From contig NZ_CP126738.1 of NCBI RefSeq assembly GCF_030246865.1, positions 2,976,001 through 3,040,000 of the forward strand: DNA of 64,000 bases, in the 5' to 3' direction. The stretch comes from Microbacterium sp. zg-B96 (GTDB taxonomy: Bacteria; Actinomycetota; Actinomycetes; Actinomycetales; Microbacteriaceae). Positions within the stretch are counted from its first letter, which is position 1. The number at the start of each line of letters is the position of its first letter. This document shows positions 1-64,000 of this stretch, in pieces. The notes under the pieces are model-generated. The model saw only the letters and a list, made by a program, of their open reading frames with translations, was not told where the DNA came from and made no database searches. The translations under genes were made by a program, and so were the position numbers.

Positions 1-377
1 CCCAGGAACGGGTCGAGGTCCAGGAGCAGGTCGTTCTCGGCGTACTGGCGCAGGTACGAATAGTCGAACTGCATGACGTCGGGAAGACCGCCGCCGGCCG
101 CCTCGGTCTGACGCTTCTCCCAGAACTCGGGGAAGCCCAGGAACGAGGCGTTGACGGTGATGTTGGGGTATTCCTCGTTGAACGCCGCGATGGCCTCGTT
201 GTAGAGCTCGGCGCGCACGTCGTTGCCCCAGAACGCGAGGTCGAGGGTGACCTTTTCGTTCGGGTCGAATTCCTCGGCCGGCTCGGCGTCTCCGCCGCCT
301 CCGGCGCAGCCGGCGAGGGCCAGGGCCGCGCCGGTTGCAAGGGCGACTGCAGTGATCGCCCGTTTGGTGCTGAACAT
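1..377 (-). CDS. Sugar ABC transporter substrate-binding lipoprotein, 5' part only
   Basis: This is the start of an extracellular solute-binding protein that would deliver a sugar or oligosaccharide to an ABC importer; the rest lies beyond the window edge. The ATG at 377 is preceded by a GGAAAGG ribosome site. The first 24 residues form a lipoprotein signal: a basic start, a hydrophobic stretch and an LAGC lipobox with Cys24. After a short acidic, Gly-rich linker comes the pattern of family 1 binding proteins (VTLDLAFWG, then AFNEEYPNITV, then LPDVMQFD). Three LacI-type palindromes lie just upstream, so it probably belongs to the same regulon as the pectin genes to its right. The substrate cannot be read from this fragment. 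Rhamnogalacturonan-derived oligosaccharides are an inference from context. Confidence 0.9.
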   Translation of the reverse strand, partial: MFSTKRAITAVALATGAALALAGCAGGGGDAEPAEEFDPNEKVTLDLAFWGNDVRAELYNEAIAAFNEEYPNITVNASFLGFPEFWEKRQTEAAGGGLPDVMQFDYSYLRQYAENDLLLDLDPFL

Positions 378-469
378 CTTTGTCCTTTCCTGGAACGTCC
401 GTGTCCGTGTTGCTTCCGCGGGACGTTCGTTGTCCGTGAGTGTGCGGTGCGCTCCCGATGCTGAGGTCG

Positions 470-537
470 GGAAAGCGCTTGCCCGCAACCGTACTACGTG
501 CTGAAACGTTTCGCAAGACATCCGGAAGACGCTTTCC
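470..537 (-). promoter_or_regulatory. Cluster of three LacI-type operators
   Basis: Three palindromes lie upstream of the binding-protein gene: GGAAAGCGCTTGCC at 470-483, GAAACGTTTC at 503-512 and GGAAGACGCTTTCC at 524-537. The first is identical over 14 bases to the site in front of the GH35 gene at 16932-16945. The central CG and the GGAAA/TTTCC arms are typical of LacI-family binding sites. Which regulator binds is inferred; the LacI protein encoded at 10024-11040 is the best local candidate. Confidence 0.7.
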
Positions 538-561
538 AGCCCGGTTTCCGGGGGAGCCCCG

Positions 562-1497
562 CTAGACCACTGCGGTGATAAGTGTGCCATCCGTTACCCG
601 CAGCAGGATGCGGTACACCGCGCACCGGCGGTCGTCGACGGTGTCATCCTCGAAGAGGTGCGCCGCGGTGCGCGCGGGGTGGCCGAAGTAGTAGAACCAG
701 GAGTCGTCGCCGTCGCGCACGGCAGCGCCGTGGTGGCCGAACCCGGGTCCGGCGACCTCGCCGGCGCCGAGAATGACGGCATCCTCACCGCCCTGCCGTT
801 CCCACGACACCGCGTCGGCGGACCGATACACGCCCATCCCCCGCCACTCGTCCACGATGAGCCACCACCAGCCGCCGAGCTCGAATGCACTCGGCCCCTC
901 GTGCGGTCGCCCGCCGATGGCGGTGCCCTCGTCGCGCCAGGCGGCGAGGTCGTCGGAGACGGCGACCTTCGTCACGCTCTCAGCGGCTTCGTCCTTGTAC
1001 CACAGGCGCCACCGGCCGTCGGGGGTGCGGGCGACGGCGGCGTCGATGACGCGGTCGCTGGCAAGCTCCAGTGGCCCCCGCCGCTCCCATCGGGCCAGGT
1101 CATCCGAGTTGTATTCCACGATCGTGCGGGCGTGACCCGGCCAGCGGTCGGGCACGCCGTCGATCTCGGTGAGGTACATGCGCCAGCGGTCCCCGTCGTG
1201 CACCACCTCGGGTGCCCAGTGGGTCACGGCTACCACAGCGGGCGGCGGGCCCGGCTCGAGCGCGAGGCCGGCGGCATCCGGCTCCAGCATGCCGGCGTAC
1301 TGCCATGCCACCCCGTCGCGCGAGCGGGCGACGCCGATGCGGCTGCCGTGCACCCAGGCCACTCCCGGACCCGGATCGGAGTGGGTCGCCCGGCGCTGGG
1401 TGTAGAACATCCACCAGGTGCCCTCCGGCGCGATCACGACGGTCGGGTCGGTCGCCCCGTCGTACACCGGGTCGCGGTACAGCTCGGCGGAGGTCAC
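562..1497 (-). CDS. GH43-like five-bladed propeller glycoside hydrolase
   Basis: The 311-residue protein has the repeated blade signatures of GH43/GH117-type beta-propeller enzymes: DPTVV followed by WWMFYTQR near the start, THWAPEVVHDG near residue 90, and an HEGPSAF strand with a WWWLIVD blade near residue 200. It lacks a signal peptide, so it probably acts in the cytoplasm on imported oligosaccharides. The GTG start at 1497 is chosen because it overlaps the stop of the preceding oxidoreductase gene (GTGA), implying translational coupling; the frame runs open further upstream but only inside that gene. The substrate cannot be assigned. The Gfo/Idh partner and the shared operator upstream suggest breakdown of a modified sugar from pectin or another plant glycan. 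Confidence 0.8.
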   Translation of the reverse strand: MTSAELYRDPVYDGATDPTVVIAPEGTWWMFYTQRRATHSDPGPGVAWVHGSRIGVARSRDGVAWQYAGMLEPDAAGLALEPGPPPAVVAVTHWAPEVVHDGDRWRMYLTEIDGVPDRWPGHARTIVEYNSDDLARWERRGPLELASDRVIDAAVARTPDGRWRLWYKDEAAESVTKVAVSDDLAAWRDEGTAIGGRPHEGPSAFELGGWWWLIVDEWRGMGVYRSADAVSWERQGGEDAVILGAGEVAGPGFGHHGAAVRDGDDSWFYYFGHPARTAAHLFEDDTVDDRRCAVYRILLRVTDGTLITAVV

Positions 1498-2588
1498 CCG
1501 CCCACGCCGCGCATGTCGGCGACCGGGCTGGCGAACCCGCTGCGGTGCGTGGGGTGCACGGCAAGATCGGCCGGAGTGATCACGGCGCCGTCGGCGGCCG
1601 CGGAGGCGTAGATCGCCGCGACGAGCTCGAGCGACCGTGCCGGTGCGTCGGCAGTGGGCGGCAGCGGCGTGCCCGCGCGCAGCGCATCGAACACGTCGCG
1701 CAGCAGCGGCGCATGGTCGCTGCGTTCCTCGACGTCGGGCAACTGCCACGCCGCGGCGCGGTCCTCGAAACCAGGGGCGGGGGTGATCGCCCAGTTCTCG
1801 TGGCCGTGACCGTAGACGTGATCGACGGTGACGGTGGCCTGCTGCGTATCTATGCGGATGGAGCTGGTCTCGCGGGGCGACACGGCGCTGGTGACCACCT
1901 GCGCCACGACACCGTCGGCAAAGGTGACCGTCGCCGTGGAGGCATCCTCGGTCTGAGTCTCGCGGTCCAGGCGCCACAGCCGCGCCTGCACGCTGGTCCA
2001 CTCTCCCAGCAGGAACGCCAGCAGGTCGAGCTGGTGGATGCCGTGACCGAGGGTCGTCCCACCGCCCTCGGTCTCCCACGAGCCTCGCCACGGCACCGCG
2101 AAGTAGGCGGCATCCCGGTACCAGAGCGTCTGGCACACCGCGATGAGGGGCCGGCCCAGCGCGCCCTCCTGCAGCAGTCGTCGCACGTGCGCGGCGGCGG
2201 TGCCGGTGCGCTGCTGGAACACGACGGCCAGTTGGCGGTCGGCGGTGACGGCGGCCCGGCGCATCTCATCGAGCTCGTCCAGCGACGGCGCCGGGGGCTT
2301 TTCCACCACGACGTGGGCGCCGGCGGCGAACGCGGCGAGCGTCTGGGCGTGATGGGCGGCCGGCGGCGTGCAGATCAGCACGACGTCGGGACGCTCGGCG
2401 GCGAGCATCCCCTCGAGAGTGTCGTGCACGGCGGGGCCGCCCCAGCGCTGGGCGAACGCCTCTGCGGCATCACGGCTGAGGTCGCTGACGGCGACGAGTT
2501 CGGCGTCGGGATAGGCGGCGACGGCGCGGGCGTGGAAGTGCGCGACGGAGCCGGTGCCGACGATCACGCAGCGAAGCGGGGTGGTCAT
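1494..2588 (-). CDS. Gfo/Idh/MocA family sugar oxidoreductase (paralog A)
   Basis: This 364-residue NAD(P)-dependent oxidoreductase has an N-terminal Rossmann fold (IVGTGSVAHFHA near residue 8), the VVEKPP signature near residue 95 that carries the conserved catalytic-site lysine, and a GHGIHQLDLL helix contributing further active-site residues. It is closely similar to the enzyme at 5158-6288: both carry EGALGRPL, PWRG, GHGIHQ and SPRETS in the same order, so they are paralogs. It starts with ATG after GGAAGG and is followed without a gap by the propeller hydrolase. Members oxidise or reduce sugars, sugar acids or inositols, often as part of an oxidation-elimination deglycosylation. The substrate here is unknown. 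Confidence 0.85.
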   Translation of the reverse strand: MTTPLRCVIVGTGSVAHFHARAVAAYPDAELVAVSDLSRDAAEAFAQRWGGPAVHDTLEGMLAAERPDVVLICTPPAAHHAQTLAAFAAGAHVVVEKPPAPSLDELDEMRRAAVTADRQLAVVFQQRTGTAAAHVRRLLQEGALGRPLIAVCQTLWYRDAAYFAVPWRGSWETEGGGTTLGHGIHQLDLLAFLLGEWTSVQARLWRLDRETQTEDASTATVTFADGVVAQVVTSAVSPRETSSIRIDTQQATVTVDHVYGHGHENWAITPAPGFEDRAAAWQLPDVEERSDHAPLLRDVFDALRAGTPLPPTADAPARSLELVAAIYASAAADGAVITPADLAVHPTHRSGFASPVADMRGVGG

Positions 2589-2653
2589 GCGGGGTGCCTT
2601 CCGAGGGTCGGTGCGCCGGGGTCCGGCCGGGGTCCACCCTAGGAGGTTCGGAC

Positions 2654-2667
2654 GGAAAGCGCTATCC
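2654..2667 (-). promoter_or_regulatory. LacI-type operator of the oxidoreductase-propeller operon
   Basis: GGAAAGCGCTATCC lies 65 bases upstream of the oxidoreductase ATG and 17 bases before the ATG of the divergent membrane-protein gene. It matches the consensus found before the other carbohydrate units in the window. It could affect either direction; the minus-strand operon is the more sensible target. Confidence 0.7.
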
Positions 2668-2684
2668 GGGGTTAGCCTCGGGCC

Positions 2685-3527
2685 ATGGACCCCCTTCTGC
2701 TCGTGCTGCTGGTCGCCGCCGTCACGTGCGCGGCGTGCTGGATCCTGTCCCTGATCACCAAGGACACCTCCTGGGTCGACCGGATCTGGTCGATCGTGCC
2801 GGTCGTGTACGTGTGGATCTTCACGATCGCGGCCATCCTGGCCGGGCGGGATGCGCTGCGGCTGATCGTCATGGCGCTGCTCGTGACGGCGTGGGGGGTA
2901 CGACTGACCTTCAACTTCGCCCGCAAGGGCGGCTACTCCGGCATGGAGGACTACCGGTGGGCGATCCTGCGGCAGCGGATGACCCCCGCCCAGTTCCAGG
3001 TGTTCAATCTGCTGTTCATCGTGCTGTACCAAAACGCGCTGCTCGTGCTCATCACGCTGCCGGCACTGATCGCCTGGCAGCATCCGTCCCCCTTCACTGG
3101 GTGGGATGCCGCGCTGGCGGTGCTGTTCCTGGCGTTCCTGGTCGGCGAGTTCATCGCCGACCAGGAGCAGTGGGAGTTCCACCAGGCCAAGAAGCGCGCC
3201 GGCGGCACGCTGGAGCCCGGTTTCGTCACGACGGGCCTGTTCCGCGTGAGCCGGCATCCGAACTTCTTCTTCGAGCAGGCGCAGTGGTGGGCCTTCTATG
3301 GGATCGGCGCGGTCGCGGCCGTCTCGGCCGGGCTGGGCGTCTGGGGCGGCCTGGTCAATTGGACGATCGCGGGAGCGGCGCTGCTGAGCGTGCTGTTCAT
3401 CGGATCGACGATCTTCACCGAGTCGATCAGCGCCGCCAAGTACCCCGCGTACGCCGACTATCAGCGGCGCACGTCGATGCTCGTGCCGTGGCCGCCGCGG
3501 CGGTCGGTGGCATCCGCGCGCACCTAA
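2685..3527 (+). CDS. DUF1295 integral membrane protein (steroid 5-alpha-reductase/ICMT-like)
   Basis: A 280-residue multi-pass membrane protein with about seven hydrophobic segments. The C-terminal part has the hallmarks of the DUF1295 branch of the steroid 5-alpha-reductase and isoprenylcysteine methyltransferase superfamily: TGLFRVSRHPNFFFEQAQWW near residue 185-205 and a final KYPAYADYQRRTS motif. In related proteins this region binds NADPH or S-adenosylmethionine. It stands alone between two oppositely oriented sugar operons, with its end only six bases from the stop of the cupin gene. No role in sugar use is evident; a lipid-modifying enzyme is the usual guess for the family. Confidence 0.85.
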   Translation: MDPLLLVLLVAAVTCAACWILSLITKDTSWVDRIWSIVPVVYVWIFTIAAILAGRDALRLIVMALLVTAWGVRLTFNFARKGGYSGMEDYRWAILRQRMTPAQFQVFNLLFIVLYQNALLVLITLPALIAWQHPSPFTGWDAALAVLFLAFLVGEFIADQEQWEFHQAKKRAGGTLEPGFVTTGLFRVSRHPNFFFEQAQWWAFYGIGAVAAVSAGLGVWGGLVNWTIAGAALLSVLFIGSTIFTESISAAKYPAYADYQRRTSMLVPWPPRRSVASART

Positions 3528-3533
3528 CGCCGA

Positions 3534-4250
3534 TCAGCCGGCCGGCCAGCGCCACGTCTGCAGCCGTCCGCACATGCCGTAGCCCCGCTCCCCAGGGGTG
3601 GCGTCGGCGCGCGCGACGGATGCCGCGGCCAGAGTGCCCGGTTCGCCCGCGGCCAGTGCCGCCAGCTGCGCGCGGGTGCGCTCGGTCTCCGCCGCGACGG
3701 TGGCCTCCCAGGTGGCGGTCCACCCCGCGACGCGGGACTGCACCAGCCGGGCGGCACGCGCGTGGAGGGCTGCCAACGCGGCCGGTCCCTCGGCGCGGAC
3801 CGCAGCCAGCAGCTGCTCGTAGCCGTGAAGGGCAAGGTCGCGCCGCGCGCGGGCGGCGTCGGCGCGCCCCTCGCCTGCCGGCAGCGTGGCTGCCGCCGCG
3901 TAGGCGTCGGGGTCATCCAGCACGTCGGCGGGGAAGGTGAGCACCGCGTCGCCGGCTTCTGGCAGCCCGGCGTTGGACATCACGACCAGCAGCCGCAGGT
4001 CGCCGTCGTTGACCAGGCGGTGCACGGTGCCGGGCGAGAACCACACCACGTCGCCCGCGGCGAGCGCATGCTCCTCGGCGCCGCGCGAGGACAGCGTGTG
4101 GACGGCGCCGGACCCGCCGACGACGACGTACCCCTCGCTGGAGGCGGTGTGCAGGTGGGGCGAGCCGCCGCGGCACCCGTCTGCGGCTTCCCAGTCGTAC
4201 ACGGCCAGGTCGCTGAGGGCGACCCCGCCGGGAAACAGCGGCGCCGTCAT
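3534..4250 (-). CDS. Cupin-domain protein with a long helical C-terminus
   Basis: This 238-residue protein has an N-terminal cupin barrel (residues about 25-115): the first motif is seen as HLHTASSEGYVVVGGSG and the second as SPGTVHRLVN, giving His and Glu ligands for a metal. The remaining 120 residues are Ala- and Arg-rich and predicted helical, unlike a plain one-domain cupin. Its ATG overlaps the stop of the DUF6807 gene (ATGA), so it is the last member of a four-gene operon with the ABC protein, the oxidoreductase and DUF6807. A sugar isomerase, lyase or sensor role are all possible. The function is not known. Confidence 0.8.
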   Translation of the reverse strand: MTAPLFPGGVALSDLAVYDWEAADGCRGGSPHLHTASSEGYVVVGGSGAVHTLSSRGAEEHALAAGDVVWFSPGTVHRLVNDGDLRLLVVMSNAGLPEAGDAVLTFPADVLDDPDAYAAAATLPAGEGRADAARARRDLALHGYEQLLAAVRAEGPAALAALHARAARLVQSRVAGWTATWEATVAAETERTRAQLAALAAGEPGTLAAASVARADATPGERGYGMCGRLQTWRWPAG

Positions 4251-5161
4251 GACCCGGCTCCGAGCAGGTCGCGCACCGCGGCGGCGAGCGCGGCGGCACG
4301 GTCGGCGTCGCCGTCGCCGATTCCCACCCCGTACCGGAACGTGACCGTCTCGCCCGCGCCGACGACGAGCTCCTCACTGAAGAAGGGTGCCGGGTTCAGG
4401 CAGGCGAACTCCTCGGAGCGGGCGAACCACTGCGGCGGGTGATGCGGATTGTCCGTGGCATCCACCATGACGATGAGCGATGCCGCGTCGACCTCGTCAT
4501 GCCGGCCGGCGAAGCCCATCCACTCGTGCCGCTGCCCTCGTACGTCGCTGCCGGACCCGGTTCCGTCGGAGGTGACGAGCGTGCCGCCGGTGAACGAGCG
4601 GGGGCCGCGCCAGAACAGGCCGCCGTAGCCGGCATTGTCCCGGCCCTTCGTGGTGGGAGAGCCGATCGCGATGTCGGCATCCGACACGTTGGTCATGGTG
4701 GTCTGGAACGTCAGCGCCCAGGCGTCGTCGTCGAGGATGCGCGTGGTGATGGTGCGCCGCTCGGTGAACAGGCGGATGCCGGCTTCGGTGATCCACTCCA
4801 GGTCGTGCGCGAACGCCGCGACACCGTCGTCGCCGACTCCGCTGGCCTCGATCGCCCGGTGCGCCTGGGTGCCGTCGTTGGGAAGCTGCACGTAGAACTG
4901 GCCGTGCACGTAGGTCGGCCCACCCCAGAAGTTCTCCTCGCCCACGACCGGCAGCGACCACGCGATGCCCTTGTGCCACACGTGGTCATGCGGCCGGTAC
5001 AGGCTCACGACGTGACCGGAGCGGGTGCGCAGCGGATGCAGGTAGGGCTTGGGGGATTCCAGTTGCGGCGAGTCAGGCACGTAGGTGTAGCGCAGCAGCT
5101 CGACGTCGCCGTCACGGACGGCGAACGCCGTGGCGTCGTCGTGGTCGATCTCCAGGGTCAT
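4247..5161 (-). CDS. DUF6807 (PmoA-like) protein
   Basis: The 304-residue protein matches the PmoA-like DUF6807 family, recognisable by PYLHPLRTRSGHVVSLYRP near residue 40, the HDHVWHKGI motif near residue 60 with three conserved His, and the later TTKGRDNAGYGGLFWRGP segment. The family is usually found beside Gfo/Idh oxidoreductases in bacteria that use plant or algal glycans. The fold resembles mutarotase-like beta-sandwich enzymes. Its ATG at 5161 overlaps the stop of the upstream oxidoreductase by four bases and its own stop overlaps the cupin start, so the three are translated as a unit. The reaction is unknown; a lyase or epimerase acting on a 3-keto-sugar is inference only. Confidence 0.8.
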   Translation of the reverse strand: MTLEIDHDDATAFAVRDGDVELLRYTYVPDSPQLESPKPYLHPLRTRSGHVVSLYRPHDHVWHKGIAWSLPVVGEENFWGGPTYVHGQFYVQLPNDGTQAHRAIEASGVGDDGVAAFAHDLEWITEAGIRLFTERRTITTRILDDDAWALTFQTTMTNVSDADIAIGSPTTKGRDNAGYGGLFWRGPRSFTGGTLVTSDGTGSGSDVRGQRHEWMGFAGRHDEVDAASLIVMVDATDNPHHPPQWFARSEEFACLNPAPFFSEELVVGAGETVTFRYGVGIGDGDADRAAALAAAVRDLLGAGS

Positions 5162-6288
5162 CGTGTCGTCTCCAATGCGGGCTTGATCGGCGCCCAGGGG
5201 ACGGCGCCGCCGTCCATCGAACGCAGGAACGGGTCGTCGCCGGCGATCTCGCCGGCCCGCACCGGCACACCGCGGAACGCCGAGGCGTAGGTGGCGGCGG
5301 CCAGCTCCAGGGTGCGGCGGGCGTCGTCGGCATCCACCCCGGGGGCTGCGCCGATCTCGAGTGCGTCGACGATCGCGGCGAGCTGGCTGGCGTGGCTGCT
5401 GATCGGCTCGGCGGGATCCTGCGTCCACTGCTCGGCGAGGTGCTCGTGGCCGGGCGCGGGGGTGAAGGTCCAGTCGGCGTCGGTGTAGCCGTAGAGGTGC
5501 TCGACCTCGACGGTGGCGTATTCGAAGTCGAAGCGCAGCCGGGAGGTCTCCCGCGGCGACACGATCGAGTTGACCACGGTGGCCAGGGCTCCGTTCTCGA
5601 ACTCGACGAGCGCCATCGACACGTCCTCGGTGTCGGTGGGCAACGCCTGACGCGCGGCGAACGCGGTCAGCCGCGCCCAGGGTCCCAGCACCGCCAGCAG
5701 CAGATCGAACTGGTGGATGCCGTGACCCATCGTCGGCCCGCCGCCTTCGATCTGCCAGCGCCCGCGCCAGGGCAGGTCGAAGTAATCGGGGGTGCGGTGC
5801 CACAGCGTTTCGCACGTGGCCACGAGCGGCCTTCCCAGCGCACCCTCTGCGGCCAGTGCCTGCAGCCGACGGGCGGCCCCGCCGAATCGGTGCTGGAAGA
5901 CGGTGAGGGCGGGCACCCCGGTCTCCCGCGACACGGCGACGAGTTCGTCCATCTCGGCCAGGCTCAGCGCCGTCGGCTTCTCGATCAGAGCGGGCACGCC
6001 GGCGCGCAGCGCCGCGATCGCCAGCGGCACGTGCGTCTGCGGCGGCGTGCAGATGTGCACGAGGTCGAGGGGCTCGGCGGCCAGCAGCGCAGCGGCATCC
6101 GGGTACACCGCCACCGCACCGAACCGTTCGGCGAACGCCGCCGCACGGTCGGCGTCGACGTCGACGACGGCGGCCAGGGTGATGCGCGGCGCGAGGTCGG
6201 CGAGCGCCTGGGCGTGCGCATGCGCGATCGCCCCGGTGCCGATGATGGCGGCCCGCAGGGGCCGGTGTGCGGTAGCGGCATCCGTCAT
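5158..6288 (-). CDS. Gfo/Idh/MocA family sugar oxidoreductase (paralog B)
   Basis: A 376-residue NAD(P)-dependent oxidoreductase with an N-terminal nucleotide-binding motif (IIGTGAIAHAHAQ), the IEKPT catalytic signature near residue 105 and a GHGIHQFDLL motif near residue 185. It is the paralog of the protein at 1494-2588, with many identical blocks around the substrate pocket, so both probably handle similar sugars. The ATG at 6288 follows a clear AAGGAGC ribosome site; the open frame continues upstream but has no better start. It sits 40 bases after the ABC exporter-like gene and overlaps DUF6807. Pairing with DUF6807 and a cupin suggests oxidation of a sugar carbon before cleavage or isomerisation. 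Confidence 0.87.
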   Translation of the reverse strand: MTDAATAHRPLRAAIIGTGAIAHAHAQALADLAPRITLAAVVDVDADRAAAFAERFGAVAVYPDAAALLAAEPLDLVHICTPPQTHVPLAIAALRAGVPALIEKPTALSLAEMDELVAVSRETGVPALTVFQHRFGGAARRLQALAAEGALGRPLVATCETLWHRTPDYFDLPWRGRWQIEGGGPTMGHGIHQFDLLLAVLGPWARLTAFAARQALPTDTEDVSMALVEFENGALATVVNSIVSPRETSRLRFDFEYATVEVEHLYGYTDADWTFTPAPGHEHLAEQWTQDPAEPISSHASQLAAIVDALEIGAAPGVDADDARRTLELAAATYASAFRGVPVRAGEIAGDDPFLRSMDGGAVPWAPIKPALETTR

Positions 6289-6328
6289 GGTGCTCCTTTG
6301 CATTCGATGGTCGCTGATCGTCTTTGGC

Positions 6329-8113
6329 TCAGCCGAGTCCGGCCTGGCTGAGGTGCAACCGCGCATAGCGGCCGTCCGCCGCGACCAGTTCGTCGTGGGT
6401 ACCCAGCTCCACGATGCGGCCGTGCTCGAGCACGACGATGCAATCAGCCTGACGCACGGTCGAGAGGCGATGGGCGACGACGAGCGTCGTGCGCCCGGTC
6501 ATCAGGCGCCCGAGTGCCTCTTTGACGAGCTCTTCGGCCTCGGGGTCCAGGGCACTGGTCGCCTCGTCCAGCAGCAGGATGCGGGGGTTGCGCACGAGGG
6601 CACGTGCGATGGCCAGGCGCTGCCGCTGCCCGCCCGACAGGCGCGCGCCGCGTTCGCCGACGACGGTGTCCCAGCCGCGCGGCTGCGCCTGCACGAACTC
6701 CCACGCGTTGGCGTCGCGCAGCGCCTGCTCGATGCGCTCGTCGGTCACATCCGGCAGGCCGTAGGCGACGTTCTCCCGCACGGTCCCCTCGAACAGGACC
6801 GATTCCTGAGGCACGACCGATACCGCGCGGCGGACCGTCCGCAGGTCGAGCTGCTGCATGTCGGCGCCGTCGAGCAGGATCCGCCCGCCGGTGGGACGGA
6901 GGAACCCGAGCACGAGGTTCAGCAGGGTTGATTTGCCCGACCCGGACGAGCCGACGAAGGCGAACGTGCGCCCCGTCGGGATGTGCAGGTCGATCTCGTG
7001 CAGCGCGTCGTCCTCGGCGCCGGGGTACCGGTGCGAGGCGCTCTCGAGCACGATGTCGCCGGTCACGCTCGACACCGCCCGCTTGCCCTCGTTCAGCTCG
7101 AGGTCCGGCTCCTGCAGCACCTCGGCGATCGAGCGCACCGACTCCAGGCCGCGCGCTCCCACCGGGATGAGCATGAGCAGCTGGGTCAGGCCCTGCGTGA
7201 GAAGGGTGAAGTAGGTCGACAGCAGCACGACTTCGCCGGGTGAGATCGGCAGGATGCCGGTGAGCGAGAACACGGCCGCCAGAACGAGGCATCCGACCGC
7301 CAGCAATTGCATCGCCACCCAGGAGATGGAAGCGACATGCCCATTGAGCATGTCCAGGTGCAGGCCCGCCCGCCGCACGCCCTCGGCGCCGTGGCTGACG
7401 CGGGTGACGGCGGTCTCTTCGAGGCCGTGCGCGCGGGTGACCGGGATGAGCGAGGCCATCTCACCCACCCGCGCGGAAAGCGTTTCGACCTCGCGGCGGA
7501 ACACCTCGTTGCGACTGCGGGAACGGTTGCGCATGCCGTAGCGGATGCCGATGGCGATCGGCACCGCCAGGGCGTAGACGGGGAGGAACTGCGGCACCGC
7601 GATGGCCGTCATGGCGATCGCGCCGATCATGACCATGGTGGCCGACAGCAGCGGGTGGGTGACCTGCTGCAGCATGAGCTCGACATTCTCGACGTCGCGG
7701 ACGACCTTGGTCTGCACGATGGAGGAGCTCACGCGCGTGTGGTAACCGATCGACAGGCTCTGCAACCGGGCGGCGAGCGCGTTGCGCAGGTCGGCGCCGG
7801 TGTCGCGGACCACGGTCATGAAGCTGCGGGTGTAGAGGATGTGGTTCGGGTAGTTCTGCAGCAGCAGCACGACCGCCAGCGCGAACCACCACAACACCGC
7901 GGTGACTTCTCCGCCGCCGGCGACGATGTCGATGATGGCCGCGGTGATCACCGGGAGGAACCACAGCGGGATCTCCTTCAGCGCGAATGCGAACACCGCC
8001 AGCGCCATGCGCCCGGGCCGCCGGGCGAGCAGGCGCAGCACCGACCGGACCGGGTGAGCGCCGTCGATGAGGTCCAGTGAGCTGGAAAGCGGTTTCCGTG
8101 GCACGATGTCCAT
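6329..8113 (-). CDS. ABC transporter, fused membrane and ATPase domains (exporter type)
   Basis: The 594-residue half-transporter has six membrane segments in its first 320 residues followed by a nucleotide-binding domain: Walker A GSSGSGKST near residue 388, signature LSGGQRQR near 491, Walker B ILLLDEATSALD near 513 and the H-loop VVAHRLSTV. This is the type I exporter architecture used for lipids, peptides or drugs, so its place at the head of a sugar-oxidoreductase operon is odd. The ATG at 8113 is the most sensible start; no Shine-Dalgarno is visible and the message may be leaderless. A perfect LacI-type palindrome overlaps codons 6-10. A longer open frame upstream has no ribosome site and crosses the divergent promoter. 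Confidence 0.88.
   Translation of the reverse strand: MDIVPRKPLSSSLDLIDGAHPVRSVLRLLARRPGRMALAVFAFALKEIPLWFLPVITAAIIDIVAGGGEVTAVLWWFALAVVLLLQNYPNHILYTRSFMTVVRDTGADLRNALAARLQSLSIGYHTRVSSSIVQTKVVRDVENVELMLQQVTHPLLSATMVMIGAIAMTAIAVPQFLPVYALAVPIAIGIRYGMRNRSRSRNEVFRREVETLSARVGEMASLIPVTRAHGLEETAVTRVSHGAEGVRRAGLHLDMLNGHVASISWVAMQLLAVGCLVLAAVFSLTGILPISPGEVVLLSTYFTLLTQGLTQLLMLIPVGARGLESVRSIAEVLQEPDLELNEGKRAVSSVTGDIVLESASHRYPGAEDDALHEIDLHIPTGRTFAFVGSSGSGKSTLLNLVLGFLRPTGGRILLDGADMQQLDLRTVRRAVSVVPQESVLFEGTVRENVAYGLPDVTDERIEQALRDANAWEFVQAQPRGWDTVVGERGARLSGGQRQRLAIARALVRNPRILLLDEATSALDPEAEELVKEALGRLMTGRTTLVVAHRLSTVRQADCIVVLEHGRIVELGTHDELVAADGRYARLHLSQAGLG
8084..8097 (-). promoter_or_regulatory. LacI-type operator inside the start of the ABC gene
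   Basis: GGAAAGCGGTTTCC matches the regulon consensus but lies within the first ten codons of the ABC transporter gene and 72 bases before the ATG of the divergent esterase. Binding here would block a minus-strand polymerase just after initiation (roadblock), or act on the esterase promoter. Position and sequence are seen directly; the mechanism is inferred. Confidence 0.65.
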
Positions 8114-8169
8114 GGTACTGACGCGGGGGCGATAGCGGTGGCCCCTTGTGACACGCTCGGAGGCACACC

Positions 8170-8844
8170 ATGATCTACCACCTCGCGGGCGACTCGACGG
8201 TCGCACCCATGAAACCGGGCGAGGAGCCCCTGGCCGGCTGGGGCGAGGCCCTCGGCGCCGTCATGGCCGCCCGGGTGCGCAACCTCGCCTTCGGCGGCGC
8301 GACGACGCAGTCGTTCATCGCCTCGGGGGCTTGGCGGGCGCTCGTGGCAGAAGTCGCGGCGGGTGACACGGTGGTGATCCAGTTCGGGCACAACGACCAG
8401 AAGGATGCGGAGCTGGCCTCGCGCGGCGGGTACACCGAGCGTCTCCGCGGGTTCGTGACCGAGGTGCGCGCGCTGGATGCGACGGCGGTCCTGTGCACGC
8501 CGTGCGAGCGGCGTTGGTTCGATGAGGCCGGGCGGGTGACGCCGACGCACGGCGACTACCCCAACGCCGTGCGCGATCTCGCCGTCGAGCTCGGTGCGCC
8601 GCTGATCGATCTGACCGCCTTCACCACGTGGCTGTACGAGGACCTCGGCGCCGCGGCATCCACTCGGCTGCTGTCGCATTATGCGCCGGGCGAGACCGCC
8701 GCGTGGCCTGAGGGGCTCACCGACGACACGCACTTCCGCGTGGAGGGGGCGCGGCGGATCGCGGCGTTCGTCGCGCGCTCGCTGCGGGCCATCGAGCGCC
8801 GCGATGGCGACCGACCCGCGCGCGGCTCGCAGTTGGTCAGCTGA
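8170..8844 (+). CDS. Rhamnogalacturonan acetylesterase-like SGNH hydrolase (CE12 type)
   Basis: This 224-residue enzyme has the four SGNH blocks: GDST at residues 7-10 with the nucleophile serine, a Gly in NLAFGGATT, GHND at 73-76 and DDTHF near 185-189 with the catalytic Asp-His pair. The GDST start and overall length match the CE12 group (RhgT, YesT), which removes acetyl groups from rhamnogalacturonan I. There is no signal peptide, so it would act on imported oligosaccharides. The ATG follows a GGAGG site. It is transcribed away from the ABC-oxidoreductase operon and shares that control region. It fits the PL11 lyase and rhamnose genes elsewhere in the window. Confidence 0.85.
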   Translation: MIYHLAGDSTVAPMKPGEEPLAGWGEALGAVMAARVRNLAFGGATTQSFIASGAWRALVAEVAAGDTVVIQFGHNDQKDAELASRGGYTERLRGFVTEVRALDATAVLCTPCERRWFDEAGRVTPTHGDYPNAVRDLAVELGAPLIDLTAFTTWLYEDLGAAASTRLLSHYAPGETAAWPEGLTDDTHFRVEGARRIAAFVARSLRAIERRDGDRPARGSQLVS

Positions 8845-8886
8845 CCTCTGCCGCGGTGCGGATGCTCCCCCGGGCGCGGGTCGGAG

Positions 8887-9930
8887 TCAGGGGAACGGGA
8901 GCGGGGCGGGGCGGCGGAGCCCGGCGTGCGTCACGGCGGGCCAGCGCGGGTCGGCGGTGAGCACCTCGACGCCGCCGGCGGTGACCAGCACGGTGTCCTC
9001 GACCTTCGCGCCCGGGGCGCTGGGGTTCCACGCGAAGGCGTGGTGCGCCACGATCTCGTCCGTCGTGATCGCCGTCGCCCGCGGGTCGCGCCCGGCATAG
9101 CCGGTGGGCCCGCCCTGGTGGTGCCGCTGCCACTCGTCGGCGCCGAATCCGTGGGCGCCGTACGCCGCGCACCCCGCGGCGAACGCGTCGGCCAGCGTCG
9201 CACCGGGCCGGGTGGCGGCGAAGAAGTCCGCCTCCACTGCGAGGATCCGCTCGTCGTCCGCTCCCGCAGCGCCGACCCAGCGGGTCGCATTCGCGATGAG
9301 CCCGTGCCGCCGGCCGCAGACCACGAGCATCGCGCGGTCGCCGAGCGCAGCGCCGGTGGGGAGTGGATGCCGGTGCGGCAGCCGAGCCCGCCCGGCCACG
9401 AGCACCACGAGCGGGTCGATGCCGCGTTCGACGAGCCCGGCGGCCAGCGCGGCGGCCGCGAGCCGCTCGGTGTGCCGCGGGGACAGCTGCGCCGCGACAT
9501 CCGTCAACGCCTGCGCCACCTCCCGCCCCAGCGCCCGGTAGCGGTCGCGTTCGGCCGGCAGCAGGCTCGCCCGGGCGGCGCGCAGCGCGGCCGCGACCTG
9601 GCTCTCGGCCGTCGCGGCGCCGACGGCGGCCGCGGCTTCGGCGGGCGGCGTCTGCCAGGGCACCGGCACCACGCGGGCGGCGTCGGCGGGGAGCAGATCC
9701 TCCGCGACGAGCCGGTCGGCCTCGTTGGCGGCGACGAACAGAGTGTCGCCTGCTTCGTCGACGCGCACGGCGAGCACGGGCGGGCCGGCGAGCGAGACGT
9801 GGGTGCGCACCCCGTCGAGGTACCACGACACTGCTTCGTGCGACGTGAGCAGGAGCGGCGCCCCACCGGCATCCGCCCTGACGCGCGCGAGGCGCTGCTG
9901 TTTGCGTTCGCGATCGGGGGTGGACGGCAT
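8887..9930 (-). CDS. M24 family (creatinase/prolidase-like) protein, metal site degraded
   Basis: The 347-residue protein has the two-part layout of M24 proteins: a creatinase-type N-terminal domain and a pita-bread C-terminal domain ending in GAKVEDTVLVTAGG. The first metal-binding block, normally two Asp residues in the middle of the domain, is replaced by GLIANATRWVG, while the HHQGGPTGY histidine and final Glu remain. It is therefore unlikely to be a normal dinuclear metallopeptidase. ATG 9930 is preferred over the in-frame GTG six bases upstream because GAGG sits at good spacing. It is divergent from the LacI gene, with a shared operator at 9964-9977. A pseudo-enzyme or another hydrolase activity are both possible. 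Confidence 0.8.
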   Translation of the reverse strand: MPSTPDRERKQQRLARVRADAGGAPLLLTSHEAVSWYLDGVRTHVSLAGPPVLAVRVDEAGDTLFVAANEADRLVAEDLLPADAARVVPVPWQTPPAEAAAAVGAATAESQVAAALRAARASLLPAERDRYRALGREVAQALTDVAAQLSPRHTERLAAAALAAGLVERGIDPLVVLVAGRARLPHRHPLPTGAALGDRAMLVVCGRRHGLIANATRWVGAAGADDERILAVEADFFAATRPGATLADAFAAGCAAYGAHGFGADEWQRHHQGGPTGYAGRDPRATAITTDEIVAHHAFAWNPSAPGAKVEDTVLVTAGGVEVLTADPRWPAVTHAGLRRPAPLPFP

Positions 9931-9963
9931 GGTCACCTCGCGGCTCGGGCGGCCGGGACCGCT

Positions 9964-9977
9964 GGAAAACGATTTCT
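9964..9977. promoter_or_regulatory. LacI-type operator between M24 and lacI genes
   Basis: GGAAAACGATTTCT lies 33 bases upstream of the M24 ATG and 46 bases upstream of the LacI-family ATG. It is a weaker member of the regulon consensus, with an imperfect right arm. The position suggests control of M24 and autoregulation of the repressor. Confidence 0.6.
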
Positions 9978-10023
9978 CGCCATAGTATGGCCCCGAGGGC
10001 CCGCCTCGGAAGGAAGGCCGCGC

Positions 10024-11040
10024 ATGGCGAAGTCACCCGGGAAGTCGACCATCACCGACGTCGCCCGCCACGCCGGGGTATCGCTGTCGACGGTGTCCCG
10101 CGTGATGAACGGCAACGCGACCGTCGACGCCGACCTCGCCGAGCGGGTGCGCTCCGCCGCGGTGGCGCTCGGCTACACCGCCAGTCCACTGGCGCGCAGC
10201 CTCGTGCTCGGACGCACCCAGACCATCGCCGTGGTCGTACCGGATCTGACCAACCCGACGTTCCAGGCGATCCTGCGCGGACTCAGCCGCAGCGCCGCCG
10301 CCGACGGCTACCACGTGCTCATCGCCGACTCGGCCGAGCAGGTCGACGAGGAGCGGGTGCTGGCGACCGAAACGCGTCGGCGCACCGACGGCGTCGTACT
10401 GTGCGCGCCGCGCATGAGCGACGAGGACCTGTCGGCACTGCTGCCCGCCCTGTCCCCCGCCGTCGTGGTCAACCGCCCGCCGCAGGACGGTTCCCCCGTC
10501 GTCGCGGCGGATTACCGCACCGCGTTCGGCGAGCTGATCGAGCACCTCTACGGCCTCGGCCATCGCCGGCTGGCGTACCTGGCCGGCTTGGCGCGCAGCG
10601 CGTCCAACGCCGAGCGGCTGGCGGCCATCGCCGACGCCCGCGCCGCACACCCCGATCTGCAGATCGCCGAACTGCGCGGCGGCGTCGACTTCGCCAGCGG
10701 CGCCGCTGCGGCAGGCGAAGTACTGGCCAGCGGGGCCACCGGCGTGCTCGCCTTCAACGACCTGGTGGCGATGGGGGTGCTCTCCGCGCTGGCCGAGCGC
10801 GGCATCGGAGTTCCCCACGACATCTCGGTGACCGGGTTCGACGACATCCCGTTCGCGCAGTACACCACGCCGCCACTGACGACGGCGGCCGTCCCGTCGG
10901 CCGAGCTGGGCGCGCGGGCGTGGACGGCGTTGCACGCGCAGTTGACCGGCGGACAGGCGGATGCCGCGGTGTCGCTGACCCCGCGGCTGATCGCCCGCGC
11001 CAGCACCGGGCCGGCGGCCGCGGCCCCCACCGCCGGCTGA
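10024..11040 (+). CDS. LacI family transcriptional regulator (probable pectin/uronate regulator)
   Basis: A 338-residue repressor with an N-terminal LacI helix-turn-helix (ITDVARHAGVSLSTVSRVMN, residues 9-28) and a periplasmic-binding-protein-like sensor domain ending with the usual FDDIPFAQYTTPPLTT block. The ATG follows GGAAGG at good distance. It is located directly upstream of the uronate operon (79 bases to its ATG), whose promoter carries two tandem operators, and beside another operator at 9964. It is the most likely reader of the GGAAAnCGnTTTCC sites in this window. The inducer is probably a pathway sugar acid, but nothing in the sequence fixes which. Confidence 0.88.
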   Translation: MAKSPGKSTITDVARHAGVSLSTVSRVMNGNATVDADLAERVRSAAVALGYTASPLARSLVLGRTQTIAVVVPDLTNPTFQAILRGLSRSAAADGYHVLIADSAEQVDEERVLATETRRRTDGVVLCAPRMSDEDLSALLPALSPAVVVNRPPQDGSPVVAADYRTAFGELIEHLYGLGHRRLAYLAGLARSASNAERLAAIADARAAHPDLQIAELRGGVDFASGAAAAGEVLASGATGVLAFNDLVAMGVLSALAERGIGVPHDISVTGFDDIPFAQYTTPPLTTAAVPSAELGARAWTALHAQLTGGQADAAVSLTPRLIARASTGPAAAAPTAG

Positions 11041-11078
11041 CGGCATCCTGTTGCCCGCTCACCCCGCGTGCTATCGTC

Positions 11079-11105
11079 AGAAAACGTTTCCTGAAAGCGT
11101 TTCCT
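11079..11105 (+). promoter_or_regulatory. Tandem LacI-type operators of the uronate operon
   Basis: Two palindromes, AGAAAACGTTTCCT (11079-11092) and TGAAAGCGTTTCCT (11092-11105), sit head to tail with centres 13 bases apart, immediately after a TATCGT -10-like box at 11072-11077 and before the ATG at 11120. Operators just downstream of the transcription start are consistent with repression of the operon. Confidence 0.7.
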
Positions 11106-11119
11106 GACATGAGGTCCCG

Positions 11120-12457
11120 ATGACGATGACCCGCTACGCGCTCCTGGGCGCCGGCCACCGTTCGCAGATGTACATCGATGCGATCACCGGCGACTACGCC
11201 GACCGCGCCGAGCTGGTCGCCATCAGCGAGCCCAATCCGGTGCGGGCGGCCTACGCCGCCGACCACGCCGTCGCGGCCGGTGCCGCCGCCCCGAGCGTGT
11301 GGACGCCGGACCGGCTCGAGGAGATGATCGCCGGCGAGCGCGTCGACCGCGTCATCATCTGCGCCCGCGACGATCTGCACGCCGAACTCATCGTGCGGTC
11401 GCTGGACGCCGGCGCCGACGTGGTGGTGGAAAAGCCGCTCACGATCGACGCCGACAGCGCCGCCGCGATCGAGGATGCCGTCGCGCGCACCGGTCGCAGC
11501 GTCGTGCTGACGTTCAACTACCGGTATTCGCCGCGCAACAGTGCGCTGCGCCAGGTCATCCAGGACGGGCTCATCGGCGAGGTCACCTCTATCGACTTCT
11601 CCTGGATGCTCGACACCAAGCACGGCGCCGACTACTTCCGCCGCTGGCACCGCGAGAAGGTGCACTCCGGAGGGCTGCTGGTCCACAAGTCCAGTCACCA
11701 CTTCGACCTGGTCAACTGGTGGCTGCGGCAGGAGCCGCGCCGCGTCTTCGCCTCCGGCGGTCTGCGCTTCTACGGAGCGGACAACGCCGCCGCGCGTGGC
11801 CTCGGCGTCCGCCCGGACCGGGGCACCCATGAGGGCGAGCACGACGCGTTCGAACTCGACCTGCGCGACGATCCGCGACTGAAGGCGCTGTATCTGGATG
11901 CCGAGGGGCACGACGGTTACCTGCGCGACCGCGACGTGTTCGGCGAGGGCATCACGATCGAGGACAACCTCGCCCTCATCGTGGACTACTCCGGCGGCGC
12001 GACGCTGTCGTACTCGCTCAACGCCCACGCCCCCTGGGAGGGCTACCGCGTCGCGGTCAACGGCACGCTCGGCCGCGCCGAACTCGAGGTGATCGAACGG
12101 GGCGCCGTGCTCGTCGACGAGGGTCTGCACCCGGTGCTCGACCCGAGCGCAACGGATGCCGGGAGCGCTGCGAGCCTGCGCCCGCAGGGCGAGCGCCTGC
12201 TCGTGCAGCGGCACTGGGAAGAGGCGGTGGAGGTGCCCATTCACAGTGGCGCCGGGGGACACGGCGGCGGCGACGCCCTGCTGCTGTCCGACGTGTTCGT
12301 CGGACCGGCGGACGATCCTCTGGGCCGCCCCGCTGACTGGAGCGACGGGGTGCGCTCGATCGCCGTCGGCATCGCCGGCAATCGGTCCCTCGAGACCGGG
12401 CTGCCGGTGCGGGTCGACCAGCTCGGCATCCGGCTGCTGACCCAGGAGCGCCCATGA
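11120..12457 (+). CDS. Gfo/Idh/MocA family oxidoreductase, first gene of uronate operon
   Basis: The 445-residue protein starts with a Rossmann motif (YALLGAGHRS), has the VVEKPLT signature near residue 107 and a second-domain KSSHHFDLVNWWL helix near residue 195. It is longer than the two paralogs at 1494 and 5158 and not closely similar to them. GAGG precedes the ATG. It is the first gene of a five-gene operon whose other products form the oxidative uronate route, and its stop overlaps the next start (ATGA). A role in opening or oxidising an unusual uronate derivative, such as a 4,5-unsaturated or methylated one, would make sense but is inference. Confidence 0.85.
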   Translation: MTMTRYALLGAGHRSQMYIDAITGDYADRAELVAISEPNPVRAAYAADHAVAAGAAAPSVWTPDRLEEMIAGERVDRVIICARDDLHAELIVRSLDAGADVVVEKPLTIDADSAAAIEDAVARTGRSVVLTFNYRYSPRNSALRQVIQDGLIGEVTSIDFSWMLDTKHGADYFRRWHREKVHSGGLLVHKSSHHFDLVNWWLRQEPRRVFASGGLRFYGADNAAARGLGVRPDRGTHEGEHDAFELDLRDDPRLKALYLDAEGHDGYLRDRDVFGEGITIEDNLALIVDYSGGATLSYSLNAHAPWEGYRVAVNGTLGRAELEVIERGAVLVDEGLHPVLDPSATDAGSAASLRPQGERLLVQRHWEEAVEVPIHSGAGGHGGGDALLLSDVFVGPADDPLGRPADWSDGVRSIAVGIAGNRSLETGLPVRVDQLGIRLLTQERP

Positions 12458-13410
12458 GCCGCATCGTCGTCACCGGCGGCGCCGGGCGCTTGGGCCGCAC
12501 CCTGTCGGTCGGACTCGCCGCCGCCGGCCACGACGTGCTGTCGCTGGACCGCGCCGCGTCGCCGGATCTCGCTCGGGCCGGCATCGAACAGCGTGCGATC
12601 GACCTGCGTGACGCGGCTGCCACCCGCGACGCCCTGACCGGCGCCCGCGCCGATGCGGTCGTGCACCTGGCAGCGATCGCGGTGCCCTTCAGTGCGCCGG
12701 AAGAGGTCATCATGCAGACCAACGCGGCGCTGGCGGTGTCGGTGCTGGGTGGCGCGGTGGCGGCCGGGATTGCGAAGATCGTCGCCGCCTCCAGCCCCAC
12801 GGTGCTCGGGTACGGGTCTCCCACGGGGTGGCTGCCGGACCGGTTCCCGCTGGACGAAGACACCCCGCCCCGGCCCTGGAACGCGTACGCGCTGTCGAAG
12901 CTGCTGATCGAGCAGACCCTCGGCATGCTGCAGCGTCAGACCGGCGACGCGGTGCGTTTCGCCGCGTTCCGCCCCTGCTACGTCCTGGCACCCGAGGAGT
13001 GGGCGGGGGCGATCACCCAGCAGGGCCACACGGTACGCGAGCGCCTGGACGACCCGGCACTGTCGGCGCCGGCGGTGTTCAACTACGTCGATGCGCGCGA
13101 CGTCGCCCGGTTCGTCGACACGCTGCTGGCGGCACTGGGCGACATCCCCAACGGCGAGACGTTCTTCGTCGCCGCTGACGACGCGCTGGCCCGGCGGCCG
13201 CTGGCCGAGCTCGTCCCGCAGTTCTACCCCGGCACCGAATCAAGCGCCGCCGTGCTCACCGGCACGGCCTCGGCGTTCTCCAACGCCAAGGCGCGGCGCC
13301 TGCTGGGCTGGCGACCCCAGCACGACTGGCGCAGCGAACTTGCCGCGGCCGCGGCTGCGACCCCCGGCTCCGCCGGTTCCCCCGGCTCCCGAAAGGACGT
13401 TCCCGCATGA
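12454..13410 (+). CDS. NAD-dependent epimerase/dehydratase, uronate dehydrogenase-like
   Basis: A 318-residue extended short-chain dehydrogenase with the NAD motif VTGGAGRLGR at residues 6-15 and the catalytic YALSK at residues 145-149. Its neighbours convert an aldarate to 2-oxoglutarate, so the missing entry step is oxidation of galacturonate or glucuronate at C1 to the aldarolactone. That reaction is done by uronate dehydrogenase (Udh), an SDR of this class. It is about 50 residues longer than typical Udh, so assignment rests on context. Start and stop both overlap neighbouring genes by four bases. Confidence 0.78.
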   Translation: MSRIVVTGGAGRLGRTLSVGLAAAGHDVLSLDRAASPDLARAGIEQRAIDLRDAAATRDALTGARADAVVHLAAIAVPFSAPEEVIMQTNAALAVSVLGGAVAAGIAKIVAASSPTVLGYGSPTGWLPDRFPLDEDTPPRPWNAYALSKLLIEQTLGMLQRQTGDAVRFAAFRPCYVLAPEEWAGAITQQGHTVRERLDDPALSAPAVFNYVDARDVARFVDTLLAALGDIPNGETFFVAADDALARRPLAELVPQFYPGTESSAAVLTGTASAFSNAKARRLLGWRPQHDWRSELAAAAAATPGSAGSPGSRKDVPA

Positions 13411-14306
13411 ACTTCGACGGCATCCTCTTCTTCCCCGTCACCCCCTTCGACGCGGCGGGGCGGATCGACGCCGACCTGCTCGCCGCACACATCACGACGG
13501 GACTCTCGCATGCCCCCGGCGGCATCTTCCCCGCCTGCGGCACAGGCGAGTTCCACGCGCTGAGCGCTTCCGAGGCGGCGACGGTGGTCGGCACCGCGGT
13601 CGCCGCGATCGACGGCGCGGTCCCCGTCGTCGCCGGCACCGGCGGTCCGCTCGGGCACGCCGTCGACGTCGCCCGACGGGCAGCGGATGCCGGTGCCGAC
13701 GCACTCCTTGTGCTGCCGCCGTATCTCGTGGGTGGTCCGCAGGCGGGACTGGTCGCCTACGTCGAGGCGGTGGCCGCGGCATCCGATCTGCCCGTCATCG
13801 TCTACCACCGCGGCAACGCGCAGTTCACCCCCGAATCGATGCGGCGCCTCGCGCAGAACCCGAAGGTCGTCGGCTTCAAGGACGGTGTCGGCGACGTCGG
13901 CGCGGCGCAGCTGATCGTGCGCGCGATCGCCGAAACGGGGCGCGATGACTTCGCCTTCTTCAACGGGCTGCTCACCGCCGAGCTCACCCAGGCGGCGTAT
14001 CGCGGCATCGGCATTCCGCTGTACTCGTCCGCCGCGTTCGCGATGATCCCCGAGGTCGCGAACGCGTATTACCGCGCGTACCGTGACGGCGATGAGCCGC
14101 GGCGCCTGGCGCTGCTGGACGGCTTCTACGCGCCGCTGGTCGCGCTGCGCGACGAGACCCCCGGGTTCGGCGTCTCGCTCATCAAGGCGGGACTGCGCCT
14201 CGGCGGGCTGCCGGTCGGCAGCGTCCGCGCCCCGCTCGTGGACCCGACGCCGGCGCAGGAGGCGCGGCTGGCCGAGATCCTCCACTCCGGGCGGGCGCTG
14301 CTGTGA
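13407..14306 (+). CDS. kdgD: 5-dehydro-4-deoxyglucarate dehydratase
   Basis: This 299-residue enzyme belongs to the DapA/NAL TIM-barrel family. The Schiff-base lysine is Lys158 in VVGFKDG, and the substrate loop reads PACGTGEFHAL near residue 42, typical of KdgD rather than DapA. It removes water and CO2 from 5-keto-4-deoxyglucarate to give 2-oxoglutarate semialdehyde. It overlaps both neighbours (ATGA and GTGA) and sits between the SDR and the enolase-superfamily dehydratase that would make its substrate. The length is normal for the family. N-acetylneuraminate lyase-like activity is less likely given the downstream semialdehyde dehydrogenase. Confidence 0.87.
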   Translation: MNFDGILFFPVTPFDAAGRIDADLLAAHITTGLSHAPGGIFPACGTGEFHALSASEAATVVGTAVAAIDGAVPVVAGTGGPLGHAVDVARRAADAGADALLVLPPYLVGGPQAGLVAYVEAVAAASDLPVIVYHRGNAQFTPESMRRLAQNPKVVGFKDGVGDVGAAQLIVRAIAETGRDDFAFFNGLLTAELTQAAYRGIGIPLYSSAAFAMIPEVANAYYRAYRDGDEPRRLALLDGFYAPLVALRDETPGFGVSLIKAGLRLGGLPVGSVRAPLVDPTPAQEARLAEILHSGRALL

Positions 14307-15391
14307 CCACGGTCGCCTCACTCGACGCGCGCCTCGTGCGCGTGCCGCTGGCACGCCCGTGGGGAGCGGACGTCACCAGCGTCGGCGTGATCGCGACGCA
14401 CCTGGTGCGCTCCGACGGCGCCGAGGGGTGGGGCTTCTCGTGGACACCGCAGATCGGCGCGGAGGCGGTGCTGGCGCTGCTGCAGCACGACATCGCGGCC
14501 GCCGCGGTGGGCCGGACCGCCGAGCCGGGCGCGGTGTGGCAGGCCATGTGGGAGCACCTGCATGAAGCCGGCGGTGGCGGGATCACCACGATCGCCCTCG
14601 CCGGGCTCGATCTTGCACTGTGGGATGCCGCGGCGCGCGCAGCCGGAGGGACGGTGACCGACCTGCTGGGTCGGCAGCGCTCGTCGGCGGCCGCCTACGG
14701 CAGCGGCGTCAATCTCCACTACCCGCTGGAAGAGCTCGTTACGCAGGCCGAGCGGTGGGTGGCATCCGGATTCGACGCCGTGAAGGTGAAGGTAGGCAAG
14801 CCCGAGGTCGCCGAGGACCTGGAGCGTCTCCGCGCGGTACGGGACGTCATCGGGCCCGACCGCGCGCTGATGATCGACGCCAACCAGCGGTGGGACCTCG
14901 ATCGGGCCACCCGGTCGTTGGAGGTGCTGGCGGAGGTGGGTCCGGCGTGGATCGAGGAGCCGCTGCGCGCCGACGACCTCGCCGGGCACGCCGAGCTCGC
15001 CCGTCGCCTGACCGCCACGTCGCGGCTGCCGATCGCCGTCGGCGAGAACCTGCACACCGAGTACCGGTTCGCCGATTTCCTTGCTGCCGGAGCCGCGCAG
15101 ATCGTGCAGCCCAACGTCGTGCGCGTCGGCGGCATCACGCCGTTCCTGCGCATCGCCGAGCTCGCCGCGCGGCACGCAGCGCCGCTGCATCCGCACCTGC
15201 TGCCGGAGCTGTCCGGACAGCTCGCACTGTGCCTGCCGGATGTCGCCGGCGTGGCAGAACCACTGGTCGAGGACGTCGAGGAGGCCGGTTTCGGCAGCCT
15301 CGGCGCGCTCATCGACCCCTCCCCCGTCGCGATCGCCGCCGGGCGCGTGCGCGAGGTGCCCCACGCGGGCCTCGGGCTGCGCTTTCGGTGA
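14303..15391 (+). CDS. Enolase-superfamily sugar-acid dehydratase (aldarate type)
   Basis: A 362-residue mandelate racemase/muconate lactonizing-type enzyme. The KxK motif is Lys161-Lys163, the metal ligands appear as Asp192 (DANQRWD), Glu near 218 (IEEPL) and Glu near 243 (GENLH), and a late His occurs in LHPHL. It would dehydrate glucarate, galactarate or the corresponding lactone to 5-keto-4-deoxyglucarate for KdgD. It is shorter than classical glucarate dehydratase GudD (about 440 residues) and nearer in size to galactarate dehydratases or aldarolactone cycloisomerases. No separate lactonase is encoded here, so acting on the lactone (Gci-like) is a real alternative. GTG start overlapping the kdgD stop. 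Confidence 0.82.
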   Translation: MTTVASLDARLVRVPLARPWGADVTSVGVIATHLVRSDGAEGWGFSWTPQIGAEAVLALLQHDIAAAAVGRTAEPGAVWQAMWEHLHEAGGGGITTIALAGLDLALWDAAARAAGGTVTDLLGRQRSSAAAYGSGVNLHYPLEELVTQAERWVASGFDAVKVKVGKPEVAEDLERLRAVRDVIGPDRALMIDANQRWDLDRATRSLEVLAEVGPAWIEEPLRADDLAGHAELARRLTATSRLPIAVGENLHTEYRFADFLAAGAAQIVQPNVVRVGGITPFLRIAELAARHAAPLHPHLLPELSGQLALCLPDVAGVAEPLVEDVEEAGFGSLGALIDPSPVAIAAGRVREVPHAGLGLRFR

Positions 15392-15419
15392 CCGCTGTTC
15401 CCTGTCGAAAGGACCCGTC

Positions 15420-16862
15420 ATGACCACCACCGCCGAACAGCTCGACGAGATCGCCGCCGCCGCCGCTGCCGCAGCGCCGGTGTGGCGCACCTCGTCGGCA
15501 CCCGACCGCGCCGGATGGCTGCGCGCGCTCGCCGACGCGCTGGACAGCGCCGCCGACGAACTCGTGCCGATCGCCGACCGCGAGACGCGGCTGGGCGAAA
15601 CCCGCCTGCGCGGCGAGGTCGGGCGCACCACGGGCCAGCTGCGGCTGTTCGCTTCTGTCGTAGAGGAGGGCTCGTACTTGGAGCTGATCGTCGACGACGC
15701 GGATGCCGCGGCCACCCCGCCGCGACCGGAACTGCGCCGCATGCTCACCGGGGTCGGGCCGGTCGCGGTGTTCTCGGCGTCAAACTTCCCGTTCGCGTTC
15801 TCGGTGGCAGGCGGCGACACCGCCTCCGCCCTCGCGGCGGGCAACCCCGTGATCGTGAAGGCGCACTCCGGGCACCCGGAGCTGTCGCGGCGCACCGCCG
15901 AGATCGCGGCCGCGGCGCTGGAGGCCGCCGGCGCGCCGGCCGGGTCGCTCGCGCTCGTGGAGGGGCGGGAGGCCGGGAACGCGCTGGTGCGGCATCCGGT
16001 CGTCCGCGCTGCCGGCTTCACCGGCTCGGTCGCCGGCGGGCGCGCGCTGTTCGACCTGGCCGGCGCCCGACCCGACCCGATCCCGTTCTACGGGGAGCTG
16101 GGCAGCGTCAATCCCGTCGTGATCACTCCCGCCGCCGTCGCCACGCGCGGCGCGCAGCTGGCGACCGGGCTGGCAGGATCGTTCACCCTCGGCGTCGGCC
16201 AGTTCTGCACCAAGCCCGGTGTGGTGTTCGTGCCGCGGGGAGCGGGATTCGAGGCGGCTGTCGCCGCTGCGGTCGTCGGCGCGGCGGGCGGGCCCCTGCT
16301 CACCGACCGCATCACCGAGGCGTTCCCGGCGGGCATCGACGCGCTCACCGCCGATGGGTCGGTCGAGGTCGTCGCCCGCGGTGCCGAGACCCCCGACGGA
16401 GCACGGCCGATCGTGCTGGCGACGGATGCCGCCGCCGTCGCCGACCGCCCCGAGACGCTGCTGGAGGAGTGCTTCGGGCCGGTGACGCTGCTGGTGCGCT
16501 ACGACGGCGACGACGACCTGCACCGTGCGCTGCGCGCCGTGCCGGGAAGCCTCACCGCGACGCTGCACGCCGAGGAGGGCGACGACGTCGCCGAGACGCT
16601 CGCGCTGTTGCAGGATCGCGCCGGGCGGGTGCTCTTCGCGGGGTGGCCGACCGGGGTCGCCGTCACGTGGTCGCAGCAGCACGGCGGACCGTGGCCTGCC
16701 ACGACGTCGCTGCACACGTCGGTCGGTGCGACCGCCATCCGGCGGTTCCTGCGGCCGATCGCGTTCCAGGACGCCCCGGAGCGCCTGCTGCCGCCGGTGC
16801 TGCGCGACGAGGCGCTCGCGCGGCTGCCACACCGTCGCAACGGCGTGCTGACAGTGCCGTAG
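15420..16862 (+). CDS. 2-oxoglutarate semialdehyde dehydrogenase (2,5-dioxovalerate dehydrogenase)
   Basis: The 480-residue aldehyde dehydrogenase oxidises the KdgD product to 2-oxoglutarate, feeding the TCA cycle. Catalytic Cys263 lies in GQFCTKPG and the general base Glu226 in GELGSVNP; the GQFCTKPG form is characteristic of the ketoglutarate-semialdehyde branch. The cofactor-contact lysine appears in NPVIVKAHSGHP. ATG 15420 follows AAAGGA. It is the last gene of the operon, 28 bases behind the dehydratase. Confidence 0.88.
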   Translation: MTTTAEQLDEIAAAAAAAAPVWRTSSAPDRAGWLRALADALDSAADELVPIADRETRLGETRLRGEVGRTTGQLRLFASVVEEGSYLELIVDDADAAATPPRPELRRMLTGVGPVAVFSASNFPFAFSVAGGDTASALAAGNPVIVKAHSGHPELSRRTAEIAAAALEAAGAPAGSLALVEGREAGNALVRHPVVRAAGFTGSVAGGRALFDLAGARPDPIPFYGELGSVNPVVITPAAVATRGAQLATGLAGSFTLGVGQFCTKPGVVFVPRGAGFEAAVAAAVVGAAGGPLLTDRITEAFPAGIDALTADGSVEVVARGAETPDGARPIVLATDAAAVADRPETLLEECFGPVTLLVRYDGDDDLHRALRAVPGSLTATLHAEEGDDVAETLALLQDRAGRVLFAGWPTGVAVTWSQQHGGPWPATTSLHTSVGATAIRRFLRPIAFQDAPERLLPPVLRDEALARLPHRRNGVLTVP

Positions 16863-16931
16863 CCGGCATCCGGACGACCGCTGACCCGGTTCTTCCTGAA
16901 TTGTGCGCCGGCGCCGCCGGGCCCCCGGACA

Positions 16932-16954
16932 GGAAAGCGCTTGCCGGGTAAACT
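16932..16954 (+). promoter_or_regulatory. LacI-type operator and -10 box for the GH35 gene
   Basis: GGAAAGCGCTTGCC (16932-16945) is identical to the first site before the binding-protein gene at 470. It is followed by TAAACT (16949-16954), a good -10 seven bases before the ATG at 16961, which would make this message leaderless. The operator would then cover the -35/-10 spacer. Confidence 0.7.
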
Positions 16955-16960
16955 GGGCTC

Positions 16961-18718
16961 ATGACCTCCCGCTTCCAGATCGGCGAGACCGACTTCCTGC
17001 TCGACGGCGAGCCGCACCGGATCATCTCCGGCGCGATGCATTACCCGCGCGTGCACCCTGACCTGTGGCGCGACCGGCTGCGCAAGGCGAAGCTCATGGG
17101 GCTGAACGCCATCGAGACCTATGTCTTCTGGAACGCACACGAACCCGTCCCGGGTCAGTGGGATGCCAGCGGCGCGCTGGACCTCGGCCGGTTCCTCGAC
17201 CTCATCGCCGAGGAGGGCATGCACGCGATCGTGCGTCCCGGGCCCTACGTCTGCGCCGAGTGGCACAACGGCGGCCTGCCCACCTGGCTCACCGCCGACA
17301 CCGAGATGACGCTGCGCAGCTCCGACCCGACCTACCTCGCGGCGGTGACGAGCTATCTCGACCGGGTCAACGCGATCGTCGCACCCCGGCAGATCGATCA
17401 GGGCGGCAGCGTCATCCTGGTGCAGATCGAGAACGAGTACGGCGCCTACGGCTCCGACAAGGCGTATCTGGCCGAGCTCATCCGGGTGACCCGGGCGGCG
17501 GGCATCACGGTGCCGCTGACCCAGGTGGACCAGCCGATCCCCCACATGCTCACCGGCGGCGCGCACGAGGGCCTGCACAAGACCGGGTCGTTCGGCGCCC
17601 GCATCTCCGAGCGCCTCACCACGCTCCGCGAACATCAGCCGACAGGTCCGCTGATGTGCATGGAGTTCTGGTGCGGCTGGTTCGACCACTGGGGCGAGAA
17701 GCACCACACCACGACGTTCGCCGACTCGGCCCGCGACCTCGATGAGCTGCTCACCTCGGGTGCATCGGTGAACATCTACATGGTGCACGGCGGCACGAAC
17801 TTCGGCCTCACCAACGGCGCGAACGACTCCGGGCGGTACCTCCCGATGGTCACCTCTTACGACTACGACTCCCCCATCTCCGAATCCGGCGACATCACCG
17901 AGAAGTTCCGCGCGTTCCGTGACGTGATCGCCAAGCACGCCCCCGTGCCGGACGAGCCACTCCCCGAGCCCGTCGACGCGCCGGTACTGTCCGTGCCACT
18001 GGAGTCCGTCGGCGACCCGCTGCCCCTCGTCGCCATCGACCGCGGCACGTTCGCCACCCCGCCCACGCTCGACGAGCTGGGCCCGCAGCTGGTGCTGGCC
18101 GAGTACGCGGCGGCCATCGACACCGACCGCACCCGCGTGCTCGAGGCCGACGTGCGCGACTACGCCTGGGTGTCGGTCGACGACCGGCCCACCGGCATCC
18201 TGCAGCGCACGATCGGCGACCTGGCCCTGCCTGTTCCTGCCGGCAGTGAGCTGCGGATGCTCGTGGAGGAGACCGGCCGGGTCAACTACGACACCAAGAT
18301 CGGCGAGCCCAAGGGGATCGTCGGCGACGTGCGCCTGGATGGCGAGCCGATCGCCGGCCTGTGGCACGTACGCACATTCGATGTCCCCGCTCTCGCGCAG
18401 GCGGTCGCGGATGCCGCGCCCGGCGGCACACTCGCGGGCGGCCGCGCCGCGGGGCCGGTGGGCTTGCGAGGGTCCTTCGAGCTCGCGGCATCCGCAGATC
18501 TCTTCCTCGACACCGCCGGCTGGGGCAAGGGCTACGCCTGGGTCAACGGGTTCTTCCTCGGCCGCTACTGGCGCCGCGGCCCGCAGCGCACGCTCTACGT
18601 GCCCGGCCCCGTCACCCGCGCCGGCCGCAACGACCTCGTCATCGTCGAACTCGAGACGCTCACCGATGCGACGGCGCGCTTCGTCGCCCGTCCCAACTTG
18701 GGACACGAGGTGGAGTAG
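16961..18718 (+). CDS. GH35 beta-galactosidase
   Basis: A 585-residue glycoside hydrolase family 35 enzyme. The acid/base Glu159 lies in QIENEYGAYG and the nucleophile Glu235 in CMEFWCGWFDHWG. The N-terminal GAMHYPRVHP and YVFWNAHEP blocks and the later GGTNFGLTNGAN block are diagnostic. The C-terminal half contains two small jelly-roll domains ending in YVPGPVTRAGRND. There is no signal peptide, so it would release galactose from imported oligosaccharides inside the cell. The regulon operator upstream links it to pectin use, where beta-galactan side chains are common. Galactose would pass to GalK, GalT and GalE encoded next door. Confidence 0.93.
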   Translation: MTSRFQIGETDFLLDGEPHRIISGAMHYPRVHPDLWRDRLRKAKLMGLNAIETYVFWNAHEPVPGQWDASGALDLGRFLDLIAEEGMHAIVRPGPYVCAEWHNGGLPTWLTADTEMTLRSSDPTYLAAVTSYLDRVNAIVAPRQIDQGGSVILVQIENEYGAYGSDKAYLAELIRVTRAAGITVPLTQVDQPIPHMLTGGAHEGLHKTGSFGARISERLTTLREHQPTGPLMCMEFWCGWFDHWGEKHHTTTFADSARDLDELLTSGASVNIYMVHGGTNFGLTNGANDSGRYLPMVTSYDYDSPISESGDITEKFRAFRDVIAKHAPVPDEPLPEPVDAPVLSVPLESVGDPLPLVAIDRGTFATPPTLDELGPQLVLAEYAAAIDTDRTRVLEADVRDYAWVSVDDRPTGILQRTIGDLALPVPAGSELRMLVEETGRVNYDTKIGEPKGIVGDVRLDGEPIAGLWHVRTFDVPALAQAVADAAPGGTLAGGRAAGPVGLRGSFELAASADLFLDTAGWGKGYAWVNGFFLGRYWRRGPQRTLYVPGPVTRAGRNDLVIVELETLTDATARFVARPNLGHEVE

Positions 18719-18748
18719 CCGCGCCGAGCCATCCGGCAGGATGGATAC

Positions 18749-19726
18749 ATGTCTTGGCTTGTCACCGGCGGTGCCGGTTATATCGGTGCCCACGTCGTCC
18801 GCGCACTCGCTTCGGCGGGGCTTGACCCCGTCGTCATCGACGACCTCTCCAGCGGCCACGCGTCGTTCGTGCCCGAGGGGGTGCCGTTCGTGCAGGGGAC
18901 GATCCTTGACCGCGAGCTGGTCACGACGACCCTCCGCGACCACGGCGTCGAAGGCGTCATCCACGTCGCCGGGTACAAGTACGCCGGGGTGTCGGTCAAG
19001 CGTCCGCTGCACACCTACGAGCAGAACGTCGATGGTACGCGCGTCGTGCTGCAGGCGATGGCGGATGCCGGTGTCGACAAGCTGGTCTTCTCCTCGTCGG
19101 CCGCCGTCTACGGCACGCCCGATGTCGAGCTCGTCGTCGAGGACCTCCCCAAGCGCCCCGCTTCCCCTTATGGCGAGTCGAAGCTGATCGGCGAGTGGCT
19201 CATCCGCGACCAGGCAGTGGCGACGGCGGATGCCGACAAGCCGCTGCGCCACACGTCGCTGCGGTACTTCAACGTCGTCGGCTCCGGCGACCCGACGGTG
19301 TACGACACCAGCCCGCACAACCTGTTCCCGCTGGTGTTCGAGGCGCTCATCGAGGGCCGCACACCCCGCATCAACGGCGACGACTACGACACCCCCGACG
19401 GCACGAACGTGCGCGACTACGTGCACGTGGCCGACATCGCCGCCGCTCACGTCGTGGCGGCCGAGCGCCTGTCCGCCGGTGAACCGCTGGAAGCGGCCTA
19501 CAACCTGGGTTCGCGCAACGGCCTGTCGGTGCGGCAGATCATGGATGCCATGGCGCGCGTCACCGGCATCGACTTCACGCCCGAGATCGCGCCGCGTCGT
19601 GCCGGCGACCCGGACCGCATCGTCGCCACCGGCGAGCTCGCGGCCCGCGACCTGAACTGGGAGAACCGGTACTCCGTCGACGAGATGGTGCGCACCGGCT
19701 GGGAAGCCCGCCGCGCGGCGGACTGA
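18749..19726 (+). CDS. galE: UDP-glucose 4-epimerase
   Basis: This 325-residue SDR has the GalE nucleotide motif VTGGAGYIGAH at residues 5-15, SSSAAVYG with the catalytic Ser near 113, SPYGESK carrying the YxxxK pair near 140, and GTNVRDYVHV at the sugar-binding end. It interconverts UDP-galactose and UDP-glucose in the Leloir pathway. It follows GH35 by 30 bases and could be co-transcribed with it, while galT and galK lie beyond the divergent LacI regulator. Downstream is a mirror-repeat element that may end transcription. Confidence 0.93.
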   Translation: MSWLVTGGAGYIGAHVVRALASAGLDPVVIDDLSSGHASFVPEGVPFVQGTILDRELVTTTLRDHGVEGVIHVAGYKYAGVSVKRPLHTYEQNVDGTRVVLQAMADAGVDKLVFSSSAAVYGTPDVELVVEDLPKRPASPYGESKLIGEWLIRDQAVATADADKPLRHTSLRYFNVVGSGDPTVYDTSPHNLFPLVFEALIEGRTPRINGDDYDTPDGTNVRDYVHVADIAAAHVVAAERLSAGEPLEAAYNLGSRNGLSVRQIMDAMARVTGIDFTPEIAPRRAGDPDRIVATGELAARDLNWENRYSVDEMVRTGWEARRAAD

Positions 19727-19765
19727 GCCGGGCCCGCGGCCGGCCGGCATCCGGCCCCCGCGCGT

Positions 19766-19844
19766 GCCGAGCGTAGGAGATGTGACGACGGTAGGACGGA
19801 TGCCGGCGCGGATCTCCTACGCTCGGCCCATTTCCTACGCTCGC
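19766..19844. repeat. Mirror-tandem repeat at convergent gene ends (GTAGGA word, period 18)
   Basis: Between galE (+) and the LacI gene (-). Two forward copies of GTAGGA start at 19773 and 19791 (18 apart) and two reverse copies, TCCTAC, start at 19815 and 19833 (18 apart). The outer arms 19766-19781 and 19812-19827 are perfect 16-base inverted repeats and would fold into a strong hairpin. The last copy enters the 3' end of the LacI gene. Probably a bidirectional terminator; the two-forward, two-reverse layout recurs elsewhere in the window. Confidence 0.75.
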
Positions 19845-20902
19845 GACGGTGCTCGTGACGGTGCGGCGCTCGGCGGCGGCGCGGTGCTCGCGCGCGGCAC
19901 GAGGGTCGCGGGCAGCAGCACCGACGCATGGCCGGCGCCCTCGATCGCGTCCACGAGCGCGGCGACGGCCGCAGCCCCCAGCTCGTCGAAGTCCTGTCGG
20001 ACCGTCGTCAGCGGCGGCCGGTAGTCGGCGGCATCCGCGACATCGTCGAACCCGACGACGCTGACCTCCTCCGGCACGCGGCGGCCGGCGTCGGCCAGCG
20101 CCCGCAGCGCACCCAGCGCCATCTGGTCGTTCGCGGCGAAGATCGCCGTGAGCTCGGCGTCGGGAGCGCCCAGCGCCGCGACCGCCTCGCGCCCGGATGC
20201 CGCAGTCCAATCGCCCCGCACCACCGGCGGCACTTCACGGCCTGCGCCTGCCAGTGCCGCCCGCCAGCCGCGTTCGCGCTCCCCCGCCGCGAACGACGCC
20301 TCGGGGCCGGCGAGGTGCCACACGGTCGCGTGGCCCAGCGCGAGCAGGTGCTCGGTCGCCGCCCGGGCGCCGGCAGCGTGGTCGGTGCGCACGACGGCGA
20401 ACCGGTCGTCCGGCGGCGAATCCACGACGACGAGCGCAAGGTCCGCCGGCGCAGTCGCGTCCCGCACGACGGCGGTGGCCTCGTTGAGCACGATGGCCCC
20501 GTCCACACCCTGGTCGCGCAGGCGCGCGAACGCGTCGCCGATGCCGGATGCCGCATCGAGGGTCACCACCGTGACGGCATAGCCGCGGCCGGCCGCGGCC
20601 TCGACGACGGCCTGCAGCATGCGGGAGTTGCCGATGGTCGCGAGCGTCGTCGCGACCAGGCCGATGGTCTGGGTGCGGCCGGTGCGCAGCGCCCGCGCGG
20701 CTCGGTGCGGCCGGTAGCCCAGTTCGGCCATGGCCTGCTCCACCCGTTCCCGCGTGACAGGATCCACGCGGGGGCTCGCGTTGACCACGCGCGAGACGGT
20801 CTGCCCGGAGACACCGGCGCGCGCGGCGACGTCGAGCATGGACACGCGGCGGCCGGGAGCGCGCTCGGGTCCTTGCAGATCCGCCAACGGGTCGTAGGCC
20901 AC
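19835..20902 (-). CDS. LacI family regulator of galactose genes (GalR-like)
   Basis: A 355-residue repressor with a LacI helix-turn-helix (SMLDVAARAGVSGQTVSRVV, residues about 21-40) after an unusually long 20-residue N-terminal arm, and a sensor domain ending in FDDVADAADYRPPLTTVRQ. It uses GTG at 20902 after GAGGGG. It is divergent from galTK, and the 67-base gap holds two related palindromes, so it very likely represses galTK and itself in the absence of galactose. The C-terminus is a low-complexity Ala/Pro/Ser tail running into the mirror repeat. Confidence 0.88.
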   Translation of the reverse strand: MAYDPLADLQGPERAPGRRVSMLDVAARAGVSGQTVSRVVNASPRVDPVTRERVEQAMAELGYRPHRAARALRTGRTQTIGLVATTLATIGNSRMLQAVVEAAAGRGYAVTVVTLDAASGIGDAFARLRDQGVDGAIVLNEATAVVRDATAPADLALVVVDSPPDDRFAVVRTDHAAGARAATEHLLALGHATVWHLAGPEASFAAGERERGWRAALAGAGREVPPVVRGDWTAASGREAVAALGAPDAELTAIFAANDQMALGALRALADAGRRVPEEVSVVGFDDVADAADYRPPLTTVRQDFDELGAAAVAALVDAIEGAGHASVLLPATLVPRASTAPPPSAAPSRAPSRA

Positions 20903-20925
20903 GGCGATCCCCTCTCACAAGCTCA

Positions 20926-20971
20926 TGTTGACGATAACACAGGCGCGGGCATACCATGTTGACGTGAACAT
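20926..20971 (+). promoter_or_regulatory. gal promoter with two operators
   Basis: TTGACG (20929-20934) and TACCAT (20952-20957) are separated by 17 bases, a good sigma-70-type promoter for galT. Start of transcription would fall near 20964-20970, at or next to the ATG, so the message is probably leaderless. The palindromes TGTTGACGATAACA (20926-20939) and TGTTGACGTGAACA (20958-20971) cover the -35 box and the start site. Their centres are 32 bases apart, three helical turns, so a repressor tetramer or loop could bridge them. Confidence 0.75.
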
Positions 20972-22135
20972 GCCTGAGTTCCACTCCCCCGAAGCCCTCA
21001 CCCTCGGTGCCGGCGTCGTCAAGCGCCCCACGCGCCTGGCCGACGGCCGCGACCTCATCTACTACGACGACCCCGACACCACGCTCGGTGCCGAGCGGGC
21101 CGTCGATGCCCGCGTGCTGGACCCGCGGCCGGCCACGGCCACGATGCGGCAGGACGTCCTCACCGGCGACTGGGTATCGGTGGCAACCTCCCGGCAGAAC
21201 CGCGCGTTCCTGCCGCCGGCGGAGCTGGACCCCCTCGCCCCGCAGACGGCGACGAACCCGTCGGAGATCCCCTCGCGCTACGACGTCGCGGTGTTCGAGA
21301 ACAAGTCCCCCTCGTTCGGTCCCGCCCTGGCCGAAGCCCACGGCGACGCCCCCGCCGCCGTCGACCCGCCCCGCGGCATCGAGGACCTCGAGCACCTCGG
21401 CCTCGGCCGCACCCGCACGTCCGTCGGCCGGTGCGAAGTGGTCTGCTTCAGCCCGGAGCACTCCGGGTCGTTCGGCACGCTGTCGGTCACGCGCGCCCGC
21501 ACCGTGATCGAGGCGTGGGCGGACCGCACGGCCGCGCTGTCGGCGCTGCCCGGCGTGGAGCAGGTGTTCCCGTTCGAGAACCGCGGTGAGGCGATCGGCG
21601 TCACCCTCCCCCACCCGCACGGCCAGATCTACGCGTACCCCTACATCACGCCGCGCACCACCCGCCTGCTGGATTCGATCGACCGCACCGCGCCGGATCT
21701 GTTCCAGCGCATCCTCGACTTCGAGCGCGGCAGCGACCGCGTGCTCATCGCCGGTGAGCACTGGACGGCGTTCGTGCCGTTCGCCGCCCGCTGGCCCATC
21801 GAGGTGCACCTGCTGCCGCATCGCCATGTGGCCGACTTCGCCGAGACCACCGAGGCCGAGCGTGATGAGCTCGCGCCGCTGTACCTGAAGCTGCTGCGCG
21901 GCGTCGACGCGCTCTACGACTCCCCGACGCCCTACATCGCCGCGTGGCATCAGGCGCCGGTCAACCACGGCCGCGACACCGTGCGGCTCAACCTGCAGCT
22001 GACCAGCCCCCGCCGCGCCGCCGACAAGCTCAAGTTCCTCGCCGGCAGCGAGGCGGCCATGGGCGCGTGGATCGGCGACGTGCCCCCCGAAGTCGCCGCC
22101 GACCGGCTGCGCACCGCCATCGAAGGAGTCTCCCT

Positions 22136-22139
<4 letters not shown>
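20970..22139 (+). CDS. galT: Galactose-1-phosphate uridylyltransferase
   Basis: A 389-residue class I GalT. The active-site HPHGQ block appears as LPHPHGQIYAYP near residue 215, with the middle His carrying the uridylyl group, and the second-half VHLLPHRH motif is also present. The start is placed at ATG 20970 because the promoter maps to the bases just before it; the open frame extends to 20925 but that would lie within the promoter. A GTG six bases earlier is an alternative. It overlaps galK (GTGA). It exchanges UMP between UDP-glucose and galactose-1-phosphate. Confidence 0.93.
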
Positions 22140-23326
<1,187 letters not shown>

Positions 23327-23360
23327 CCGGCGGCATCCGCCCCGCCTGCATCTCACCGGT

Positions 23361-23425
23361 ACAGGAGGAATCACCGGCACAGGACGATCCAGCGCGGATC
23401 GTCCTGTGTCCGGGATTCCTCCTGT
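23361..23425. repeat. Nested mirror repeat/hairpin between galK and the sugar importer (period 18)
   Basis: Two forward copies of an ACAGGA word begin at 23361 and 23379 and two reverse copies follow. The outer arm ACAGGAGGAATC pairs perfectly with GATTCCTCCTGT at the far end, and the inner arm CACAGGACGATCC pairs perfectly with GGATCGTCCTGTG around an AGCGC loop. The two arms differ from each other, yet each matches its partner. The genes on both sides converge here, so a bidirectional terminator is likely. Confidence 0.8.
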
Positions 23426-23463
23426 TTACGGGAGACGGTGAGCCGGGGAGACGCCGAGACGGC

Positions 23464-24432
23464 TCAGCCGCAGAAGGGCACGGCGCCGTCGAGGTTATCC
23501 GGTGTGATGAGTGAGATCTGCACCTGCGAGATCTTCTCGGCGGAGTCGTTGTCCAGCAGCGCGAGCGCGTTGGTGACGGCCGTCGCGCCCAGGTTGGACG
23601 CCGAGTCGGACACCGTGGCGGCGAACTTCCCCTCCTCGATCGCAGCGAGCCCGGGTTCCGTGCCGTTCATCGTGACGATGACGAGATCCTCCCGACCCGC
23701 GGCGTCGAAGGCGGTGCGGGCGCCGAAGGCCATGTCCTCGTTCAGCACGAACACGTAGTCAAGGTCGGGCTCGGCCTGGATCATGTTCTCGGCCACGCCC
23801 TGGGCCGCCGCGCGGTTGAACATTCCCGGCTGGTTGGCCACGATCGTGGCACTGGCCGGCAGCGCGCCCTCGAACCCGGCGACCACGTAGTCGCTCGACG
23901 CACCGGGGGCACCCGCGATGACGCCAACGGCGACCTCGGCACCCGCGGCATCCTCGGCGATCCAGCCGGCGGCCAGCGCACCGGCGCCGGCCAGGTCCAC
24001 CACGGTTGCACCGAGGATCTCGGAGGTGTCCTCGGGGACGACGGCGATGAGGTAAAGCGGCACGCCTGCGGCGGCGGCCTTCTGGATGCCGCCCTGCAGC
24101 GCATCCACGCTGACCGTGTTCAACAGGATCGCGTCGACCCCGCGGGAGATCATGTCCTCGACGTTGGCGAGCTCCTTCGCGGCATCCGCGTCGGAGTTGG
24201 CCGTGAGCAGTTCGACGCCGGCGTCGCTCGCGGCCGCCTCCACGCCACCCTGCAGGCAGGACCCCCACTCATTGTTCGCGCCACTGATGAACGCGATGCT
24301 GCGGTCGGCGGCCTCTCCTGCGGCGCCGTCGCCGGTGCCCCCGGGGTCAGCGGCGTCGGCGGCGCAGCCGGCGAGTGCGCCGGCGATCAGGGTGGCCGCG
24401 GCGAGCGCGGCGAATCGGTGCGGTGTCTTCAT
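23464..24432 (-). CDS. Ribose/galactose-type ABC substrate-binding lipoprotein
   Basis: A 322-residue periplasmic-binding-protein family 4 (RbsB-like) lipoprotein. Residues 1-22 form a signal with the lipobox LAGC at Cys23. The mature protein shows the type I binding-protein fold: ISGANNEWGSCLQGG near the start, DMISRGVDAILLNTV in the first lobe and FVLNEDMAFGARTAFDAAG in the second. It is the third gene of the importer operon, 55 bases behind the permease, with a small hairpin and AAAGGGACC before its ATG. The solute is not evident; pentoses, hexoses and autoinducer-type sugars are all known for the family. Confidence 0.9.
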   Translation of the reverse strand: MKTPHRFAALAAATLIAGALAGCAADAADPGGTGDGAAGEAADRSIAFISGANNEWGSCLQGGVEAAASDAGVELLTANSDADAAKELANVEDMISRGVDAILLNTVSVDALQGGIQKAAAAGVPLYLIAVVPEDTSEILGATVVDLAGAGALAAGWIAEDAAGAEVAVGVIAGAPGASSDYVVAGFEGALPASATIVANQPGMFNRAAAQGVAENMIQAEPDLDYVFVLNEDMAFGARTAFDAAGREDLVIVTMNGTEPGLAAIEEGKFAATVSDSASNLGATAVTNALALLDNDSAEKISQVQISLITPDNLDGAVPFCG

Positions 24433-24455
24433 GTGAGGTCCCTTTCTGGGTGCCG

Positions 24456-24473
24456 TCCCGCGTCGTTGCGGGA
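24456..24473 (-). other. Small hairpin between permease and binding-protein genes
   Basis: TCCCGC and GCGGGA form a perfect six-base stem around a six-base loop in the 55-base gap of the importer operon. Such intercistronic stems often stabilise the downstream segment and raise binding-protein synthesis over the membrane parts. That role is inferred. Confidence 0.4.
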
Positions 24474-24487
24474 AGGAGTCGGAGGTG

Positions 24488-25471
24488 TCAGCGGCGGCGC
24501 TGCCAGGCGTTGGCGACGGCGGCGATCAGCAGCACGGTCCCGACGGCCATCTGCTGCAGGTAGCTCGAGACGCCCAGCAGATTGAGGGCGTTGGCGACGA
24601 TCCCCAGCAGCAGCACGCCCAGCGCCGTGCCGATCATCGTGCCCTTGCCGCCGGCGAGCGCCGTGCCGCCGATGACGACGGCGGCCACTGCCTGCAGTTC
24701 GATCGTGAGCCCGGCGACGCCGGGGCTCGCGGCGGCGAGCCTGGCGAGCATCATGACTCCCGCGAGACCGGCCAGAGCGCCCATCAGCGTGTACAGCAAC
24801 ACCTTCGTCCGGGCCACGGCGATGCCGCTGAGCCGTGCGACGTCCTCGTTGCCGCCGATGGCGAAGGCATTGCGCCCGAACGAGGTGTACCGCAGGGTGA
24901 GGCCGAGCACGACACACACCGCGGCGGCGGCGATGAGCAGATACGGCACGCCCAGCACCGCGCCGTTGCCGAAGGTGTAGAGCGCTTCGCCGGCGGAGAC
25001 GCTCATGCCGTTGAGGATGAACAGGGCCAGCCCGTCGAGCAGCGTCGCGGTGGCCAGTGTCGCCACGAACGGCGCGACGCTGGTGAAGGTGATCACGAGG
25101 CCGTTGACGAGGCCGATGGCGGATGCCGCGACCAGCCCGACGATGATCGCCATGCCCGTGTCCGCTCCCCCGGCGATGAGCTGGGCGACGAGGGCCATGG
25201 TGACCACGGCGTTGGATCCCATCGAGAAGTCGATGCCCCCGGCGATCATGAGCACCGTGAGCCCCGCCGCGATCACGGCGATGACGCTCACCTGCCGCAG
25301 CACGTTGACCAGGTTGTTGGCGGTGAGGAAGGCGTCGGAGCCGAACGTGGTGACCACGACCAGTACCAGCAGCACGGCGATGAGGCCGGCGTGACCGCCC
25401 AGCATCCACCAGGGCCGGGTGGCGCGGCGAGCGAGCACCGTCGCGGAGGTGAGGGGCTGCAGTTCAGTCAT
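24488..25471 (-). CDS. Ribose-type ABC transporter permease
   Basis: A 327-residue RbsC/BPD_transp_2 family membrane protein with eight to ten hydrophobic segments. The conserved GGIDFSMGSNAVVTMA segment near residue 83 and AVVIGGTALAGGKGTMIGTALG near residue 265 are the family signatures; the latter contacts the ATPase. It overlaps the end of the ATPase gene by eight bases and precedes the binding-protein gene. It forms the channel for the solute bound by the downstream lipoprotein. Confidence 0.92.
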   Translation of the reverse strand: MTELQPLTSATVLARRATRPWWMLGGHAGLIAVLLVLVVVTTFGSDAFLTANNLVNVLRQVSVIAVIAAGLTVLMIAGGIDFSMGSNAVVTMALVAQLIAGGADTGMAIIVGLVAASAIGLVNGLVITFTSVAPFVATLATATLLDGLALFILNGMSVSAGEALYTFGNGAVLGVPYLLIAAAAVCVVLGLTLRYTSFGRNAFAIGGNEDVARLSGIAVARTKVLLYTLMGALAGLAGVMMLARLAAASPGVAGLTIELQAVAAVVIGGTALAGGKGTMIGTALGVLLLGIVANALNLLGVSSYLQQMAVGTVLLIAAVANAWQRRR

Positions 25472-26999
25472 GCGAGGTGTCTCCTACGGTCAGGGCGACG
25501 AGCTGGTCACGGGAGGCGTCGGCCACATCGAGCACGGCCAGCACGCGACCCGCGCTGACCACCGCGATGCGGTCAGCGAGGCGCTGCACCTCGGCGACAT
25601 CGGACGACGCAAGCAGCACGGCACTGCCGCCGGCGGCGAGGTCGTCGATGAGGCGGTGGATCTCGGCCTTCGCGGCGACGTCCACGCCGTTGGTGGGCTC
25701 TTCAAGGAAGCACACCCGCGGTGCGCTCTCGAGCCACTTGCCCAGCAGCACCTTCTGCTGGTTTCCGCCGGAGAGCTGCCCGACGGGCGGGTTGGCCTGC
25801 AGCGTCGTGACTCCGAATCGGGCGCGCAGGTCGGCGGCCCGCCTGCGCAGCGCGCCCCAGTTGACCAGCACCCGGCCCTGGGCGCGGTCCTGGGCCATCG
25901 TGATGTTCTCATCGACGGTGAGGCCGACGACCAACCCCTGGGAGAGACGATCGCCGGTGACGCAGCGCAGCCCGCTCGCCAGCGATCGGCGCACGCTCCG
26001 CCACGGCACGTCGACGCCGTCGACCCGCAGCGTGCCGGCATCCGGCGCCCGCAGCCCGGTGAGCGCGGCGAACAGGTCGCTCTGCCCATCGCCGGCCGGA
26101 CCGAGCACGGCGACGACTTCCCCTGCTCGCACATCGATCGAGGCATCCTGCAGCCGGTGCCCCACGGTGAGTCCGTCGATGCGCAGCCGTTCCTCGCCCG
26201 GGGTGCGTTCCCGCGCGGGGCGCTCGGTGTCAACGTGCTCGCCCACCATGGCGTACACCAGCGATCCGATGTCGAGGTCATCGCGAGCCACCGTCAACCG
26301 CCGGCGGCCATCCCGCAGCACCGTGACCCGATCGGCGAGATCGAGGATCTCATCGAGATGGTGTGAGATGTAGACGACCGCGCGCCCCTGATCGCGCAGC
26401 CGCTTCACCAGGGCGCGCACCTGCATGGCGGCGGCACCGCCGAGCGAAGCCGTCGGCTCGTCCAGCACCAGCACGCGGCCGCCGCGGTGCACTTCGCGGG
26501 CAATCTCGACCATGGTCTGCTCGGCCGCCGTCAACGCCCCGGCGCGGCGGCGGGGGTCCACCTCGACCCCGACGGCCCGCAGCGCGGCTTGGGCTTCGCG
26601 CATCATCCGACCCCACGACACGACGCCGGCGACACGGGGCAAGTCCCCCAGGAAGAGATTCTCGGCGACAGTGAGCGAGCCGACGAGATCCCGCTTCTGC
26701 GGCACCGTTGCGATGCCGTGCTCCCGGGCGCGGCGCGGGGTCAGGCCGGTGAGCAGCTCCCCGTCGAACACCATGACACCGTCGTCGGGCACGTGCGCGC
26801 CGCTGATCACCCCGACGAGGGTCGACTTCCCGGCCCCGTTCATGCCCACCAGCGCATGCACCTCGCCCGCGACCACATCGAAGTCCACGTCTCGCAGCGC
26901 GGCCGCGCCGCCGAAGGACTTGTGGATGCCGGTCAGCGCGAGCAGGGGGCCCTGCGCGGCCTGAGGCCGCGCAGGGCGGTCAGTGGATGAATCCGGCAC
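25464..26999 (-). CDS. Ribose-type ABC transporter ATPase (two fused domains)
   Basis: The 511-residue protein has the double nucleotide-binding layout of RbsA/MglA. The first domain has GMNGAGKST (Walker A) and VLVLDEPTASLG (Walker B); the second has the usual degenerate Walker A GPAGDGQSD and a canonical LSGGNQQKVLLGKWL signature. GTG 26999 is chosen as start since AGGGAGCACA lies directly before it and the length then matches the family; the open frame runs 71 codons further upstream without homology. It is the first gene of the importer operon and is divergent from the FAD monooxygenase. Confidence 0.9.
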   Translation of the reverse strand: MPDSSTDRPARPQAAQGPLLALTGIHKSFGGAAALRDVDFDVVAGEVHALVGMNGAGKSTLVGVISGAHVPDDGVMVFDGELLTGLTPRRAREHGIATVPQKRDLVGSLTVAENLFLGDLPRVAGVVSWGRMMREAQAALRAVGVEVDPRRRAGALTAAEQTMVEIAREVHRGGRVLVLDEPTASLGGAAAMQVRALVKRLRDQGRAVVYISHHLDEILDLADRVTVLRDGRRRLTVARDDLDIGSLVYAMVGEHVDTERPARERTPGEERLRIDGLTVGHRLQDASIDVRAGEVVAVLGPAGDGQSDLFAALTGLRAPDAGTLRVDGVDVPWRSVRRSLASGLRCVTGDRLSQGLVVGLTVDENITMAQDRAQGRVLVNWGALRRRAADLRARFGVTTLQANPPVGQLSGGNQQKVLLGKWLESAPRVCFLEEPTNGVDVAAKAEIHRLIDDLAAGGSAVLLASSDVAEVQRLADRIAVVSAGRVLAVLDVADASRDQLVALTVGDTSHD

Positions 27000-27108
27000 T
27001 GTGCTCCCTGCGCCATCGCAGTCTGCGCGGACGGCGTTCGTCCGCGAGGCAACCCCGGAGATGGGGTGCGTGCCGCCATCCTCCCCAGTGCACCGAAGCA
27101 TAAGGAGG

Positions 27109-27128
27109 CATATATATGCATACATATG
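27109..27128. promoter_or_regulatory. AT-rich near-palindrome in the importer/monooxygenase divergent region
   Basis: The run CATATATATGCATACATATG stands out in a 70% GC genome. It holds TATATA and TACATA boxes usable in both directions and a near-symmetric TGCATA centre, typical of a GntR, MarR or PadR-type operator over divergent promoters. Each flanking gene starts about 100 bases away. The regulator might be the MarR protein at 28447-28920; this is inference. Confidence 0.5.
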
Positions 27129-27226
27129 TTTCCGGTTTCGACGGCACCGATCGGGGCATGCGGCCACTACCGTGCTTGACGTGGCCGTGCGATGCAGCGC
27201 GGCTCCTCGCAAGGAAGCAGGAGAAC

Positions 27227-28366
27227 ATGTCCCAGCGCAGCATCCTCGTCGTCGGCGGCGGGATCGGCGGCCTGTCGGCCGCGATCGCCCTCCGTCAAGC
27301 CGGCAACCTCGTCACCGTGATCGAGAAACAGCCCGACGCGCACTCGTCGGTCTACGGCGTCGGGATCATCCAGCCCGCCAACGCCCTGCGAGCCCTCGAC
27401 GCGATCGGCTGCGCCACCGCGTGCCTCGATTCCGGCTATAGCGCCGCCGCCTGGGGCAGCATGTACGACGTCGACGGCAACTTCCTGCGGGACATGCCCG
27501 GGACCCTGATCCCCGACTCGGACTTCCCCCCGATGAACGGGGTGACCCGCCCGCGGCTGCACGAGATCCTCACCTCGCGGGCGCTGGAGGTGGGCGTGCA
27601 CGTGCGCTACTCCATGACCTTCGCCGCCCTTGAGCCGCACGACGACGGCGTGACCGTCGTGTTCTCGGACGAGACCTCAGAGACCTACGACGTGGTCGTG
27701 GGTGCCGACGGCGTGCGGTCGCAGGTGCGGCGGTACGTGCTGCCCACCGAGTTGACCCCCTATTACATCGGCCAGTCCGCCTATCGCGTGAACATCCCCC
27801 GCGAGCCCGAGATCGACCGGATCGTCCTGCAGGCGAGCGCCCACGGCATGGCCGGTTTCGTGCCGATCGGACCGGATCTTGCGTACTTCTTCTTTAACGC
27901 CGAGATGGCCCGCGACGCCCGCCCGCGGCAGGAGGATCTCGTCGAGGCGCTCATGGCGCACCTGGCACCGTTCGGCGGTCTCACCGGCCGCGTCCGCGAC
28001 GCGCACATCTCCCGCGCCAAGCCCGAGGACATCGTGCTGCGACCGGAGGAGTCTCTCATCGCGCCCGGCCCATGGCACAAGGGGCGCATCGTGCTCATCG
28101 GCGATGCCGTGCACGCGGTGACCCCCCACCTCGGGCAGGGTGCGGCGCAGGCCATCGAGGACGGTGTCGTGCTGGCGGAGTCGCTGTCGGTGCGGGAGAA
28201 CGTGGAGGATGCCTTCATCGCCTACACCGACCGCCGCTACGACCGGTGCAAGCTCGTCGTGGACACCTGTCTGGCGATCGCCGAGTGGGAGAAGGGGTTG
28301 CGGCCCGACTTCGACAACGTCAGCGCGACCAATCACGTGCTCAAGGTCCTGGCCGAGCCGTTCTGA
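27227..28366 (+). CDS. FAD-dependent aromatic monooxygenase (salicylate/3-hydroxybenzoate hydroxylase-like)
   Basis: This 379-residue group A flavoprotein monooxygenase has the FAD-binding GxGxxG motif in VVGGGIGGLSAAIAL (residues 7-21), the DG motif VVGADGVRSQVRR near residue 160 and the GD motif IVLIGDAVHAVTPHLGQGA near residue 290. Such enzymes hydroxylate phenolic rings using NAD(P)H and O2. The ATG at 27227 follows AGGAG; an in-frame ATG at 27116 would add 37 unrelated residues. It is divergent from a ribose-type importer and followed by a MarR gene, but no ring-cleavage genes are nearby. The substrate is unknown. Confidence 0.88.
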   Translation: MSQRSILVVGGGIGGLSAAIALRQAGNLVTVIEKQPDAHSSVYGVGIIQPANALRALDAIGCATACLDSGYSAAAWGSMYDVDGNFLRDMPGTLIPDSDFPPMNGVTRPRLHEILTSRALEVGVHVRYSMTFAALEPHDDGVTVVFSDETSETYDVVVGADGVRSQVRRYVLPTELTPYYIGQSAYRVNIPREPEIDRIVLQASAHGMAGFVPIGPDLAYFFFNAEMARDARPRQEDLVEALMAHLAPFGGLTGRVRDAHISRAKPEDIVLRPEESLIAPGPWHKGRIVLIGDAVHAVTPHLGQGAAQAIEDGVVLAESLSVRENVEDAFIAYTDRRYDRCKLVVDTCLAIAEWEKGLRPDFDNVSATNHVLKVLAEPF

Positions 28367-28446
28367 ACCACCGCGGACCCCGCCGGCGTGTGGCGCCTCC
28401 TCGCGTCGCAGGCAGGGTCCGCGGGCATCGATAGACTGCATTTCCC

Positions 28447-28920
28447 ATGGCTGACCCGGTCGACCCTCTCCGTCGCGACGTCGCGGCAGCGTTACGCGAG
28501 CTGGCATGGACGATCCACCGCCGGGCGCCCGATCGCGCCGGAGTCGGCCCGATCCCGACCACGGAGATCGCCCTGCTCAAGCAGATCATCGATACGCCGG
28601 GCACGACCGTCGGTGACTTGGCGCAGAACCTGGGGCTGCGCCAGCCGAACGTGAGCGCGGCGCTGCGAGCCCTCATCCAGCGCGGCCTGGTGGTGCGGCG
28701 GCAATCCGACGCCGACCGACGCATCGCTCACATCGATGCCACAGCGGCAGGAATCGCGGAGCACCAGGCGATCTCCGCCGCGTGGGCCGCCCCGGTGCAC
28801 GCGGCGCTCGGCGCGCTCGACCAGGAGCAGGTCGACGCCCTCGCCCGCGCGCGACCGGCCTTGGACGCGCTGCTGAAACTGCTCCGGCCGAGCGATGAGG
28901 AGACCATCGCCACCGAGTGA
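28447..28920 (+). CDS. MarR family transcriptional regulator
   Basis: A 157-residue winged-helix regulator: recognition region TVGDLAQNLGLRQPNVSAALRAL near residues 55-77 and wing RRQSDADRRIAHIDAT near 82-97. A TAGACT -10 box at 28432-28437 ends nine bases before the ATG and no ribosome site is visible, so the transcript is probably leaderless. It follows the FAD monooxygenase by 80 bases in the same direction and may respond to an aromatic ligand of that enzyme. The AT-rich site at 27109 is a candidate target. Confidence 0.87.
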   Translation: MADPVDPLRRDVAAALRELAWTIHRRAPDRAGVGPIPTTEIALLKQIIDTPGTTVGDLAQNLGLRQPNVSAALRALIQRGLVVRRQSDADRRIAHIDATAAGIAEHQAISAAWAAPVHAALGALDQEQVDALARARPALDALLKLLRPSDEETIATE

Positions 28921-31216
<2,296 letters not shown>

Positions 31217-31288
31217 TTCGTCCTCCCCAATCCTCGGACCGGTCCGGCCGAGCCTCAGGCAGTGTAAGTCGCGGCCGGGATCTGATTC

Positions 31289-31879
31289 TCAGCTTGCGAA
31301 AGCGCGACGGAACTGCTTTCGGGCGCGCGCGGCGACCGCGGCCCGCTCGGACTCGTCGGTGCGGGCCAGTTCTCCGGCGAGCATCCCCACCGCGAGGGTG
31401 ACATCGGCGGTCTCGACGTGCGCGCCGATGCGGCCGGCGGCGCGCTCGCGCACCAGCAGGCGGTCGACGAGCTCGCGGAAGCGCACGCCGACGGCCACCA
31501 CATGCGGGTCGTGCCGGTTGCGCACGGTCAGATCGATCAGCGCTGTGGACACCACGGCCTGCTCGACGATCACGTCGAAGAGGTCCTCGATCGTGCGATC
31601 CTCCGGCGCGGTGTGCGCCTCGATCGCCGCGACGTTCTCCTCGAAGATGGCCGCCGCCAGCGCGGTGCGGTCCGGGAAGTGCCGGTACAGGCTTCCCTGC
31701 CCGACGCCGGCGCGCTTGGCCACGGCCGAGAACGGCGTCGCCAGACCGGTCTCGCTGAACACCTCGCGGGCTGCGCGCAGCAGCGCGAGCCGGTTCTCCG
31801 GTCCCGCCGCGCGCCCGCGGTTGGCCTTTCGCCGAGCTTCCCGTTCATCTTCCACGGGTATAACGTTATTACCGGACAC
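31289..31879 (-). CDS. TetR family transcriptional regulator
   Basis: A 196-residue TetR protein with the DNA-binding segment TPFSAVAKRAGVGQGSLYRHF near residues 48-68. The start is uncertain: GTG 31879 overlaps the palindromic operator, while GTG 31855 would begin right after it and fits a leaderless message. It is divergent from a short-chain dehydrogenase gene and the shared 25-base gap is nearly filled by a perfect inverted repeat, so it very likely represses that gene and itself. Confidence 0.85.
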   Translation of the reverse strand: MSGNNVIPVEDEREARRKANRGRAAGPENRLALLRAAREVFSETGLATPFSAVAKRAGVGQGSLYRHFPDRTALAAAIFEENVAAIEAHTAPEDRTIEDLFDVIVEQAVVSTALIDLTVRNRHDPHVVAVGVRFRELVDRLLVRERAAGRIGAHVETADVTLAVGMLAGELARTDESERAAVAARARKQFRRAFAS

Positions 31880-31890
31880 ACCTGTCCGGT
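31859..31890. promoter_or_regulatory. Perfect TetR-type operator with overlapping promoter boxes
   Basis: ACCGGACA-CACC-TGTCCGGT (31871-31890) is a perfect 8+8 inverted repeat. Just left of it is the palindrome ATAACGTTAT (31860-31869), which doubles as a TATAAC -10 box for the plus-strand dehydrogenase and TATACC for the minus-strand regulator. Repressor bound here would block both promoters. Confidence 0.8.
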
Positions 31891-31904
31891 AAGGGGATCA
31901 CACC

Positions 31905-32963
31905 ATGGCAACCACACCGCTCTCCGGGGATTCGGCCATCGCCGACTGGCTGGCCGACTCGGCCGGCCACGCGATCCTCACCGACATGCTGGCGCAGGGC
32001 GGGCAGAGCCCCGACGTGTTCAAGCCGGTCAAGCGCCTCGCGATCAAACGCCTCATCAAGCTCAGCCGCGGTTCGTTCACGCAGGAGATGCTCGATGAGC
32101 TCATCCGTCGCGCCACCGCCGGCGAAGTGCCCGTCGGCGTCACCCCGACCCCCGTGGAATCCGCCACCGAGACAGGCGACGCGCCCGCCGTGCCGCTGCG
32201 GGAGTGGACCGAGCGCCTCGACCAGGGCCGCTTCACCGGCCAGACCGTCATCGTCACCGGTGCCGGCTCCGGCATCGGCCGCGCCACCGCCTCGCGCATC
32301 GTCCGCGAAGGCGGCCGCGTCGTCGCCGTCGACGTCAGCCAGGAGCGCCTGGACGAGTTCGCCGCCGAGCACCCCGGCGCCGACATCACCGTGGTCGTCG
32401 CCGACATCACCGACGACGCCGGCATCACCCGAATCCTCGACGCAGCTGGTGGGACCATCGACGGCCTCGCGAACATCGCCGGCATCATGGACGACATGAC
32501 GCCGATCGGCGAGGTCAGCGACGCCGTGTGGAACCGCGTCATCGCCATCAACGTCACCGGCACCATGAAGCTCATCCGCGCCGTGATCCCCACGATGCTC
32601 GCCCAGGGCGGCGGCTCGATCGTCAACACCGCCTCCGAGGCAGCGCTGCGCGGCTCCGCCGCCGGTGCCGCCTACACGGCGTCCAAGCACGCCGTCGTGG
32701 GCCTGACGAAGTCCACCGCGTTCATGTACGGCCCCAGCGGCATCCGCTGCAACGCCGTCGCCCCGGGCGCGACCATCACCAACATCGAGGCCACCTTCGC
32801 CTCGCCGCTGGGCGCCGAGCGTGTGCGCAACGCCATGGCGATCCTCCCCGACCCCGTCGAGGCTGACGCCTTGGCGGCATCCATCACCTTCCTGCTGAGC
32901 GACGACGGCGTGAACGTCAACGGCGTCACGCTCGCCAGCGATGGAGGATGGTCGGCTGCCTGA
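31905..32963 (+). CDS. Short-chain dehydrogenase with an extra N-terminal helical domain
   Basis: The 352-residue protein is a classical SDR from residue about 105 on: cofactor motif VTGAGSGIGRATA, NIAGIMDD, catalytic Ser in NTASEAALRG, and YTASKHA with the catalytic Tyr and Lys. Ahead of it are about 95 residues not found in ordinary SDRs. This segment (ADWLADSAGHAIL, RLAIKRLIKLS, FTQEMLDELIRRAT) resembles the C-terminal tail of the GH3 enzyme encoded next door. TetR-controlled through the adjacent palindrome. The substrate is unknown; the shared domain hints at a role connected with glycoside use. Confidence 0.87.
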   Translation: MATTPLSGDSAIADWLADSAGHAILTDMLAQGGQSPDVFKPVKRLAIKRLIKLSRGSFTQEMLDELIRRATAGEVPVGVTPTPVESATETGDAPAVPLREWTERLDQGRFTGQTVIVTGAGSGIGRATASRIVREGGRVVAVDVSQERLDEFAAEHPGADITVVVADITDDAGITRILDAAGGTIDGLANIAGIMDDMTPIGEVSDAVWNRVIAINVTGTMKLIRAVIPTMLAQGGGSIVNTASEAALRGSAAGAAYTASKHAVVGLTKSTAFMYGPSGIRCNAVAPGATITNIEATFASPLGAERVRNAMAILPDPVEADALAASITFLLSDDGVNVNGVTLASDGGWSAA

Positions 32964-32981
32964 CCCGAACGGGCGCCGATA

Positions 32982-33013
32982 GGCCCTGGGTGCGCGGTCG
33001 CGCGCCCAGGGCC
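32982..33013. terminator. Bidirectional terminator hairpin
   Basis: GGCCCTGGG and CCCAGGGCC are perfectly complementary and enclose an inner CGCG/CGCG stem, followed on the plus strand by ATTTACTT. It lies between the converging SDR and GH3 genes. Confidence 0.8.
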
Positions 33014-33033
33014 ATTTACTTGGCTCGCGCGCG

Positions 33034-35304
33034 CTACTGCGCAGCGGCGGGGTCGTTCGCCATCGCCACGAGCTGCTCGATCTGCTCCGGCGTGACCGGC
33101 AGCCCTGGGAAGCCTGCGAGCCGCCCGATGGGGAACGACGCCATCATCTTCTGCATCGCCTCGTCGGGCATGAGCGAACCCGCCCCCGAGCCCTGCAGCA
33201 GGCCACCCATCGCCTCCGTCACGATCGGGCCGGCCACCGGGTGCGCGAGCAGTTCCCCCACCGACGACGCCATCGTCAGCGGCAGCCGCACCTCGTCGCC
33301 GGCGACGGTGACGACCTGCGTACCTCGCACGTCCCGACTGGAGGCGGCCACCTCGACCCGGTAATCACCGCCTTCGACGACCCAGCCGTCCACGCGCAGG
33401 TCCCAGTGGGCCAGGTCCGCGCGCGGGATGACCAGCTCCACGTCACGGACCTCACCCGCATCCAGGGCGACCGAGGCGAAGGCCCGCAGCTCCCGCGGCG
33501 GACGCGGAACCGCCGAACCGGGGAGCGATGTGTAGACCTGCACGACCTCGCGGCCGGCCCGATCGCCGGTGTTGGTGACGGACACGGTGACGGCGAGGTC
33601 GCCATCGGTGGTGATGGATGCCACCGGCGCGCCGTACCGGAACGTCGTGTACGACAGCCCGTGGCCGAACGGGTAGGCCACCTCGGTGCCCCGCGCGTCG
33701 AATCCGCGGTAGCCGACGAGGATGCCCTCGCCGTAGCGGACGTGACCCGCCTCACCGGGAAAGTTGCCGAACGCGGGGGTGTCCGCCAGCCGCAGCGGAA
33801 TCGTCTCGGTGAGCTTGCCCGACGGGTTGACGACGCCGAACAGCACGTCGGCGGTCGCCCCGCCGCCGGCCTGGCCCAGCAGCCACGCCTCGACGATCGC
33901 CGGCACCTGGTCGCGGAACGGCAGGGCGACCACTCCGCCGTGGGAGAGCACGACGACCGTGCGGGGGTTCGCGGCGACGACCGCGTCGAGCAGCTCCAGC
34001 TGGTCGGCAGGCAGGTCGATGTGCTCGCGGTCGAATCCCTCCGACTCCGCCGCCGCCGGCAGCCCCAGGAACAGCACCGCGGTGTCGGCGGATGCCGCGG
34101 CGGCGGCCGCCTCGGCCCGCAGCGCCGCGGCATCCGCTTCGGGGTCCGCGTCGCCGGTGAGGATGAACCCGGGTGCGAAGGCCACTTCCCCCGTGGCGAG
34201 TTCGCGGATCTCGGCGAGGGCGTTGTCCAGCCGGGTCGGGTTGATCAGCGACGACCCGGCGCCCTGGTAGCGGGGCGCGGCGGCGAACGCGCCGATCACG
34301 GCCAGTCGCGCGTCCGGCCGTAGCGGCAGCAGGTCGTCGTCGTTCTTCAGCAGCACGATCGAGCGGCCCGCCGCCTCCCGGGCGAGTGCGTGGTGGGCGT
34401 CGATGTCCAGCGGACCGGTCGCGGCGGGCCGGCGGCCGGCTTTGGCCACCAGATCGATCACCCGCTGCGCGGCGGTGTCCAGCGCCGCTTCGGCGAGCGT
34501 GCCGCCCCGGACGGCGGCGACCAGCTGCGCGTCGGTGCGCCCACCGCTGGCGGGCATCTCCAGATCCAGCCCCGCCGGCAGCCCCACGACGCGATCCTCG
34601 ACGGCGCCCCAGTCCGAGACGACGAGGCCCTCGAAGCCCCACTCCTCGCGCAGCACCCGCGTGAGCAGCCACGGATCCTGCGACGCGTAGACGCCGTTGA
34701 TCCGGTTGTACGCACACATCACCGTCCACGGCCGCGCCTGCTGCACGACCCGCTGGAAGCCGCGCAGGTAGATCTCCCGCAGCGGCCGCGGGTCGACGTC
34801 GGCGCTGACCCGCAGCCGGTCGGTCTCCTGGTTGTTGGCGGCGAAGTGCTTCAGCGACGCACCGACGCCGCGGGACTGGACGCCGCGCACCGCGGCCGCG
34901 CCGAGCACCCCCGACACCAGCGGGTCCTCGGAGTAGTACTCGAAGTTGCGGCCACACAGCGGCATCCGCTTGATGTTGATGCCGGGGCCGAGCACGACCG
35001 CCACGTCCTCGATGGCCGCCTCGAGCCCGATCGCCGCGCCCACCCGCTCCACCAGCTCCGGGTCGAACGAGGAACCCAGCCCCACGGCGGGCGGGAAGCA
35101 CGTCGCCGGCACGCTGGCGCCCAACCCCAGGTGGTCGGTCGCCCCGGTCTGCTTGCGCAGGCCGTGCGGGCCGTCGGTCATCATGATCGACGGGATGCCG
35201 GCGCTGTCGACGGCTTTCGTTGTCCAGAAGTCGGCGCCGCTGGTCAGCGAGGCTTTCTGCTCGAGGGTGAGTTCGGATGCTGGCGGAAGCGACTGCGCTG
35301 TCAT
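33034..35304 (-). CDS. GH3 beta-glucosidase with PA-less fibronectin-type and extra C-terminal helical domain
   Basis: A 756-residue family 3 glycoside hydrolase. The catalytic nucleophile Asp lies in VVSDWGAV near residue 235; the substrate-binding KHFAANNQETDR block is also present. The second domain and a fibronectin type III-like domain (residues about 580-660) follow, and the last 75 residues form an added helical domain. ATG 35304 is preferred: TATGGT lies seven bases before it and fits a leaderless start, while a GTG six codons upstream has no ribosome site. No signal peptide, so cytoplasmic. Glucosides, xylosides or arabinosides are possible substrates. Confidence 0.9.
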   Translation of the reverse strand: MTAQSLPPASELTLEQKASLTSGADFWTTKAVDSAGIPSIMMTDGPHGLRKQTGATDHLGLGASVPATCFPPAVGLGSSFDPELVERVGAAIGLEAAIEDVAVVLGPGINIKRMPLCGRNFEYYSEDPLVSGVLGAAAVRGVQSRGVGASLKHFAANNQETDRLRVSADVDPRPLREIYLRGFQRVVQQARPWTVMCAYNRINGVYASQDPWLLTRVLREEWGFEGLVVSDWGAVEDRVVGLPAGLDLEMPASGGRTDAQLVAAVRGGTLAEAALDTAAQRVIDLVAKAGRRPAATGPLDIDAHHALAREAAGRSIVLLKNDDDLLPLRPDARLAVIGAFAAAPRYQGAGSSLINPTRLDNALAEIRELATGEVAFAPGFILTGDADPEADAAALRAEAAAAAASADTAVLFLGLPAAAESEGFDREHIDLPADQLELLDAVVAANPRTVVVLSHGGVVALPFRDQVPAIVEAWLLGQAGGGATADVLFGVVNPSGKLTETIPLRLADTPAFGNFPGEAGHVRYGEGILVGYRGFDARGTEVAYPFGHGLSYTTFRYGAPVASITTDGDLAVTVSVTNTGDRAGREVVQVYTSLPGSAVPRPPRELRAFASVALDAGEVRDVELVIPRADLAHWDLRVDGWVVEGGDYRVEVAASSRDVRGTQVVTVAGDEVRLPLTMASSVGELLAHPVAGPIVTEAMGGLLQGSGAGSLMPDEAMQKMMASFPIGRLAGFPGLPVTPEQIEQLVAMANDPAAAQ

Positions 35305-35364
35305 GGGCACACCATATGTCACCCGGTTCGCAGCGGCGAGTGCCGGGCGGTTTACGCTTCAGCC

Positions 35365-36852
35365 ATGAACGAACCCCCCGTCGTCACCACCGCAGCAGGC
35401 GCCGTGCGCGGGGTCTGGCGGGAGGATGCCGGCGCCGCGTCGGCGGCCTTCCTCGGCATCCCCTTCGCCCAGCCGCCCACCGGCGACCTGCGTTTCGCCG
35501 CGCCGGTGCCGGTGTCGCCGTGGCAGGGCGTCCGCGATGCCACCGCGTACGGCGCCACCCCGCACCGCAACGCCGAGGGCATCACGCTCATCCCGGAGCC
35601 GTCGATCCCGGGCGAGTCGACCCTGAACGTCAACGTGTTCACCCCGCGGCCGGCCGACTCGGCCGCCCGGCTGCCGGTGCTGGTCTACATCCACGGCGGC
35701 GGGTTCACCTCGGGGTCGCCGGCGAGCCCTTGGTACGACGGGCGGGCGTTCAACCGCGACGGGGTGGTGACGGTCACGGTGTCGTACCGGCTCGGCTTCG
35801 ACGGTTTCGGGGCGATCGAGGGCGCGCCGTCCAACCGCGGCGTCCGGGACTGGCTGGCCGGGCTGGAGTGGGTGCGGCAGAACATCGCCGCGTTCGGCGG
35901 CGACCCGGAGCGCGTCACGATCGCCGGGCAGTCCGCCGGCGGCGGCGCGGTGCTGACGCTGCTGGGGATGCCCGCCGCCCAGCACCTCTTCCGCTCGGCG
36001 ATCGCCCTGTCCGCCGCGATCGCCGACGTGCGGCCGCCGCGCGCCGCCCGGGCGGCCCGGCGACTGGCCACCCTGGCCGGGGTGCCCGCCACCCGCGCCG
36101 GCTTCGCCTCGATGCCGGAGGAGCGGCTGTCCGCCCTGCAGGAAGCGGCGGGCAGGCCCGAGACAGCGGGCAGGCTTGCGCCGGTGCGGGACCTGCTCGA
36201 CCAGGGGCCGCCTTGGGGGCCGCTGGTCGACGGCGATCTGCTGCCGCAGCCGACCCTCAAGGCGCTGGCCGCCGGTGTCGGCGCCGACAAACCTCTCGTG
36301 ATCGGCGCGACCGACGACGAGTTCACCGGCGTCACCGAGGGACTGCACAAGACGCTGCGGTTCGTCCCGGCATCCATCGCGCTCGGCCTGGTGCTGCCGG
36401 ACCGGGTGACGCGCCGCGGCTACCTCGCCGCGAACCGGCCGCAGCGCCGGCTCGGCACCGCGGCGGTGCTCGGCCGGTTCGTCACCGACCGGATTTTCCG
36501 CTCCCTCGTGCTGCGGGTGGCCCAGGCACGAGCGACCGCGTCCGCGCCGACGTGGGTGTACCGGTTCTCGTGGGTCTCCCCCACCAAGCACTGGGCGATG
36601 CACTGCGTCGACGTGCCGTTCTGGTTCGACTGCCTCGACGCCGACGGGGTCGCCGCGATAGCCGGCGACGCGCCGCCGCGCGCCCTGGCCGACGCGGTGC
36701 ACGGCTCGGCGGTCGCCTTCCTCCGCGAGGGCGACCCCGGCTGGACGCCGTGGACGTCGCAGCCGGGAGCCACCCGGGTGTTCGGCGGTGCGGCATCTGC
36801 CCCCGACGTGATCGCCGACGGGTACGCCGGCGCGCGCGCGCTGGTCAGCTGA
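35365..36852 (+). CDS. Type B carboxylesterase
   Basis: The 495-residue alpha/beta hydrolase has the type B signatures: FLGIPFAQPPTGDLRF near residue 28, oxyanion YIHGGGF near 112, nucleophile serine in IAGQSAGGGAV near 190 and late His in SPTKHWAMHC near 415. It would cleave carboxylic esters, possibly phenolic or acyl decorations of plant glycosides in view of the divergent GH3 gene. The ATG lies just after a TACGCT box and may be leaderless. Its end overlaps the converging LLM gene by eight bases. Confidence 0.9.
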   Translation: MNEPPVVTTAAGAVRGVWREDAGAASAAFLGIPFAQPPTGDLRFAAPVPVSPWQGVRDATAYGATPHRNAEGITLIPEPSIPGESTLNVNVFTPRPADSAARLPVLVYIHGGGFTSGSPASPWYDGRAFNRDGVVTVTVSYRLGFDGFGAIEGAPSNRGVRDWLAGLEWVRQNIAAFGGDPERVTIAGQSAGGGAVLTLLGMPAAQHLFRSAIALSAAIADVRPPRAARAARRLATLAGVPATRAGFASMPEERLSALQEAAGRPETAGRLAPVRDLLDQGPPWGPLVDGDLLPQPTLKALAAGVGADKPLVIGATDDEFTGVTEGLHKTLRFVPASIALGLVLPDRVTRRGYLAANRPQRRLGTAAVLGRFVTDRIFRSLVLRVAQARATASAPTWVYRFSWVSPTKHWAMHCVDVPFWFDCLDADGVAAIAGDAPPRALADAVHGSAVAFLREGDPGWTPWTSQPGATRVFGGAASAPDVIADGYAGARALVS

Positions 36853-37831
36853 GCGCGGGCATCACTTCGCGCTCGAACAGCTCCACGCCGGAGCGGTCGT
36901 ACGCCATCTCCGGGAAGTAGTGGATGGCGTAACCCAGCCCCCGGTCGCGCATGTCCTGCAGCCGCTCGATCGCCTGCGCCGGCGTGCCGACCAGGGCCCG
37001 GTCGGAGTGGTAGTCGGCCATGAACCCTTCGGTCGCGTCGCCGAGGAACGGGGCCACCCGCGCCTGGATCGCCGCGAGCCGGTCGGCGACCTCGGCTTCG
37101 GTCGCGCCGATCACGGTGTTGAAGTTGGCCGACAGCACGATCTCGGCCGGGTCGCGGCCGATGTCGGCGCAGTGGGCTTCGAGGATCTGCTTCTTGTGGC
37201 TGAACTCCGCCGGCACGCTGGACCAGTTGGTGTACTGCGCGTGCTCCGCGGCGATGCGGAGGGTCTTCTTCTCGCCGCCGCCGGCGATCCACAGCGGGAT
37301 GCCGCCGGCCTGGCGCGGCAGCGGCTGCACGATCGCGCCATCGAGCTGGTAGTGCTCGCCGTCGAGGGTCGCCTGTCCGGTGGTCCACGCCTGCCGCATG
37401 ATGTCGACGCCCTCGGCGAGCATCTTCAGCCGCTGGCCGATGCCGGGGAACCCGTAGCCGTAGGCACGCCACTCGTGCTCGTACCAGCCGGCGCCGATGC
37501 CCATCTCGACCCGTCCGGCCGAGACGTGGTCGACGGTCGCGGCGACCTTGGCGAGGTAGGCGGGGTTGCGGTACCCCATGCACGTGCACATCTGGCCGAG
37601 CCGGATGCGGCTGGTCGACGCGGCGAACGCAGCCATCAGGGTCCACGCCTCGTGGGTGGCCTCGTCACTCGGGACCGGGACGGTGTGGAAGTGGTCGTAC
37701 ACCCAGAGGGACTCCCAGTGCGCGGCATCCGCCTGCTGGGCGAGGCTCCGCATGAGGGGCCATTGGTCGGCCGGGTCGATGCCGACGAGGTCGTGACGCC
37801 AGCCCTGGGGGAGGAAAGTTCCGAATCGCAT
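36845..37831 (-). CDS. LLM class flavin (F420)-dependent oxidoreductase
   Basis: A 328-residue luciferase-like TIM-barrel enzyme: WESLWVYDHFHTVP near residue 38, IRLGQMCTCMGYRNPAYLAK near 75, and GRVEMGIGAGWYEHEW near 105. These match the F420-dependent branch common in actinobacteria. It begins four bases after the DNA methyltransferase stop and so is the last gene of a lipoate ligase-methyltransferase-LLM operon. No substrate can be inferred. Confidence 0.88.
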   Translation of the reverse strand: MRFGTFLPQGWRHDLVGIDPADQWPLMRSLAQQADAAHWESLWVYDHFHTVPVPSDEATHEAWTLMAAFAASTSRIRLGQMCTCMGYRNPAYLAKVAATVDHVSAGRVEMGIGAGWYEHEWRAYGYGFPGIGQRLKMLAEGVDIMRQAWTTGQATLDGEHYQLDGAIVQPLPRQAGGIPLWIAGGGEKKTLRIAAEHAQYTNWSSVPAEFSHKKQILEAHCADIGRDPAEIVLSANFNTVIGATEAEVADRLAAIQARVAPFLGDATEGFMADYHSDRALVGTPAQAIERLQDMRDRGLGYAIHYFPEMAYDRSGVELFEREVMPALS

Positions 37832-37835
37832 GCGG

Positions 37836-38786
37836 TCAGCCTACGGATTCCACGGGCCCTGGCTGCAACGTTTCAGTGCGGTGGATCGTGGCGTGCGGCA
37901 TCCGCGTGCGCATGATCTCGATGGCCTCGGTGTTGGCGTCCACCAGCACCGCGTCGCGGCCGAGTGCAGACGCGACTGCGCCGGTGGTGCCGCTGCCGGC
38001 GAAGAGATCCAGCACCCGGTCGCCGGGGCGGCTGGAGGCCTGCACGATGCGCCGCAGGATGCCCTCGGGCTTCTGCGTCGGGTAGCCGGTCTTCTCCCGT
38101 CCCGAGGTCGGCACGATGGTGTGCCACCACACGTCGGTGGGGAGCTTGCCGCGTGCCGCCTTCTCGGGGGTCACCAGCCCGGGGGCCATGTAGGGCTCGC
38201 GGTCCACGGCGGTGGAGTCGAAGTGGTAGCCGCGCGGATCCTTGACGTACACGAGGATCGTGTCGTGCTTGGTGGGCCAGCGGCTGCGGCTCTTGGCGCC
38301 GTAGTCGTAGGCCCAGATCAGCTCGTTGAGGAACCGGTCCCGTCCGACGAGGGCGTCCAGCAGCACCTTGGCGTAGTGGGCCTCGCGGTAATCCAGGTGC
38401 AGGTACAGCGTGCCGTCGTCGGCGAGCAGACGCCACGCTTCGGCGAGGCGGGGCTCGAGGAAGTCCCAGTAGTTCTCGAACCGGTCGTCGTAGCGGCTGA
38501 GGTCGCCGCGCAGGCGCGAGTATTCGCGACCGCGGAATCCGGTCTTCACCGGATCGGCGTCGGAATTCAGCCTCAGCGGCGCAGATCCCCCGTTTTCGGC
38601 CGGTTCGTCGCTCTCCGGCTGAATTCTGACGGCGGATTCGACGGCACGCTTCTGCGTGCGGCCGGTGTTGAACGGCGGGTCGAGGTAGATGAGGGTGAAG
38701 GAGCCGTCGTCGAGGGTCCGCGCGACGGAGAGGTTGTCGCCGTGGTGGATGTCGACGCGGCCTGGTTGCTCGCCTGCGCCGATCAC
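37836..38786 (-). CDS. Orphan site-specific DNA methyltransferase (beta class)
   Basis: The 316-residue enzyme has the catalytic motif IYLDPPFNTGRTQ near residue 32 and the SAM-binding motif LDLFAGSGTTGAVA near residue 275, with the target-recognition region between them. DPPF before FAGSGT is the beta-class order seen in N6-adenine or N4-cytosine methyltransferases. No restriction endonuclease gene is nearby, so it is an orphan and may have an epigenetic or housekeeping role. It starts with GTG 38786 overlapping the lipoate ligase-like gene (GTGA). Between motifs, around residues 54-75, a 64-base palindromic DNA element is read through in frame. Confidence 0.9.
   Translation of the reverse strand: MIGAGEQPGRVDIHHGDNLSVARTLDDGSFTLIYLDPPFNTGRTQKRAVESAVRIQPESDEPAENGGSAPLRLNSDADPVKTGFRGREYSRLRGDLSRYDDRFENYWDFLEPRLAEAWRLLADDGTLYLHLDYREAHYAKVLLDALVGRDRFLNELIWAYDYGAKSRSRWPTKHDTILVYVKDPRGYHFDSTAVDREPYMAPGLVTPEKAARGKLPTDVWWHTIVPTSGREKTGYPTQKPEGILRRIVQASSRPGDRVLDLFAGSGTTGAVASALGRDAVLVDANTEAIEIMRTRMPHATIHRTETLQPGPVESVG
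38563..38626. repeat. Palindromic insertion inside the methyltransferase gene
   Basis: GAATTCAGCC (38563-38572) and GGCTGAATTC (38617-38626) are perfect inverted repeats 44 bases apart. The element encodes a charged, low-complexity linker (QPESDEPAENGGSAPLRLNS) where this methyltransferase family usually has a much shorter segment, so it looks like an in-frame insertion of an intergenic-type palindrome. Confidence 0.6.
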
Positions 38787-39832
38787 GGAACCCGGTGCAG
38801 CCACGCGTCGGTGGCGAACTTGGACTGCACGAGGGCCTCGGCTTCGGCGTACTCGTCCTCGGTGATCTGCCCCTCGGTCGCGCCGTACAGGTTGGCGAAG
38901 GTGGTCTTGAACCGCTCGATGATCTCCTCCCGCGGCAGGCCGGTCTGGCTGCGCAGCGGATCGACACGCTTGGCGGCAGAGGCGGTGCCCTTGTCGCTGA
39001 GCTTCTCGCGGCCGATGCGCAGCACCTCGGTCAGCACCTGCCCGTCCATGTCGTAGCTGAGGCTCGCGTGGTGCAGCACCCCACCGTTGGCGAGGCGCTT
39101 CTGCGCCGCCCCGCCGATCTTGCCCTGGGGGGAGGAGATGTCGTTGAGCGGCTTGTAGGTGGCGTCGATGCCCAGCGACCGCAGCGCCTGCAGGGCCCAG
39201 TCGTCGAGGAACGCGTACGAATCCGCGAAGGTCATGCCGGCGACGAGGGATGCCGGCACGTACAGCGAGTACGTGATGATCCACTCCGCGGAGATCAGCA
39301 TGGCCCCGCCGCCGGAGATGCGACGCACGACCTCGAAGCCGTGCTTGGCGGCCCCCTCGGGGTCGACCTCGTTGCGGTACGACTGGAACGAGCCGATCAC
39401 GACGGCGGACGAGTCCCACGTCCAGATGCGCATGGTGGGCTTGCGGCGGCCGTCGCCCACCCGGGCGGTGAGGACCTCGTCCAGGGCCAGGTTCATGTGC
39501 GGCGACAGCGGCCGGTCGTGCACGATCTCCCACTCGAAGTCGCGCCAGCCGGGTGCGGTCACCAGCGCCCGCCGCACGGCGGTGCCGACCGATTCGGGGG
39601 TGAATCCCAGTAACTGCGCGCCGGCGGGAAGTGCCGAGCGCACGGCCGCCGCGATCGTGGCCACGTCGGCCTCGACGGGAAGCCCCGTAACGGCGGCGTT
39701 TATGTCGGCCAAAGCGTCATCGGGCTCGAGGAAGAAGTCCCCCGCGAGGCGGAAGTCGGTGATCAGCCCCTCGTCGACTTCGAGATCGACGACGACGAGT
39801 TTGCCGCCTGGAACCTTGTACTCACCGTGCAT
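38783..39832 (-). CDS. Lipoate-protein ligase A-like protein with fused N-terminal accessory domain
   Basis: A 349-residue protein. Residues 1-85 resemble the small accessory domain that in E. coli LplA lies at the C-terminus (GKLVVVDLEVDEGLITDFRLAGDFF). The catalytic BPL/LplA domain follows, with HMNLALDEVL, the RRISGGGAML lipoate-binding loop near residue 168, and GKIGGAAQKRL with the conserved lysine near 238. It would activate lipoate or octanoate and pass it to 2-oxoacid dehydrogenase or GcvH proteins. It heads an operon with the DNA methyltransferase (GTGA overlap). A lipoyl amidotransferase role is also possible. Confidence 0.85.
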   Translation of the reverse strand: MHGEYKVPGGKLVVVDLEVDEGLITDFRLAGDFFLEPDDALADINAAVTGLPVEADVATIAAAVRSALPAGAQLLGFTPESVGTAVRRALVTAPGWRDFEWEIVHDRPLSPHMNLALDEVLTARVGDGRRKPTMRIWTWDSSAVVIGSFQSYRNEVDPEGAAKHGFEVVRRISGGGAMLISAEWIITYSLYVPASLVAGMTFADSYAFLDDWALQALRSLGIDATYKPLNDISSPQGKIGGAAQKRLANGGVLHHASLSYDMDGQVLTEVLRIGREKLSDKGTASAAKRVDPLRSQTGLPREEIIERFKTTFANLYGATEGQITEDEYAEAEALVQSKFATDAWLHRVP

Positions 39833-39857
39833 GCGTCAACCCTACGGGCCCCGCTGA

Positions 39858-40022
39858 TAGACTGGGGGAAGCGGCCACGTGCCGCTACGTCGTCGTCACG
39901 ACTCCCCGATCCAGGTCGCGGCATCTTTTCGAACGGCGAACCGAAGCGCGAATCCGCGCCGTCGCCATACCGCACCCGAGACCTTCACGACTTCTCCGTG
40001 CGCCCTGCCCGAAAGCACTTCC
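39858..40022 (+). promoter_or_regulatory. Promoter and long 5' leader of the DEAD-box helicase gene
   Basis: A TAGACT -10 box at 39858-39863 precedes the helicase ATG by 160 bases, leaving a leader of about 150 bases in a window where many genes appear leaderless. Cold-induced helicase genes often have long regulatory leaders, so temperature or growth control is possible. I see no clear terminator or known riboswitch in it. A weak GAAAG lies before the ATG. Confidence 0.5.
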
Positions 40023-41516
40023 ATGTCTTCTTCTTTCCTGTCCCTCGGCGTGCCCGAGAAACTCGCCCAGGTGCTTGCCGCCGAAGGCAAGACCGAGGCG
40101 TTCGCCATTCAGCGCGACACCCTCCCCGACTCCCTCGCCGGGCGTGACGTGCTCGGCCGCGGCCGCACCGGCAGCGGCAAGACCATCGCCTTCGCCCTTC
40201 CCATGGTCGCCCGCCTCTCCGGCGCCGCAGCGTCGGGCCGTCGCCCCGGTCGCCCCCGCGGCCTGGTGCTGGCCCCGACCCGCGAGCTCGCCACGCAGAT
40301 CGCCGCGGTCATCGCACCGCTGGCAAACGCCGTGGGCCTGACCGTCACCACGATCTTCGGTGGCGTCAGCCAGCGCCCGCAGGAGCAGGCGCTCGGTCGC
40401 GGCGTCGACATCGTCGTGGCCTGCCCCGGCCGCCTCGAGGACCTCATGAAGCAGAAGGTCGTCGACCTCTCCGCCGTGGAGATCGCCGTGCTGGACGAGG
40501 CCGACCACATGGCCGACCTGGGCTTCCTGCCCGGTGTCACCCGCATCCTCGCCGCCACGCCCGCCGGTGGTCAGCGTCTGCTGTTCAGCGCGACGCTGGA
40601 CCGCGGCGTCGACGGCCTGGTGCGCAAGTTCCTGCGCGACGAGGTGCGTCACGAGGTCGACGAGTCCAGCGTGCCGCAGGGCGTCATGACCCACCGCGTG
40701 TTCGTGGTGCACGGCACCGACGACAAGACCGCTCTGGTGCGTCACCTCGCGTCCGGCCGTGGCCGCCGCATCCTCTTCACCCGCACCAAGCACCAGGCAA
40801 AGAAGCTCGCCAAGCAGCTGACCGCGTCGGGCATCCCGGCGGTCGACCTGCACGGCAACCTGTCGCAGGGTGCTCGTGACCGCAACCTCGCCTCATTCGG
40901 CGCGGAGCTGTCCAAGGGCGGCGTCCGCGTCCTGGTCGCCACCGACGTCGCAGCCCGCGGCGTGCACGTGGACGACGTCGAACTCGTCGTGCACGTCGAC
41001 CCGCCCATGGAGCACAAGGCGTACCTGCACCGCTCGGGCCGCACCGCCCGCGCCGGCGCCGAGGGCGTCGTCGTGACGGTGGCCCTGCACGCCCAGCGCA
41101 GCGAAGTGAAGGACCTGCTGCGCAAGGCCCAGGTGGCCGCCGCGCTCGAGGCCGTCACGCCGCACGGCTCCGAAGTGTCCGTTCTCGTCGGCGAGCCCGC
41201 CGATCACGTCACCCCCGCACCCGAGGCCCCCGCCCAGCGCGGCGGCGGCGGTGGCGGTGGCGGCCAGCGCGGCGGCGGTCGGTCGGAGCGCCCCGAGCGT
41301 TCCGGCGCCGGTGGCGGCGGTGCCCGCCGTGGCGGTGGCGGACGTGGCCGTGACGGTCAGGGGTCGGGTCAGGGCGCACCTCGTGCGGCCGGCGCCCCGG
41401 CATCCGCTCGTCCTGCGCAGCGCGCCTCGCGCCCGACCACCGGCAGCACGGTCGCGGACATCCGCGCCACCGCCGGCACAGGTCGCGGTCGCGGCTCACG
41501 CCGCGCCAACGGCTGA
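40023..41516 (+). CDS. DEAD-box ATP-dependent RNA helicase
   Basis: The 497-residue helicase shows all core motifs: Q motif near residue 27 (FAIQRDTLPD), GRGRTGSGKT (Walker A) near 47, PTREL near 85, VLDEADHM (DEAD) near 158, SAT near 190, and the second-domain VATDVAARGVHV and HRSGRTARAG. From about residue 400 a Gly/Arg-rich low-complexity tail follows, typical of actinobacterial RhlE-type helicases acting in ribosome assembly or RNA decay. The start at ATG 40023 is set by the Q-motif distance; the open frame upstream is leader. It converges on an alpha/beta hydrolase with a mirror repeat between. Confidence 0.93.
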   Translation: MSSSFLSLGVPEKLAQVLAAEGKTEAFAIQRDTLPDSLAGRDVLGRGRTGSGKTIAFALPMVARLSGAAASGRRPGRPRGLVLAPTRELATQIAAVIAPLANAVGLTVTTIFGGVSQRPQEQALGRGVDIVVACPGRLEDLMKQKVVDLSAVEIAVLDEADHMADLGFLPGVTRILAATPAGGQRLLFSATLDRGVDGLVRKFLRDEVRHEVDESSVPQGVMTHRVFVVHGTDDKTALVRHLASGRGRRILFTRTKHQAKKLAKQLTASGIPAVDLHGNLSQGARDRNLASFGAELSKGGVRVLVATDVAARGVHVDDVELVVHVDPPMEHKAYLHRSGRTARAGAEGVVVTVALHAQRSEVKDLLRKAQVAAALEAVTPHGSEVSVLVGEPADHVTPAPEAPAQRGGGGGGGGQRGGGRSERPERSGAGGGGARRGGGGRGRDGQGSGQGAPRAAGAPASARPAQRASRPTTGSTVADIRATAGTGRGRGSRRANG

Positions 41517-41537
41517 CCCCTCACGCCCCAAAACGCT

Positions 41538-41602
41538 GAGACCGCATCTGGCGGCCGAGACGGTGGTTATTTACCGCTGTCTCGGCCGCCAGTTGCTGTT
41601 TC
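41538..41602. repeat. Mirror-tandem repeat at convergent gene ends (GAGAC word, period 19)
   Basis: GAGAC occurs forward at 41538 and 41557 (19 apart), and reversed as GTCTC at 41579 and GTTTC at 41598 (19 apart, one change). The inner arms CTGGCGGCCGAGAC (41548-41561) and GTCTCGGCCGCCAG (41579-41592) are a perfect 14-base stem. The loop holds the TAA stop of the minus-strand hydrolase, so the element supplies that protein's last residues. Probably a bidirectional terminator. Confidence 0.7.
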
Positions 41603-42484
41603 ACGGTCGAGGGAGGCGGCGGGGACGGGGCCGGCGGATGCCGCGGGGAAGCGGGCGGCGAGCCAGGTGAGCAGGTCGCCTCGCACGTCGGCCTGCGCCA
41701 CCTCGTTGAAGATCTCGTGCCGGGCCTCGGGGTAGACCAGGGTGGTCACGTCCGTGAAGCCGCAACGGCGCCGGTAGGCATCGGCCAGGCGGTGCACGCT
41801 GCGCGGCCCGCCGACCGTGTCGTCCCGCCCGACCTGCAGCAGCACGGGCATATCGACGCCGAGCCCGCGCCGCGGCCGGCCGAACAGCCGCAGCCCGTCG
41901 ATCACTCCGAACAGCTTCGCCAGGGGAACGGTCGTCGTCAGCGGATCGTCGATGAAGGCCTGGCAGACGGCGGCATCCGACGACAGCCACTCGGTACCCA
42001 GCGCACCGGGCGAGTGCCACGGCGCGTTGAGGTTGCCGGCGTTCAGCGATCCCGGCCAGCGCAGCGCTGACCCCGACAGCACGACCGCGTCATACGCTTC
42101 GGGGTGCTCATCGACGAGCATCTGCGCCAGGAACGACCCCCAGGAATGCCCCAGCAGCACCAGCGGCAGCGCGGGATTGTCCTCGTGGATGATCTGGGTC
42201 AACTGCCACACGGCCGCCTGCGCGGCCCGCAGCCCGCCTTTGCCGAGCCGCCCGAGCTTGCTGACATCGCCGTTGTGCTGGCGGATGCCGGTGCGCCCGT
42301 GCCCGCGGTGATCGTCGGCATAGACGATGTAGCCGGCGTCGGTCAGAGCCGCGATCAGGGCGCCGTAACGGCCGGCATGCTCGCCGACGCCGTGCAGCAG
42401 TTGCACGGCGGCGCGGGGTTCGGTGCGGGCGGGGTGTACGTCGTACACGATCGCGATGCCGTGTGCGTCGATGAACTCGGGCAT
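41567..42484 (-). CDS. Monoacylglycerol lipase-like alpha/beta hydrolase (serine aminopeptidase S33 fold)
   Basis: A 305-residue hydrolase of the Hydrolase_4 group: QLLHGVGEHAGRYG near residue 28, DDHRGHGRTG near 57, nucleophile in LLGHSWGSFLAQ near 110, acid Asp in VGRDDTVGG near 232 and His in PEARHEIFNE near 265. This pattern is typical of monoglyceride lipases and lysophospholipases. The C-terminal dozen residues are encoded by the mirror repeat and are probably not functional. It is monocistronic, with a strong hairpin upstream that ends the preceding gene. Confidence 0.88.
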   Translation of the reverse strand: MPEFIDAHGIAIVYDVHPARTEPRAAVQLLHGVGEHAGRYGALIAALTDAGYIVYADDHRGHGRTGIRQHNGDVSKLGRLGKGGLRAAQAAVWQLTQIIHEDNPALPLVLLGHSWGSFLAQMLVDEHPEAYDAVVLSGSALRWPGSLNAGNLNAPWHSPGALGTEWLSSDAAVCQAFIDDPLTTTVPLAKLFGVIDGLRLFGRPRRGLGVDMPVLLQVGRDDTVGGPRSVHRLADAYRRRCGFTDVTTLVYPEARHEIFNEVAQADVRGDLLTWLAARFPAASAGPVPAASLDRETATGGRDSGK

Positions 42485-42510
42485 GCCGATGATTCTAGGG
42501 TCGCCTCACG

Positions 42511-42549
42511 CACACGGAAGGCCCCGCACGAAGCGGGGCCTTCGGTGTG
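42511..42549 (-). terminator. Terminator of the rhamnogalacturonan lyase gene
   Basis: A 17-base stem with one mismatch (CACACGGAAGGCCCCGC against GCGGGGCCTTCGGTGTG) around an ACGAA loop, ten bases after the lyase stop on the minus strand. It is the strongest simple hairpin in the window, but has no U-run. Confidence 0.85.
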
Positions 42550-42558
42550 CGACGAGCC

Positions 42559-45468
42559 TCAGCGGCGGCAGGCCGCCGCGGGGTAGGCCACCTCGTACGT
42601 CGAGGTGTAGCTGACGCCGCCTGAGACCGTGGATGCCGTGACGGTCGCGGTGCCGGCCGGGATCGACCGCTCACCGGTGTTGTGCAGCTCGGTGACGACG
42701 CCCAGGCGCTTGAGGGTCTTGTGCTTCTCGGCATCGAGCACCGAGATGTGCACGTCGACCTTCTGCGGTCCTGCGTTCAGCGCGAACACGCCGACGAAGA
42801 CCTTGTTCCCCACGCAGTGCGCATAGGCGCGGGTCACCAGCGGCACCGCCTGGCCCTTCTTGACCACTGCGGTGGCCGAGGGGTCGGACGGGTCCGATGC
42901 GCCGGCGGCGCTGACCGCGACGACGGTCGCCGTCCACTTGCCCGGTGCGACGCGCGTGAACAGGGCGCTGCGGGCATCGGCTGCCACCTCCTGCACGAGC
43001 GGCTCGCCCCGCTCCGGGGTGAGGGTGACGACGTAGCCGGTGATGTCGTGCGTGCCGGGTTCAGCGGGTGCCTCCCACGTCACGGTGACGCCGTCGGTGC
43101 CGACTGCGATACCCGGGGCTGCGACCGGCTGCGGGGCTGCCCGCAGCGGTACCCCGGCGAAGTCCATGCCGGAGGCGAGGTGGAACCCGGTGTAGGCCGG
43201 CTGGTTGTACGCCGTCTGCTGCCGCGCGATCTCGGCCCGGTACTGCGGGTCGTGCATGAGCGTGTACAGCTTGTGGCCGGTCACCTCGGTGGACACGAAC
43301 AGCCGCAGCGCGCTGGAGTCTGCGGTGCGCACCAACAGCTCTTCCCGCCAGTCGCCGAGGACGTCGGCGACCAGTGACGGGTTGCCCTTGGTGCCGTTGT
43401 TGGTGCGGGTGTCGGATGCCGTCACGAGGGTGCCGCGCGTCCAGTCGTCGATCGTCGGGGTGACCGCCTCGGCGCCGTTGACGATCTGAGTGGTGAGATC
43501 CCCTGCCCACCGGATCGACATGTTGGTGCCGGGGTTGGTGGATGCCAGCACGTCGCCGGTCGCCGACAGCAAGCCGGAGGCATCCGTCCCCGCCGGCATG
43601 CTCGACCAGACCTCCATGCCGGGGACGTCGGTGCGGACGTCGCCGATCAGGCCGCGGCCGGTGTCGCGGCCCGAGTAGGCGCCGAAGATGACCTCGCCGG
43701 TGGCGGCGTCGCGCAACGCGGTGCCGTAGGGAGCCCACGCGCCGCCCTCGTGGACGGTGAAGATCTCGAGCCCCGGGCGCGCCGGGTCGATGTCGGTGAC
43801 GTGCATGGCGTCGCCGTGACCGAGGCGGGTGTTCTCACCGGGGGCGCCGCTTCCTTCGGGCATGACATCGAACGACGAGTACAGCAGCGATCCGTCGTCG
43901 TCGAGGGTCGCCGAGCCGTACACGACCTCCTGCTTGCCGTCGCCGTCGACATCGGCGGCGCTGAGGCTGTGGAAGCCCTGCGTCGTGATGGTGCCGTACT
44001 GCGGGTCGGTGCCGTCGCGGCCGTGCGGGCCGTCGTTGAACGGGTTCGTCATCGGCACGTGGCCGCTGTCGACGAACCATCGCTGCGTGAGCGCGGTGCC
44101 GTTCCAGTCGTAGGTGGCGATCGTGGAGCGGGTGTAGTAGCCGCGGGCGAACACCGCCGACGGCCGTTCGCCGTCGAGGTAGGCCACGCCGGAGAGGAAC
44201 CGGTCGACGCGGTTGCCCGGTTCGATGCGGCTCATCGCGTAGTCGCCCCACAGCAGGCCGTCGTCGCCGCGGCCGGGCTGGTAGGGGACCGTCTGAAGTT
44301 CCGCTCCGGTGGCGCCGTCGAACACGGTGAGGTACTCGGGGCCGTCCAGGATGAAGCCTTCGAACGCGCGCAGCACGTTGCGGGCCGACCTGCCCGGCGC
44401 GTAGACATCGATGAAGTAGTCGACCAGTTTTTCGGCGGACTCCCGCGACAACGGGTACTCGTGGGTCACCTCGGTGCCGAAGGCCTGCTCGAGGGTGGCC
44501 GGCCACTGGCCGGAGATGACCTCTTCGCGCTCGGACCAGCCGAGGAACAGCTCGACGAGGTGCTCCTCGTAGTCGGCGGCGCTCATGCGGTAGTCGTCGT
44601 CGTGCGAGTAGCCCGCTGCGACGTCTTCGGCCGGCATCGTGACGTAGGCCTCGTTCGTGACCGAACCGTCAGCGGCGTAGCCGATCGACCTCGTCCCCGG
44701 CGCGGTCTTGAGGATCGTCTCCGACCGTCCGTCGCCGTCGAAGTCGTAGACGAGGAACTGCGTGTAGTGCGCACCGGCGCGGATGTTGGCGCCCAACTCG
44801 ATGCGGTTCAGCAGCGTGCCGTCCAGCTCGTAGGTGTCGATGAACACCGGTCCGGTGTAGCCGACCTGCGAGACGTCCTTGGCGTTGGACGGGTCCCACT
44901 TGACGACGTACTCGTAGGCCCCGTCACCGTCCACGTCGCCCACCGACACGTCGTTCGCGGCGTATGTGTAGGCCTCCCCTGCGGGTGTGACGCCGTCAGC
45001 GGGTCGGGTCAGCGGGATGTCGAGGTGTCCCTGGGCCAGTGGCGCGGTGGCCGGGCTCGGCTCGCCCTCGCGGCCGGCGAGCACCGGGGCGACCTGGTAG
45101 GTCGCGGCGGCGGATCCCGCAGCGTCCAGGAAGTTGGTGCTGTCGGTGACGGTGGCGATCTTCGCACCGTCCCGATAGACGACGAAGTCGGTGCCGACCA
45201 GGCCGGAGTCACCGGCGCCGTAGGCCTCGCCCTGCAGCAGGCGCCAGCTGACGAACACCCCCGACGCGGTGCTCACGGCAACGACGCCGCGGTCGAGCCT
45301 CTCCAGTTGCGGGGATGAGGTGCCGGGGCCGGAGGTGGGGACGGATGCCGCGGCATCCGCCCCGGTGGCACTGGCGGCGTGGACCGGAAGCACCAGCGCA
45401 GCGGCCGTGACGGCGGCAGCGATGGTCATCCGGGTGGACGAACGGGTCCATGGGACAGGGGTTCTCAT
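42559..45468 (-). CDS. Secreted rhamnogalacturonan lyase (PL11) with fibronectin type III domain
   Basis: A 969-residue secreted enzyme. The first 40 residues form a signal peptide with a basic start (MRTPVPWTRSSTR) and a hydrophobic Ala/Val core. Then comes the eight-bladed propeller of PL11 lyases, with Ca-binding repeats DGDGAYEYVVKWDPSN near residue 180, DFDGDGRSE and DVDGDGKQEVVYG, and a KWDPSNAKD block typical of YesW-type enzymes. A fibronectin type III domain (about 790-880) and a beta-rich end domain follow. It cleaves the rhamnose-galacturonate backbone outside the cell by beta-elimination. ATG 45468 follows AAGGTGA; a LacI-type operator lies 29 bases upstream. Confidence 0.92.
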   Translation of the reverse strand: MRTPVPWTRSSTRMTIAAAVTAAALVLPVHAASATGADAAASVPTSGPGTSSPQLERLDRGVVAVSTASGVFVSWRLLQGEAYGAGDSGLVGTDFVVYRDGAKIATVTDSTNFLDAAGSAAATYQVAPVLAGREGEPSPATAPLAQGHLDIPLTRPADGVTPAGEAYTYAANDVSVGDVDGDGAYEYVVKWDPSNAKDVSQVGYTGPVFIDTYELDGTLLNRIELGANIRAGAHYTQFLVYDFDGDGRSETILKTAPGTRSIGYAADGSVTNEAYVTMPAEDVAAGYSHDDDYRMSAADYEEHLVELFLGWSEREEVISGQWPATLEQAFGTEVTHEYPLSRESAEKLVDYFIDVYAPGRSARNVLRAFEGFILDGPEYLTVFDGATGAELQTVPYQPGRGDDGLLWGDYAMSRIEPGNRVDRFLSGVAYLDGERPSAVFARGYYTRSTIATYDWNGTALTQRWFVDSGHVPMTNPFNDGPHGRDGTDPQYGTITTQGFHSLSAADVDGDGKQEVVYGSATLDDDGSLLYSSFDVMPEGSGAPGENTRLGHGDAMHVTDIDPARPGLEIFTVHEGGAWAPYGTALRDAATGEVIFGAYSGRDTGRGLIGDVRTDVPGMEVWSSMPAGTDASGLLSATGDVLASTNPGTNMSIRWAGDLTTQIVNGAEAVTPTIDDWTRGTLVTASDTRTNNGTKGNPSLVADVLGDWREELLVRTADSSALRLFVSTEVTGHKLYTLMHDPQYRAEIARQQTAYNQPAYTGFHLASGMDFAGVPLRAAPQPVAAPGIAVGTDGVTVTWEAPAEPGTHDITGYVVTLTPERGEPLVQEVAADARSALFTRVAPGKWTATVVAVSAAGASDPSDPSATAVVKKGQAVPLVTRAYAHCVGNKVFVGVFALNAGPQKVDVHISVLDAEKHKTLKRLGVVTELHNTGERSIPAGTATVTASTVSGGVSYTSTYEVAYPAAACRR

Positions 45469-45496
45469 GCGGTTCACCTTTGAATCGGATTTGCTT

Positions 45497-45510
45497 GGAA
45501 TGCGCTTTCC
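45497..45510 (-). promoter_or_regulatory. LacI-type operator of the rhamnogalacturonan lyase gene
   Basis: GGAATGCGCTTTCC matches the 14-base consensus seen before the sugar-acid operons 29-45 kb away. This places the extracellular lyase in the same predicted regulon as the uronate operon and GH35. Confidence 0.7.
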
Positions 45511-45575
45511 CCAGTCGCAGGTCGAGCCTAGAGGTCTGCACACCGCCGGGTCAACGCCCATCGGACCCCATTTTG

Positions 45576-45604
45576 CTTAGCAACACTAATGAGCTACGCT
45601 AAGG
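45576..45604 (+). promoter_or_regulatory. Probable MarR operator
   Basis: CTTAGC (45576-45581) and GCTAAG (near 45598-45603) form an inverted repeat around a TACGCT -10-like box at 45595-45600, just before the MarR ATG at 45611. Autoregulation of the MarR-MFS pair is likely. Confidence 0.55.
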
Positions 45605-45610
45605 ACCTGT

Positions 45611-46063
45611 ATGAGTTCGCCACACGCCTCCCCCTCCCCCTCGCCGGACCTCTCGACCTCGGCCTCCGACCTGCGCATGGCCACGTTCCGCCTGGCCCGG
45701 CGCCTGCGCGCCCAGCGCGCGGTGGATGCCATGAGCGACGGCCAGTTCGCCGTGCTCGCCGCGCTCACCACGCACGGCGACCACACCCTCGGCGAACTCG
45801 CCGACCGGGAACGGGTCTCCGCGCCGTCGATGAACCGCACCGTGAACTGCCTCGAGGAGTCGGGCTACATCGTGCGCACCCCCGACGAGCAGGACCGCCG
45901 CAAGGTGAACATCTCGCTGACCGAGACCGGACGGGCCGTCGTCGAGGAGACCACCCGCCGCCGCGACTCATGGCTCGAGCAGGCGTTCGCCTCGCTGACC
46001 GACGCCGAGCGCGCCGTGCTCGCGCAGGCCGCCGACATCATGCGGGAGGTGGCGTCGCGATGA
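45611..46063 (+). CDS. MarR family transcriptional regulator
   Basis: A 150-residue winged-helix regulator after a Ser/Pro-rich 15-residue lead. The recognition region reads TLGELADRERVSAPSMNRTVNCLEE near residues 58-80, followed by a wing with EQDRRKVNISLT. It is translationally coupled to the MFS gene (ATGA) and almost certainly controls it through the inverted repeat upstream. The ligand is probably a toxic compound exported by the pump. Confidence 0.9.
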   Translation: MSSPHASPSPSPDLSTSASDLRMATFRLARRLRAQRAVDAMSDGQFAVLAALTTHGDHTLGELADRERVSAPSMNRTVNCLEESGYIVRTPDEQDRRKVNISLTETGRAVVEETTRRRDSWLEQAFASLTDAERAVLAQAADIMREVASR

Positions 46064-47415
46064 GCGCCATGTTCCGCTCCTTCTCCGTGTTCAACTACCG
46101 CGTCTGGTTCATCGGCGCGCTCGTCTCCAACGTCGGCGCCTGGATGCAGGCGACGGCACTGAGCTGGGTCGTGCTGACCGAACTGACCAACAACGATGCC
46201 GGCGCGATGGGCGTCACGATGGCGCTGCAGTTCGCCCCGCCGCTGCTGCTGGTCGGGGTCACCGGCTGGGTGGCCGACCGGTTCGACCGGCGGCGGCTGC
46301 TCATGATCACGCAGAGTTCGCTCCTGGTGATCGGCGTGATCATCGGTTCGCTGCTACTGGCAGGCGTCATGACGCTGCCGCTGATGTACGCCTTCGCGCT
46401 GCTGCTGGGCGTCGTGGCCGCCTTCGACAACCCCAGCCGTCAGGCGTTCGTATCCGACCTGGTCACCCGGGAGAACGCCTCCAACGCGGTCGCGCTCAAC
46501 GCGGCATCCTTCAACGGGGCCCGCATGATCGGTCCGGCCGTCGCCGGTGTCCTGATCGTGGTGGTCGGCACCGGCTGGGTGTTCTTCGTCAACGCCGTCA
46601 CCTTCATCGCGATGATCGTGGCGCTGCTGCTGATCCGCACCGGTGAGCTGATCCCCCGCGTGCACGCCTCCGGGGCGTCGCGGCTTGCCGACGGCATCCG
46701 CTACGTCGGCAAGCGCCCCGACCTCATGGTCGCGTTCGCGATGGTGTTCCTGCTCGGCGCGTTCGGCATGAACTTCCCGATCTTCGCCTCGACGATGGCG
46801 CTGGAGTTCGGGCAGGAAGCCGATGGCTACGGCCTGCTCAGCTCGATCCTCGCTGTCGGCTCGCTCATCGGCGCGCTGCTGGCCGCCCGCCGCGACCGCG
46901 CCCGCATCCGCGTCGTCATCGGCGGCACCGCGCTGTTCGCCGTCGCGGCGACCGTGTCGGCGTTCATGCCGAACTACTGGCTGTACGCCCTGACGCTCAT
47001 GCTCACCGGGTTCGCGGTCGTGACGACCCTGACCACCGCGAACGGCTACGTGCAGACCACCACCGACCCCGCGTTGCGCGGTCGGGTGCTGGCGCTGTAC
47101 ATGGCGATCCTGATGGGCGGCACGCCCATCGGCGCCCCCATCGTCGGCTGGGTGGCTGCGGAATTCGGCCCGCGCAACGCCATCCTGCTGGGAGCCGTGG
47201 CGGCCTTCGCGGCGTTCCTGATCGGTGCGATCTGGCTGCTCGCGTCCGGGCGGGTCACCCGCACCGAGTCGCGCCGGTTCCACCTCACGCTCGGCGAGAC
47301 CCGGCCGCTGTCGGTCGTTTCCCCGGAGTCGTTCTCCGACGAGATCGCCGCGACCACGCCGATCCGCCTGCCCGACGACGAGGCGGCGCCGCGCGTGCGC
47401 AAGCGCGCGGGCTGA
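46060..47415 (+). CDS. MFS transporter (drug efflux/enterobactin exporter type)
   Basis: A 451-residue major facilitator with twelve predicted helices. The loop 2-3 motif is seen as GWVADRFDRRRLL near residue 72, and FDNPSRQAFVSDLV near 130 is characteristic of the DHA3 (EntS-like) drug exporter group. A cytosolic 55-residue tail follows the last helix. It is co-translated with the MarR regulator. Exported substrate unknown. Confidence 0.9.
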   Translation: MSAMFRSFSVFNYRVWFIGALVSNVGAWMQATALSWVVLTELTNNDAGAMGVTMALQFAPPLLLVGVTGWVADRFDRRRLLMITQSSLLVIGVIIGSLLLAGVMTLPLMYAFALLLGVVAAFDNPSRQAFVSDLVTRENASNAVALNAASFNGARMIGPAVAGVLIVVVGTGWVFFVNAVTFIAMIVALLLIRTGELIPRVHASGASRLADGIRYVGKRPDLMVAFAMVFLLGAFGMNFPIFASTMALEFGQEADGYGLLSSILAVGSLIGALLAARRDRARIRVVIGGTALFAVAATVSAFMPNYWLYALTLMLTGFAVVTTLTTANGYVQTTTDPALRGRVLALYMAILMGGTPIGAPIVGWVAAEFGPRNAILLGAVAAFAAFLIGAIWLLASGRVTRTESRRFHLTLGETRPLSVVSPESFSDEIAATTPIRLPDDEAAPRVRKRAG

Positions 47416-47450
47416 GGCTGAGGCTGCGGGCAGCGCGCGCGGCATCCGCG

Positions 47451-48701
47451 TCAGCGCGGCTCGCGCACCCCGACACGCACCAGGTGGTCGTTGACGAAGC
47501 GCCCATCGGGGTCGAGCCGCTCGAACACCGCACGCGCATCGGCCAGGCGCGGGTGCACGCGCTGCATCGCGGCGCGGTCGAACCGGTGCGCCTTGCCCCA
47601 GTGCGGGCGGGCGTGAAACGGCGCGAGGGCCGCCTCGATGGGCGGCAGCATCGCCGCGACGCCGTCGGGATGGTTGTGCCAGGTGAAGTGGATGATCGCG
47701 ACATCGCGGCGGTAGGCCGGGCTGAGCCACAGCTCATCGGCGGCGGCCGTGCGAAGCTCGGTGACGATGAGGTGCGGACGGATGCCGTCGCCCAGCTGCC
47801 GCACCGCGGTCAGCGCCGCCGCGGCATCCGCCCGGTCGACGAAGTACTCGCTCTGGATCTCGTCGCCGAACGACGGCTCGGCGTCGAGGCGGAAGTGCGG
47901 CAACCGCTGCAGCCAAGGGCCGGGGACACCGGCGAGCTCGGTGACGTTGTCCGCCTCGCTCAGCGGTGACTCGCCGCCGGTGGCTCGCACGCCGTCGAGC
48001 AGGGTGTCAGGGACGGGGTCGTCGTCGGCATCCAACCGCGTCTTCACCCACGCGTAACCGATCGAGCCCGGCTCCCACAGGGAGAACAGCGACACGCTGT
48101 AGCCGGCGGAGGTGAGCTCGTCGTACCCGGCGAGCGCGGCGTCCCACGTGATGCCGGTGTAGATGTCCTGCCGCACCCGGAACGTCGGCTGCACATCGAG
48201 GGTCAGCGACACCAGGATGCCGAACGCGCCCAGCCCCACCGCGAGGGCGGGGAAGTCGGGGTCGCCGCGGCGCACCTCGTGCAGGTCGCCGTCGGCGCCG
48301 ACGTAGCGCAGCGCCCGCACCGCCGCCGACAGCACGCCGTTGCGGTCGCCCGACCCGTGGGTGCCGGTGGCGGTGGCCCCGCCGACGTTGATGTGCGGGA
48401 GCGACCCGAGGTTGCCCAGGGCCCAGCCGCGCTCCTCGAGCCACAGCGCGAGTTCGCCGTAGCGGGTGCCGGCGCCGACGGTGACGGCGCGGTCCTCGAC
48501 GTCGAGGTGGAACGCCGGGTCGATGCCGGTGACATCGATGAGCGTGCCGTCGGTGTCGGGGAGGTCGGTGAAGGAGTGCCGCGTGCCCAGCGCATGCACG
48601 CGGCCGCCGGCGGCGACGAGGCGCCGCACGTCATCGATGGTCCCGGCGGCCTCGATCCGCGGCGCGCGGTAGGTGTAGGTCCCTGCCCAGTTGCGTGGCA
48701 T
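47451..48701 (-). CDS. FAD-linked alditol/sugar-lactone oxidase (AldO-like)
   Basis: This 416-residue protein belongs to the vanillyl-alcohol oxidase family. The FAD site includes ALGTRHSFTDLP near residue 42, where the His is normally the covalent flavin attachment residue, and the GNLGSLPHINVGGATATGTHGSG loop near residue 90-112. The C-terminus matches D-arabinono-1,4-lactone oxidases (WGKAHRFD near 360). Its length is like Streptomyces alditol oxidase, which oxidises xylitol or sorbitol with O2. ATG 48701 follows GGAGAAGGGG. Repeat array A sits just upstream. Rhamnose-module genes lie beyond the array, so a link to polyol or lactone metabolism is possible but unproven. Confidence 0.85.
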   Translation of the reverse strand: MPRNWAGTYTYRAPRIEAAGTIDDVRRLVAAGGRVHALGTRHSFTDLPDTDGTLIDVTGIDPAFHLDVEDRAVTVGAGTRYGELALWLEERGWALGNLGSLPHINVGGATATGTHGSGDRNGVLSAAVRALRYVGADGDLHEVRRGDPDFPALAVGLGAFGILVSLTLDVQPTFRVRQDIYTGITWDAALAGYDELTSAGYSVSLFSLWEPGSIGYAWVKTRLDADDDPVPDTLLDGVRATGGESPLSEADNVTELAGVPGPWLQRLPHFRLDAEPSFGDEIQSEYFVDRADAAAALTAVRQLGDGIRPHLIVTELRTAAADELWLSPAYRRDVAIIHFTWHNHPDGVAAMLPPIEAALAPFHARPHWGKAHRFDRAAMQRVHPRLADARAVFERLDPDGRFVNDHLVRVGVREPR

Positions 48702-48750
48702 CCTCGCCCCTTCTCCCCCGCGTTTTCGCGGTCCCCACAACCTACCCGCC

Positions 48751-48840
48751 GAGTGAGTATTCGTGCCGCCGAGTGAGTATTCGCGGTCGCGAGTGAGTAT
48801 TCGCGGTGAATACTCACTCGACGCGACGAATACTCACTCG
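48751..48840. repeat. Repeat array A: GAGTGAGTATTC mirror-tandem array
   Basis: Three forward copies of GAGTGAGTATTCG start at 48751, 48771 and 48791 (period 20) and two reverse copies follow at 48808 and 48828 (period 20). The array lies between the LLM stop and the AldO promoter, both on the minus strand. The same 12-base word forms array B at 57830-57934. Spacers are only 7-8 bases, so this is not CRISPR. It can fold as a long hairpin. Confidence 0.9.
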
Positions 48841-48849
48841 GCAGCGGGG

Positions 48850-49779
48850 TCAGAGGACGGCGGCGAGCGACTCCAGCGCGGCGACGGGATCGCCCAGCGG
48901 CGCGAACACCGAACTGTGCACGCCGGCGGCTGCCAGCTCGTCGATGCGCGCCCGCACCTGCGCGGGCGTGCCCGCCAGCGCCAGCTGCGCGACCCACTCG
49001 TCGGGAAGCGCCTGCGCGAACTCCTCGCGCGACGCGCTGCGAGCCCGGAGGGCATGGAACTCCGCCGCGAACGTCAGCGGGTCGATGTGCGGCGCCCAGT
49101 CCGGCTCCCCGATCCACGCCAGCGCGGGCCGGGCCGCGGCGAGCGCGGCAGCGGCATCCGCGTCGACGGACCCGACGTTGTACGCGACGAGCCGATGACC
49201 GGATGCCACACCGATTCGTTCCACCGCGGCGCGGGCGTACTCCGGGGTCACCGGCTCCGCCAGCACCGTGCCATCGGCGATGCGCCCCGACAGCGCGAGC
49301 GAACGCGGCCCGCGCACCCCCAGCAGCAGCGGCGGCGGGTCGGCCGGGACACTGGAGGCGTCCAGGCGCACACCGCCGGCGATCACGTCGCCGCGCAGCA
49401 GCGTGCGCAGCGTCGTCACATGCGTGTCGAGGGTGCGCAGCGGCGGGTCGGTCCACGCCCCGACGGACCGCATCCACTCCGGCATCCCGTGCCCGATGCC
49501 GGCGTGCAGCCGGCCGGGAAAGAGCTGCGCGAGGGTGGCCAGCTCCATCGCGCCGAACGCCGCGTTGCGGGCACCGGCGGGCAGGATGCCCAGCCCCACC
49601 CGGATGCGCTCGGTCCACGCCAACACGGCGCCGGCCTGCGCGATGCCGCCGCGGAACCCGAGATCCTCCACGACCCAGAGCTCATCGAACCCGAGGGCTT
49701 CTGCCCGAAGCGCGAACTCGCGCACGCGCGCCGGAGCGATGTTGCGGGGCAGCATGACCCCGATGTCGGGGCGGGTCAC
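48850..49779 (-). CDS. LLM class flavin-dependent oxidoreductase
   Basis: A 309-residue luciferase-like monooxygenase/reductase: LGFDELWVVEDLGFRGG near residue 30, IRVGLGILPAGARNAAFGAMELA near 60, and FPGRLHAGIGHGMPEWM near 88. GTG 49779 overlaps the aldo/keto reductase stop (GTGA), so the two are co-translated. They sit downstream of RhaR on the same strand. The role in or near rhamnose use is not evident. Confidence 0.86.
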   Translation of the reverse strand: MTRPDIGVMLPRNIAPARVREFALRAEALGFDELWVVEDLGFRGGIAQAGAVLAWTERIRVGLGILPAGARNAAFGAMELATLAQLFPGRLHAGIGHGMPEWMRSVGAWTDPPLRTLDTHVTTLRTLLRGDVIAGGVRLDASSVPADPPPLLLGVRGPRSLALSGRIADGTVLAEPVTPEYARAAVERIGVASGHRLVAYNVGSVDADAAAALAAARPALAWIGEPDWAPHIDPLTFAAEFHALRARSASREEFAQALPDEWVAQLALAGTPAQVRARIDELAAAGVHSSVFAPLGDPVAALESLAAVL

Positions 49780-50741
49780 CTCCCGTCCCGGGCGTCCTGC
49801 GCGTCCTGCGCGGCCAGCGGCGTGGGGGCGGCGCCCAGCCCGTCCAGCGCGACCCAGAGCGCGTCGGGCACCGTCACCGCGTGGAGGGCGAGCAACTGTT
49901 CCAGCCGCGGGATGGACGCGATCCCCACGATCGTGGAGTCCACCAGCGGCGAGCGCAGCGAGAAGTGCAGCGCGGCCGCGGCCAGCGGCACGCCGTGGTC
50001 GGCACACACCTCCTCGGCGCGGGCGATCCAGGCGACCAGCTCCGGCGGCGCATCGACGTAACCGTAGGTCGCGCGGGAATTCGCGCCCTTGGCGAGGATG
50101 CCGGCCCCGAACGGTGCCGCGTTGAACACGCCCATGCCCCGGCGACGCGCCTCGGTGAACAGCGCCTCGGCGCTGCGGTCGACGAGGGTGTAGCGATTGT
50201 GGGAGAGGACGACGTCGAACAGCCCGGTTTCGAGGTACTCGGTCATGAGCGGGATGGGACCGGCGGCGATGCCGATCGCATCGACGGCGCCGGAGTCGCG
50301 CAGTTCGCGCAGCGCGTCCACCGCGCCTCCGGGTGCGGTGGCCTCGGCGAACGTGACGCTGTACGGATCGTGGAAGTGCAGGATCTCGACCCGGTCCAGC
50401 CCCAGCCGGGCCAGGCTCTCTTCGTAGGAGCGCAGCACCCGGTCGCGGCCGAACGCGCCGGTCACAGGATCGCGATCGACCTTGGTCGCGATGCGGGCGG
50501 TCGCGCGAGACCCCACCGCCGCCAGCCCCAGCCCCAGCCCCAGCACCGTCTCGGAGCGGCCGTCGCCGTAGTTGTTGGAGGTGTCGATGAGCGGGATGGG
50601 GCCGGTCAGGAACGCCGCCGCGACCCTGACAGCCTCGGCCTCTTCGGGCGAGCCGGGCAGGCTCTGCTTGCCGAGCGCAGAGGTGCCGAGGGTGAGTTCG
50701 CCCACCGTCAGTCCCGTCGCGCCGAGATCGGTGTGTCGCAT
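49776..50741 (-). CDS. Aldo/keto reductase, aldose 1-dehydrogenase-like
   Basis: This 321-residue AKR resembles the D-threo-aldose (L-fucose) 1-dehydrogenase group: the start GATGLTVGELTLGTSALG, catalytic Asp and Tyr in LIDTSNNYGDGRSE near residues 52-65, Lys in ATKVDRD near 88, and His in LHFHDPY near 123. Such enzymes oxidise L-fucose, L-galactose or related aldoses to lactones. It starts 41 bases after the RhaR stop with GGAAGG before the ATG, so it may be in one operon with rhaR and the LLM gene. An alternative oxidative path for 6-deoxysugars is plausible. Confidence 0.83.
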   Translation of the reverse strand: MRHTDLGATGLTVGELTLGTSALGKQSLPGSPEEAEAVRVAAAFLTGPIPLIDTSNNYGDGRSETVLGLGLGLAAVGSRATARIATKVDRDPVTGAFGRDRVLRSYEESLARLGLDRVEILHFHDPYSVTFAEATAPGGAVDALRELRDSGAVDAIGIAAGPIPLMTEYLETGLFDVVLSHNRYTLVDRSAEALFTEARRRGMGVFNAAPFGAGILAKGANSRATYGYVDAPPELVAWIARAEEVCADHGVPLAAAALHFSLRSPLVDSTIVGIASIPRLEQLLALHAVTVPDALWVALDGLGAAPTPLAAQDAQDARDGR

Positions 50742-50782
50742 GGTGCACTGCCTTCCCTGATGGTGCTCGTCGAGCCGCCGGC

Positions 50783-51793
50783 TCACGCGCTCTCGGTGGA
50801 GTCGCGCACCACCAGCTCGGGCTGGAAGCGCACGTTGCGCTCGTGGTCCGCTGTCGGATCGGCCAGCTCCGCCAGCAGCAGATCCACCGCGGTGTAGCCG
50901 ATGAGGCTGGCCGGCTGACGGATGGAACTCAGCGGCACGACGGTGGATGCCGCGAAGTCGATGTCGTCGTAGCCGATGAGCGCGATGTCGTCGGGGATGC
51001 GCACGCCCGACATGATCGACAGCGCCTGGATCGCACCGACGGCCAGCAGGTCGTTCGCCGCGAAGATCGCGTCGGGCCTCGCGGTCATGCCGCGCTCGAG
51101 AACGGCAAGCCCTGCCTCCCGGCCGTGCAGCACGGTGAGGGCCGGCATCTCCACGACCTCCAGCGTCGCGCCGGCGACGGCCTCCACGGCTCGCCGCGCG
51201 CCCTGGAGGCGATCGGCGACCTGGCGCAGCGCCTGCGGCCCGCCCAGGAACATCAGGCGCCGCCGGCCACCGGCGAGCAGGTGGGATGCCGCGAGAAACC
51301 CGCCTTCGACGTCGTCGACCGACACCGAGCAGAACCCCGAATCGGGCATCTCGCGGTCGACGAGGATCACCGGCGTACCGGCATCCCGCAGCCGCGTCAG
51401 CCGCCCGATGTCGTCGGTGGTCGGGGTGATCAGCACGCCGTTGACCCGCTGCTCGAGGAAGAGGTCGAGATATCGCGCCTCGCGCGGAGCGTCCTCGTCG
51501 GCGTTGCCCAGCAGCACCGCCATGTCCGCTTCGTCGGCGCGCGCCTCGGCGCCGCGGGCGACATCGGCGAAGAACGGGTTGCCCGCATCCAGGACGACCA
51601 GGCCGATACTGCGACTGCGTCCGACCCGCAGCTGGCGGGCCGCGTCGTTGCGAACGAAGCCGAGCTGCTCGATGGCCCGCTGCACGCGTTCGACGGTGGC
51701 GGGCGCGACCTTCTCCGGCCGGTTCAGCACGTTGGAGACCGTGCCGACAGAGACCGTGGCCGCCGCAGCGACGTCCCTGATACTGACGACCAT
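50783..51793 (-). CDS. LacI family regulator of the rhamnose operon (RhaR-like)
   Basis: A 336-residue LacI repressor: helix-turn-helix SIRDVAAAATVSVGTVSNVL at residues 4-23, hinge ARQLRVGRSRSIGLVV, and sensor domain ending FAASTVVPLSSIRQP. It is divergent from rhaM-rhaI-esterase-rhaE-rhaB; the 132-base gap holds two palindromes. Rhamnose or rhamnulose would be the inducer by analogy with other actinobacterial LacI-type rhamnose regulators. Confidence 0.88.
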   Translation of the reverse strand: MVVSIRDVAAAATVSVGTVSNVLNRPEKVAPATVERVQRAIEQLGFVRNDAARQLRVGRSRSIGLVVLDAGNPFFADVARGAEARADEADMAVLLGNADEDAPREARYLDLFLEQRVNGVLITPTTDDIGRLTRLRDAGTPVILVDREMPDSGFCSVSVDDVEGGFLAASHLLAGGRRRLMFLGGPQALRQVADRLQGARRAVEAVAGATLEVVEMPALTVLHGREAGLAVLERGMTARPDAIFAANDLLAVGAIQALSIMSGVRIPDDIALIGYDDIDFAASTVVPLSSIRQPASLIGYTAVDLLLAELADPTADHERNVRFQPELVVRDSTESA

Positions 51794-51843
51794 CCGCGTC
51801 CCCTCGTCCGTCGCCCAGGTTATCGAGTGCGGCGACGCGCTGG

Positions 51844-51857
51844 GGCAAACGCTATCC
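51844..51857. promoter_or_regulatory. LacI-type operator upstream of rha -35
   Basis: GGCAAACGCTATCC resembles the pectin-regulon consensus (GGAAAnCGCTWTCC) with one changed base in the left arm. It lies 51 bases from the rhaR ATG and 69 from rhaM. It may let the uronate regulator touch the rhamnose operon, or be a second RhaR site. Confidence 0.55.
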
Positions 51858-51859
51858 GA

Positions 51860-51904
51860 TTGCGCGGAGGTACAGGGATGAGTTACCCTTTTTGAAACGA
51901 TTCA
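51860..51904 (+). promoter_or_regulatory. rha operon promoter and RhaR operator
   Basis: TTGCGC (51860-51865) and TACCCT (51884-51889), 18 bases apart, are a plausible promoter. The palindrome TGAAACGATTCA (51893-51904) covers the expected start site, a position suited to repression. The ATG of rhaM follows 21 bases later with GGAACAGGAACC as ribosome site. Confidence 0.6.
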
Positions 51905-51925
51905 CTCCCGGGAACAGGAACCTCA

Positions 51926-52306
51926 ATGACGAGACAGCCACAGCGCGTCTGCTTCCAGCTGCAGATCGAGCCTGAACTGCTCGACGAGTACATCCGCCGC
52001 CACAGCCCCGTCTGGCCGGAGATGCTGGCAGAGATCGCCGCCTCCGGCCGGCGCAACTACTCGCTGTTCCTGGGCGACGGCGGCCGCCTGATCGGTTACT
52101 ACGAGACCGACAACGACGACGCCGCTCAGGCCTACCTCGCCGCCTCCCCCGTCGCCGCGCGCTGGGAGGCCGAGATGTCCCGGTTCTTCGTGGGCCTGCA
52201 GGGCCGGCCGGACCAGGCATCCACTCCGCTGACCGAGATCTTCAACCTCCACGATCAACTGGCCGCATCCGTCGCGACCACCGACACGACAGAGAGCACC
52301 CGATGA
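51926..52306 (+). CDS. rhaM: L-rhamnose mutarotase
   Basis: A 126-residue dimeric alpha/beta-barrel protein of the RhaM family: CFQLQIEPELLDEYIRRHSPVWPEM near residues 9-33 holds the catalytic His, and NYSLFL with YYETDND follow. It interconverts alpha- and beta-L-rhamnose so that the isomerase receives the right anomer. First gene of the operon; its stop overlaps the rhaI ATG. The family is usually about 104 residues; the C-terminal tail here is slightly longer. Confidence 0.92.
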   Translation: MTRQPQRVCFQLQIEPELLDEYIRRHSPVWPEMLAEIAASGRRNYSLFLGDGGRLIGYYETDNDDAAQAYLAASPVAARWEAEMSRFFVGLQGRPDQASTPLTEIFNLHDQLAASVATTDTTESTR

Positions 52307-53469
52307 GCATCCTCACCCCCGACATCCAGGCCGCCCTGGCCCAGCAGGGCATCGAACTGCCCTCGTGGGCGTTCGGCAACTCCGGTACCCGGTTCCGCGT
52401 GTGGACCACCGAAGGAACCCCGCGCGACCCGTTCGAGAAGATCGCCGACGCCGCCGAGGTCAACCGCGTCACCGGTCTTGCCCCCTCGGTGGCACTGCAC
52501 ATCCCGTGGGACAAGGTCTCGGACTACAGCGTGCTGCGTCGCCACGCCGAGGACCTGGGCGTGAAGCTCGGCACGATCAACTCCAACACGTTCCAGGACG
52601 AGGACTATAAGTTCGGCGCCCTCACGCACGAGAACGAGGCCATCCGCCGCAAGGCGATCGACCACCACATCGAGTGCGTCGACGTGATGGATGCCACCGG
52701 CTCCCGCGACCTGAAGATCTGGCTCGCCGAGGGGTCGAACTACCCCGGCCAGACCGACATGCGCTCCCGTCAGGACCGCCTGCAGGACTCGCTGCAGCAG
52801 ATCTACGCCCGCCTGGCCGGCGAGCAGCGGCTCGTGCTGGAGTACAAGTTCTTCGAGCCGTCGTTCTACCACACCGATGTTCCCGACTGGGGAACGTCCT
52901 ACGTGCAGGTCGCCGCCCTCGGCGAGCGCGCCATGGTGTGCCTGGACACCGGCCACCACGCGCCCGGCACCAACATCGAGTTCATCGTGATGCAGCTGCT
53001 GCGCCTGGGCAAGCTCGGCTCGTTCGACTTCAACTCGCGCTTCTACGCCGACGACGACCTCATCGTGGGCGCCGCCGACCCGTTCCAGCTGTTCCGGATC
53101 CTGTTCGAGGTCATCCGCGGCGGCGGCCTGAACAACCCCGACGTGGCGTTCATGCTCGACCAGTGCCACAACATCGAGGCGAAGATCCCCGGTCAGATCC
53201 GCTCCGTGCTCAATGTGCAGGAGATGACCGCTCGCGCACTGCTGGTCGACCACAACGCGCTCGCCGCGGCGCAGACGGCGAACGACGTGCTCGGCGCGCA
53301 GGCGGTGTTCATGGATGCCTTCTACACCGACGTGCGTCCCGCACTGGCCGAATGGCGCGAGTCGCGCGGGCTTCCCGCCGATCCGATGGCCGCGTATGCC
53401 GCCTCCGGATACCAGGAGAAGATCGAGGCCGAGCGCGTCGGCGGGACCCAGGCCGGCTGGGGAGCCTGA
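52303..53469 (+). CDS. rhaI: L-rhamnose isomerase (RhaI type)
   Basis: This 388-residue TIM-barrel isomerase converts L-rhamnose to L-rhamnulose. It is of the RhaI (Pseudomonas stutzeri/actinobacterial) type, not E. coli RhaA: it shows SVALHIPWDKVSDY near residue 62, LEYKFFEPSFYHTDVPDWG near 182 with the metal-binding Glu, MVCLDTGHHAPGTNIE near 214 and DFNSRFYADDD near 245 with metal-binding Asp. Overlaps rhaM by four bases; the esterase gene follows after four bases. Confidence 0.93.
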   Translation: MSILTPDIQAALAQQGIELPSWAFGNSGTRFRVWTTEGTPRDPFEKIADAAEVNRVTGLAPSVALHIPWDKVSDYSVLRRHAEDLGVKLGTINSNTFQDEDYKFGALTHENEAIRRKAIDHHIECVDVMDATGSRDLKIWLAEGSNYPGQTDMRSRQDRLQDSLQQIYARLAGEQRLVLEYKFFEPSFYHTDVPDWGTSYVQVAALGERAMVCLDTGHHAPGTNIEFIVMQLLRLGKLGSFDFNSRFYADDDLIVGAADPFQLFRILFEVIRGGGLNNPDVAFMLDQCHNIEAKIPGQIRSVLNVQEMTARALLVDHNALAAAQTANDVLGAQAVFMDAFYTDVRPALAEWRESRGLPADPMAAYAASGYQEKIEAERVGGTQAGWGA

Positions 53470-53473
53470 CCCG

Positions 53474-54352
53474 ATGACGGAGCCGTTCGCCGCCGCCGAC
53501 GACCGCACGCTGGACGGTCCGCACGGCCCGTTCGGCGTGCGCGTCTACGCCCCCGCGGAGCCCGCCCGCGTGGGCCTGGTCTGGGCCCACGGCGGCGGAT
53601 TCGCCGGCGGCGACCTCGACATGCCCGAGGCGGACTGGGTCGCCCGGCAGCTGGCCGACCGCGGCATCGCGGTGGTCTCGGTCGACTACGCCCTCGCCCC
53701 GGTGCCGGCCGGATGGACGATGCCCCCGGCGGGCAACACGCGCGAGCGCCTGCGCTACCCGGTCGCCTCCGAGGAGGTCGGCTTCGCGTTCACCTGGGCC
53801 GTCGGTTCGGGCCTCGTCGCCGGGCCCTGGGCGCTGGGTGGGGCGAGCGCCGGCGCCAACCTCGCCACCGGCGCCGCGCTGCGCCTCGTGCACGAGGGCG
53901 GCCCGGTTCCTGCGCTGGTGGCGCTCGCGTACCCCACGCTCCACGCGGTGCAGGATGCTCCGGATGCCGACCTGCGGGCGCTGCTGGACGCCGACCCCGA
54001 CGCCGATCGGTTCGGTCCCGACGTCGTCCGCCGCATGTACGAGAACTACCTGGGTGGGTCGCTGGACGCCGCCGACGTCTACGCGGTCCCCGGCGCCGCG
54101 GCAGCCGCACAGCTGGCGGGGTTCCCGTCCGTGCTCATGATCAACGGCGAGGCGGACGAGCTGCGCATGTCGGGCGAGGCGTTCGCGCGCTCGCTCTCGG
54201 CAGCCGGCGTCCCCATCGAGGCCGTGACCGAACGCGGCACCCAGCACGGCCACCTCAACCGGCCCGACGAGGCCGCAGCATCCGCCTCGATCAAGCGCAT
54301 CGCCGCCCGACTTTCTGCACTTTCTCCCGCCACCGAAGGAACTCCCTCATGA
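53474..54352 (+). CDS. Alpha/beta hydrolase (HSL-type esterase) within the rhamnose operon
   Basis: A 292-residue hormone-sensitive-lipase family hydrolase: oxyanion WAHGGGFAGGD near residue 38, nucleophile in GGASAGANLATG near 122, and His in TQHGHLNRP near 256. It lies between rhaI and rhaE and overlaps rhaE (ATGA), so it is a true operon member. Removing acetyl or other acyl groups from rhamnose or rhamnosyl fragments before isomerisation is a sensible guess. A lactonase role is an alternative. Confidence 0.87.
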   Translation: MTEPFAAADDRTLDGPHGPFGVRVYAPAEPARVGLVWAHGGGFAGGDLDMPEADWVARQLADRGIAVVSVDYALAPVPAGWTMPPAGNTRERLRYPVASEEVGFAFTWAVGSGLVAGPWALGGASAGANLATGAALRLVHEGGPVPALVALAYPTLHAVQDAPDADLRALLDADPDADRFGPDVVRRMYENYLGGSLDAADVYAVPGAAAAAQLAGFPSVLMINGEADELRMSGEAFARSLSAAGVPIEAVTERGTQHGHLNRPDEAAASASIKRIAARLSALSPATEGTPS

Positions 54353-56385
54353 CCAACCCCGCAGCAGCCGAACTGATCGCCCGCAGCAACCGCCTGGGCG
54401 CGAACCCGAAGAACACCAACTACGCCGGCGGCAACACGTCCGCGAAGGGCACCGACACCGACCCCGTGACGGGGGAGCCGGTCGAGCTGCTGTGGGTCAA
54501 GGGCTCCGGCGGCGACCTCGGCACCCTGACCGAGGCAGGCCTGGCCGTGCTGCGCCTTGATCGCATGCGGGCGCTCGTGAACGTGTACCCCGGCGTCGAG
54601 CGCGAAGACGAAATGGTCGCCGCGTTCGACTACTGCCTGCACGGCAAGGGCGGCGCCGCCCCCTCGATCGACACCGCGATGCACGGACTGGTGGATGCCG
54701 CGCACGTGGATCACCTGCACCCCGACAGCGGCATCGCGATCGCGACCGCCGCCGACGGCGAGGAGCTGACCGCCACCATCTTCGGCGACAAGGTCGTGTG
54801 GGTGCCCTGGCGCCGCCCCGGCTTCCAACTGGGTCTGGACATCGCCGAGATCAAGGCGCAGAACCCGCAGGCCATCGGCTGCATCCTCGGCGGCCACGGC
54901 ATCACCGCGTGGGGCGAGACCTCCGAGGAGTCCGAGCGCAACTCGCTGTGGATCATCGAGACGGCGGCGATCTACATCGCCGAACACGGCAAGGCCGACC
55001 CGTTCGGCGGCATCCGCGCCGGCTTCGACGCCCTCCCCGAGGCCGAGCGTCACGCCCGTGCCGCAGCGCTGGCCCCGACGATCCGCGGCATCGCCTCGAC
55101 CGACAAGCCGATGGTGGGCCACTACACCGACAGCGCCGCCGTGCTGGACTTCCTCGCCGCCGAGAAGGCGCCGTACCTGGCCGGGCTCGGCACCAGCTGC
55201 CCCGACCATTTCCTGCGCACCAAGGTCAAGCCGCTCATCCTCGACCTGCCGGCCACGGCGACCGTGGACGAGCAGCTGGCGCGCCTGCAGGAACTGCACG
55301 CCGAATACCGCGCCGATTACCGGGCGTACTACGACGCGCACGCCGACGCGGACTCCCCCGCGATCCGCGGCGCCGACCCGCTCATCGTGCTGGTGCCGGG
55401 CGTGGGCATGTTCAGCTACGGCGCGAACAAGCAGACCGCTCGGGTGGCCGGTGAGTTCTACGTCAACGCCATCAACGTCATGCGCGGCGCCGAGTCGCTG
55501 TCGACCTACAGCCCCATTTCGGATGCCGAGAAGTTCCGCATCGAGTACTGGGCGCTGGAAGAGGCCAAGCTGCAGCGCATGCCCAAGCCCAAGACCCACC
55601 AGGGGCGCATCGCGTTCGTGACCGGCGCGGCCTCCGGCATCGGCAAGGCCATCGCCACCCGCCTGGCCGCCGAGGGTGCCTGCGTCGTCGTGGCCGACCT
55701 CGACCTCGAGAAGGCGCAGGCCGCCGCCGCCGAGCTCGGCTGTACCGACGTGGCGATCGGCGTCGCGGCGAACGTGGCGGATGCCGCGGGCGTGCAGGCC
55801 GCGATCGACGCGACCGTGCTCGCCTTCGGCGGCATCGACCTCGTCGTCAACAACGCCGGGCTGTCGCTGTCCAAGCCGCTGCTGGAGACCACCGAGAAGG
55901 ACTGGGACCTGCAGCACGACGTCATGGCGAAGGGCTCGTTCCTCGTCGCCAAGGCCGCCGCGAAGGCGCTCATCGCGCAGAAGATGGGCGGCGACGTCAT
56001 CTACATCTCCTCGAAGAACAGCGTCTTCGCCGGCCCCAACAACATCGCGTACTCGGCGACCAAGGCCGACCAGGCCCACCAGGTGCGCCTGCTGGCGGTG
56101 GAACTGGGCGAGCACGGCATCCGGGTCAACGGCATCAACCCCGACGGCGTCGTGCGAGGCTCCGGCATCTTCGCCGCCGGCTGGGGCGCCAACCGCGCCG
56201 CGACGTACGGCGTGAAGGAAGAGGACCTCGGCCAGTACTACGCCAACCGCACCATCCTCAAGCGCGAGGTCGTCCCCGAGAACGTCGCCGACGCGGTGTA
56301 CGTGCTCACCGGACCGGAGCTGACCCGCACCACGGGCCTGCACATCCCGGTGGACTCCGGCGTCGCCGCCGCTTTCCTGCGATGA
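54349..56385 (+). CDS. rhaE: Bifunctional rhamnulose-1-phosphate aldolase/lactaldehyde dehydrogenase
   Basis: The 678-residue fusion has an N-terminal class II aldolase domain (residues about 1-400) with metal His in HVDHLHPDSG near residue 122 and a late His in GGHGITAWGET, and a C-terminal SDR domain from about residue 418: VTGAASGIGKAIA, NNAGLS, SSKNSVF and YSATKAD. It would split rhamnulose-1-phosphate into dihydroxyacetone phosphate and L-lactaldehyde and oxidise the latter to L-lactate. Such RhaE/RhaEW fusions are known in Bacillus and actinobacteria. It overlaps genes on both sides by four bases. Confidence 0.92.
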   Translation: MTNPAAAELIARSNRLGANPKNTNYAGGNTSAKGTDTDPVTGEPVELLWVKGSGGDLGTLTEAGLAVLRLDRMRALVNVYPGVEREDEMVAAFDYCLHGKGGAAPSIDTAMHGLVDAAHVDHLHPDSGIAIATAADGEELTATIFGDKVVWVPWRRPGFQLGLDIAEIKAQNPQAIGCILGGHGITAWGETSEESERNSLWIIETAAIYIAEHGKADPFGGIRAGFDALPEAERHARAAALAPTIRGIASTDKPMVGHYTDSAAVLDFLAAEKAPYLAGLGTSCPDHFLRTKVKPLILDLPATATVDEQLARLQELHAEYRADYRAYYDAHADADSPAIRGADPLIVLVPGVGMFSYGANKQTARVAGEFYVNAINVMRGAESLSTYSPISDAEKFRIEYWALEEAKLQRMPKPKTHQGRIAFVTGAASGIGKAIATRLAAEGACVVVADLDLEKAQAAAAELGCTDVAIGVAANVADAAGVQAAIDATVLAFGGIDLVVNNAGLSLSKPLLETTEKDWDLQHDVMAKGSFLVAKAAAKALIAQKMGGDVIYISSKNSVFAGPNNIAYSATKADQAHQVRLLAVELGEHGIRVNGINPDGVVRGSGIFAAGWGANRAATYGVKEEDLGQYYANRTILKREVVPENVADAVYVLTGPELTRTTGLHIPVDSGVAAAFLR

Positions 56386-57818
56386 GCGGGTCGGGCTCGA
56401 TGGGGTCCGGCGCCGTTGCGGCGGTCGACCTCGGCGCCACCAGCGGGCGGGTCATCGTCGGCCACGTCGGGCCCGACACGCTGGAGGCCACCACGGTCGG
56501 CCGGTTCCCCAACGACCCGGTTGTGACCGTCGATGGGCTGCACTGGAACCTGCTCGGGCTGTACGGCGCCGCGCTGACCGGTCTTCGGGAGGCGTTCCGG
56601 CAGGCGCCGGACATCGCGAGCATCGGCGTGGACTCGTGGGCGGTCGACTACGGACTGCTGCGGGCCGGCCGGCTGCTGGGTTCGCCCTTCCACTACCGCG
56701 ACACCCGCACCGAGCGGGGCGTCGCGGCGGTGCACGAGCGGATGCCGCATGCTGAGTTGTACCGGCGCAACGGGCTGCAGTTCCTGCCGTTCAACACGCT
56801 GTACCAGCTGGCGGCGGAGCCGGCGGCGCTCTTGGACTTCGCCGACACCGCGCTGCTGGTGCCCGACCTGATCGGGTACTGGCTCACCGGCCAGGCCCGT
56901 GCCGAGTCGACCAACGCCTCGACCACGGGGCTGCTGCGCGGTGGCGGCAGCGGCTGGGATGACGAGCTGATCGCTGCGCTGGGCCTTCCCCGCGGCATCC
57001 TGCCGGAGCTCATCGCTCCGGGCGAGCGCCTCGGGGCGCTGCTGCCGGAGGTGGCGGCATCGCTCGGCGCCGCGTCGGTGGGCGTGACGGCGGTCGGCTC
57101 CCACGACACCGCTTCGGCGGTCGTGGCGGTGCCGATGCGGGCGGAGTCGGCGGCCTACATCTCCTGCGGGACGTGGGGCCTGGTCGGCGTGGAAGTGGAG
57201 AGCCCCGTGCTCACGGCGGAGGCGCTCGATGCGAACTTCACCAACGAGGGCGGCGTGGACGGCCGCGTGCGGCTGCTGCACAACGTGATGGGCCTGTGGG
57301 TGCTGAGCGAGGCGGTGCGCGGCTGGGAGCGGGAAGGGCACCGCATCGACCTGCCGACGCTGCTGGATTCGGCGGCCGACGTGGATGCGGCATCCGTGCC
57401 GGTGTTCGACGTCGACGACCCGCGGTTCATGCCGCCGGGCGACATGCCCGCGCGCATCGACGCGTGGTGCGCGGAGCACGGTGTCGCTGCTCCCCGCTCG
57501 CGCGCCGAGTACACCCGGTCGATCGTGGAGTCGCTGGCGCAGGCGTTCGCCGACACGGCCCGGCTCGCCGGGCGCATCGGCGGCGTGGACGTGCAGACGA
57601 TCCACATCGTCGGCGGCGGGTCCCTGAACCGGCTGCTGTGCCAGCGCACCGCCGACCGCGCCGGGCTCGAGGTGCTGGCCGGTCCCGTCGAGGCGACCGC
57701 GCTGGGGAACCTCCTGGTGCAGGCGCGCGCCGCCGGCCTGGTGTCGGGGTCCCTCGAGTCGCTGCGCGATCTCGTGGCCCGCACCCACGCCCCGACGCGC
57801 TACACCCCGCGCCCCTGA
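56382..57818 (+). CDS. rhaB: Rhamnulokinase
   Basis: A 478-residue FGGY-family kinase that phosphorylates L-rhamnulose. It shows the N-terminal phosphate loop AAVDLGATSGRVIVG, SIGVDSWAVDYGLL near residue 82 with the catalytic-site Asp, VGSHDTASAVVAVP near 240 and the FGGY-signature region VGGGSLNRLLCQ near 407. Last gene of the operon (ATGA overlap with rhaE); it ends 12 bases before repeat array B. Confidence 0.93.
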   Translation: MSGSGSMGSGAVAAVDLGATSGRVIVGHVGPDTLEATTVGRFPNDPVVTVDGLHWNLLGLYGAALTGLREAFRQAPDIASIGVDSWAVDYGLLRAGRLLGSPFHYRDTRTERGVAAVHERMPHAELYRRNGLQFLPFNTLYQLAAEPAALLDFADTALLVPDLIGYWLTGQARAESTNASTTGLLRGGGSGWDDELIAALGLPRGILPELIAPGERLGALLPEVAASLGAASVGVTAVGSHDTASAVVAVPMRAESAAYISCGTWGLVGVEVESPVLTAEALDANFTNEGGVDGRVRLLHNVMGLWVLSEAVRGWEREGHRIDLPTLLDSAADVDAASVPVFDVDDPRFMPPGDMPARIDAWCAEHGVAAPRSRAEYTRSIVESLAQAFADTARLAGRIGGVDVQTIHIVGGGSLNRLLCQRTADRAGLEVLAGPVEATALGNLLVQARAAGLVSGSLESLRDLVARTHAPTRYTPRP

Positions 57819-57829
57819 CCCCCGCTGCC

Positions 57830-57934
57830 GAGTGAGTATTCCTGCCCTCGAGTGAGTATTCGCGCCCTCGAGTGAGTACGTGAATACTCACTCGGCCGCA
57901 GCAATACTCACTCGGCAGCAGCAATACTCACTCG
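57830..57934. repeat. Repeat array B: GAGTGAGTATTC mirror-tandem array
   Basis: Forward copies start at 57830, 57850 and 57870 (period 20; the third is cut to GAGTGAGTAC), and three reverse copies with the same core follow at 57882, 57902 and 57922 (period 20). It lies between rhaB and the converging MaoC gene. It shares its 12-base word with array A, 9 kb away on the other side of the rhamnose module. Confidence 0.9.
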
Positions 57935-57974
57935 CCAGTGGCGTGGCGTTGCCGGCCGCCTGGCGCTGTGATGA

Positions 57975-58481
57975 TCACGCGTCGACGCCGGGCGCCTCAC
58001 CCTTCATCGCGGCGGGCGAGACGTGCACCAGTGTTTGACGGCGGGCCGTCGCCACCACCACGCCGCACTGATTGCGGGCCGTGTGGTGGAACTGCACGAT
58101 CCCCTGACCCGGGCGGGAGATCGATCTCCGCTTGGACTCGATCAAGGTCTCGGCGTAAAGCGTGTCGCCCTGCCGGACCGGGGCGGGGAAGGAAATGTCA
58201 GAGAAGCCCAGATTCGCGACGATCGTTCCCGCTGTCAGCTGTGACACCGACAGGCCCACCATCGTGGACAGGGTGAACATGCTGTTGACCAGGCGCTCGC
58301 CGAACTCAGTGCCCGCTGACCACGCTGCATCCAGGTGCAGCGCCTGGGTGTTCATGGTCAGCGTCGTGAAAAGGACATTGTCCGCCTCACTGACAGTTCG
58401 ACCGGGGCGATGCTCGTAGACGACGCCTTCCTCCATCTCGTCGAAGTAAAGTCCGCGCTGCACGATCCGGGTCTGGCTCAT
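57975..58481 (-). CDS. MaoC-like (R)-specific enoyl-CoA hydratase
   Basis: A 168-residue hot-dog-fold protein: GRTVSEADNVLFTTLTMNTQALHLD near residues 27-51 carries the Asp and His expected for a MaoC hydratase, and VNSMFTLSTMVGLSV follows. FDEMEEGVVYEHRPGRT at the start matches the mesaconyl/beta-methylmalyl hydratase-like subgroup. It would hydrate a branched or aromatic-derived enoyl-CoA. It is separated by 71 bases from the divergent flavin reductase gene and shares a catabolic neighbourhood with a CoA ligase and an enoyl-CoA hydratase. Confidence 0.87.
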   Translation of the reverse strand: MSQTRIVQRGLYFDEMEEGVVYEHRPGRTVSEADNVLFTTLTMNTQALHLDAAWSAGTEFGERLVNSMFTLSTMVGLSVSQLTAGTIVANLGFSDISFPAPVRQGDTLYAETLIESKRRSISRPGQGIVQFHHTARNQCGVVVATARRQTLVHVSPAAMKGEAPGVDA

Positions 58482-58541
58482 TGCGTCCTCCTCGTGATCG
58501 GGGCGATCTAACCCTCACCCTCGGGGGCTTTATCTGTGTAA

Positions 58542-58550
58542 TCTATTAGA
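58542..58550. promoter_or_regulatory. Small palindrome overlapping the flavin reductase start region
   Basis: TCTATTAGA, within TAATCTATTAGACC, lies two bases before the ATG at 58553 and 60 bases from the MaoC start. It combines -10-like TAATCT/TATTAG boxes with a short inverted repeat, typical of a regulator site over a leaderless start. No regulator gene is adjacent, unless the IclR-like tail of the flavin reductase has that role. Confidence 0.4.
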
Positions 58551-58552
58551 CC

Positions 58553-59755
58553 ATGAGCGACAACGCGGTCAGCCCTATAGACGCACCTAGTTTCCGGACC
58601 GTGCTCGGTCATTTCCCCACCGGCGTGTGCGTCGTGACCGCCATCGACGCCGCCGGAACACCGGTCGGGATGGCGGTCGGATCCTTCACCTCGGTCTCGC
58701 TCGACCCCCCACTCGTGGCATTCCTGCCAGATCGTTCCTCCACGACCTTCCCCCGCATCCGTGACGCAGTGTCCTTCTGCGTCAACGTGCTGGCAGCCGA
58801 TCAAGAGCCCGTCTGCCGCACATTCGCCTCCCGAGGCGCTGATAAATTCGCCACGGTCAGCTGGCGGCCCGCCCCATCGGGAGCACCGATCCTCGACGGC
58901 GTCGTGGCGTGGATCGACTGCGTCCCCGATACGCTCCACGAAGCGGGAGACCATTACATCTGCATCGGGCGGGTGACCGATCTCGCTGTGGAGAACCCCA
59001 CGCTTCCCTTGTTGTTCTTCCAGGGTGGATATGGCGCATTCTCCCTGGGGTCGCTCGTGGTCGGTGCACGGCCCGGCCTCACCGAGCACCTCGTGCGCGC
59101 CGACCGGGCCCGTGACGAGATGGAGCGACTGGCCGATCGCACGGGGGTCGAGGTGCTCGCTCTCGCACCATCAGGTGACACCTTCGTCCTTGTCGCCTCG
59201 GCGTCGCCCGACGGCACTGCCTCGCCACACCGCATCGGCATGACGATGCCGCTGGCTCCGCCGGCCGGCCGCGTCTTCGTCGCGTGGGAGGGCCGGGAGC
59301 GGATCGAGCAGTGGTTCGCACGCAGCGTCGAGCCTCTCACCGAGCAGGACCGCATGTCCCTGGATCAGGAGCTGGCGGCCGTACGGGAGAGCGGGTGGAC
59401 ACCCGCGTTCTCCTCCGAGCGCCTTGACGATCTGTGGCAGACGATCGGCCGCATCGGGCAGGTGGGCCAGACCCCCTCGCTAGTGCGGCACGTCACTGAG
59501 GCGATCACTCACCTCGAGCGCCACAGCACGCCCGACGATGTCACCGAGGACACCGCCGGAAGCGTGCAAGCCGTCATGGCCCCTGTCTTCGGCCCCGACG
59601 GTGATGTCGTCCTCAAGTTGTCGCTGACGGGCATTCCGCGCGGGGCGACGCTGGAGCGCATCCACGAACTGCGCGACGAGCTGCTGGCGGCCTGCGCCCG
59701 CGTCACCGAGGCGCTCAACGGTCGGCCTCCGCGCGGCCCCGCGCCTGCGCGCTGA
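58553..59755 (+). CDS. Flavin reductase fused to an IclR-type ligand-binding domain
   Basis: The 400-residue protein has an N-terminal flavin reductase domain (residues 1-165): LGHFPTGVCVVTAI near 18, MAVGSFTSVSLDPPLVAF near 39 and a YICIGRV strand near 140. It supplies reduced FMN or FAD to a two-component monooxygenase, here probably the LLM protein at 63.1-64 kb. Residues about 175-390 instead resemble the effector-binding domain of IclR regulators (ending AVMAPVFGPDGDVVLKLSLTG), without a DNA-binding helix-turn-helix. The tail may sense the pathway substrate and gate reductase activity. This arrangement is unusual. Confidence 0.85.
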   Translation: MSDNAVSPIDAPSFRTVLGHFPTGVCVVTAIDAAGTPVGMAVGSFTSVSLDPPLVAFLPDRSSTTFPRIRDAVSFCVNVLAADQEPVCRTFASRGADKFATVSWRPAPSGAPILDGVVAWIDCVPDTLHEAGDHYICIGRVTDLAVENPTLPLLFFQGGYGAFSLGSLVVGARPGLTEHLVRADRARDEMERLADRTGVEVLALAPSGDTFVLVASASPDGTASPHRIGMTMPLAPPAGRVFVAWEGRERIEQWFARSVEPLTEQDRMSLDQELAAVRESGWTPAFSSERLDDLWQTIGRIGQVGQTPSLVRHVTEAITHLERHSTPDDVTEDTAGSVQAVMAPVFGPDGDVVLKLSLTGIPRGATLERIHELRDELLAACARVTEALNGRPPRGPAPAR

Positions 59756-59825
59756 TCCAGCCGGACTGCAGCGCGGCGGTGAGGACCGTCTGCGAAGTAA
59801 TGCACGTGCCCTGCTCCGCCGACAT
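59715..59825 (-). pseudogene. Possible small gene or gene remnant
   Basis: A 36-codon frame with coding-like third positions (mostly G or C) starts at ATG 59825 and overlaps the end of the flavin reductase gene; the frame stays open some codons upstream (reading RHVGAIWGHG). I do not recognise the protein. It could be the 3' remnant of a deleted member of the acyl-CoA cluster or chance. Confidence 0.2.
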
Positions 59826-59862
59826 GCCGTGACCCCAGATGGCACCGACATGGCGATCGCGC

Positions 59863-59889
59863 GGGGACGGGGCCTGCCGCCCCGTCCCC
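59863..59889. terminator. Bidirectional terminator hairpin
   Basis: GGGGACGGGGC and GCCCCGTCCCC are perfectly complementary around a five-base loop, between the converging flavin reductase and SDR genes. A short CGTCGC triplet repeat follows at about 59892-59910. Confidence 0.75.
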
Positions 59890-59924
59890 ACCGTCGCCGT
59901 CGCCGTCGCCGCGGACCTTTCCGC

Positions 59925-60719
59925 TCAGGGCAGGTCGCGGATGGTTCCCCCGTCGACCGCGATGGCGACCCCGGTGGTCCAGCTCGACGCTTCTGAGCAC
60001 AGGAACACGACGGTGCGGGCGACCTCTGCCGGCTCCCCCGTGCGCCCCATCGCGATCGGCTGCAGCTGCAGCATCCGCTTCTCGACATCCTCTGCGGAGA
60101 CGCCCATGTGCTCGGCCGCCGAAGCGTAGCCCGAAATGACACTCTCGCTGCGCGTGAGCCCCGGCATGACGCAATTGGCCGTAATCCCGTACTTGGCGTA
60201 TGACCGCGACATCGCCCGGGTGGCGTGCATGAGGGCGGCTTTGGCTGCCCCGTACGACGCGAAACGCGGGTCGGGGTCCCGCCCTGCGGTGGACCCGATG
60301 GTGATGATGCGCCCCCAGCCGGCCGCTTGCATCGTGGGCGCGCAGGCCATCGACAGCCGGACCGCGCTGAGCGTGTTCACGCGGTATGCCTCCGACCACG
60401 AGTCGTCGGAGAAGGCGCGCAGATGCTCCCCGGTCGAGAGTCCGGCGGCGTTGATCACGCCGTCGATGTGGCCGAACGCTTCGAGTGCGGCATCGCGGAT
60501 CCGCTCGCTCGATGCCTCCTCCGACACATCGGCGGCGACGGTGAGGACCTGCCCGCCGGCCTGCCGCAGCGTCGTCGCGAAGGCCTCCAGCCGCTCTTCA
60601 CTGCGGGCGACCGCGACGACGCGAGCCCCCTCCTGTACGAGGATCTCCGCGCTGGCGCGGCCGATCCCGGCGCTCGCGCCCGTGACGATCACGACGCGCT
60701 GGTCGAGTCCGAGGTCCAT
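59925..60719 (-). CDS. Short-chain dehydrogenase (3-hydroxyacyl-CoA or alcohol dehydrogenase type)
   Basis: A 264-residue classical SDR: VTGASAGIGRASA at residues 12-24, NAAGLS near 90, catalytic Ser in GSTAGRDPD near 142, YGAAKAA with Tyr and Lys near 155, and a C-terminal VDGG. It starts one base after the CoA ligase stop on the same strand. In this setting it most likely oxidises a hydroxyacyl-CoA or a cyclic alcohol. Confidence 0.9.
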   Translation of the reverse strand: MDLGLDQRVVIVTGASAGIGRASAEILVQEGARVVAVARSEERLEAFATTLRQAGGQVLTVAADVSEEASSERIRDAALEAFGHIDGVINAAGLSTGEHLRAFSDDSWSEAYRVNTLSAVRLSMACAPTMQAAGWGRIITIGSTAGRDPDPRFASYGAAKAALMHATRAMSRSYAKYGITANCVMPGLTRSESVISGYASAAEHMGVSAEDVEKRMLQLQPIAMGRTGEPAEVARTVVFLCSEASSWTTGVAIAVDGGTIRDLP

Positions 60720-60720
60720 G

Positions 60721-62247
60721 TCATCTCTCCAATGCGAGGTCGAGGGCGTCGGTGGTGACGCCCTCCTTCTTGAGTTCGTTCTTCTGCACCTTCATCGTGG
60801 GAGTGCGCGGCATGTCGGCGACCACGCGCACAAAGCGCGGCACGGCGTAGCGGGGCAGGTTCGCGGCGACGTCAGCGATGATGCGGCGGGGGTCGTGCTC
60901 AGCGGAATCAAGCAACAACGCCGCCATGACCTCCTCCTCGCCGTCGACCTCCACACCATAGACGGCTGCCTCGACGACTCGGGCGTCCGAGACGAGGACG
61001 CTCTCGACCTCCCACGCGGAGATGTTCTCTCCGCGCCGGCGCAGCGAATCCTTGGCGCGCTCGGCGAAGAAAAGATCACCGTCGGCGGTCATGTATCCCC
61101 GGTCTCCCGTGTCGAACCAGAGATCACGCGTGGCCGCCACCGTCGCGCGATCGTTGCCGTAGTAACCACGCGTGAAGACGTCGGCGATGCGGGGACGCAG
61201 CTGAATGTCACCGGGCTCGCCCACCGCGGCGGCCCGGCCGTGGTCCGCCAGGATGCGCACGTCGAAGAAAGCGCTCGCCCGCCCGGCCGATCCCGCGGGA
61301 CACCCGGCCCCCGGGAGGTTCACCGTGGCCATCGGCGCCTCCGTGAGCCCGTAGACCTCGACAAGTTCGACGCCGAATCGCTCCCGCAGCGCACGACGAT
61401 CGCTCTCAGCCGCGCCGGCCCCCCAGCCGATGCGCACGGAATGCGCGCCGGCACCGTCGGGATCCCGGTCAGCACCTGCCAGGATCATCGTCAGCACCGA
61501 GCCGAGGTAGTTGAAGGCCGTGATCCCGCGCTCCCGGCACAGGCGCCAGAATCCGCTACTGCTGAACCGGCTCTCCAAGTCGATCGCAGCACCGGCGGCG
61601 ATCGCGGCAAGCACCCCGGTGTAGCGGGCGTTCTGGTGATACAGCGGGAAGAAGTTCAGCAGACGGTCGCCGGGACCGTAGCCGCATACCTCAGCGACGT
61701 ACTGCGCGAGCAGGATGCAGCCCCGCTGATTGTGCACAACACCCTTCGAGGGCCCCGTCGTCCCCGAGGTGTAAAGCACGACCTCGCCACCCACCCCGTC
61801 GAAGGCGTCGAGGTCGGGCGGGTCGAGATAGAGCGAGTCAAGCCGGGTGATGCCGGCACCGGCGGCGCCGTCGATCACGATCGTGAGCGGTCGGCTCGCC
61901 TGCGCGGCGACGCGCTCGAGCTCGGCGGCGTAGCGCGCGTCGCACACGATGATCGATACGTCACTGTCCTCGACGAGGTGCAACAGCAGCGAACCGCGGT
62001 AATTGCAGTTGAACGGTGCATCCACAGCGCCCAGCAGGGATAGCGCGAACCACACGTCGATGGCCCGGTGCGAGGTGTCCATAAGCAGGCCCACGCGGCT
62101 GCCGGCGCCCACTCCCAGTCCCGCCAGTCCCGCCGCCAGCGCCCGTGCATCCTGCAGCAGGCGGGAGTATGTGCGACCTGCTCCGTCGACGCGGATCATC
62201 TCCTCGTCCGCGTAGTGGTGTGCCTGCGCCGACAGGAACCGCGCCAT
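60721..62247 (-). CDS. Acyl-CoA synthetase (AMP-forming)
   Basis: The 508-residue class I adenylate-forming enzyme activates a carboxylic acid as its CoA ester. It has the P-loop LYTSGTTGPSKGV near residue 155, VYGLTEAPM near 300, the DTGDRGYM hinge region near 390 and ERAKDSLRRRGENIS near 405, and the final catalytic Lys in TMKVQKNELKK. ATG 62247 is used; a GTG three codons upstream with GAGAGG before it is an equal alternative. It resembles crotonobetaine/cyclohexanecarboxylate-type ligases more than fatty acid ligases. The acid is unknown. Confidence 0.9.
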   Translation of the reverse strand: MARFLSAQAHHYADEEMIRVDGAGRTYSRLLQDARALAAGLAGLGVGAGSRVGLLMDTSHRAIDVWFALSLLGAVDAPFNCNYRGSLLLHLVEDSDVSIIVCDARYAAELERVAAQASRPLTIVIDGAAGAGITRLDSLYLDPPDLDAFDGVGGEVVLYTSGTTGPSKGVVHNQRGCILLAQYVAEVCGYGPGDRLLNFFPLYHQNARYTGVLAAIAAGAAIDLESRFSSSGFWRLCRERGITAFNYLGSVLTMILAGADRDPDGAGAHSVRIGWGAGAAESDRRALRERFGVELVEVYGLTEAPMATVNLPGAGCPAGSAGRASAFFDVRILADHGRAAAVGEPGDIQLRPRIADVFTRGYYGNDRATVAATRDLWFDTGDRGYMTADGDLFFAERAKDSLRRRGENISAWEVESVLVSDARVVEAAVYGVEVDGEEEVMAALLLDSAEHDPRRIIADVAANLPRYAVPRFVRVVADMPRTPTMKVQKNELKKEGVTTDALDLALER

Positions 62248-62299
62248 CGCCGTCACTGCTCTCGCCTCTCGGTGTGTGAGTGGGTACGGATGCGGAGCA

Positions 62300-63043
62300 C
62301 TACTTCGAGCGGGCGGAGAACGCCGCGAGTCGCGCTCTCGCATCGTCGCCGAGCATCGTCTCGTAGGCGTCCTCCATGGACGACAGCGGCCGCGTCTCGT
62401 TGAGGATCTTCTTGTACAGCCGGATCGCCTCCAGGGACGCCTTGCCGAGTTCGGCGAGGACCTCCTGCACCGCGTCCTCGAGGCCACCGGCGGGCACCAG
62501 CTTGGTCACCAGACCGGCGCGAAACGCGTCCTCCGCCGAGAAGGTCGTCCCCGAGTACAGCCAGTAGCGCAGCCACGCCGGCGGCACCCGGTCGCGCAAG
62601 AGACGAGGCATGTGTCCGTCAACGACACCCACGCGCGACTCGGGCATCGCGAACTTCGATCCCTCAGTGGCGATCACGATGTCGCTGACCAGGGCGAGCG
62701 TCAGGCCGCCACCCATGCATAGCCCGTCGACCGCTGCGATCGTGGGCTTGGGCAGGCTGCGGATGGCCTCGAAGGGCACGCTCTCGTCGTACCCGAAGAC
62801 ATCGATGCCGTCCTCGTCCTCAAGTGCGGCGAGCATCTCCTTCAGGTCCCCGCCCACCGCGAAGGAGCCCTGCGTGCCTTCCAGCACGACCGCGCGCACG
62901 TCGGCGTCGCGGTATGCGCGGCGGTATGCATCGCGGACCTGGGCGTACATTCGCTTATTCAGCGCGTTCTTCGCCTCCGGACGGTTGATCACGACGCGCA
63001 TGACGCCGTCGGTGACGGTGCTCGAGACCTTCTCTTCGGTCAC
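62300..63043 (-). CDS. Enoyl-CoA hydratase/isomerase
   Basis: A 247-residue crotonase-fold protein: INRPEAKNALNKRM near residue 20, oxyanion block SFAVGGDLKEML near 60, and AAVDGLCMGGGLTLALVSDIVIA near 98, with Glu in FAMPESRVGVVDG near 127. GTG 63043 has a perfect GGAGG seven bases upstream. The chain ends soon after the conserved helix, slightly short of the usual 260 residues. It could hydrate an enoyl-CoA or cleave a ring as some crotonases do. Confidence 0.9.
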   Translation of the reverse strand: MTEEKVSSTVTDGVMRVVINRPEAKNALNKRMYAQVRDAYRRAYRDADVRAVVLEGTQGSFAVGGDLKEMLAALEDEDGIDVFGYDESVPFEAIRSLPKPTIAAVDGLCMGGGLTLALVSDIVIATEGSKFAMPESRVGVVDGHMPRLLRDRVPPAWLRYWLYSGTTFSAEDAFRAGLVTKLVPAGGLEDAVQEVLAELGKASLEAIRLYKKILNETRPLSSMEDAYETMLGDDARARLAAFSARSK

Positions 63044-63098
63044 AGAGTCCTCCTTCGTCGGGGGCCTGGCGGCCCCGGTGTGGCTACGTGGGAATCGC

Positions 63099-64000
63099 TC
63101 AGGCCACGCTCTTGACGCGCGGCGCGACCTCGGTGTGGAGCAGCTGGAGGCTGTAGTTCCAGGGGGCCGGGTCGTCGATGAAGTCGTGCCCGAAGATGAG
63201 CGTCGTCCCCCATCCGCCACTGTCGTCCATCAGGTTGTTGAGCTTGGCTACGACGGTGTCGGGGCTGCCCACGATCATGCTCTCGCGCACGAGCTCGATC
63301 AGGTCGCTCTTGTCATCCCACAGCGGCTTCACGCCGATGCGGGCAGCGCGACGCTGCTCGTTCGGGATGAGGTGCTCGCGCCAGGCATGACCGATCGGGC
63401 CTTCGACGACGAGCCGCTCGGCTTCGGCATCCGTGTCCGCGACGAAGATCTCGCGGCCGACATGGTGCGAGGCGCGACTGAGAGTCGACACATCGATTCC
63501 GCCGTCACGCGCGCCCTGAAGATAGGTCTCCCAGTGGTTGCGCACCAACTCGGGGCTACCACCGAAGGAAAGGGGGATGAAGCCTTGGTTGCCGGCGTAG
63601 GCGATCGACGTCGAGTTGGGGCTGGCACCGGCCATCGCGATGGTCATCTTGCCGCCGTACGGGCGCAGGTCGCGCAAATGATGCCCGCCGTGCTCGCTCC
63701 CGGGGAGCTGCGAGGTCCAGTACTTCCCCTCGAACTTAACCGGGCCGCCGGCCCAGATCTGCCGCATGAGCGCAAGGGACTCGATCGACATGTCGAGGTT
63801 CTCGGCCTGCGACGTGAACCCGTGGAACTTGGCATCCACCGGGTTGACACCCGTGGCCACGCCCAAGATGTAGCGCCCCTGCGTGATGTGGCTCATCCAT
63901 GAAGTCTGCGACGCCAGGTGGGCCGGGTGCTGGTAGGGCAGGAGGTGTGCGCCGGGCGCCAGGATGATGCGCTCGGTCTCCCGCGCCGCAGCCGCGAGCA
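63099..64000 (-). CDS. LLM class monooxygenase, 5' end beyond the window
   Basis: At least 300 residues of a luciferase-family flavin monooxygenase. The frame is open to the edge of the window, reading ERIILAPGAHLLPYQHPAHLA before GRYILGVATGVNPVDAKFHGF, the usual FMN-site region of limonene- and diketocamphane-type monooxygenases. The C-terminal PWNYSLQLLHTEVAPRV motif is also typical of that group. It probably uses reduced flavin from the reductase encoded at 58553. It is upstream of enoyl-CoA hydratase, CoA ligase and SDR on the same strand, suggesting breakdown of a terpenoid or alicyclic compound. Confidence 0.87.
   Translation of the reverse strand, partial: LAAAARETERIILAPGAHLLPYQHPAHLASQTSWMSHITQGRYILGVATGVNPVDAKFHGFTSQAENLDMSIESLALMRQIWAGGPVKFEGKYWTSQLPGSEHGGHHLRDLRPYGGKMTIAMAGASPNSTSIAYAGNQGFIPLSFGGSPELVRNHWETYLQGARDGGIDVSTLSRASHHVGREIFVADTDAEAERLVVEGPIGHAWREHLIPNEQRRAARIGVKPLWDDKSDLIELVRESMIVGSPDTVVAKLNNLMDDSGGWGTTLIFGHDFIDDPAPWNYSLQLLHTEVAPRVKSVA

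Follow-up and report, generated by a model that had tools for sequence, protein, structure and literature searches.

Gene-end elements of Microbacterium form a clade-structured class with a constant layout and changing words

What kind of element sets a short word in direct copies and then in inverted copies, at nearly the same period, at one gene end after another? The question is raised by five loci in the window, the whole 64-kb stretch analysed (G000:C1:2976001-3040000) from the genome of Microbacterium sp. zg-B96, a single contig of 3.41 Mb. The loci fall into four families, F1 to F4. At the 19766 locus, GTAGGA stands at 19773 and 19791 and TCCTAC at 19815 and 19833 (period 18/18), forming an F2 element (19768..19843, no strand) with two forward and two inverted copies of CGAGCGTAGGA. 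It lies between the converging genes 18749-19726(+) and 19835-20902(-), its last 9 bases falling inside the minus gene as called. At 23361, ACAGGA occupies 23361 and 23379 and TCCTGT 23402 and 23420, again at 18/18. This F3 element (23357..23425, no strand) carries CCGGNACAGGA in two forward and two inverted copies at period 18, between the converging genes 22136-23326(+) and 23464-24432(-). The F4 element (41538..41602, no strand) is a 65-base hairpin with GARAC twice forward and GTYTC twice, in the geometry 19-27-19: GAGAC at 41538 and 41557 is followed by GTCTC at 41579 and GTTTC at 41598 (period 19/19; the last copy has one mismatch). The stop codon of the minus-strand gene (41567-41569) lies in the loop, and the right arm is made of that gene's last codons.

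The remaining two loci share the F1 word GAGTGAGTATTC at period 20. At 48751, a plus-strand array (48751..48802) holds three forward copies, at 48751, 48771 and 48791. Five bases past it, a minus-strand array (48808..48839) holds two inverted copies, at 48808 and 48828, and lies 10 bases from the stop of the minus gene 48850-49779. At 57830, the plus-strand array (57830..57878) begins 11 bases past the stop of the plus gene 56400-57818, with intact copies at 57830 and 57850 and a broken third at 57870. Its minus-strand partner (57882..57933) has inverted copies at 57882, 57902 and 57922, the outer two of which read CAATACTCACTC, with one mismatch. The 48751 locus lies between two minus-strand genes, and the other four have converging genes on both sides, by gene calls from our own codon model, on which every gene-end count given here rests. 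The ten proteins flanking the loci are, by Pfam, ordinary enzymes, a helicase, sugar-binding proteins and a LacI-type regulator. The initial annotation had reported these words, the periods 18, 18, 19, 20 and 20, the placement of four loci between converging genes and the perfect matches of both nested arms at 23361, all of which agree with the exact positions and the gene calls.

The layout recurs well beyond the window. In 1110 intergenic regions (177 kb, stretches of 12 genomes), a scan for any 6-mer with two forward and two inverted copies at the same period, with 8-40 allowed, finds mirrored words in 34 regions, in a sample where several stretches were picked for holding F1 and orthologous loci of close relatives are counted repeatedly. 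The only periods are 18 (9), 19 (3) and 20 (22), and two of the period-18 regions resemble other repeats (an 18-base GC repeat and one with CTTCGG) and may not belong. Twenty dinucleotide shuffles give four mirrored words in total (0.2 per run), at periods 9, 17, 34 and 37. Convergent gaps, 186 of the regions scanned, hold 19 of the 34. A second scan, which takes in coding sequence, covers 61 loci of other genomes and returns six matches: two elements (periods 20 and 19), one between genes at 12, and those at 24, 35 and 35 inside the matched gene. The scanned stretches of G005, G045, G126, G002, G011 and G014 contain no mirrored words; G045 and G126 carry such elements elsewhere in their genomes. 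The claim of one architecture with a near-constant period thus stands. A genome-wide search and a comparison with shuffled intergenic sequence had also been proposed; the former yields many further examples and the latter is almost empty, so both outcomes favour the annotation.

Contrary to the claim that the words are specific to their loci, each has family members at other places in the genome. F1 has 213 exact copies in zg-B96 (114 forward, 99 inverted), against none for the reversed-pattern control. F1 pairs at exactly 20 bases number 74+60 in zg-B96, 86+86 in G118, 14+17 in G031 and 8+5 in G025 (M. pullorum), with none in the remaining 145 of the 149 genus genomes. G118, G031 and G025 are the nearest among 25 relatives compared by one protein (80-82% identity; the next reaches 74%). 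F2 pairs at 18 occur eight times in zg-B96 and in none of the other 148 genus genomes, and F3 at 18 is present in 6 of the 149. F2 and F3 have a common skeleton, AGGA-14-AGGA..TCCT-14-TCCT, found at 24 places in zg-B96 (reversed control, 0). Across the family, 27 of 299 genomes match the skeleton, against about 30 for the reversed control (1-2 each). Elements of 61-62 bases on this skeleton are seen in G045 (2) and G043 (1) within the genus and in G247 (2) and G340 (1) in other genera; single matches outside zg-B96 are at control level by number and rest on likeness, and G340 also has one control match. F4 (GARAC at 19, 65 bases in all) counts 11 in the sampled zg-B96 sequence, one of them mismatched, 3 in G118 and 4 in G031. 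Another period-19 element of zg-B96, at 164.6 kb, has the word GAGAAACCA. At the same period, TTTGGGGCG occurs in 19 of the 149 genus genomes, none being zg-B96, several of them with mirrored pairs that span 65-66 bases, and CGCATAAACGC is found in G007. A separate GGTCGTC..GACGACC family is also present. Other Microbacterium genomes thus carry the same layout with other words, and the elements form a real, clade-structured class at gene ends.

The F1 word is tightly kept. Four genomes supply 305 units, in which positions 1-7, 9 and 11 are nearly invariant; T to C at 10 and 8 and C to G at 12 are tolerated; 287 units have G or A at position 13, and 271 have C or T at position 14. Arrays in the sample have two to eight copies, most commonly three in zg-B96 and G118 and two in G031. 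Lone intergenic words (at most one mismatch) number zero in 784 kb of zg-B96 and in 420 kb of G118. Five intergenic words lie outside arrays in 440 kb of G031, where tandem copies are consequently not obligatory.

In the set of 89 F1 arrays (42 from zg-B96, 25 from G118, 14 from G031, 8 from G025), a same-sense stop codon lies within 40 bases of 59 and an opposite-sense stop is found for 22. The gene's TGA stop is inside the word in 23, and GAGTGA gene ends occur in 23 of the 59 genes abutting sense arrays versus 10 of 651 other zg-B96 genes. Array pairs at most 150 bases apart are forward-then-inverted in 21 cases and inverted-then-forward in none, orthologs being counted separately here and in the next two counts. 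Another twelve forward-then-inverted pairs have 0.6-3.2 kb between their arrays, in most cases with one or two genes of ordinary appearance. In 22 convergent gaps with a single array, the nearer stop is the sense one in 17 and the other in 4, with one tie. One inverted-then-forward pair within 5 kb exists, in G118, 3.6 kb apart. Tandem gaps with a single array hold 10 in sense and 7 in antisense, and divergent gaps hold seven arrays. Orientation is a preference and no strict rule; small genes missed by the calls could account for some of the off-orientation arrays. Two purposes considered for F1 were set aside. Three words at period 20 give TGA in every frame, and a role in providing stop codons leaves the conserved 12-mer unexplained. 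The arrays as borders of gene cassettes find no counterpart in the enclosed genes, whose translations are ordinary by eye, with no obvious recombinase.

Comparison between species separates the word from its surroundings. Orthologous F1 arrays of zg-B96, G118 and G031 keep place and orientation and shift in copy number (3/4/2 or 5/4/2, for example). In 24 orthologous pairs, the words are 97.5% identical (772/792), a value raised by ascertainment because arrays are located via the word, and the spacers 56% (188/336), with 55% for random spacers. Neighbouring spacers within an array are alike (0.76 versus 0.55 for random spacers), so F1 arrays grow by tandem duplication; the special duplication process once suggested is to this extent supported, for copy number within arrays. 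Between opposite arms the spacers resemble each other less than in swapped pairs (0.437 versus a swap null of 0.517, the observed value being equalled or exceeded in 497 of 500 nulls). A mirrored F1 locus is therefore a pair of independent arrays set back to back, and an origin as a palindrome is rejected because the spacers are not complementary. F4 is the opposite, a true hairpin with compensatory changes: in 18 elements, 21-27 of 30 positions are paired and nine pairs have changed on both sides with pairing kept, the GARAC words remaining unchanged. At one F4 locus, zg-B96 and G118 differ across almost the whole outer spacer and pairing is retained.

Two genes illustrate the turnover. A FAD oxidoreductase gene faces the 535-aa gene in convergent orientation, and behind the latter F1 stands in zg-B96 (four copies), G118 (two) and G031 (two). 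In G007, a mirrored CGCATAAACGC element at 19 follows and then, by eye, a small gene before the oxidoreductase; in M. pullorum a long palindrome is seen by eye, without tandem words. Across the same gap, the oxidoreductase gene is followed by an F4-type element in G145. At the 535-aa gene end, the other relatives among 24 printed loci show no such element by eye. The 836-aa gene has no array in G130, where the gene order is the same and the gap is below 25 bases. Because G130 has this 836-aa/minus-gene order without arrays, arrays arise in existing gaps. M. pullorum also has no array there, and its gene ends in CGAGTGA, the start of the F1 word; arrays perhaps begin where a stop codon already resembles the word. 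Some F2 and F4 elements of zg-B96 likewise have no counterpart in orthologous gaps. A short GNAT-like gene (197165-197747 in zg-B96) is missing from G118, a real difference between the two.

The preferred reading, for which we judge the chances about even from sequence features, is that the elements are terminator-like at gene 3' ends, on one plan in which a lineage-specific word is repeated at 18-20 bases. Their place, their orientation and the other hairpins at comparable gene ends suggest that they end or protect transcripts. A stable hairpin at the gene 3' end, as expected of an intrinsic terminator, is predicted, and for F2-F4 long hairpins are possible on both strands. A U-rich tail after the stem is absent at four of the five loci, the terminator pattern being matched only at 41548-41592, in the 41538 locus. 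The remark that plain terminators do not need direct copies is judged right. Some of the gaps that hold arrays elsewhere are without them in M. pullorum and G130, which speaks against a terminator.

Under the terminator-like reading, the two arms of an F2, F3 or F4 element would form a single long hairpin that serves either strand, and F1 would act through a polar word, neighbouring copies pairing in the sense RNA into a 12-pair stem with an 8-base loop. At least two copies would therefore be needed, the array would follow the gene it serves, and convergent genes would receive a forward array and then an inverted one. Bases 3-14 of the F1 sense RNA (GUGAGUAUUCRY) are self-complementary counting G-U, and the antisense RNA has A-C mismatches at those positions, an argument based on one word. 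The base preferences at positions 13 and 14 are what pairing with U4 and G3 asks. Two neighbouring words in sense are predicted to fold at -9.6 or -16.2 kcal/mol by spacer, and at -20.8 with T10C; the antisense of the first gives -5.6. Over 215 words, the predicted word-to-word pairing probability within arrays is 0.51 in sense and 0.16 in antisense. The sense RNA has the stronger predicted fold in 81 of the 89 arrays (mean z -2.3 versus -0.67 for antisense), a contrast that stems from the F1 word itself in arrays that are not independent. A hairpin within a single F1 word was discarded, its predicted pairing probability being only 0.09.

A symmetric DNA site would yield the same base preferences in F1, and RNA pairing is favoured over it by the orientation bias only. 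F1 arrays could be tandem sites of a putative sequence-specific DNA-binding protein that acts as a one-way roadblock for RNA polymerase, in the manner of TTF-I at Sal boxes, with the word changing in lineages when the protein's specificity changes. Its tandem sites would match the near-invariant 12-mer with free spacers, the tandem copies without lone words in zg-B96 and G118, and a period near two helical turns. The degenerate palindrome RYGARTAYTCRY would suit a dimer, and the unpaired opposite-arm spacers (0.44 versus 0.52) indicate that an arm-to-arm hairpin is not what F1 keeps. A palindromic site, however, does not need strict asymmetry, periods 18 and 19 fall off the two-turn face, and a DNA site would not need the covarying F4 spacers; we regard the roadblock as rather unlikely.

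Miniature mobile elements, each arm bearing a pair of binding sites in the fashion of arrayed transposase sites, are an improbable source of the mirrored layout, although the confinement of F2 pairs to eight places in one genome, the own F2 and F4 elements missing from some orthologous gaps and the nearly fixed sizes (61-62 and 65-66 bases) are in their favour. The idea of a mobile class, raised in the initial annotation, is not supported for F1, whose position and orientation are kept between species and whose arrays enclose genes that look ordinary by eye in translation, but it may hold for the period-18 family. F1 is absent from phage, plasmid and IMG/VR collections save three chance-level phage matches (E 4), and a phage or plasmid origin was rejected. 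No target duplication is discernible, the flanks of orthologous gaps without an element being too diverged to reveal one. A REP/RAYT system was likewise rejected, as PF01797 (Y1 HUH) is found in none of the zg-B96 proteins and in 1 of 149 genus genomes. Very improbable, and disfavoured, is the growth of ordinary hairpins and short repeats by slippage, with a word that has no role: adjacent spacers are alike and copy number differs between species by whole units, yet the period of 18-20 recurs in different words and genomes, and words are conserved while spacers are not.

Beyond the terminator-like reading, it is possible, if doubtful, that a gene-end class of fixed layout (period 18-20, at least two copies per arm) has its word swapped wholesale between lineages, which would imply a trans-acting factor co-evolving with many 3' ends, and that in the F1 clade a polar array acts via the sense RNA only. 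To our knowledge, the mechanism by which transcripts end without a U-tail in high-GC actinobacteria is not well settled. Arrays that tend to follow the gene's orientation and are conserved word by word, matched in relatives by the same geometry with different words, offer a testable handle on 3'-end formation, and the system allows one to ask whether a 3'-end signal can be replaced genome-wide.

Rfam gives no match at gathering threshold in the window; below it, most matches of the 57830 array are to eukaryotic microRNA families (best E 8e-7), which is read as an effect of the long hairpin. Full-text literature searches for the word and the architecture found no description by title or abstract, in a coverage outside which most subscription journals lie. 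REP and REPIN elements are short palindromic repeats that, as here, come in more than one family within a genome and occur downstream of genes as well as between convergent ones; the roles suggested for them are as RNA elements or as sequences propagated by RAYT transposases, and tandem REPs of SBW25 are spaced at 72 and 112 bases (PMC3733652, PMC3116915). They are the nearest known kind in look and place, yet the required RAYT is missing here. The present elements also differ in repeating their unit directly within an arm, at 18-20 bases, and in the oriented F1 arrays of up to eight copies. The REP-type GTAG/CGTC end tag of a 20-40 base palindrome is absent by eye from the F1, F3 and F4 words, and F2 has GTAG inside its word.

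Bidirectional intrinsic terminators of convergent genes place a strong hairpin right after the stop codons, usable on both strands. The elements share the hairpin after the stop but differ in the missing U run at four of five loci, the direct word copies and the frequent single orientation of F1 without an opposite arm. Tn402/Tn7-like ends carry tandem transposase-binding sites, each about 20 bases long, in opposite orientation at the two ends; unlike these, the elements here are 61-69 bases long, and inspection by eye shows no transposase among the genes enclosed by F1 arrays. Sal boxes are arranged as a tandem array. The Sal box of TTF-I is an 18-base motif at a transcription terminator, bound in an orientation-dependent manner (PMC11358750). 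It belongs to eukaryotic Pol I, and its protein is known, whereas a protein at the elements here is putative. Mycobacterial MIRUs, actinobacterial tandem repeats overlapping stop codons, have longer units that are not mirrored; the Microbacterium elements share the tandem repeats over stop codons and are shorter and mirrored.

In the zg-B96 genome, forward and inverted arrays of F1, the period-20 word family found at gene 3' ends, enclose a short gene that is GNAT-like by eye (197165-197747, L057). At the counterpart of this site in another Microbacterium genome, G118 (L078:9134-9197), the arrays are present and the GNAT-like gene is absent. In G031, at the ortholog of the F1 locus at window 57830 (L085:2809-3906), the first word is split from the remaining array by an extra plus-strand gene. 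At ~689.0-689.26 kb of zg-B96 (L060:9001-9263), an element similar to F3, a period-18 mirrored family, includes GAATACTCAC, a fragment of the F1 word, and its position is occupied in G118 by a forward F1 arm. The zg-B96 element looks like turnover or a hybrid.

In the period-19 F4 hairpin, the loop holds the stop codon of a minus-strand gene, so that the right arm codes for the last residues of the protein (window 41567-41602).

Three tandem copies of TTTGGGGCG, all in the same orientation, lie at C1:458103-458149 of G112; arrays of one orientation may occur beyond F1. A period-18 tandem repeat of GGGTACCCCTGCGCCGGC in zg-B96 (L068:18592-18984), in a gap called divergent, perhaps belongs to an uncalled gene.

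Also in zg-B96, the palindromic family CGCTCNCCTGTCAC..GTGACAGGCGAGCG occupies gaps of converging genes (L064:18996-19240 and L066:1492-1582), and another, GGTCGTCACGAA..GCGACGACC (L066:15640-15862, L069:16772-16953 and L071:1691-1895), recalls the CGTC-tagged REPs, short palindromic gene-end repeats.
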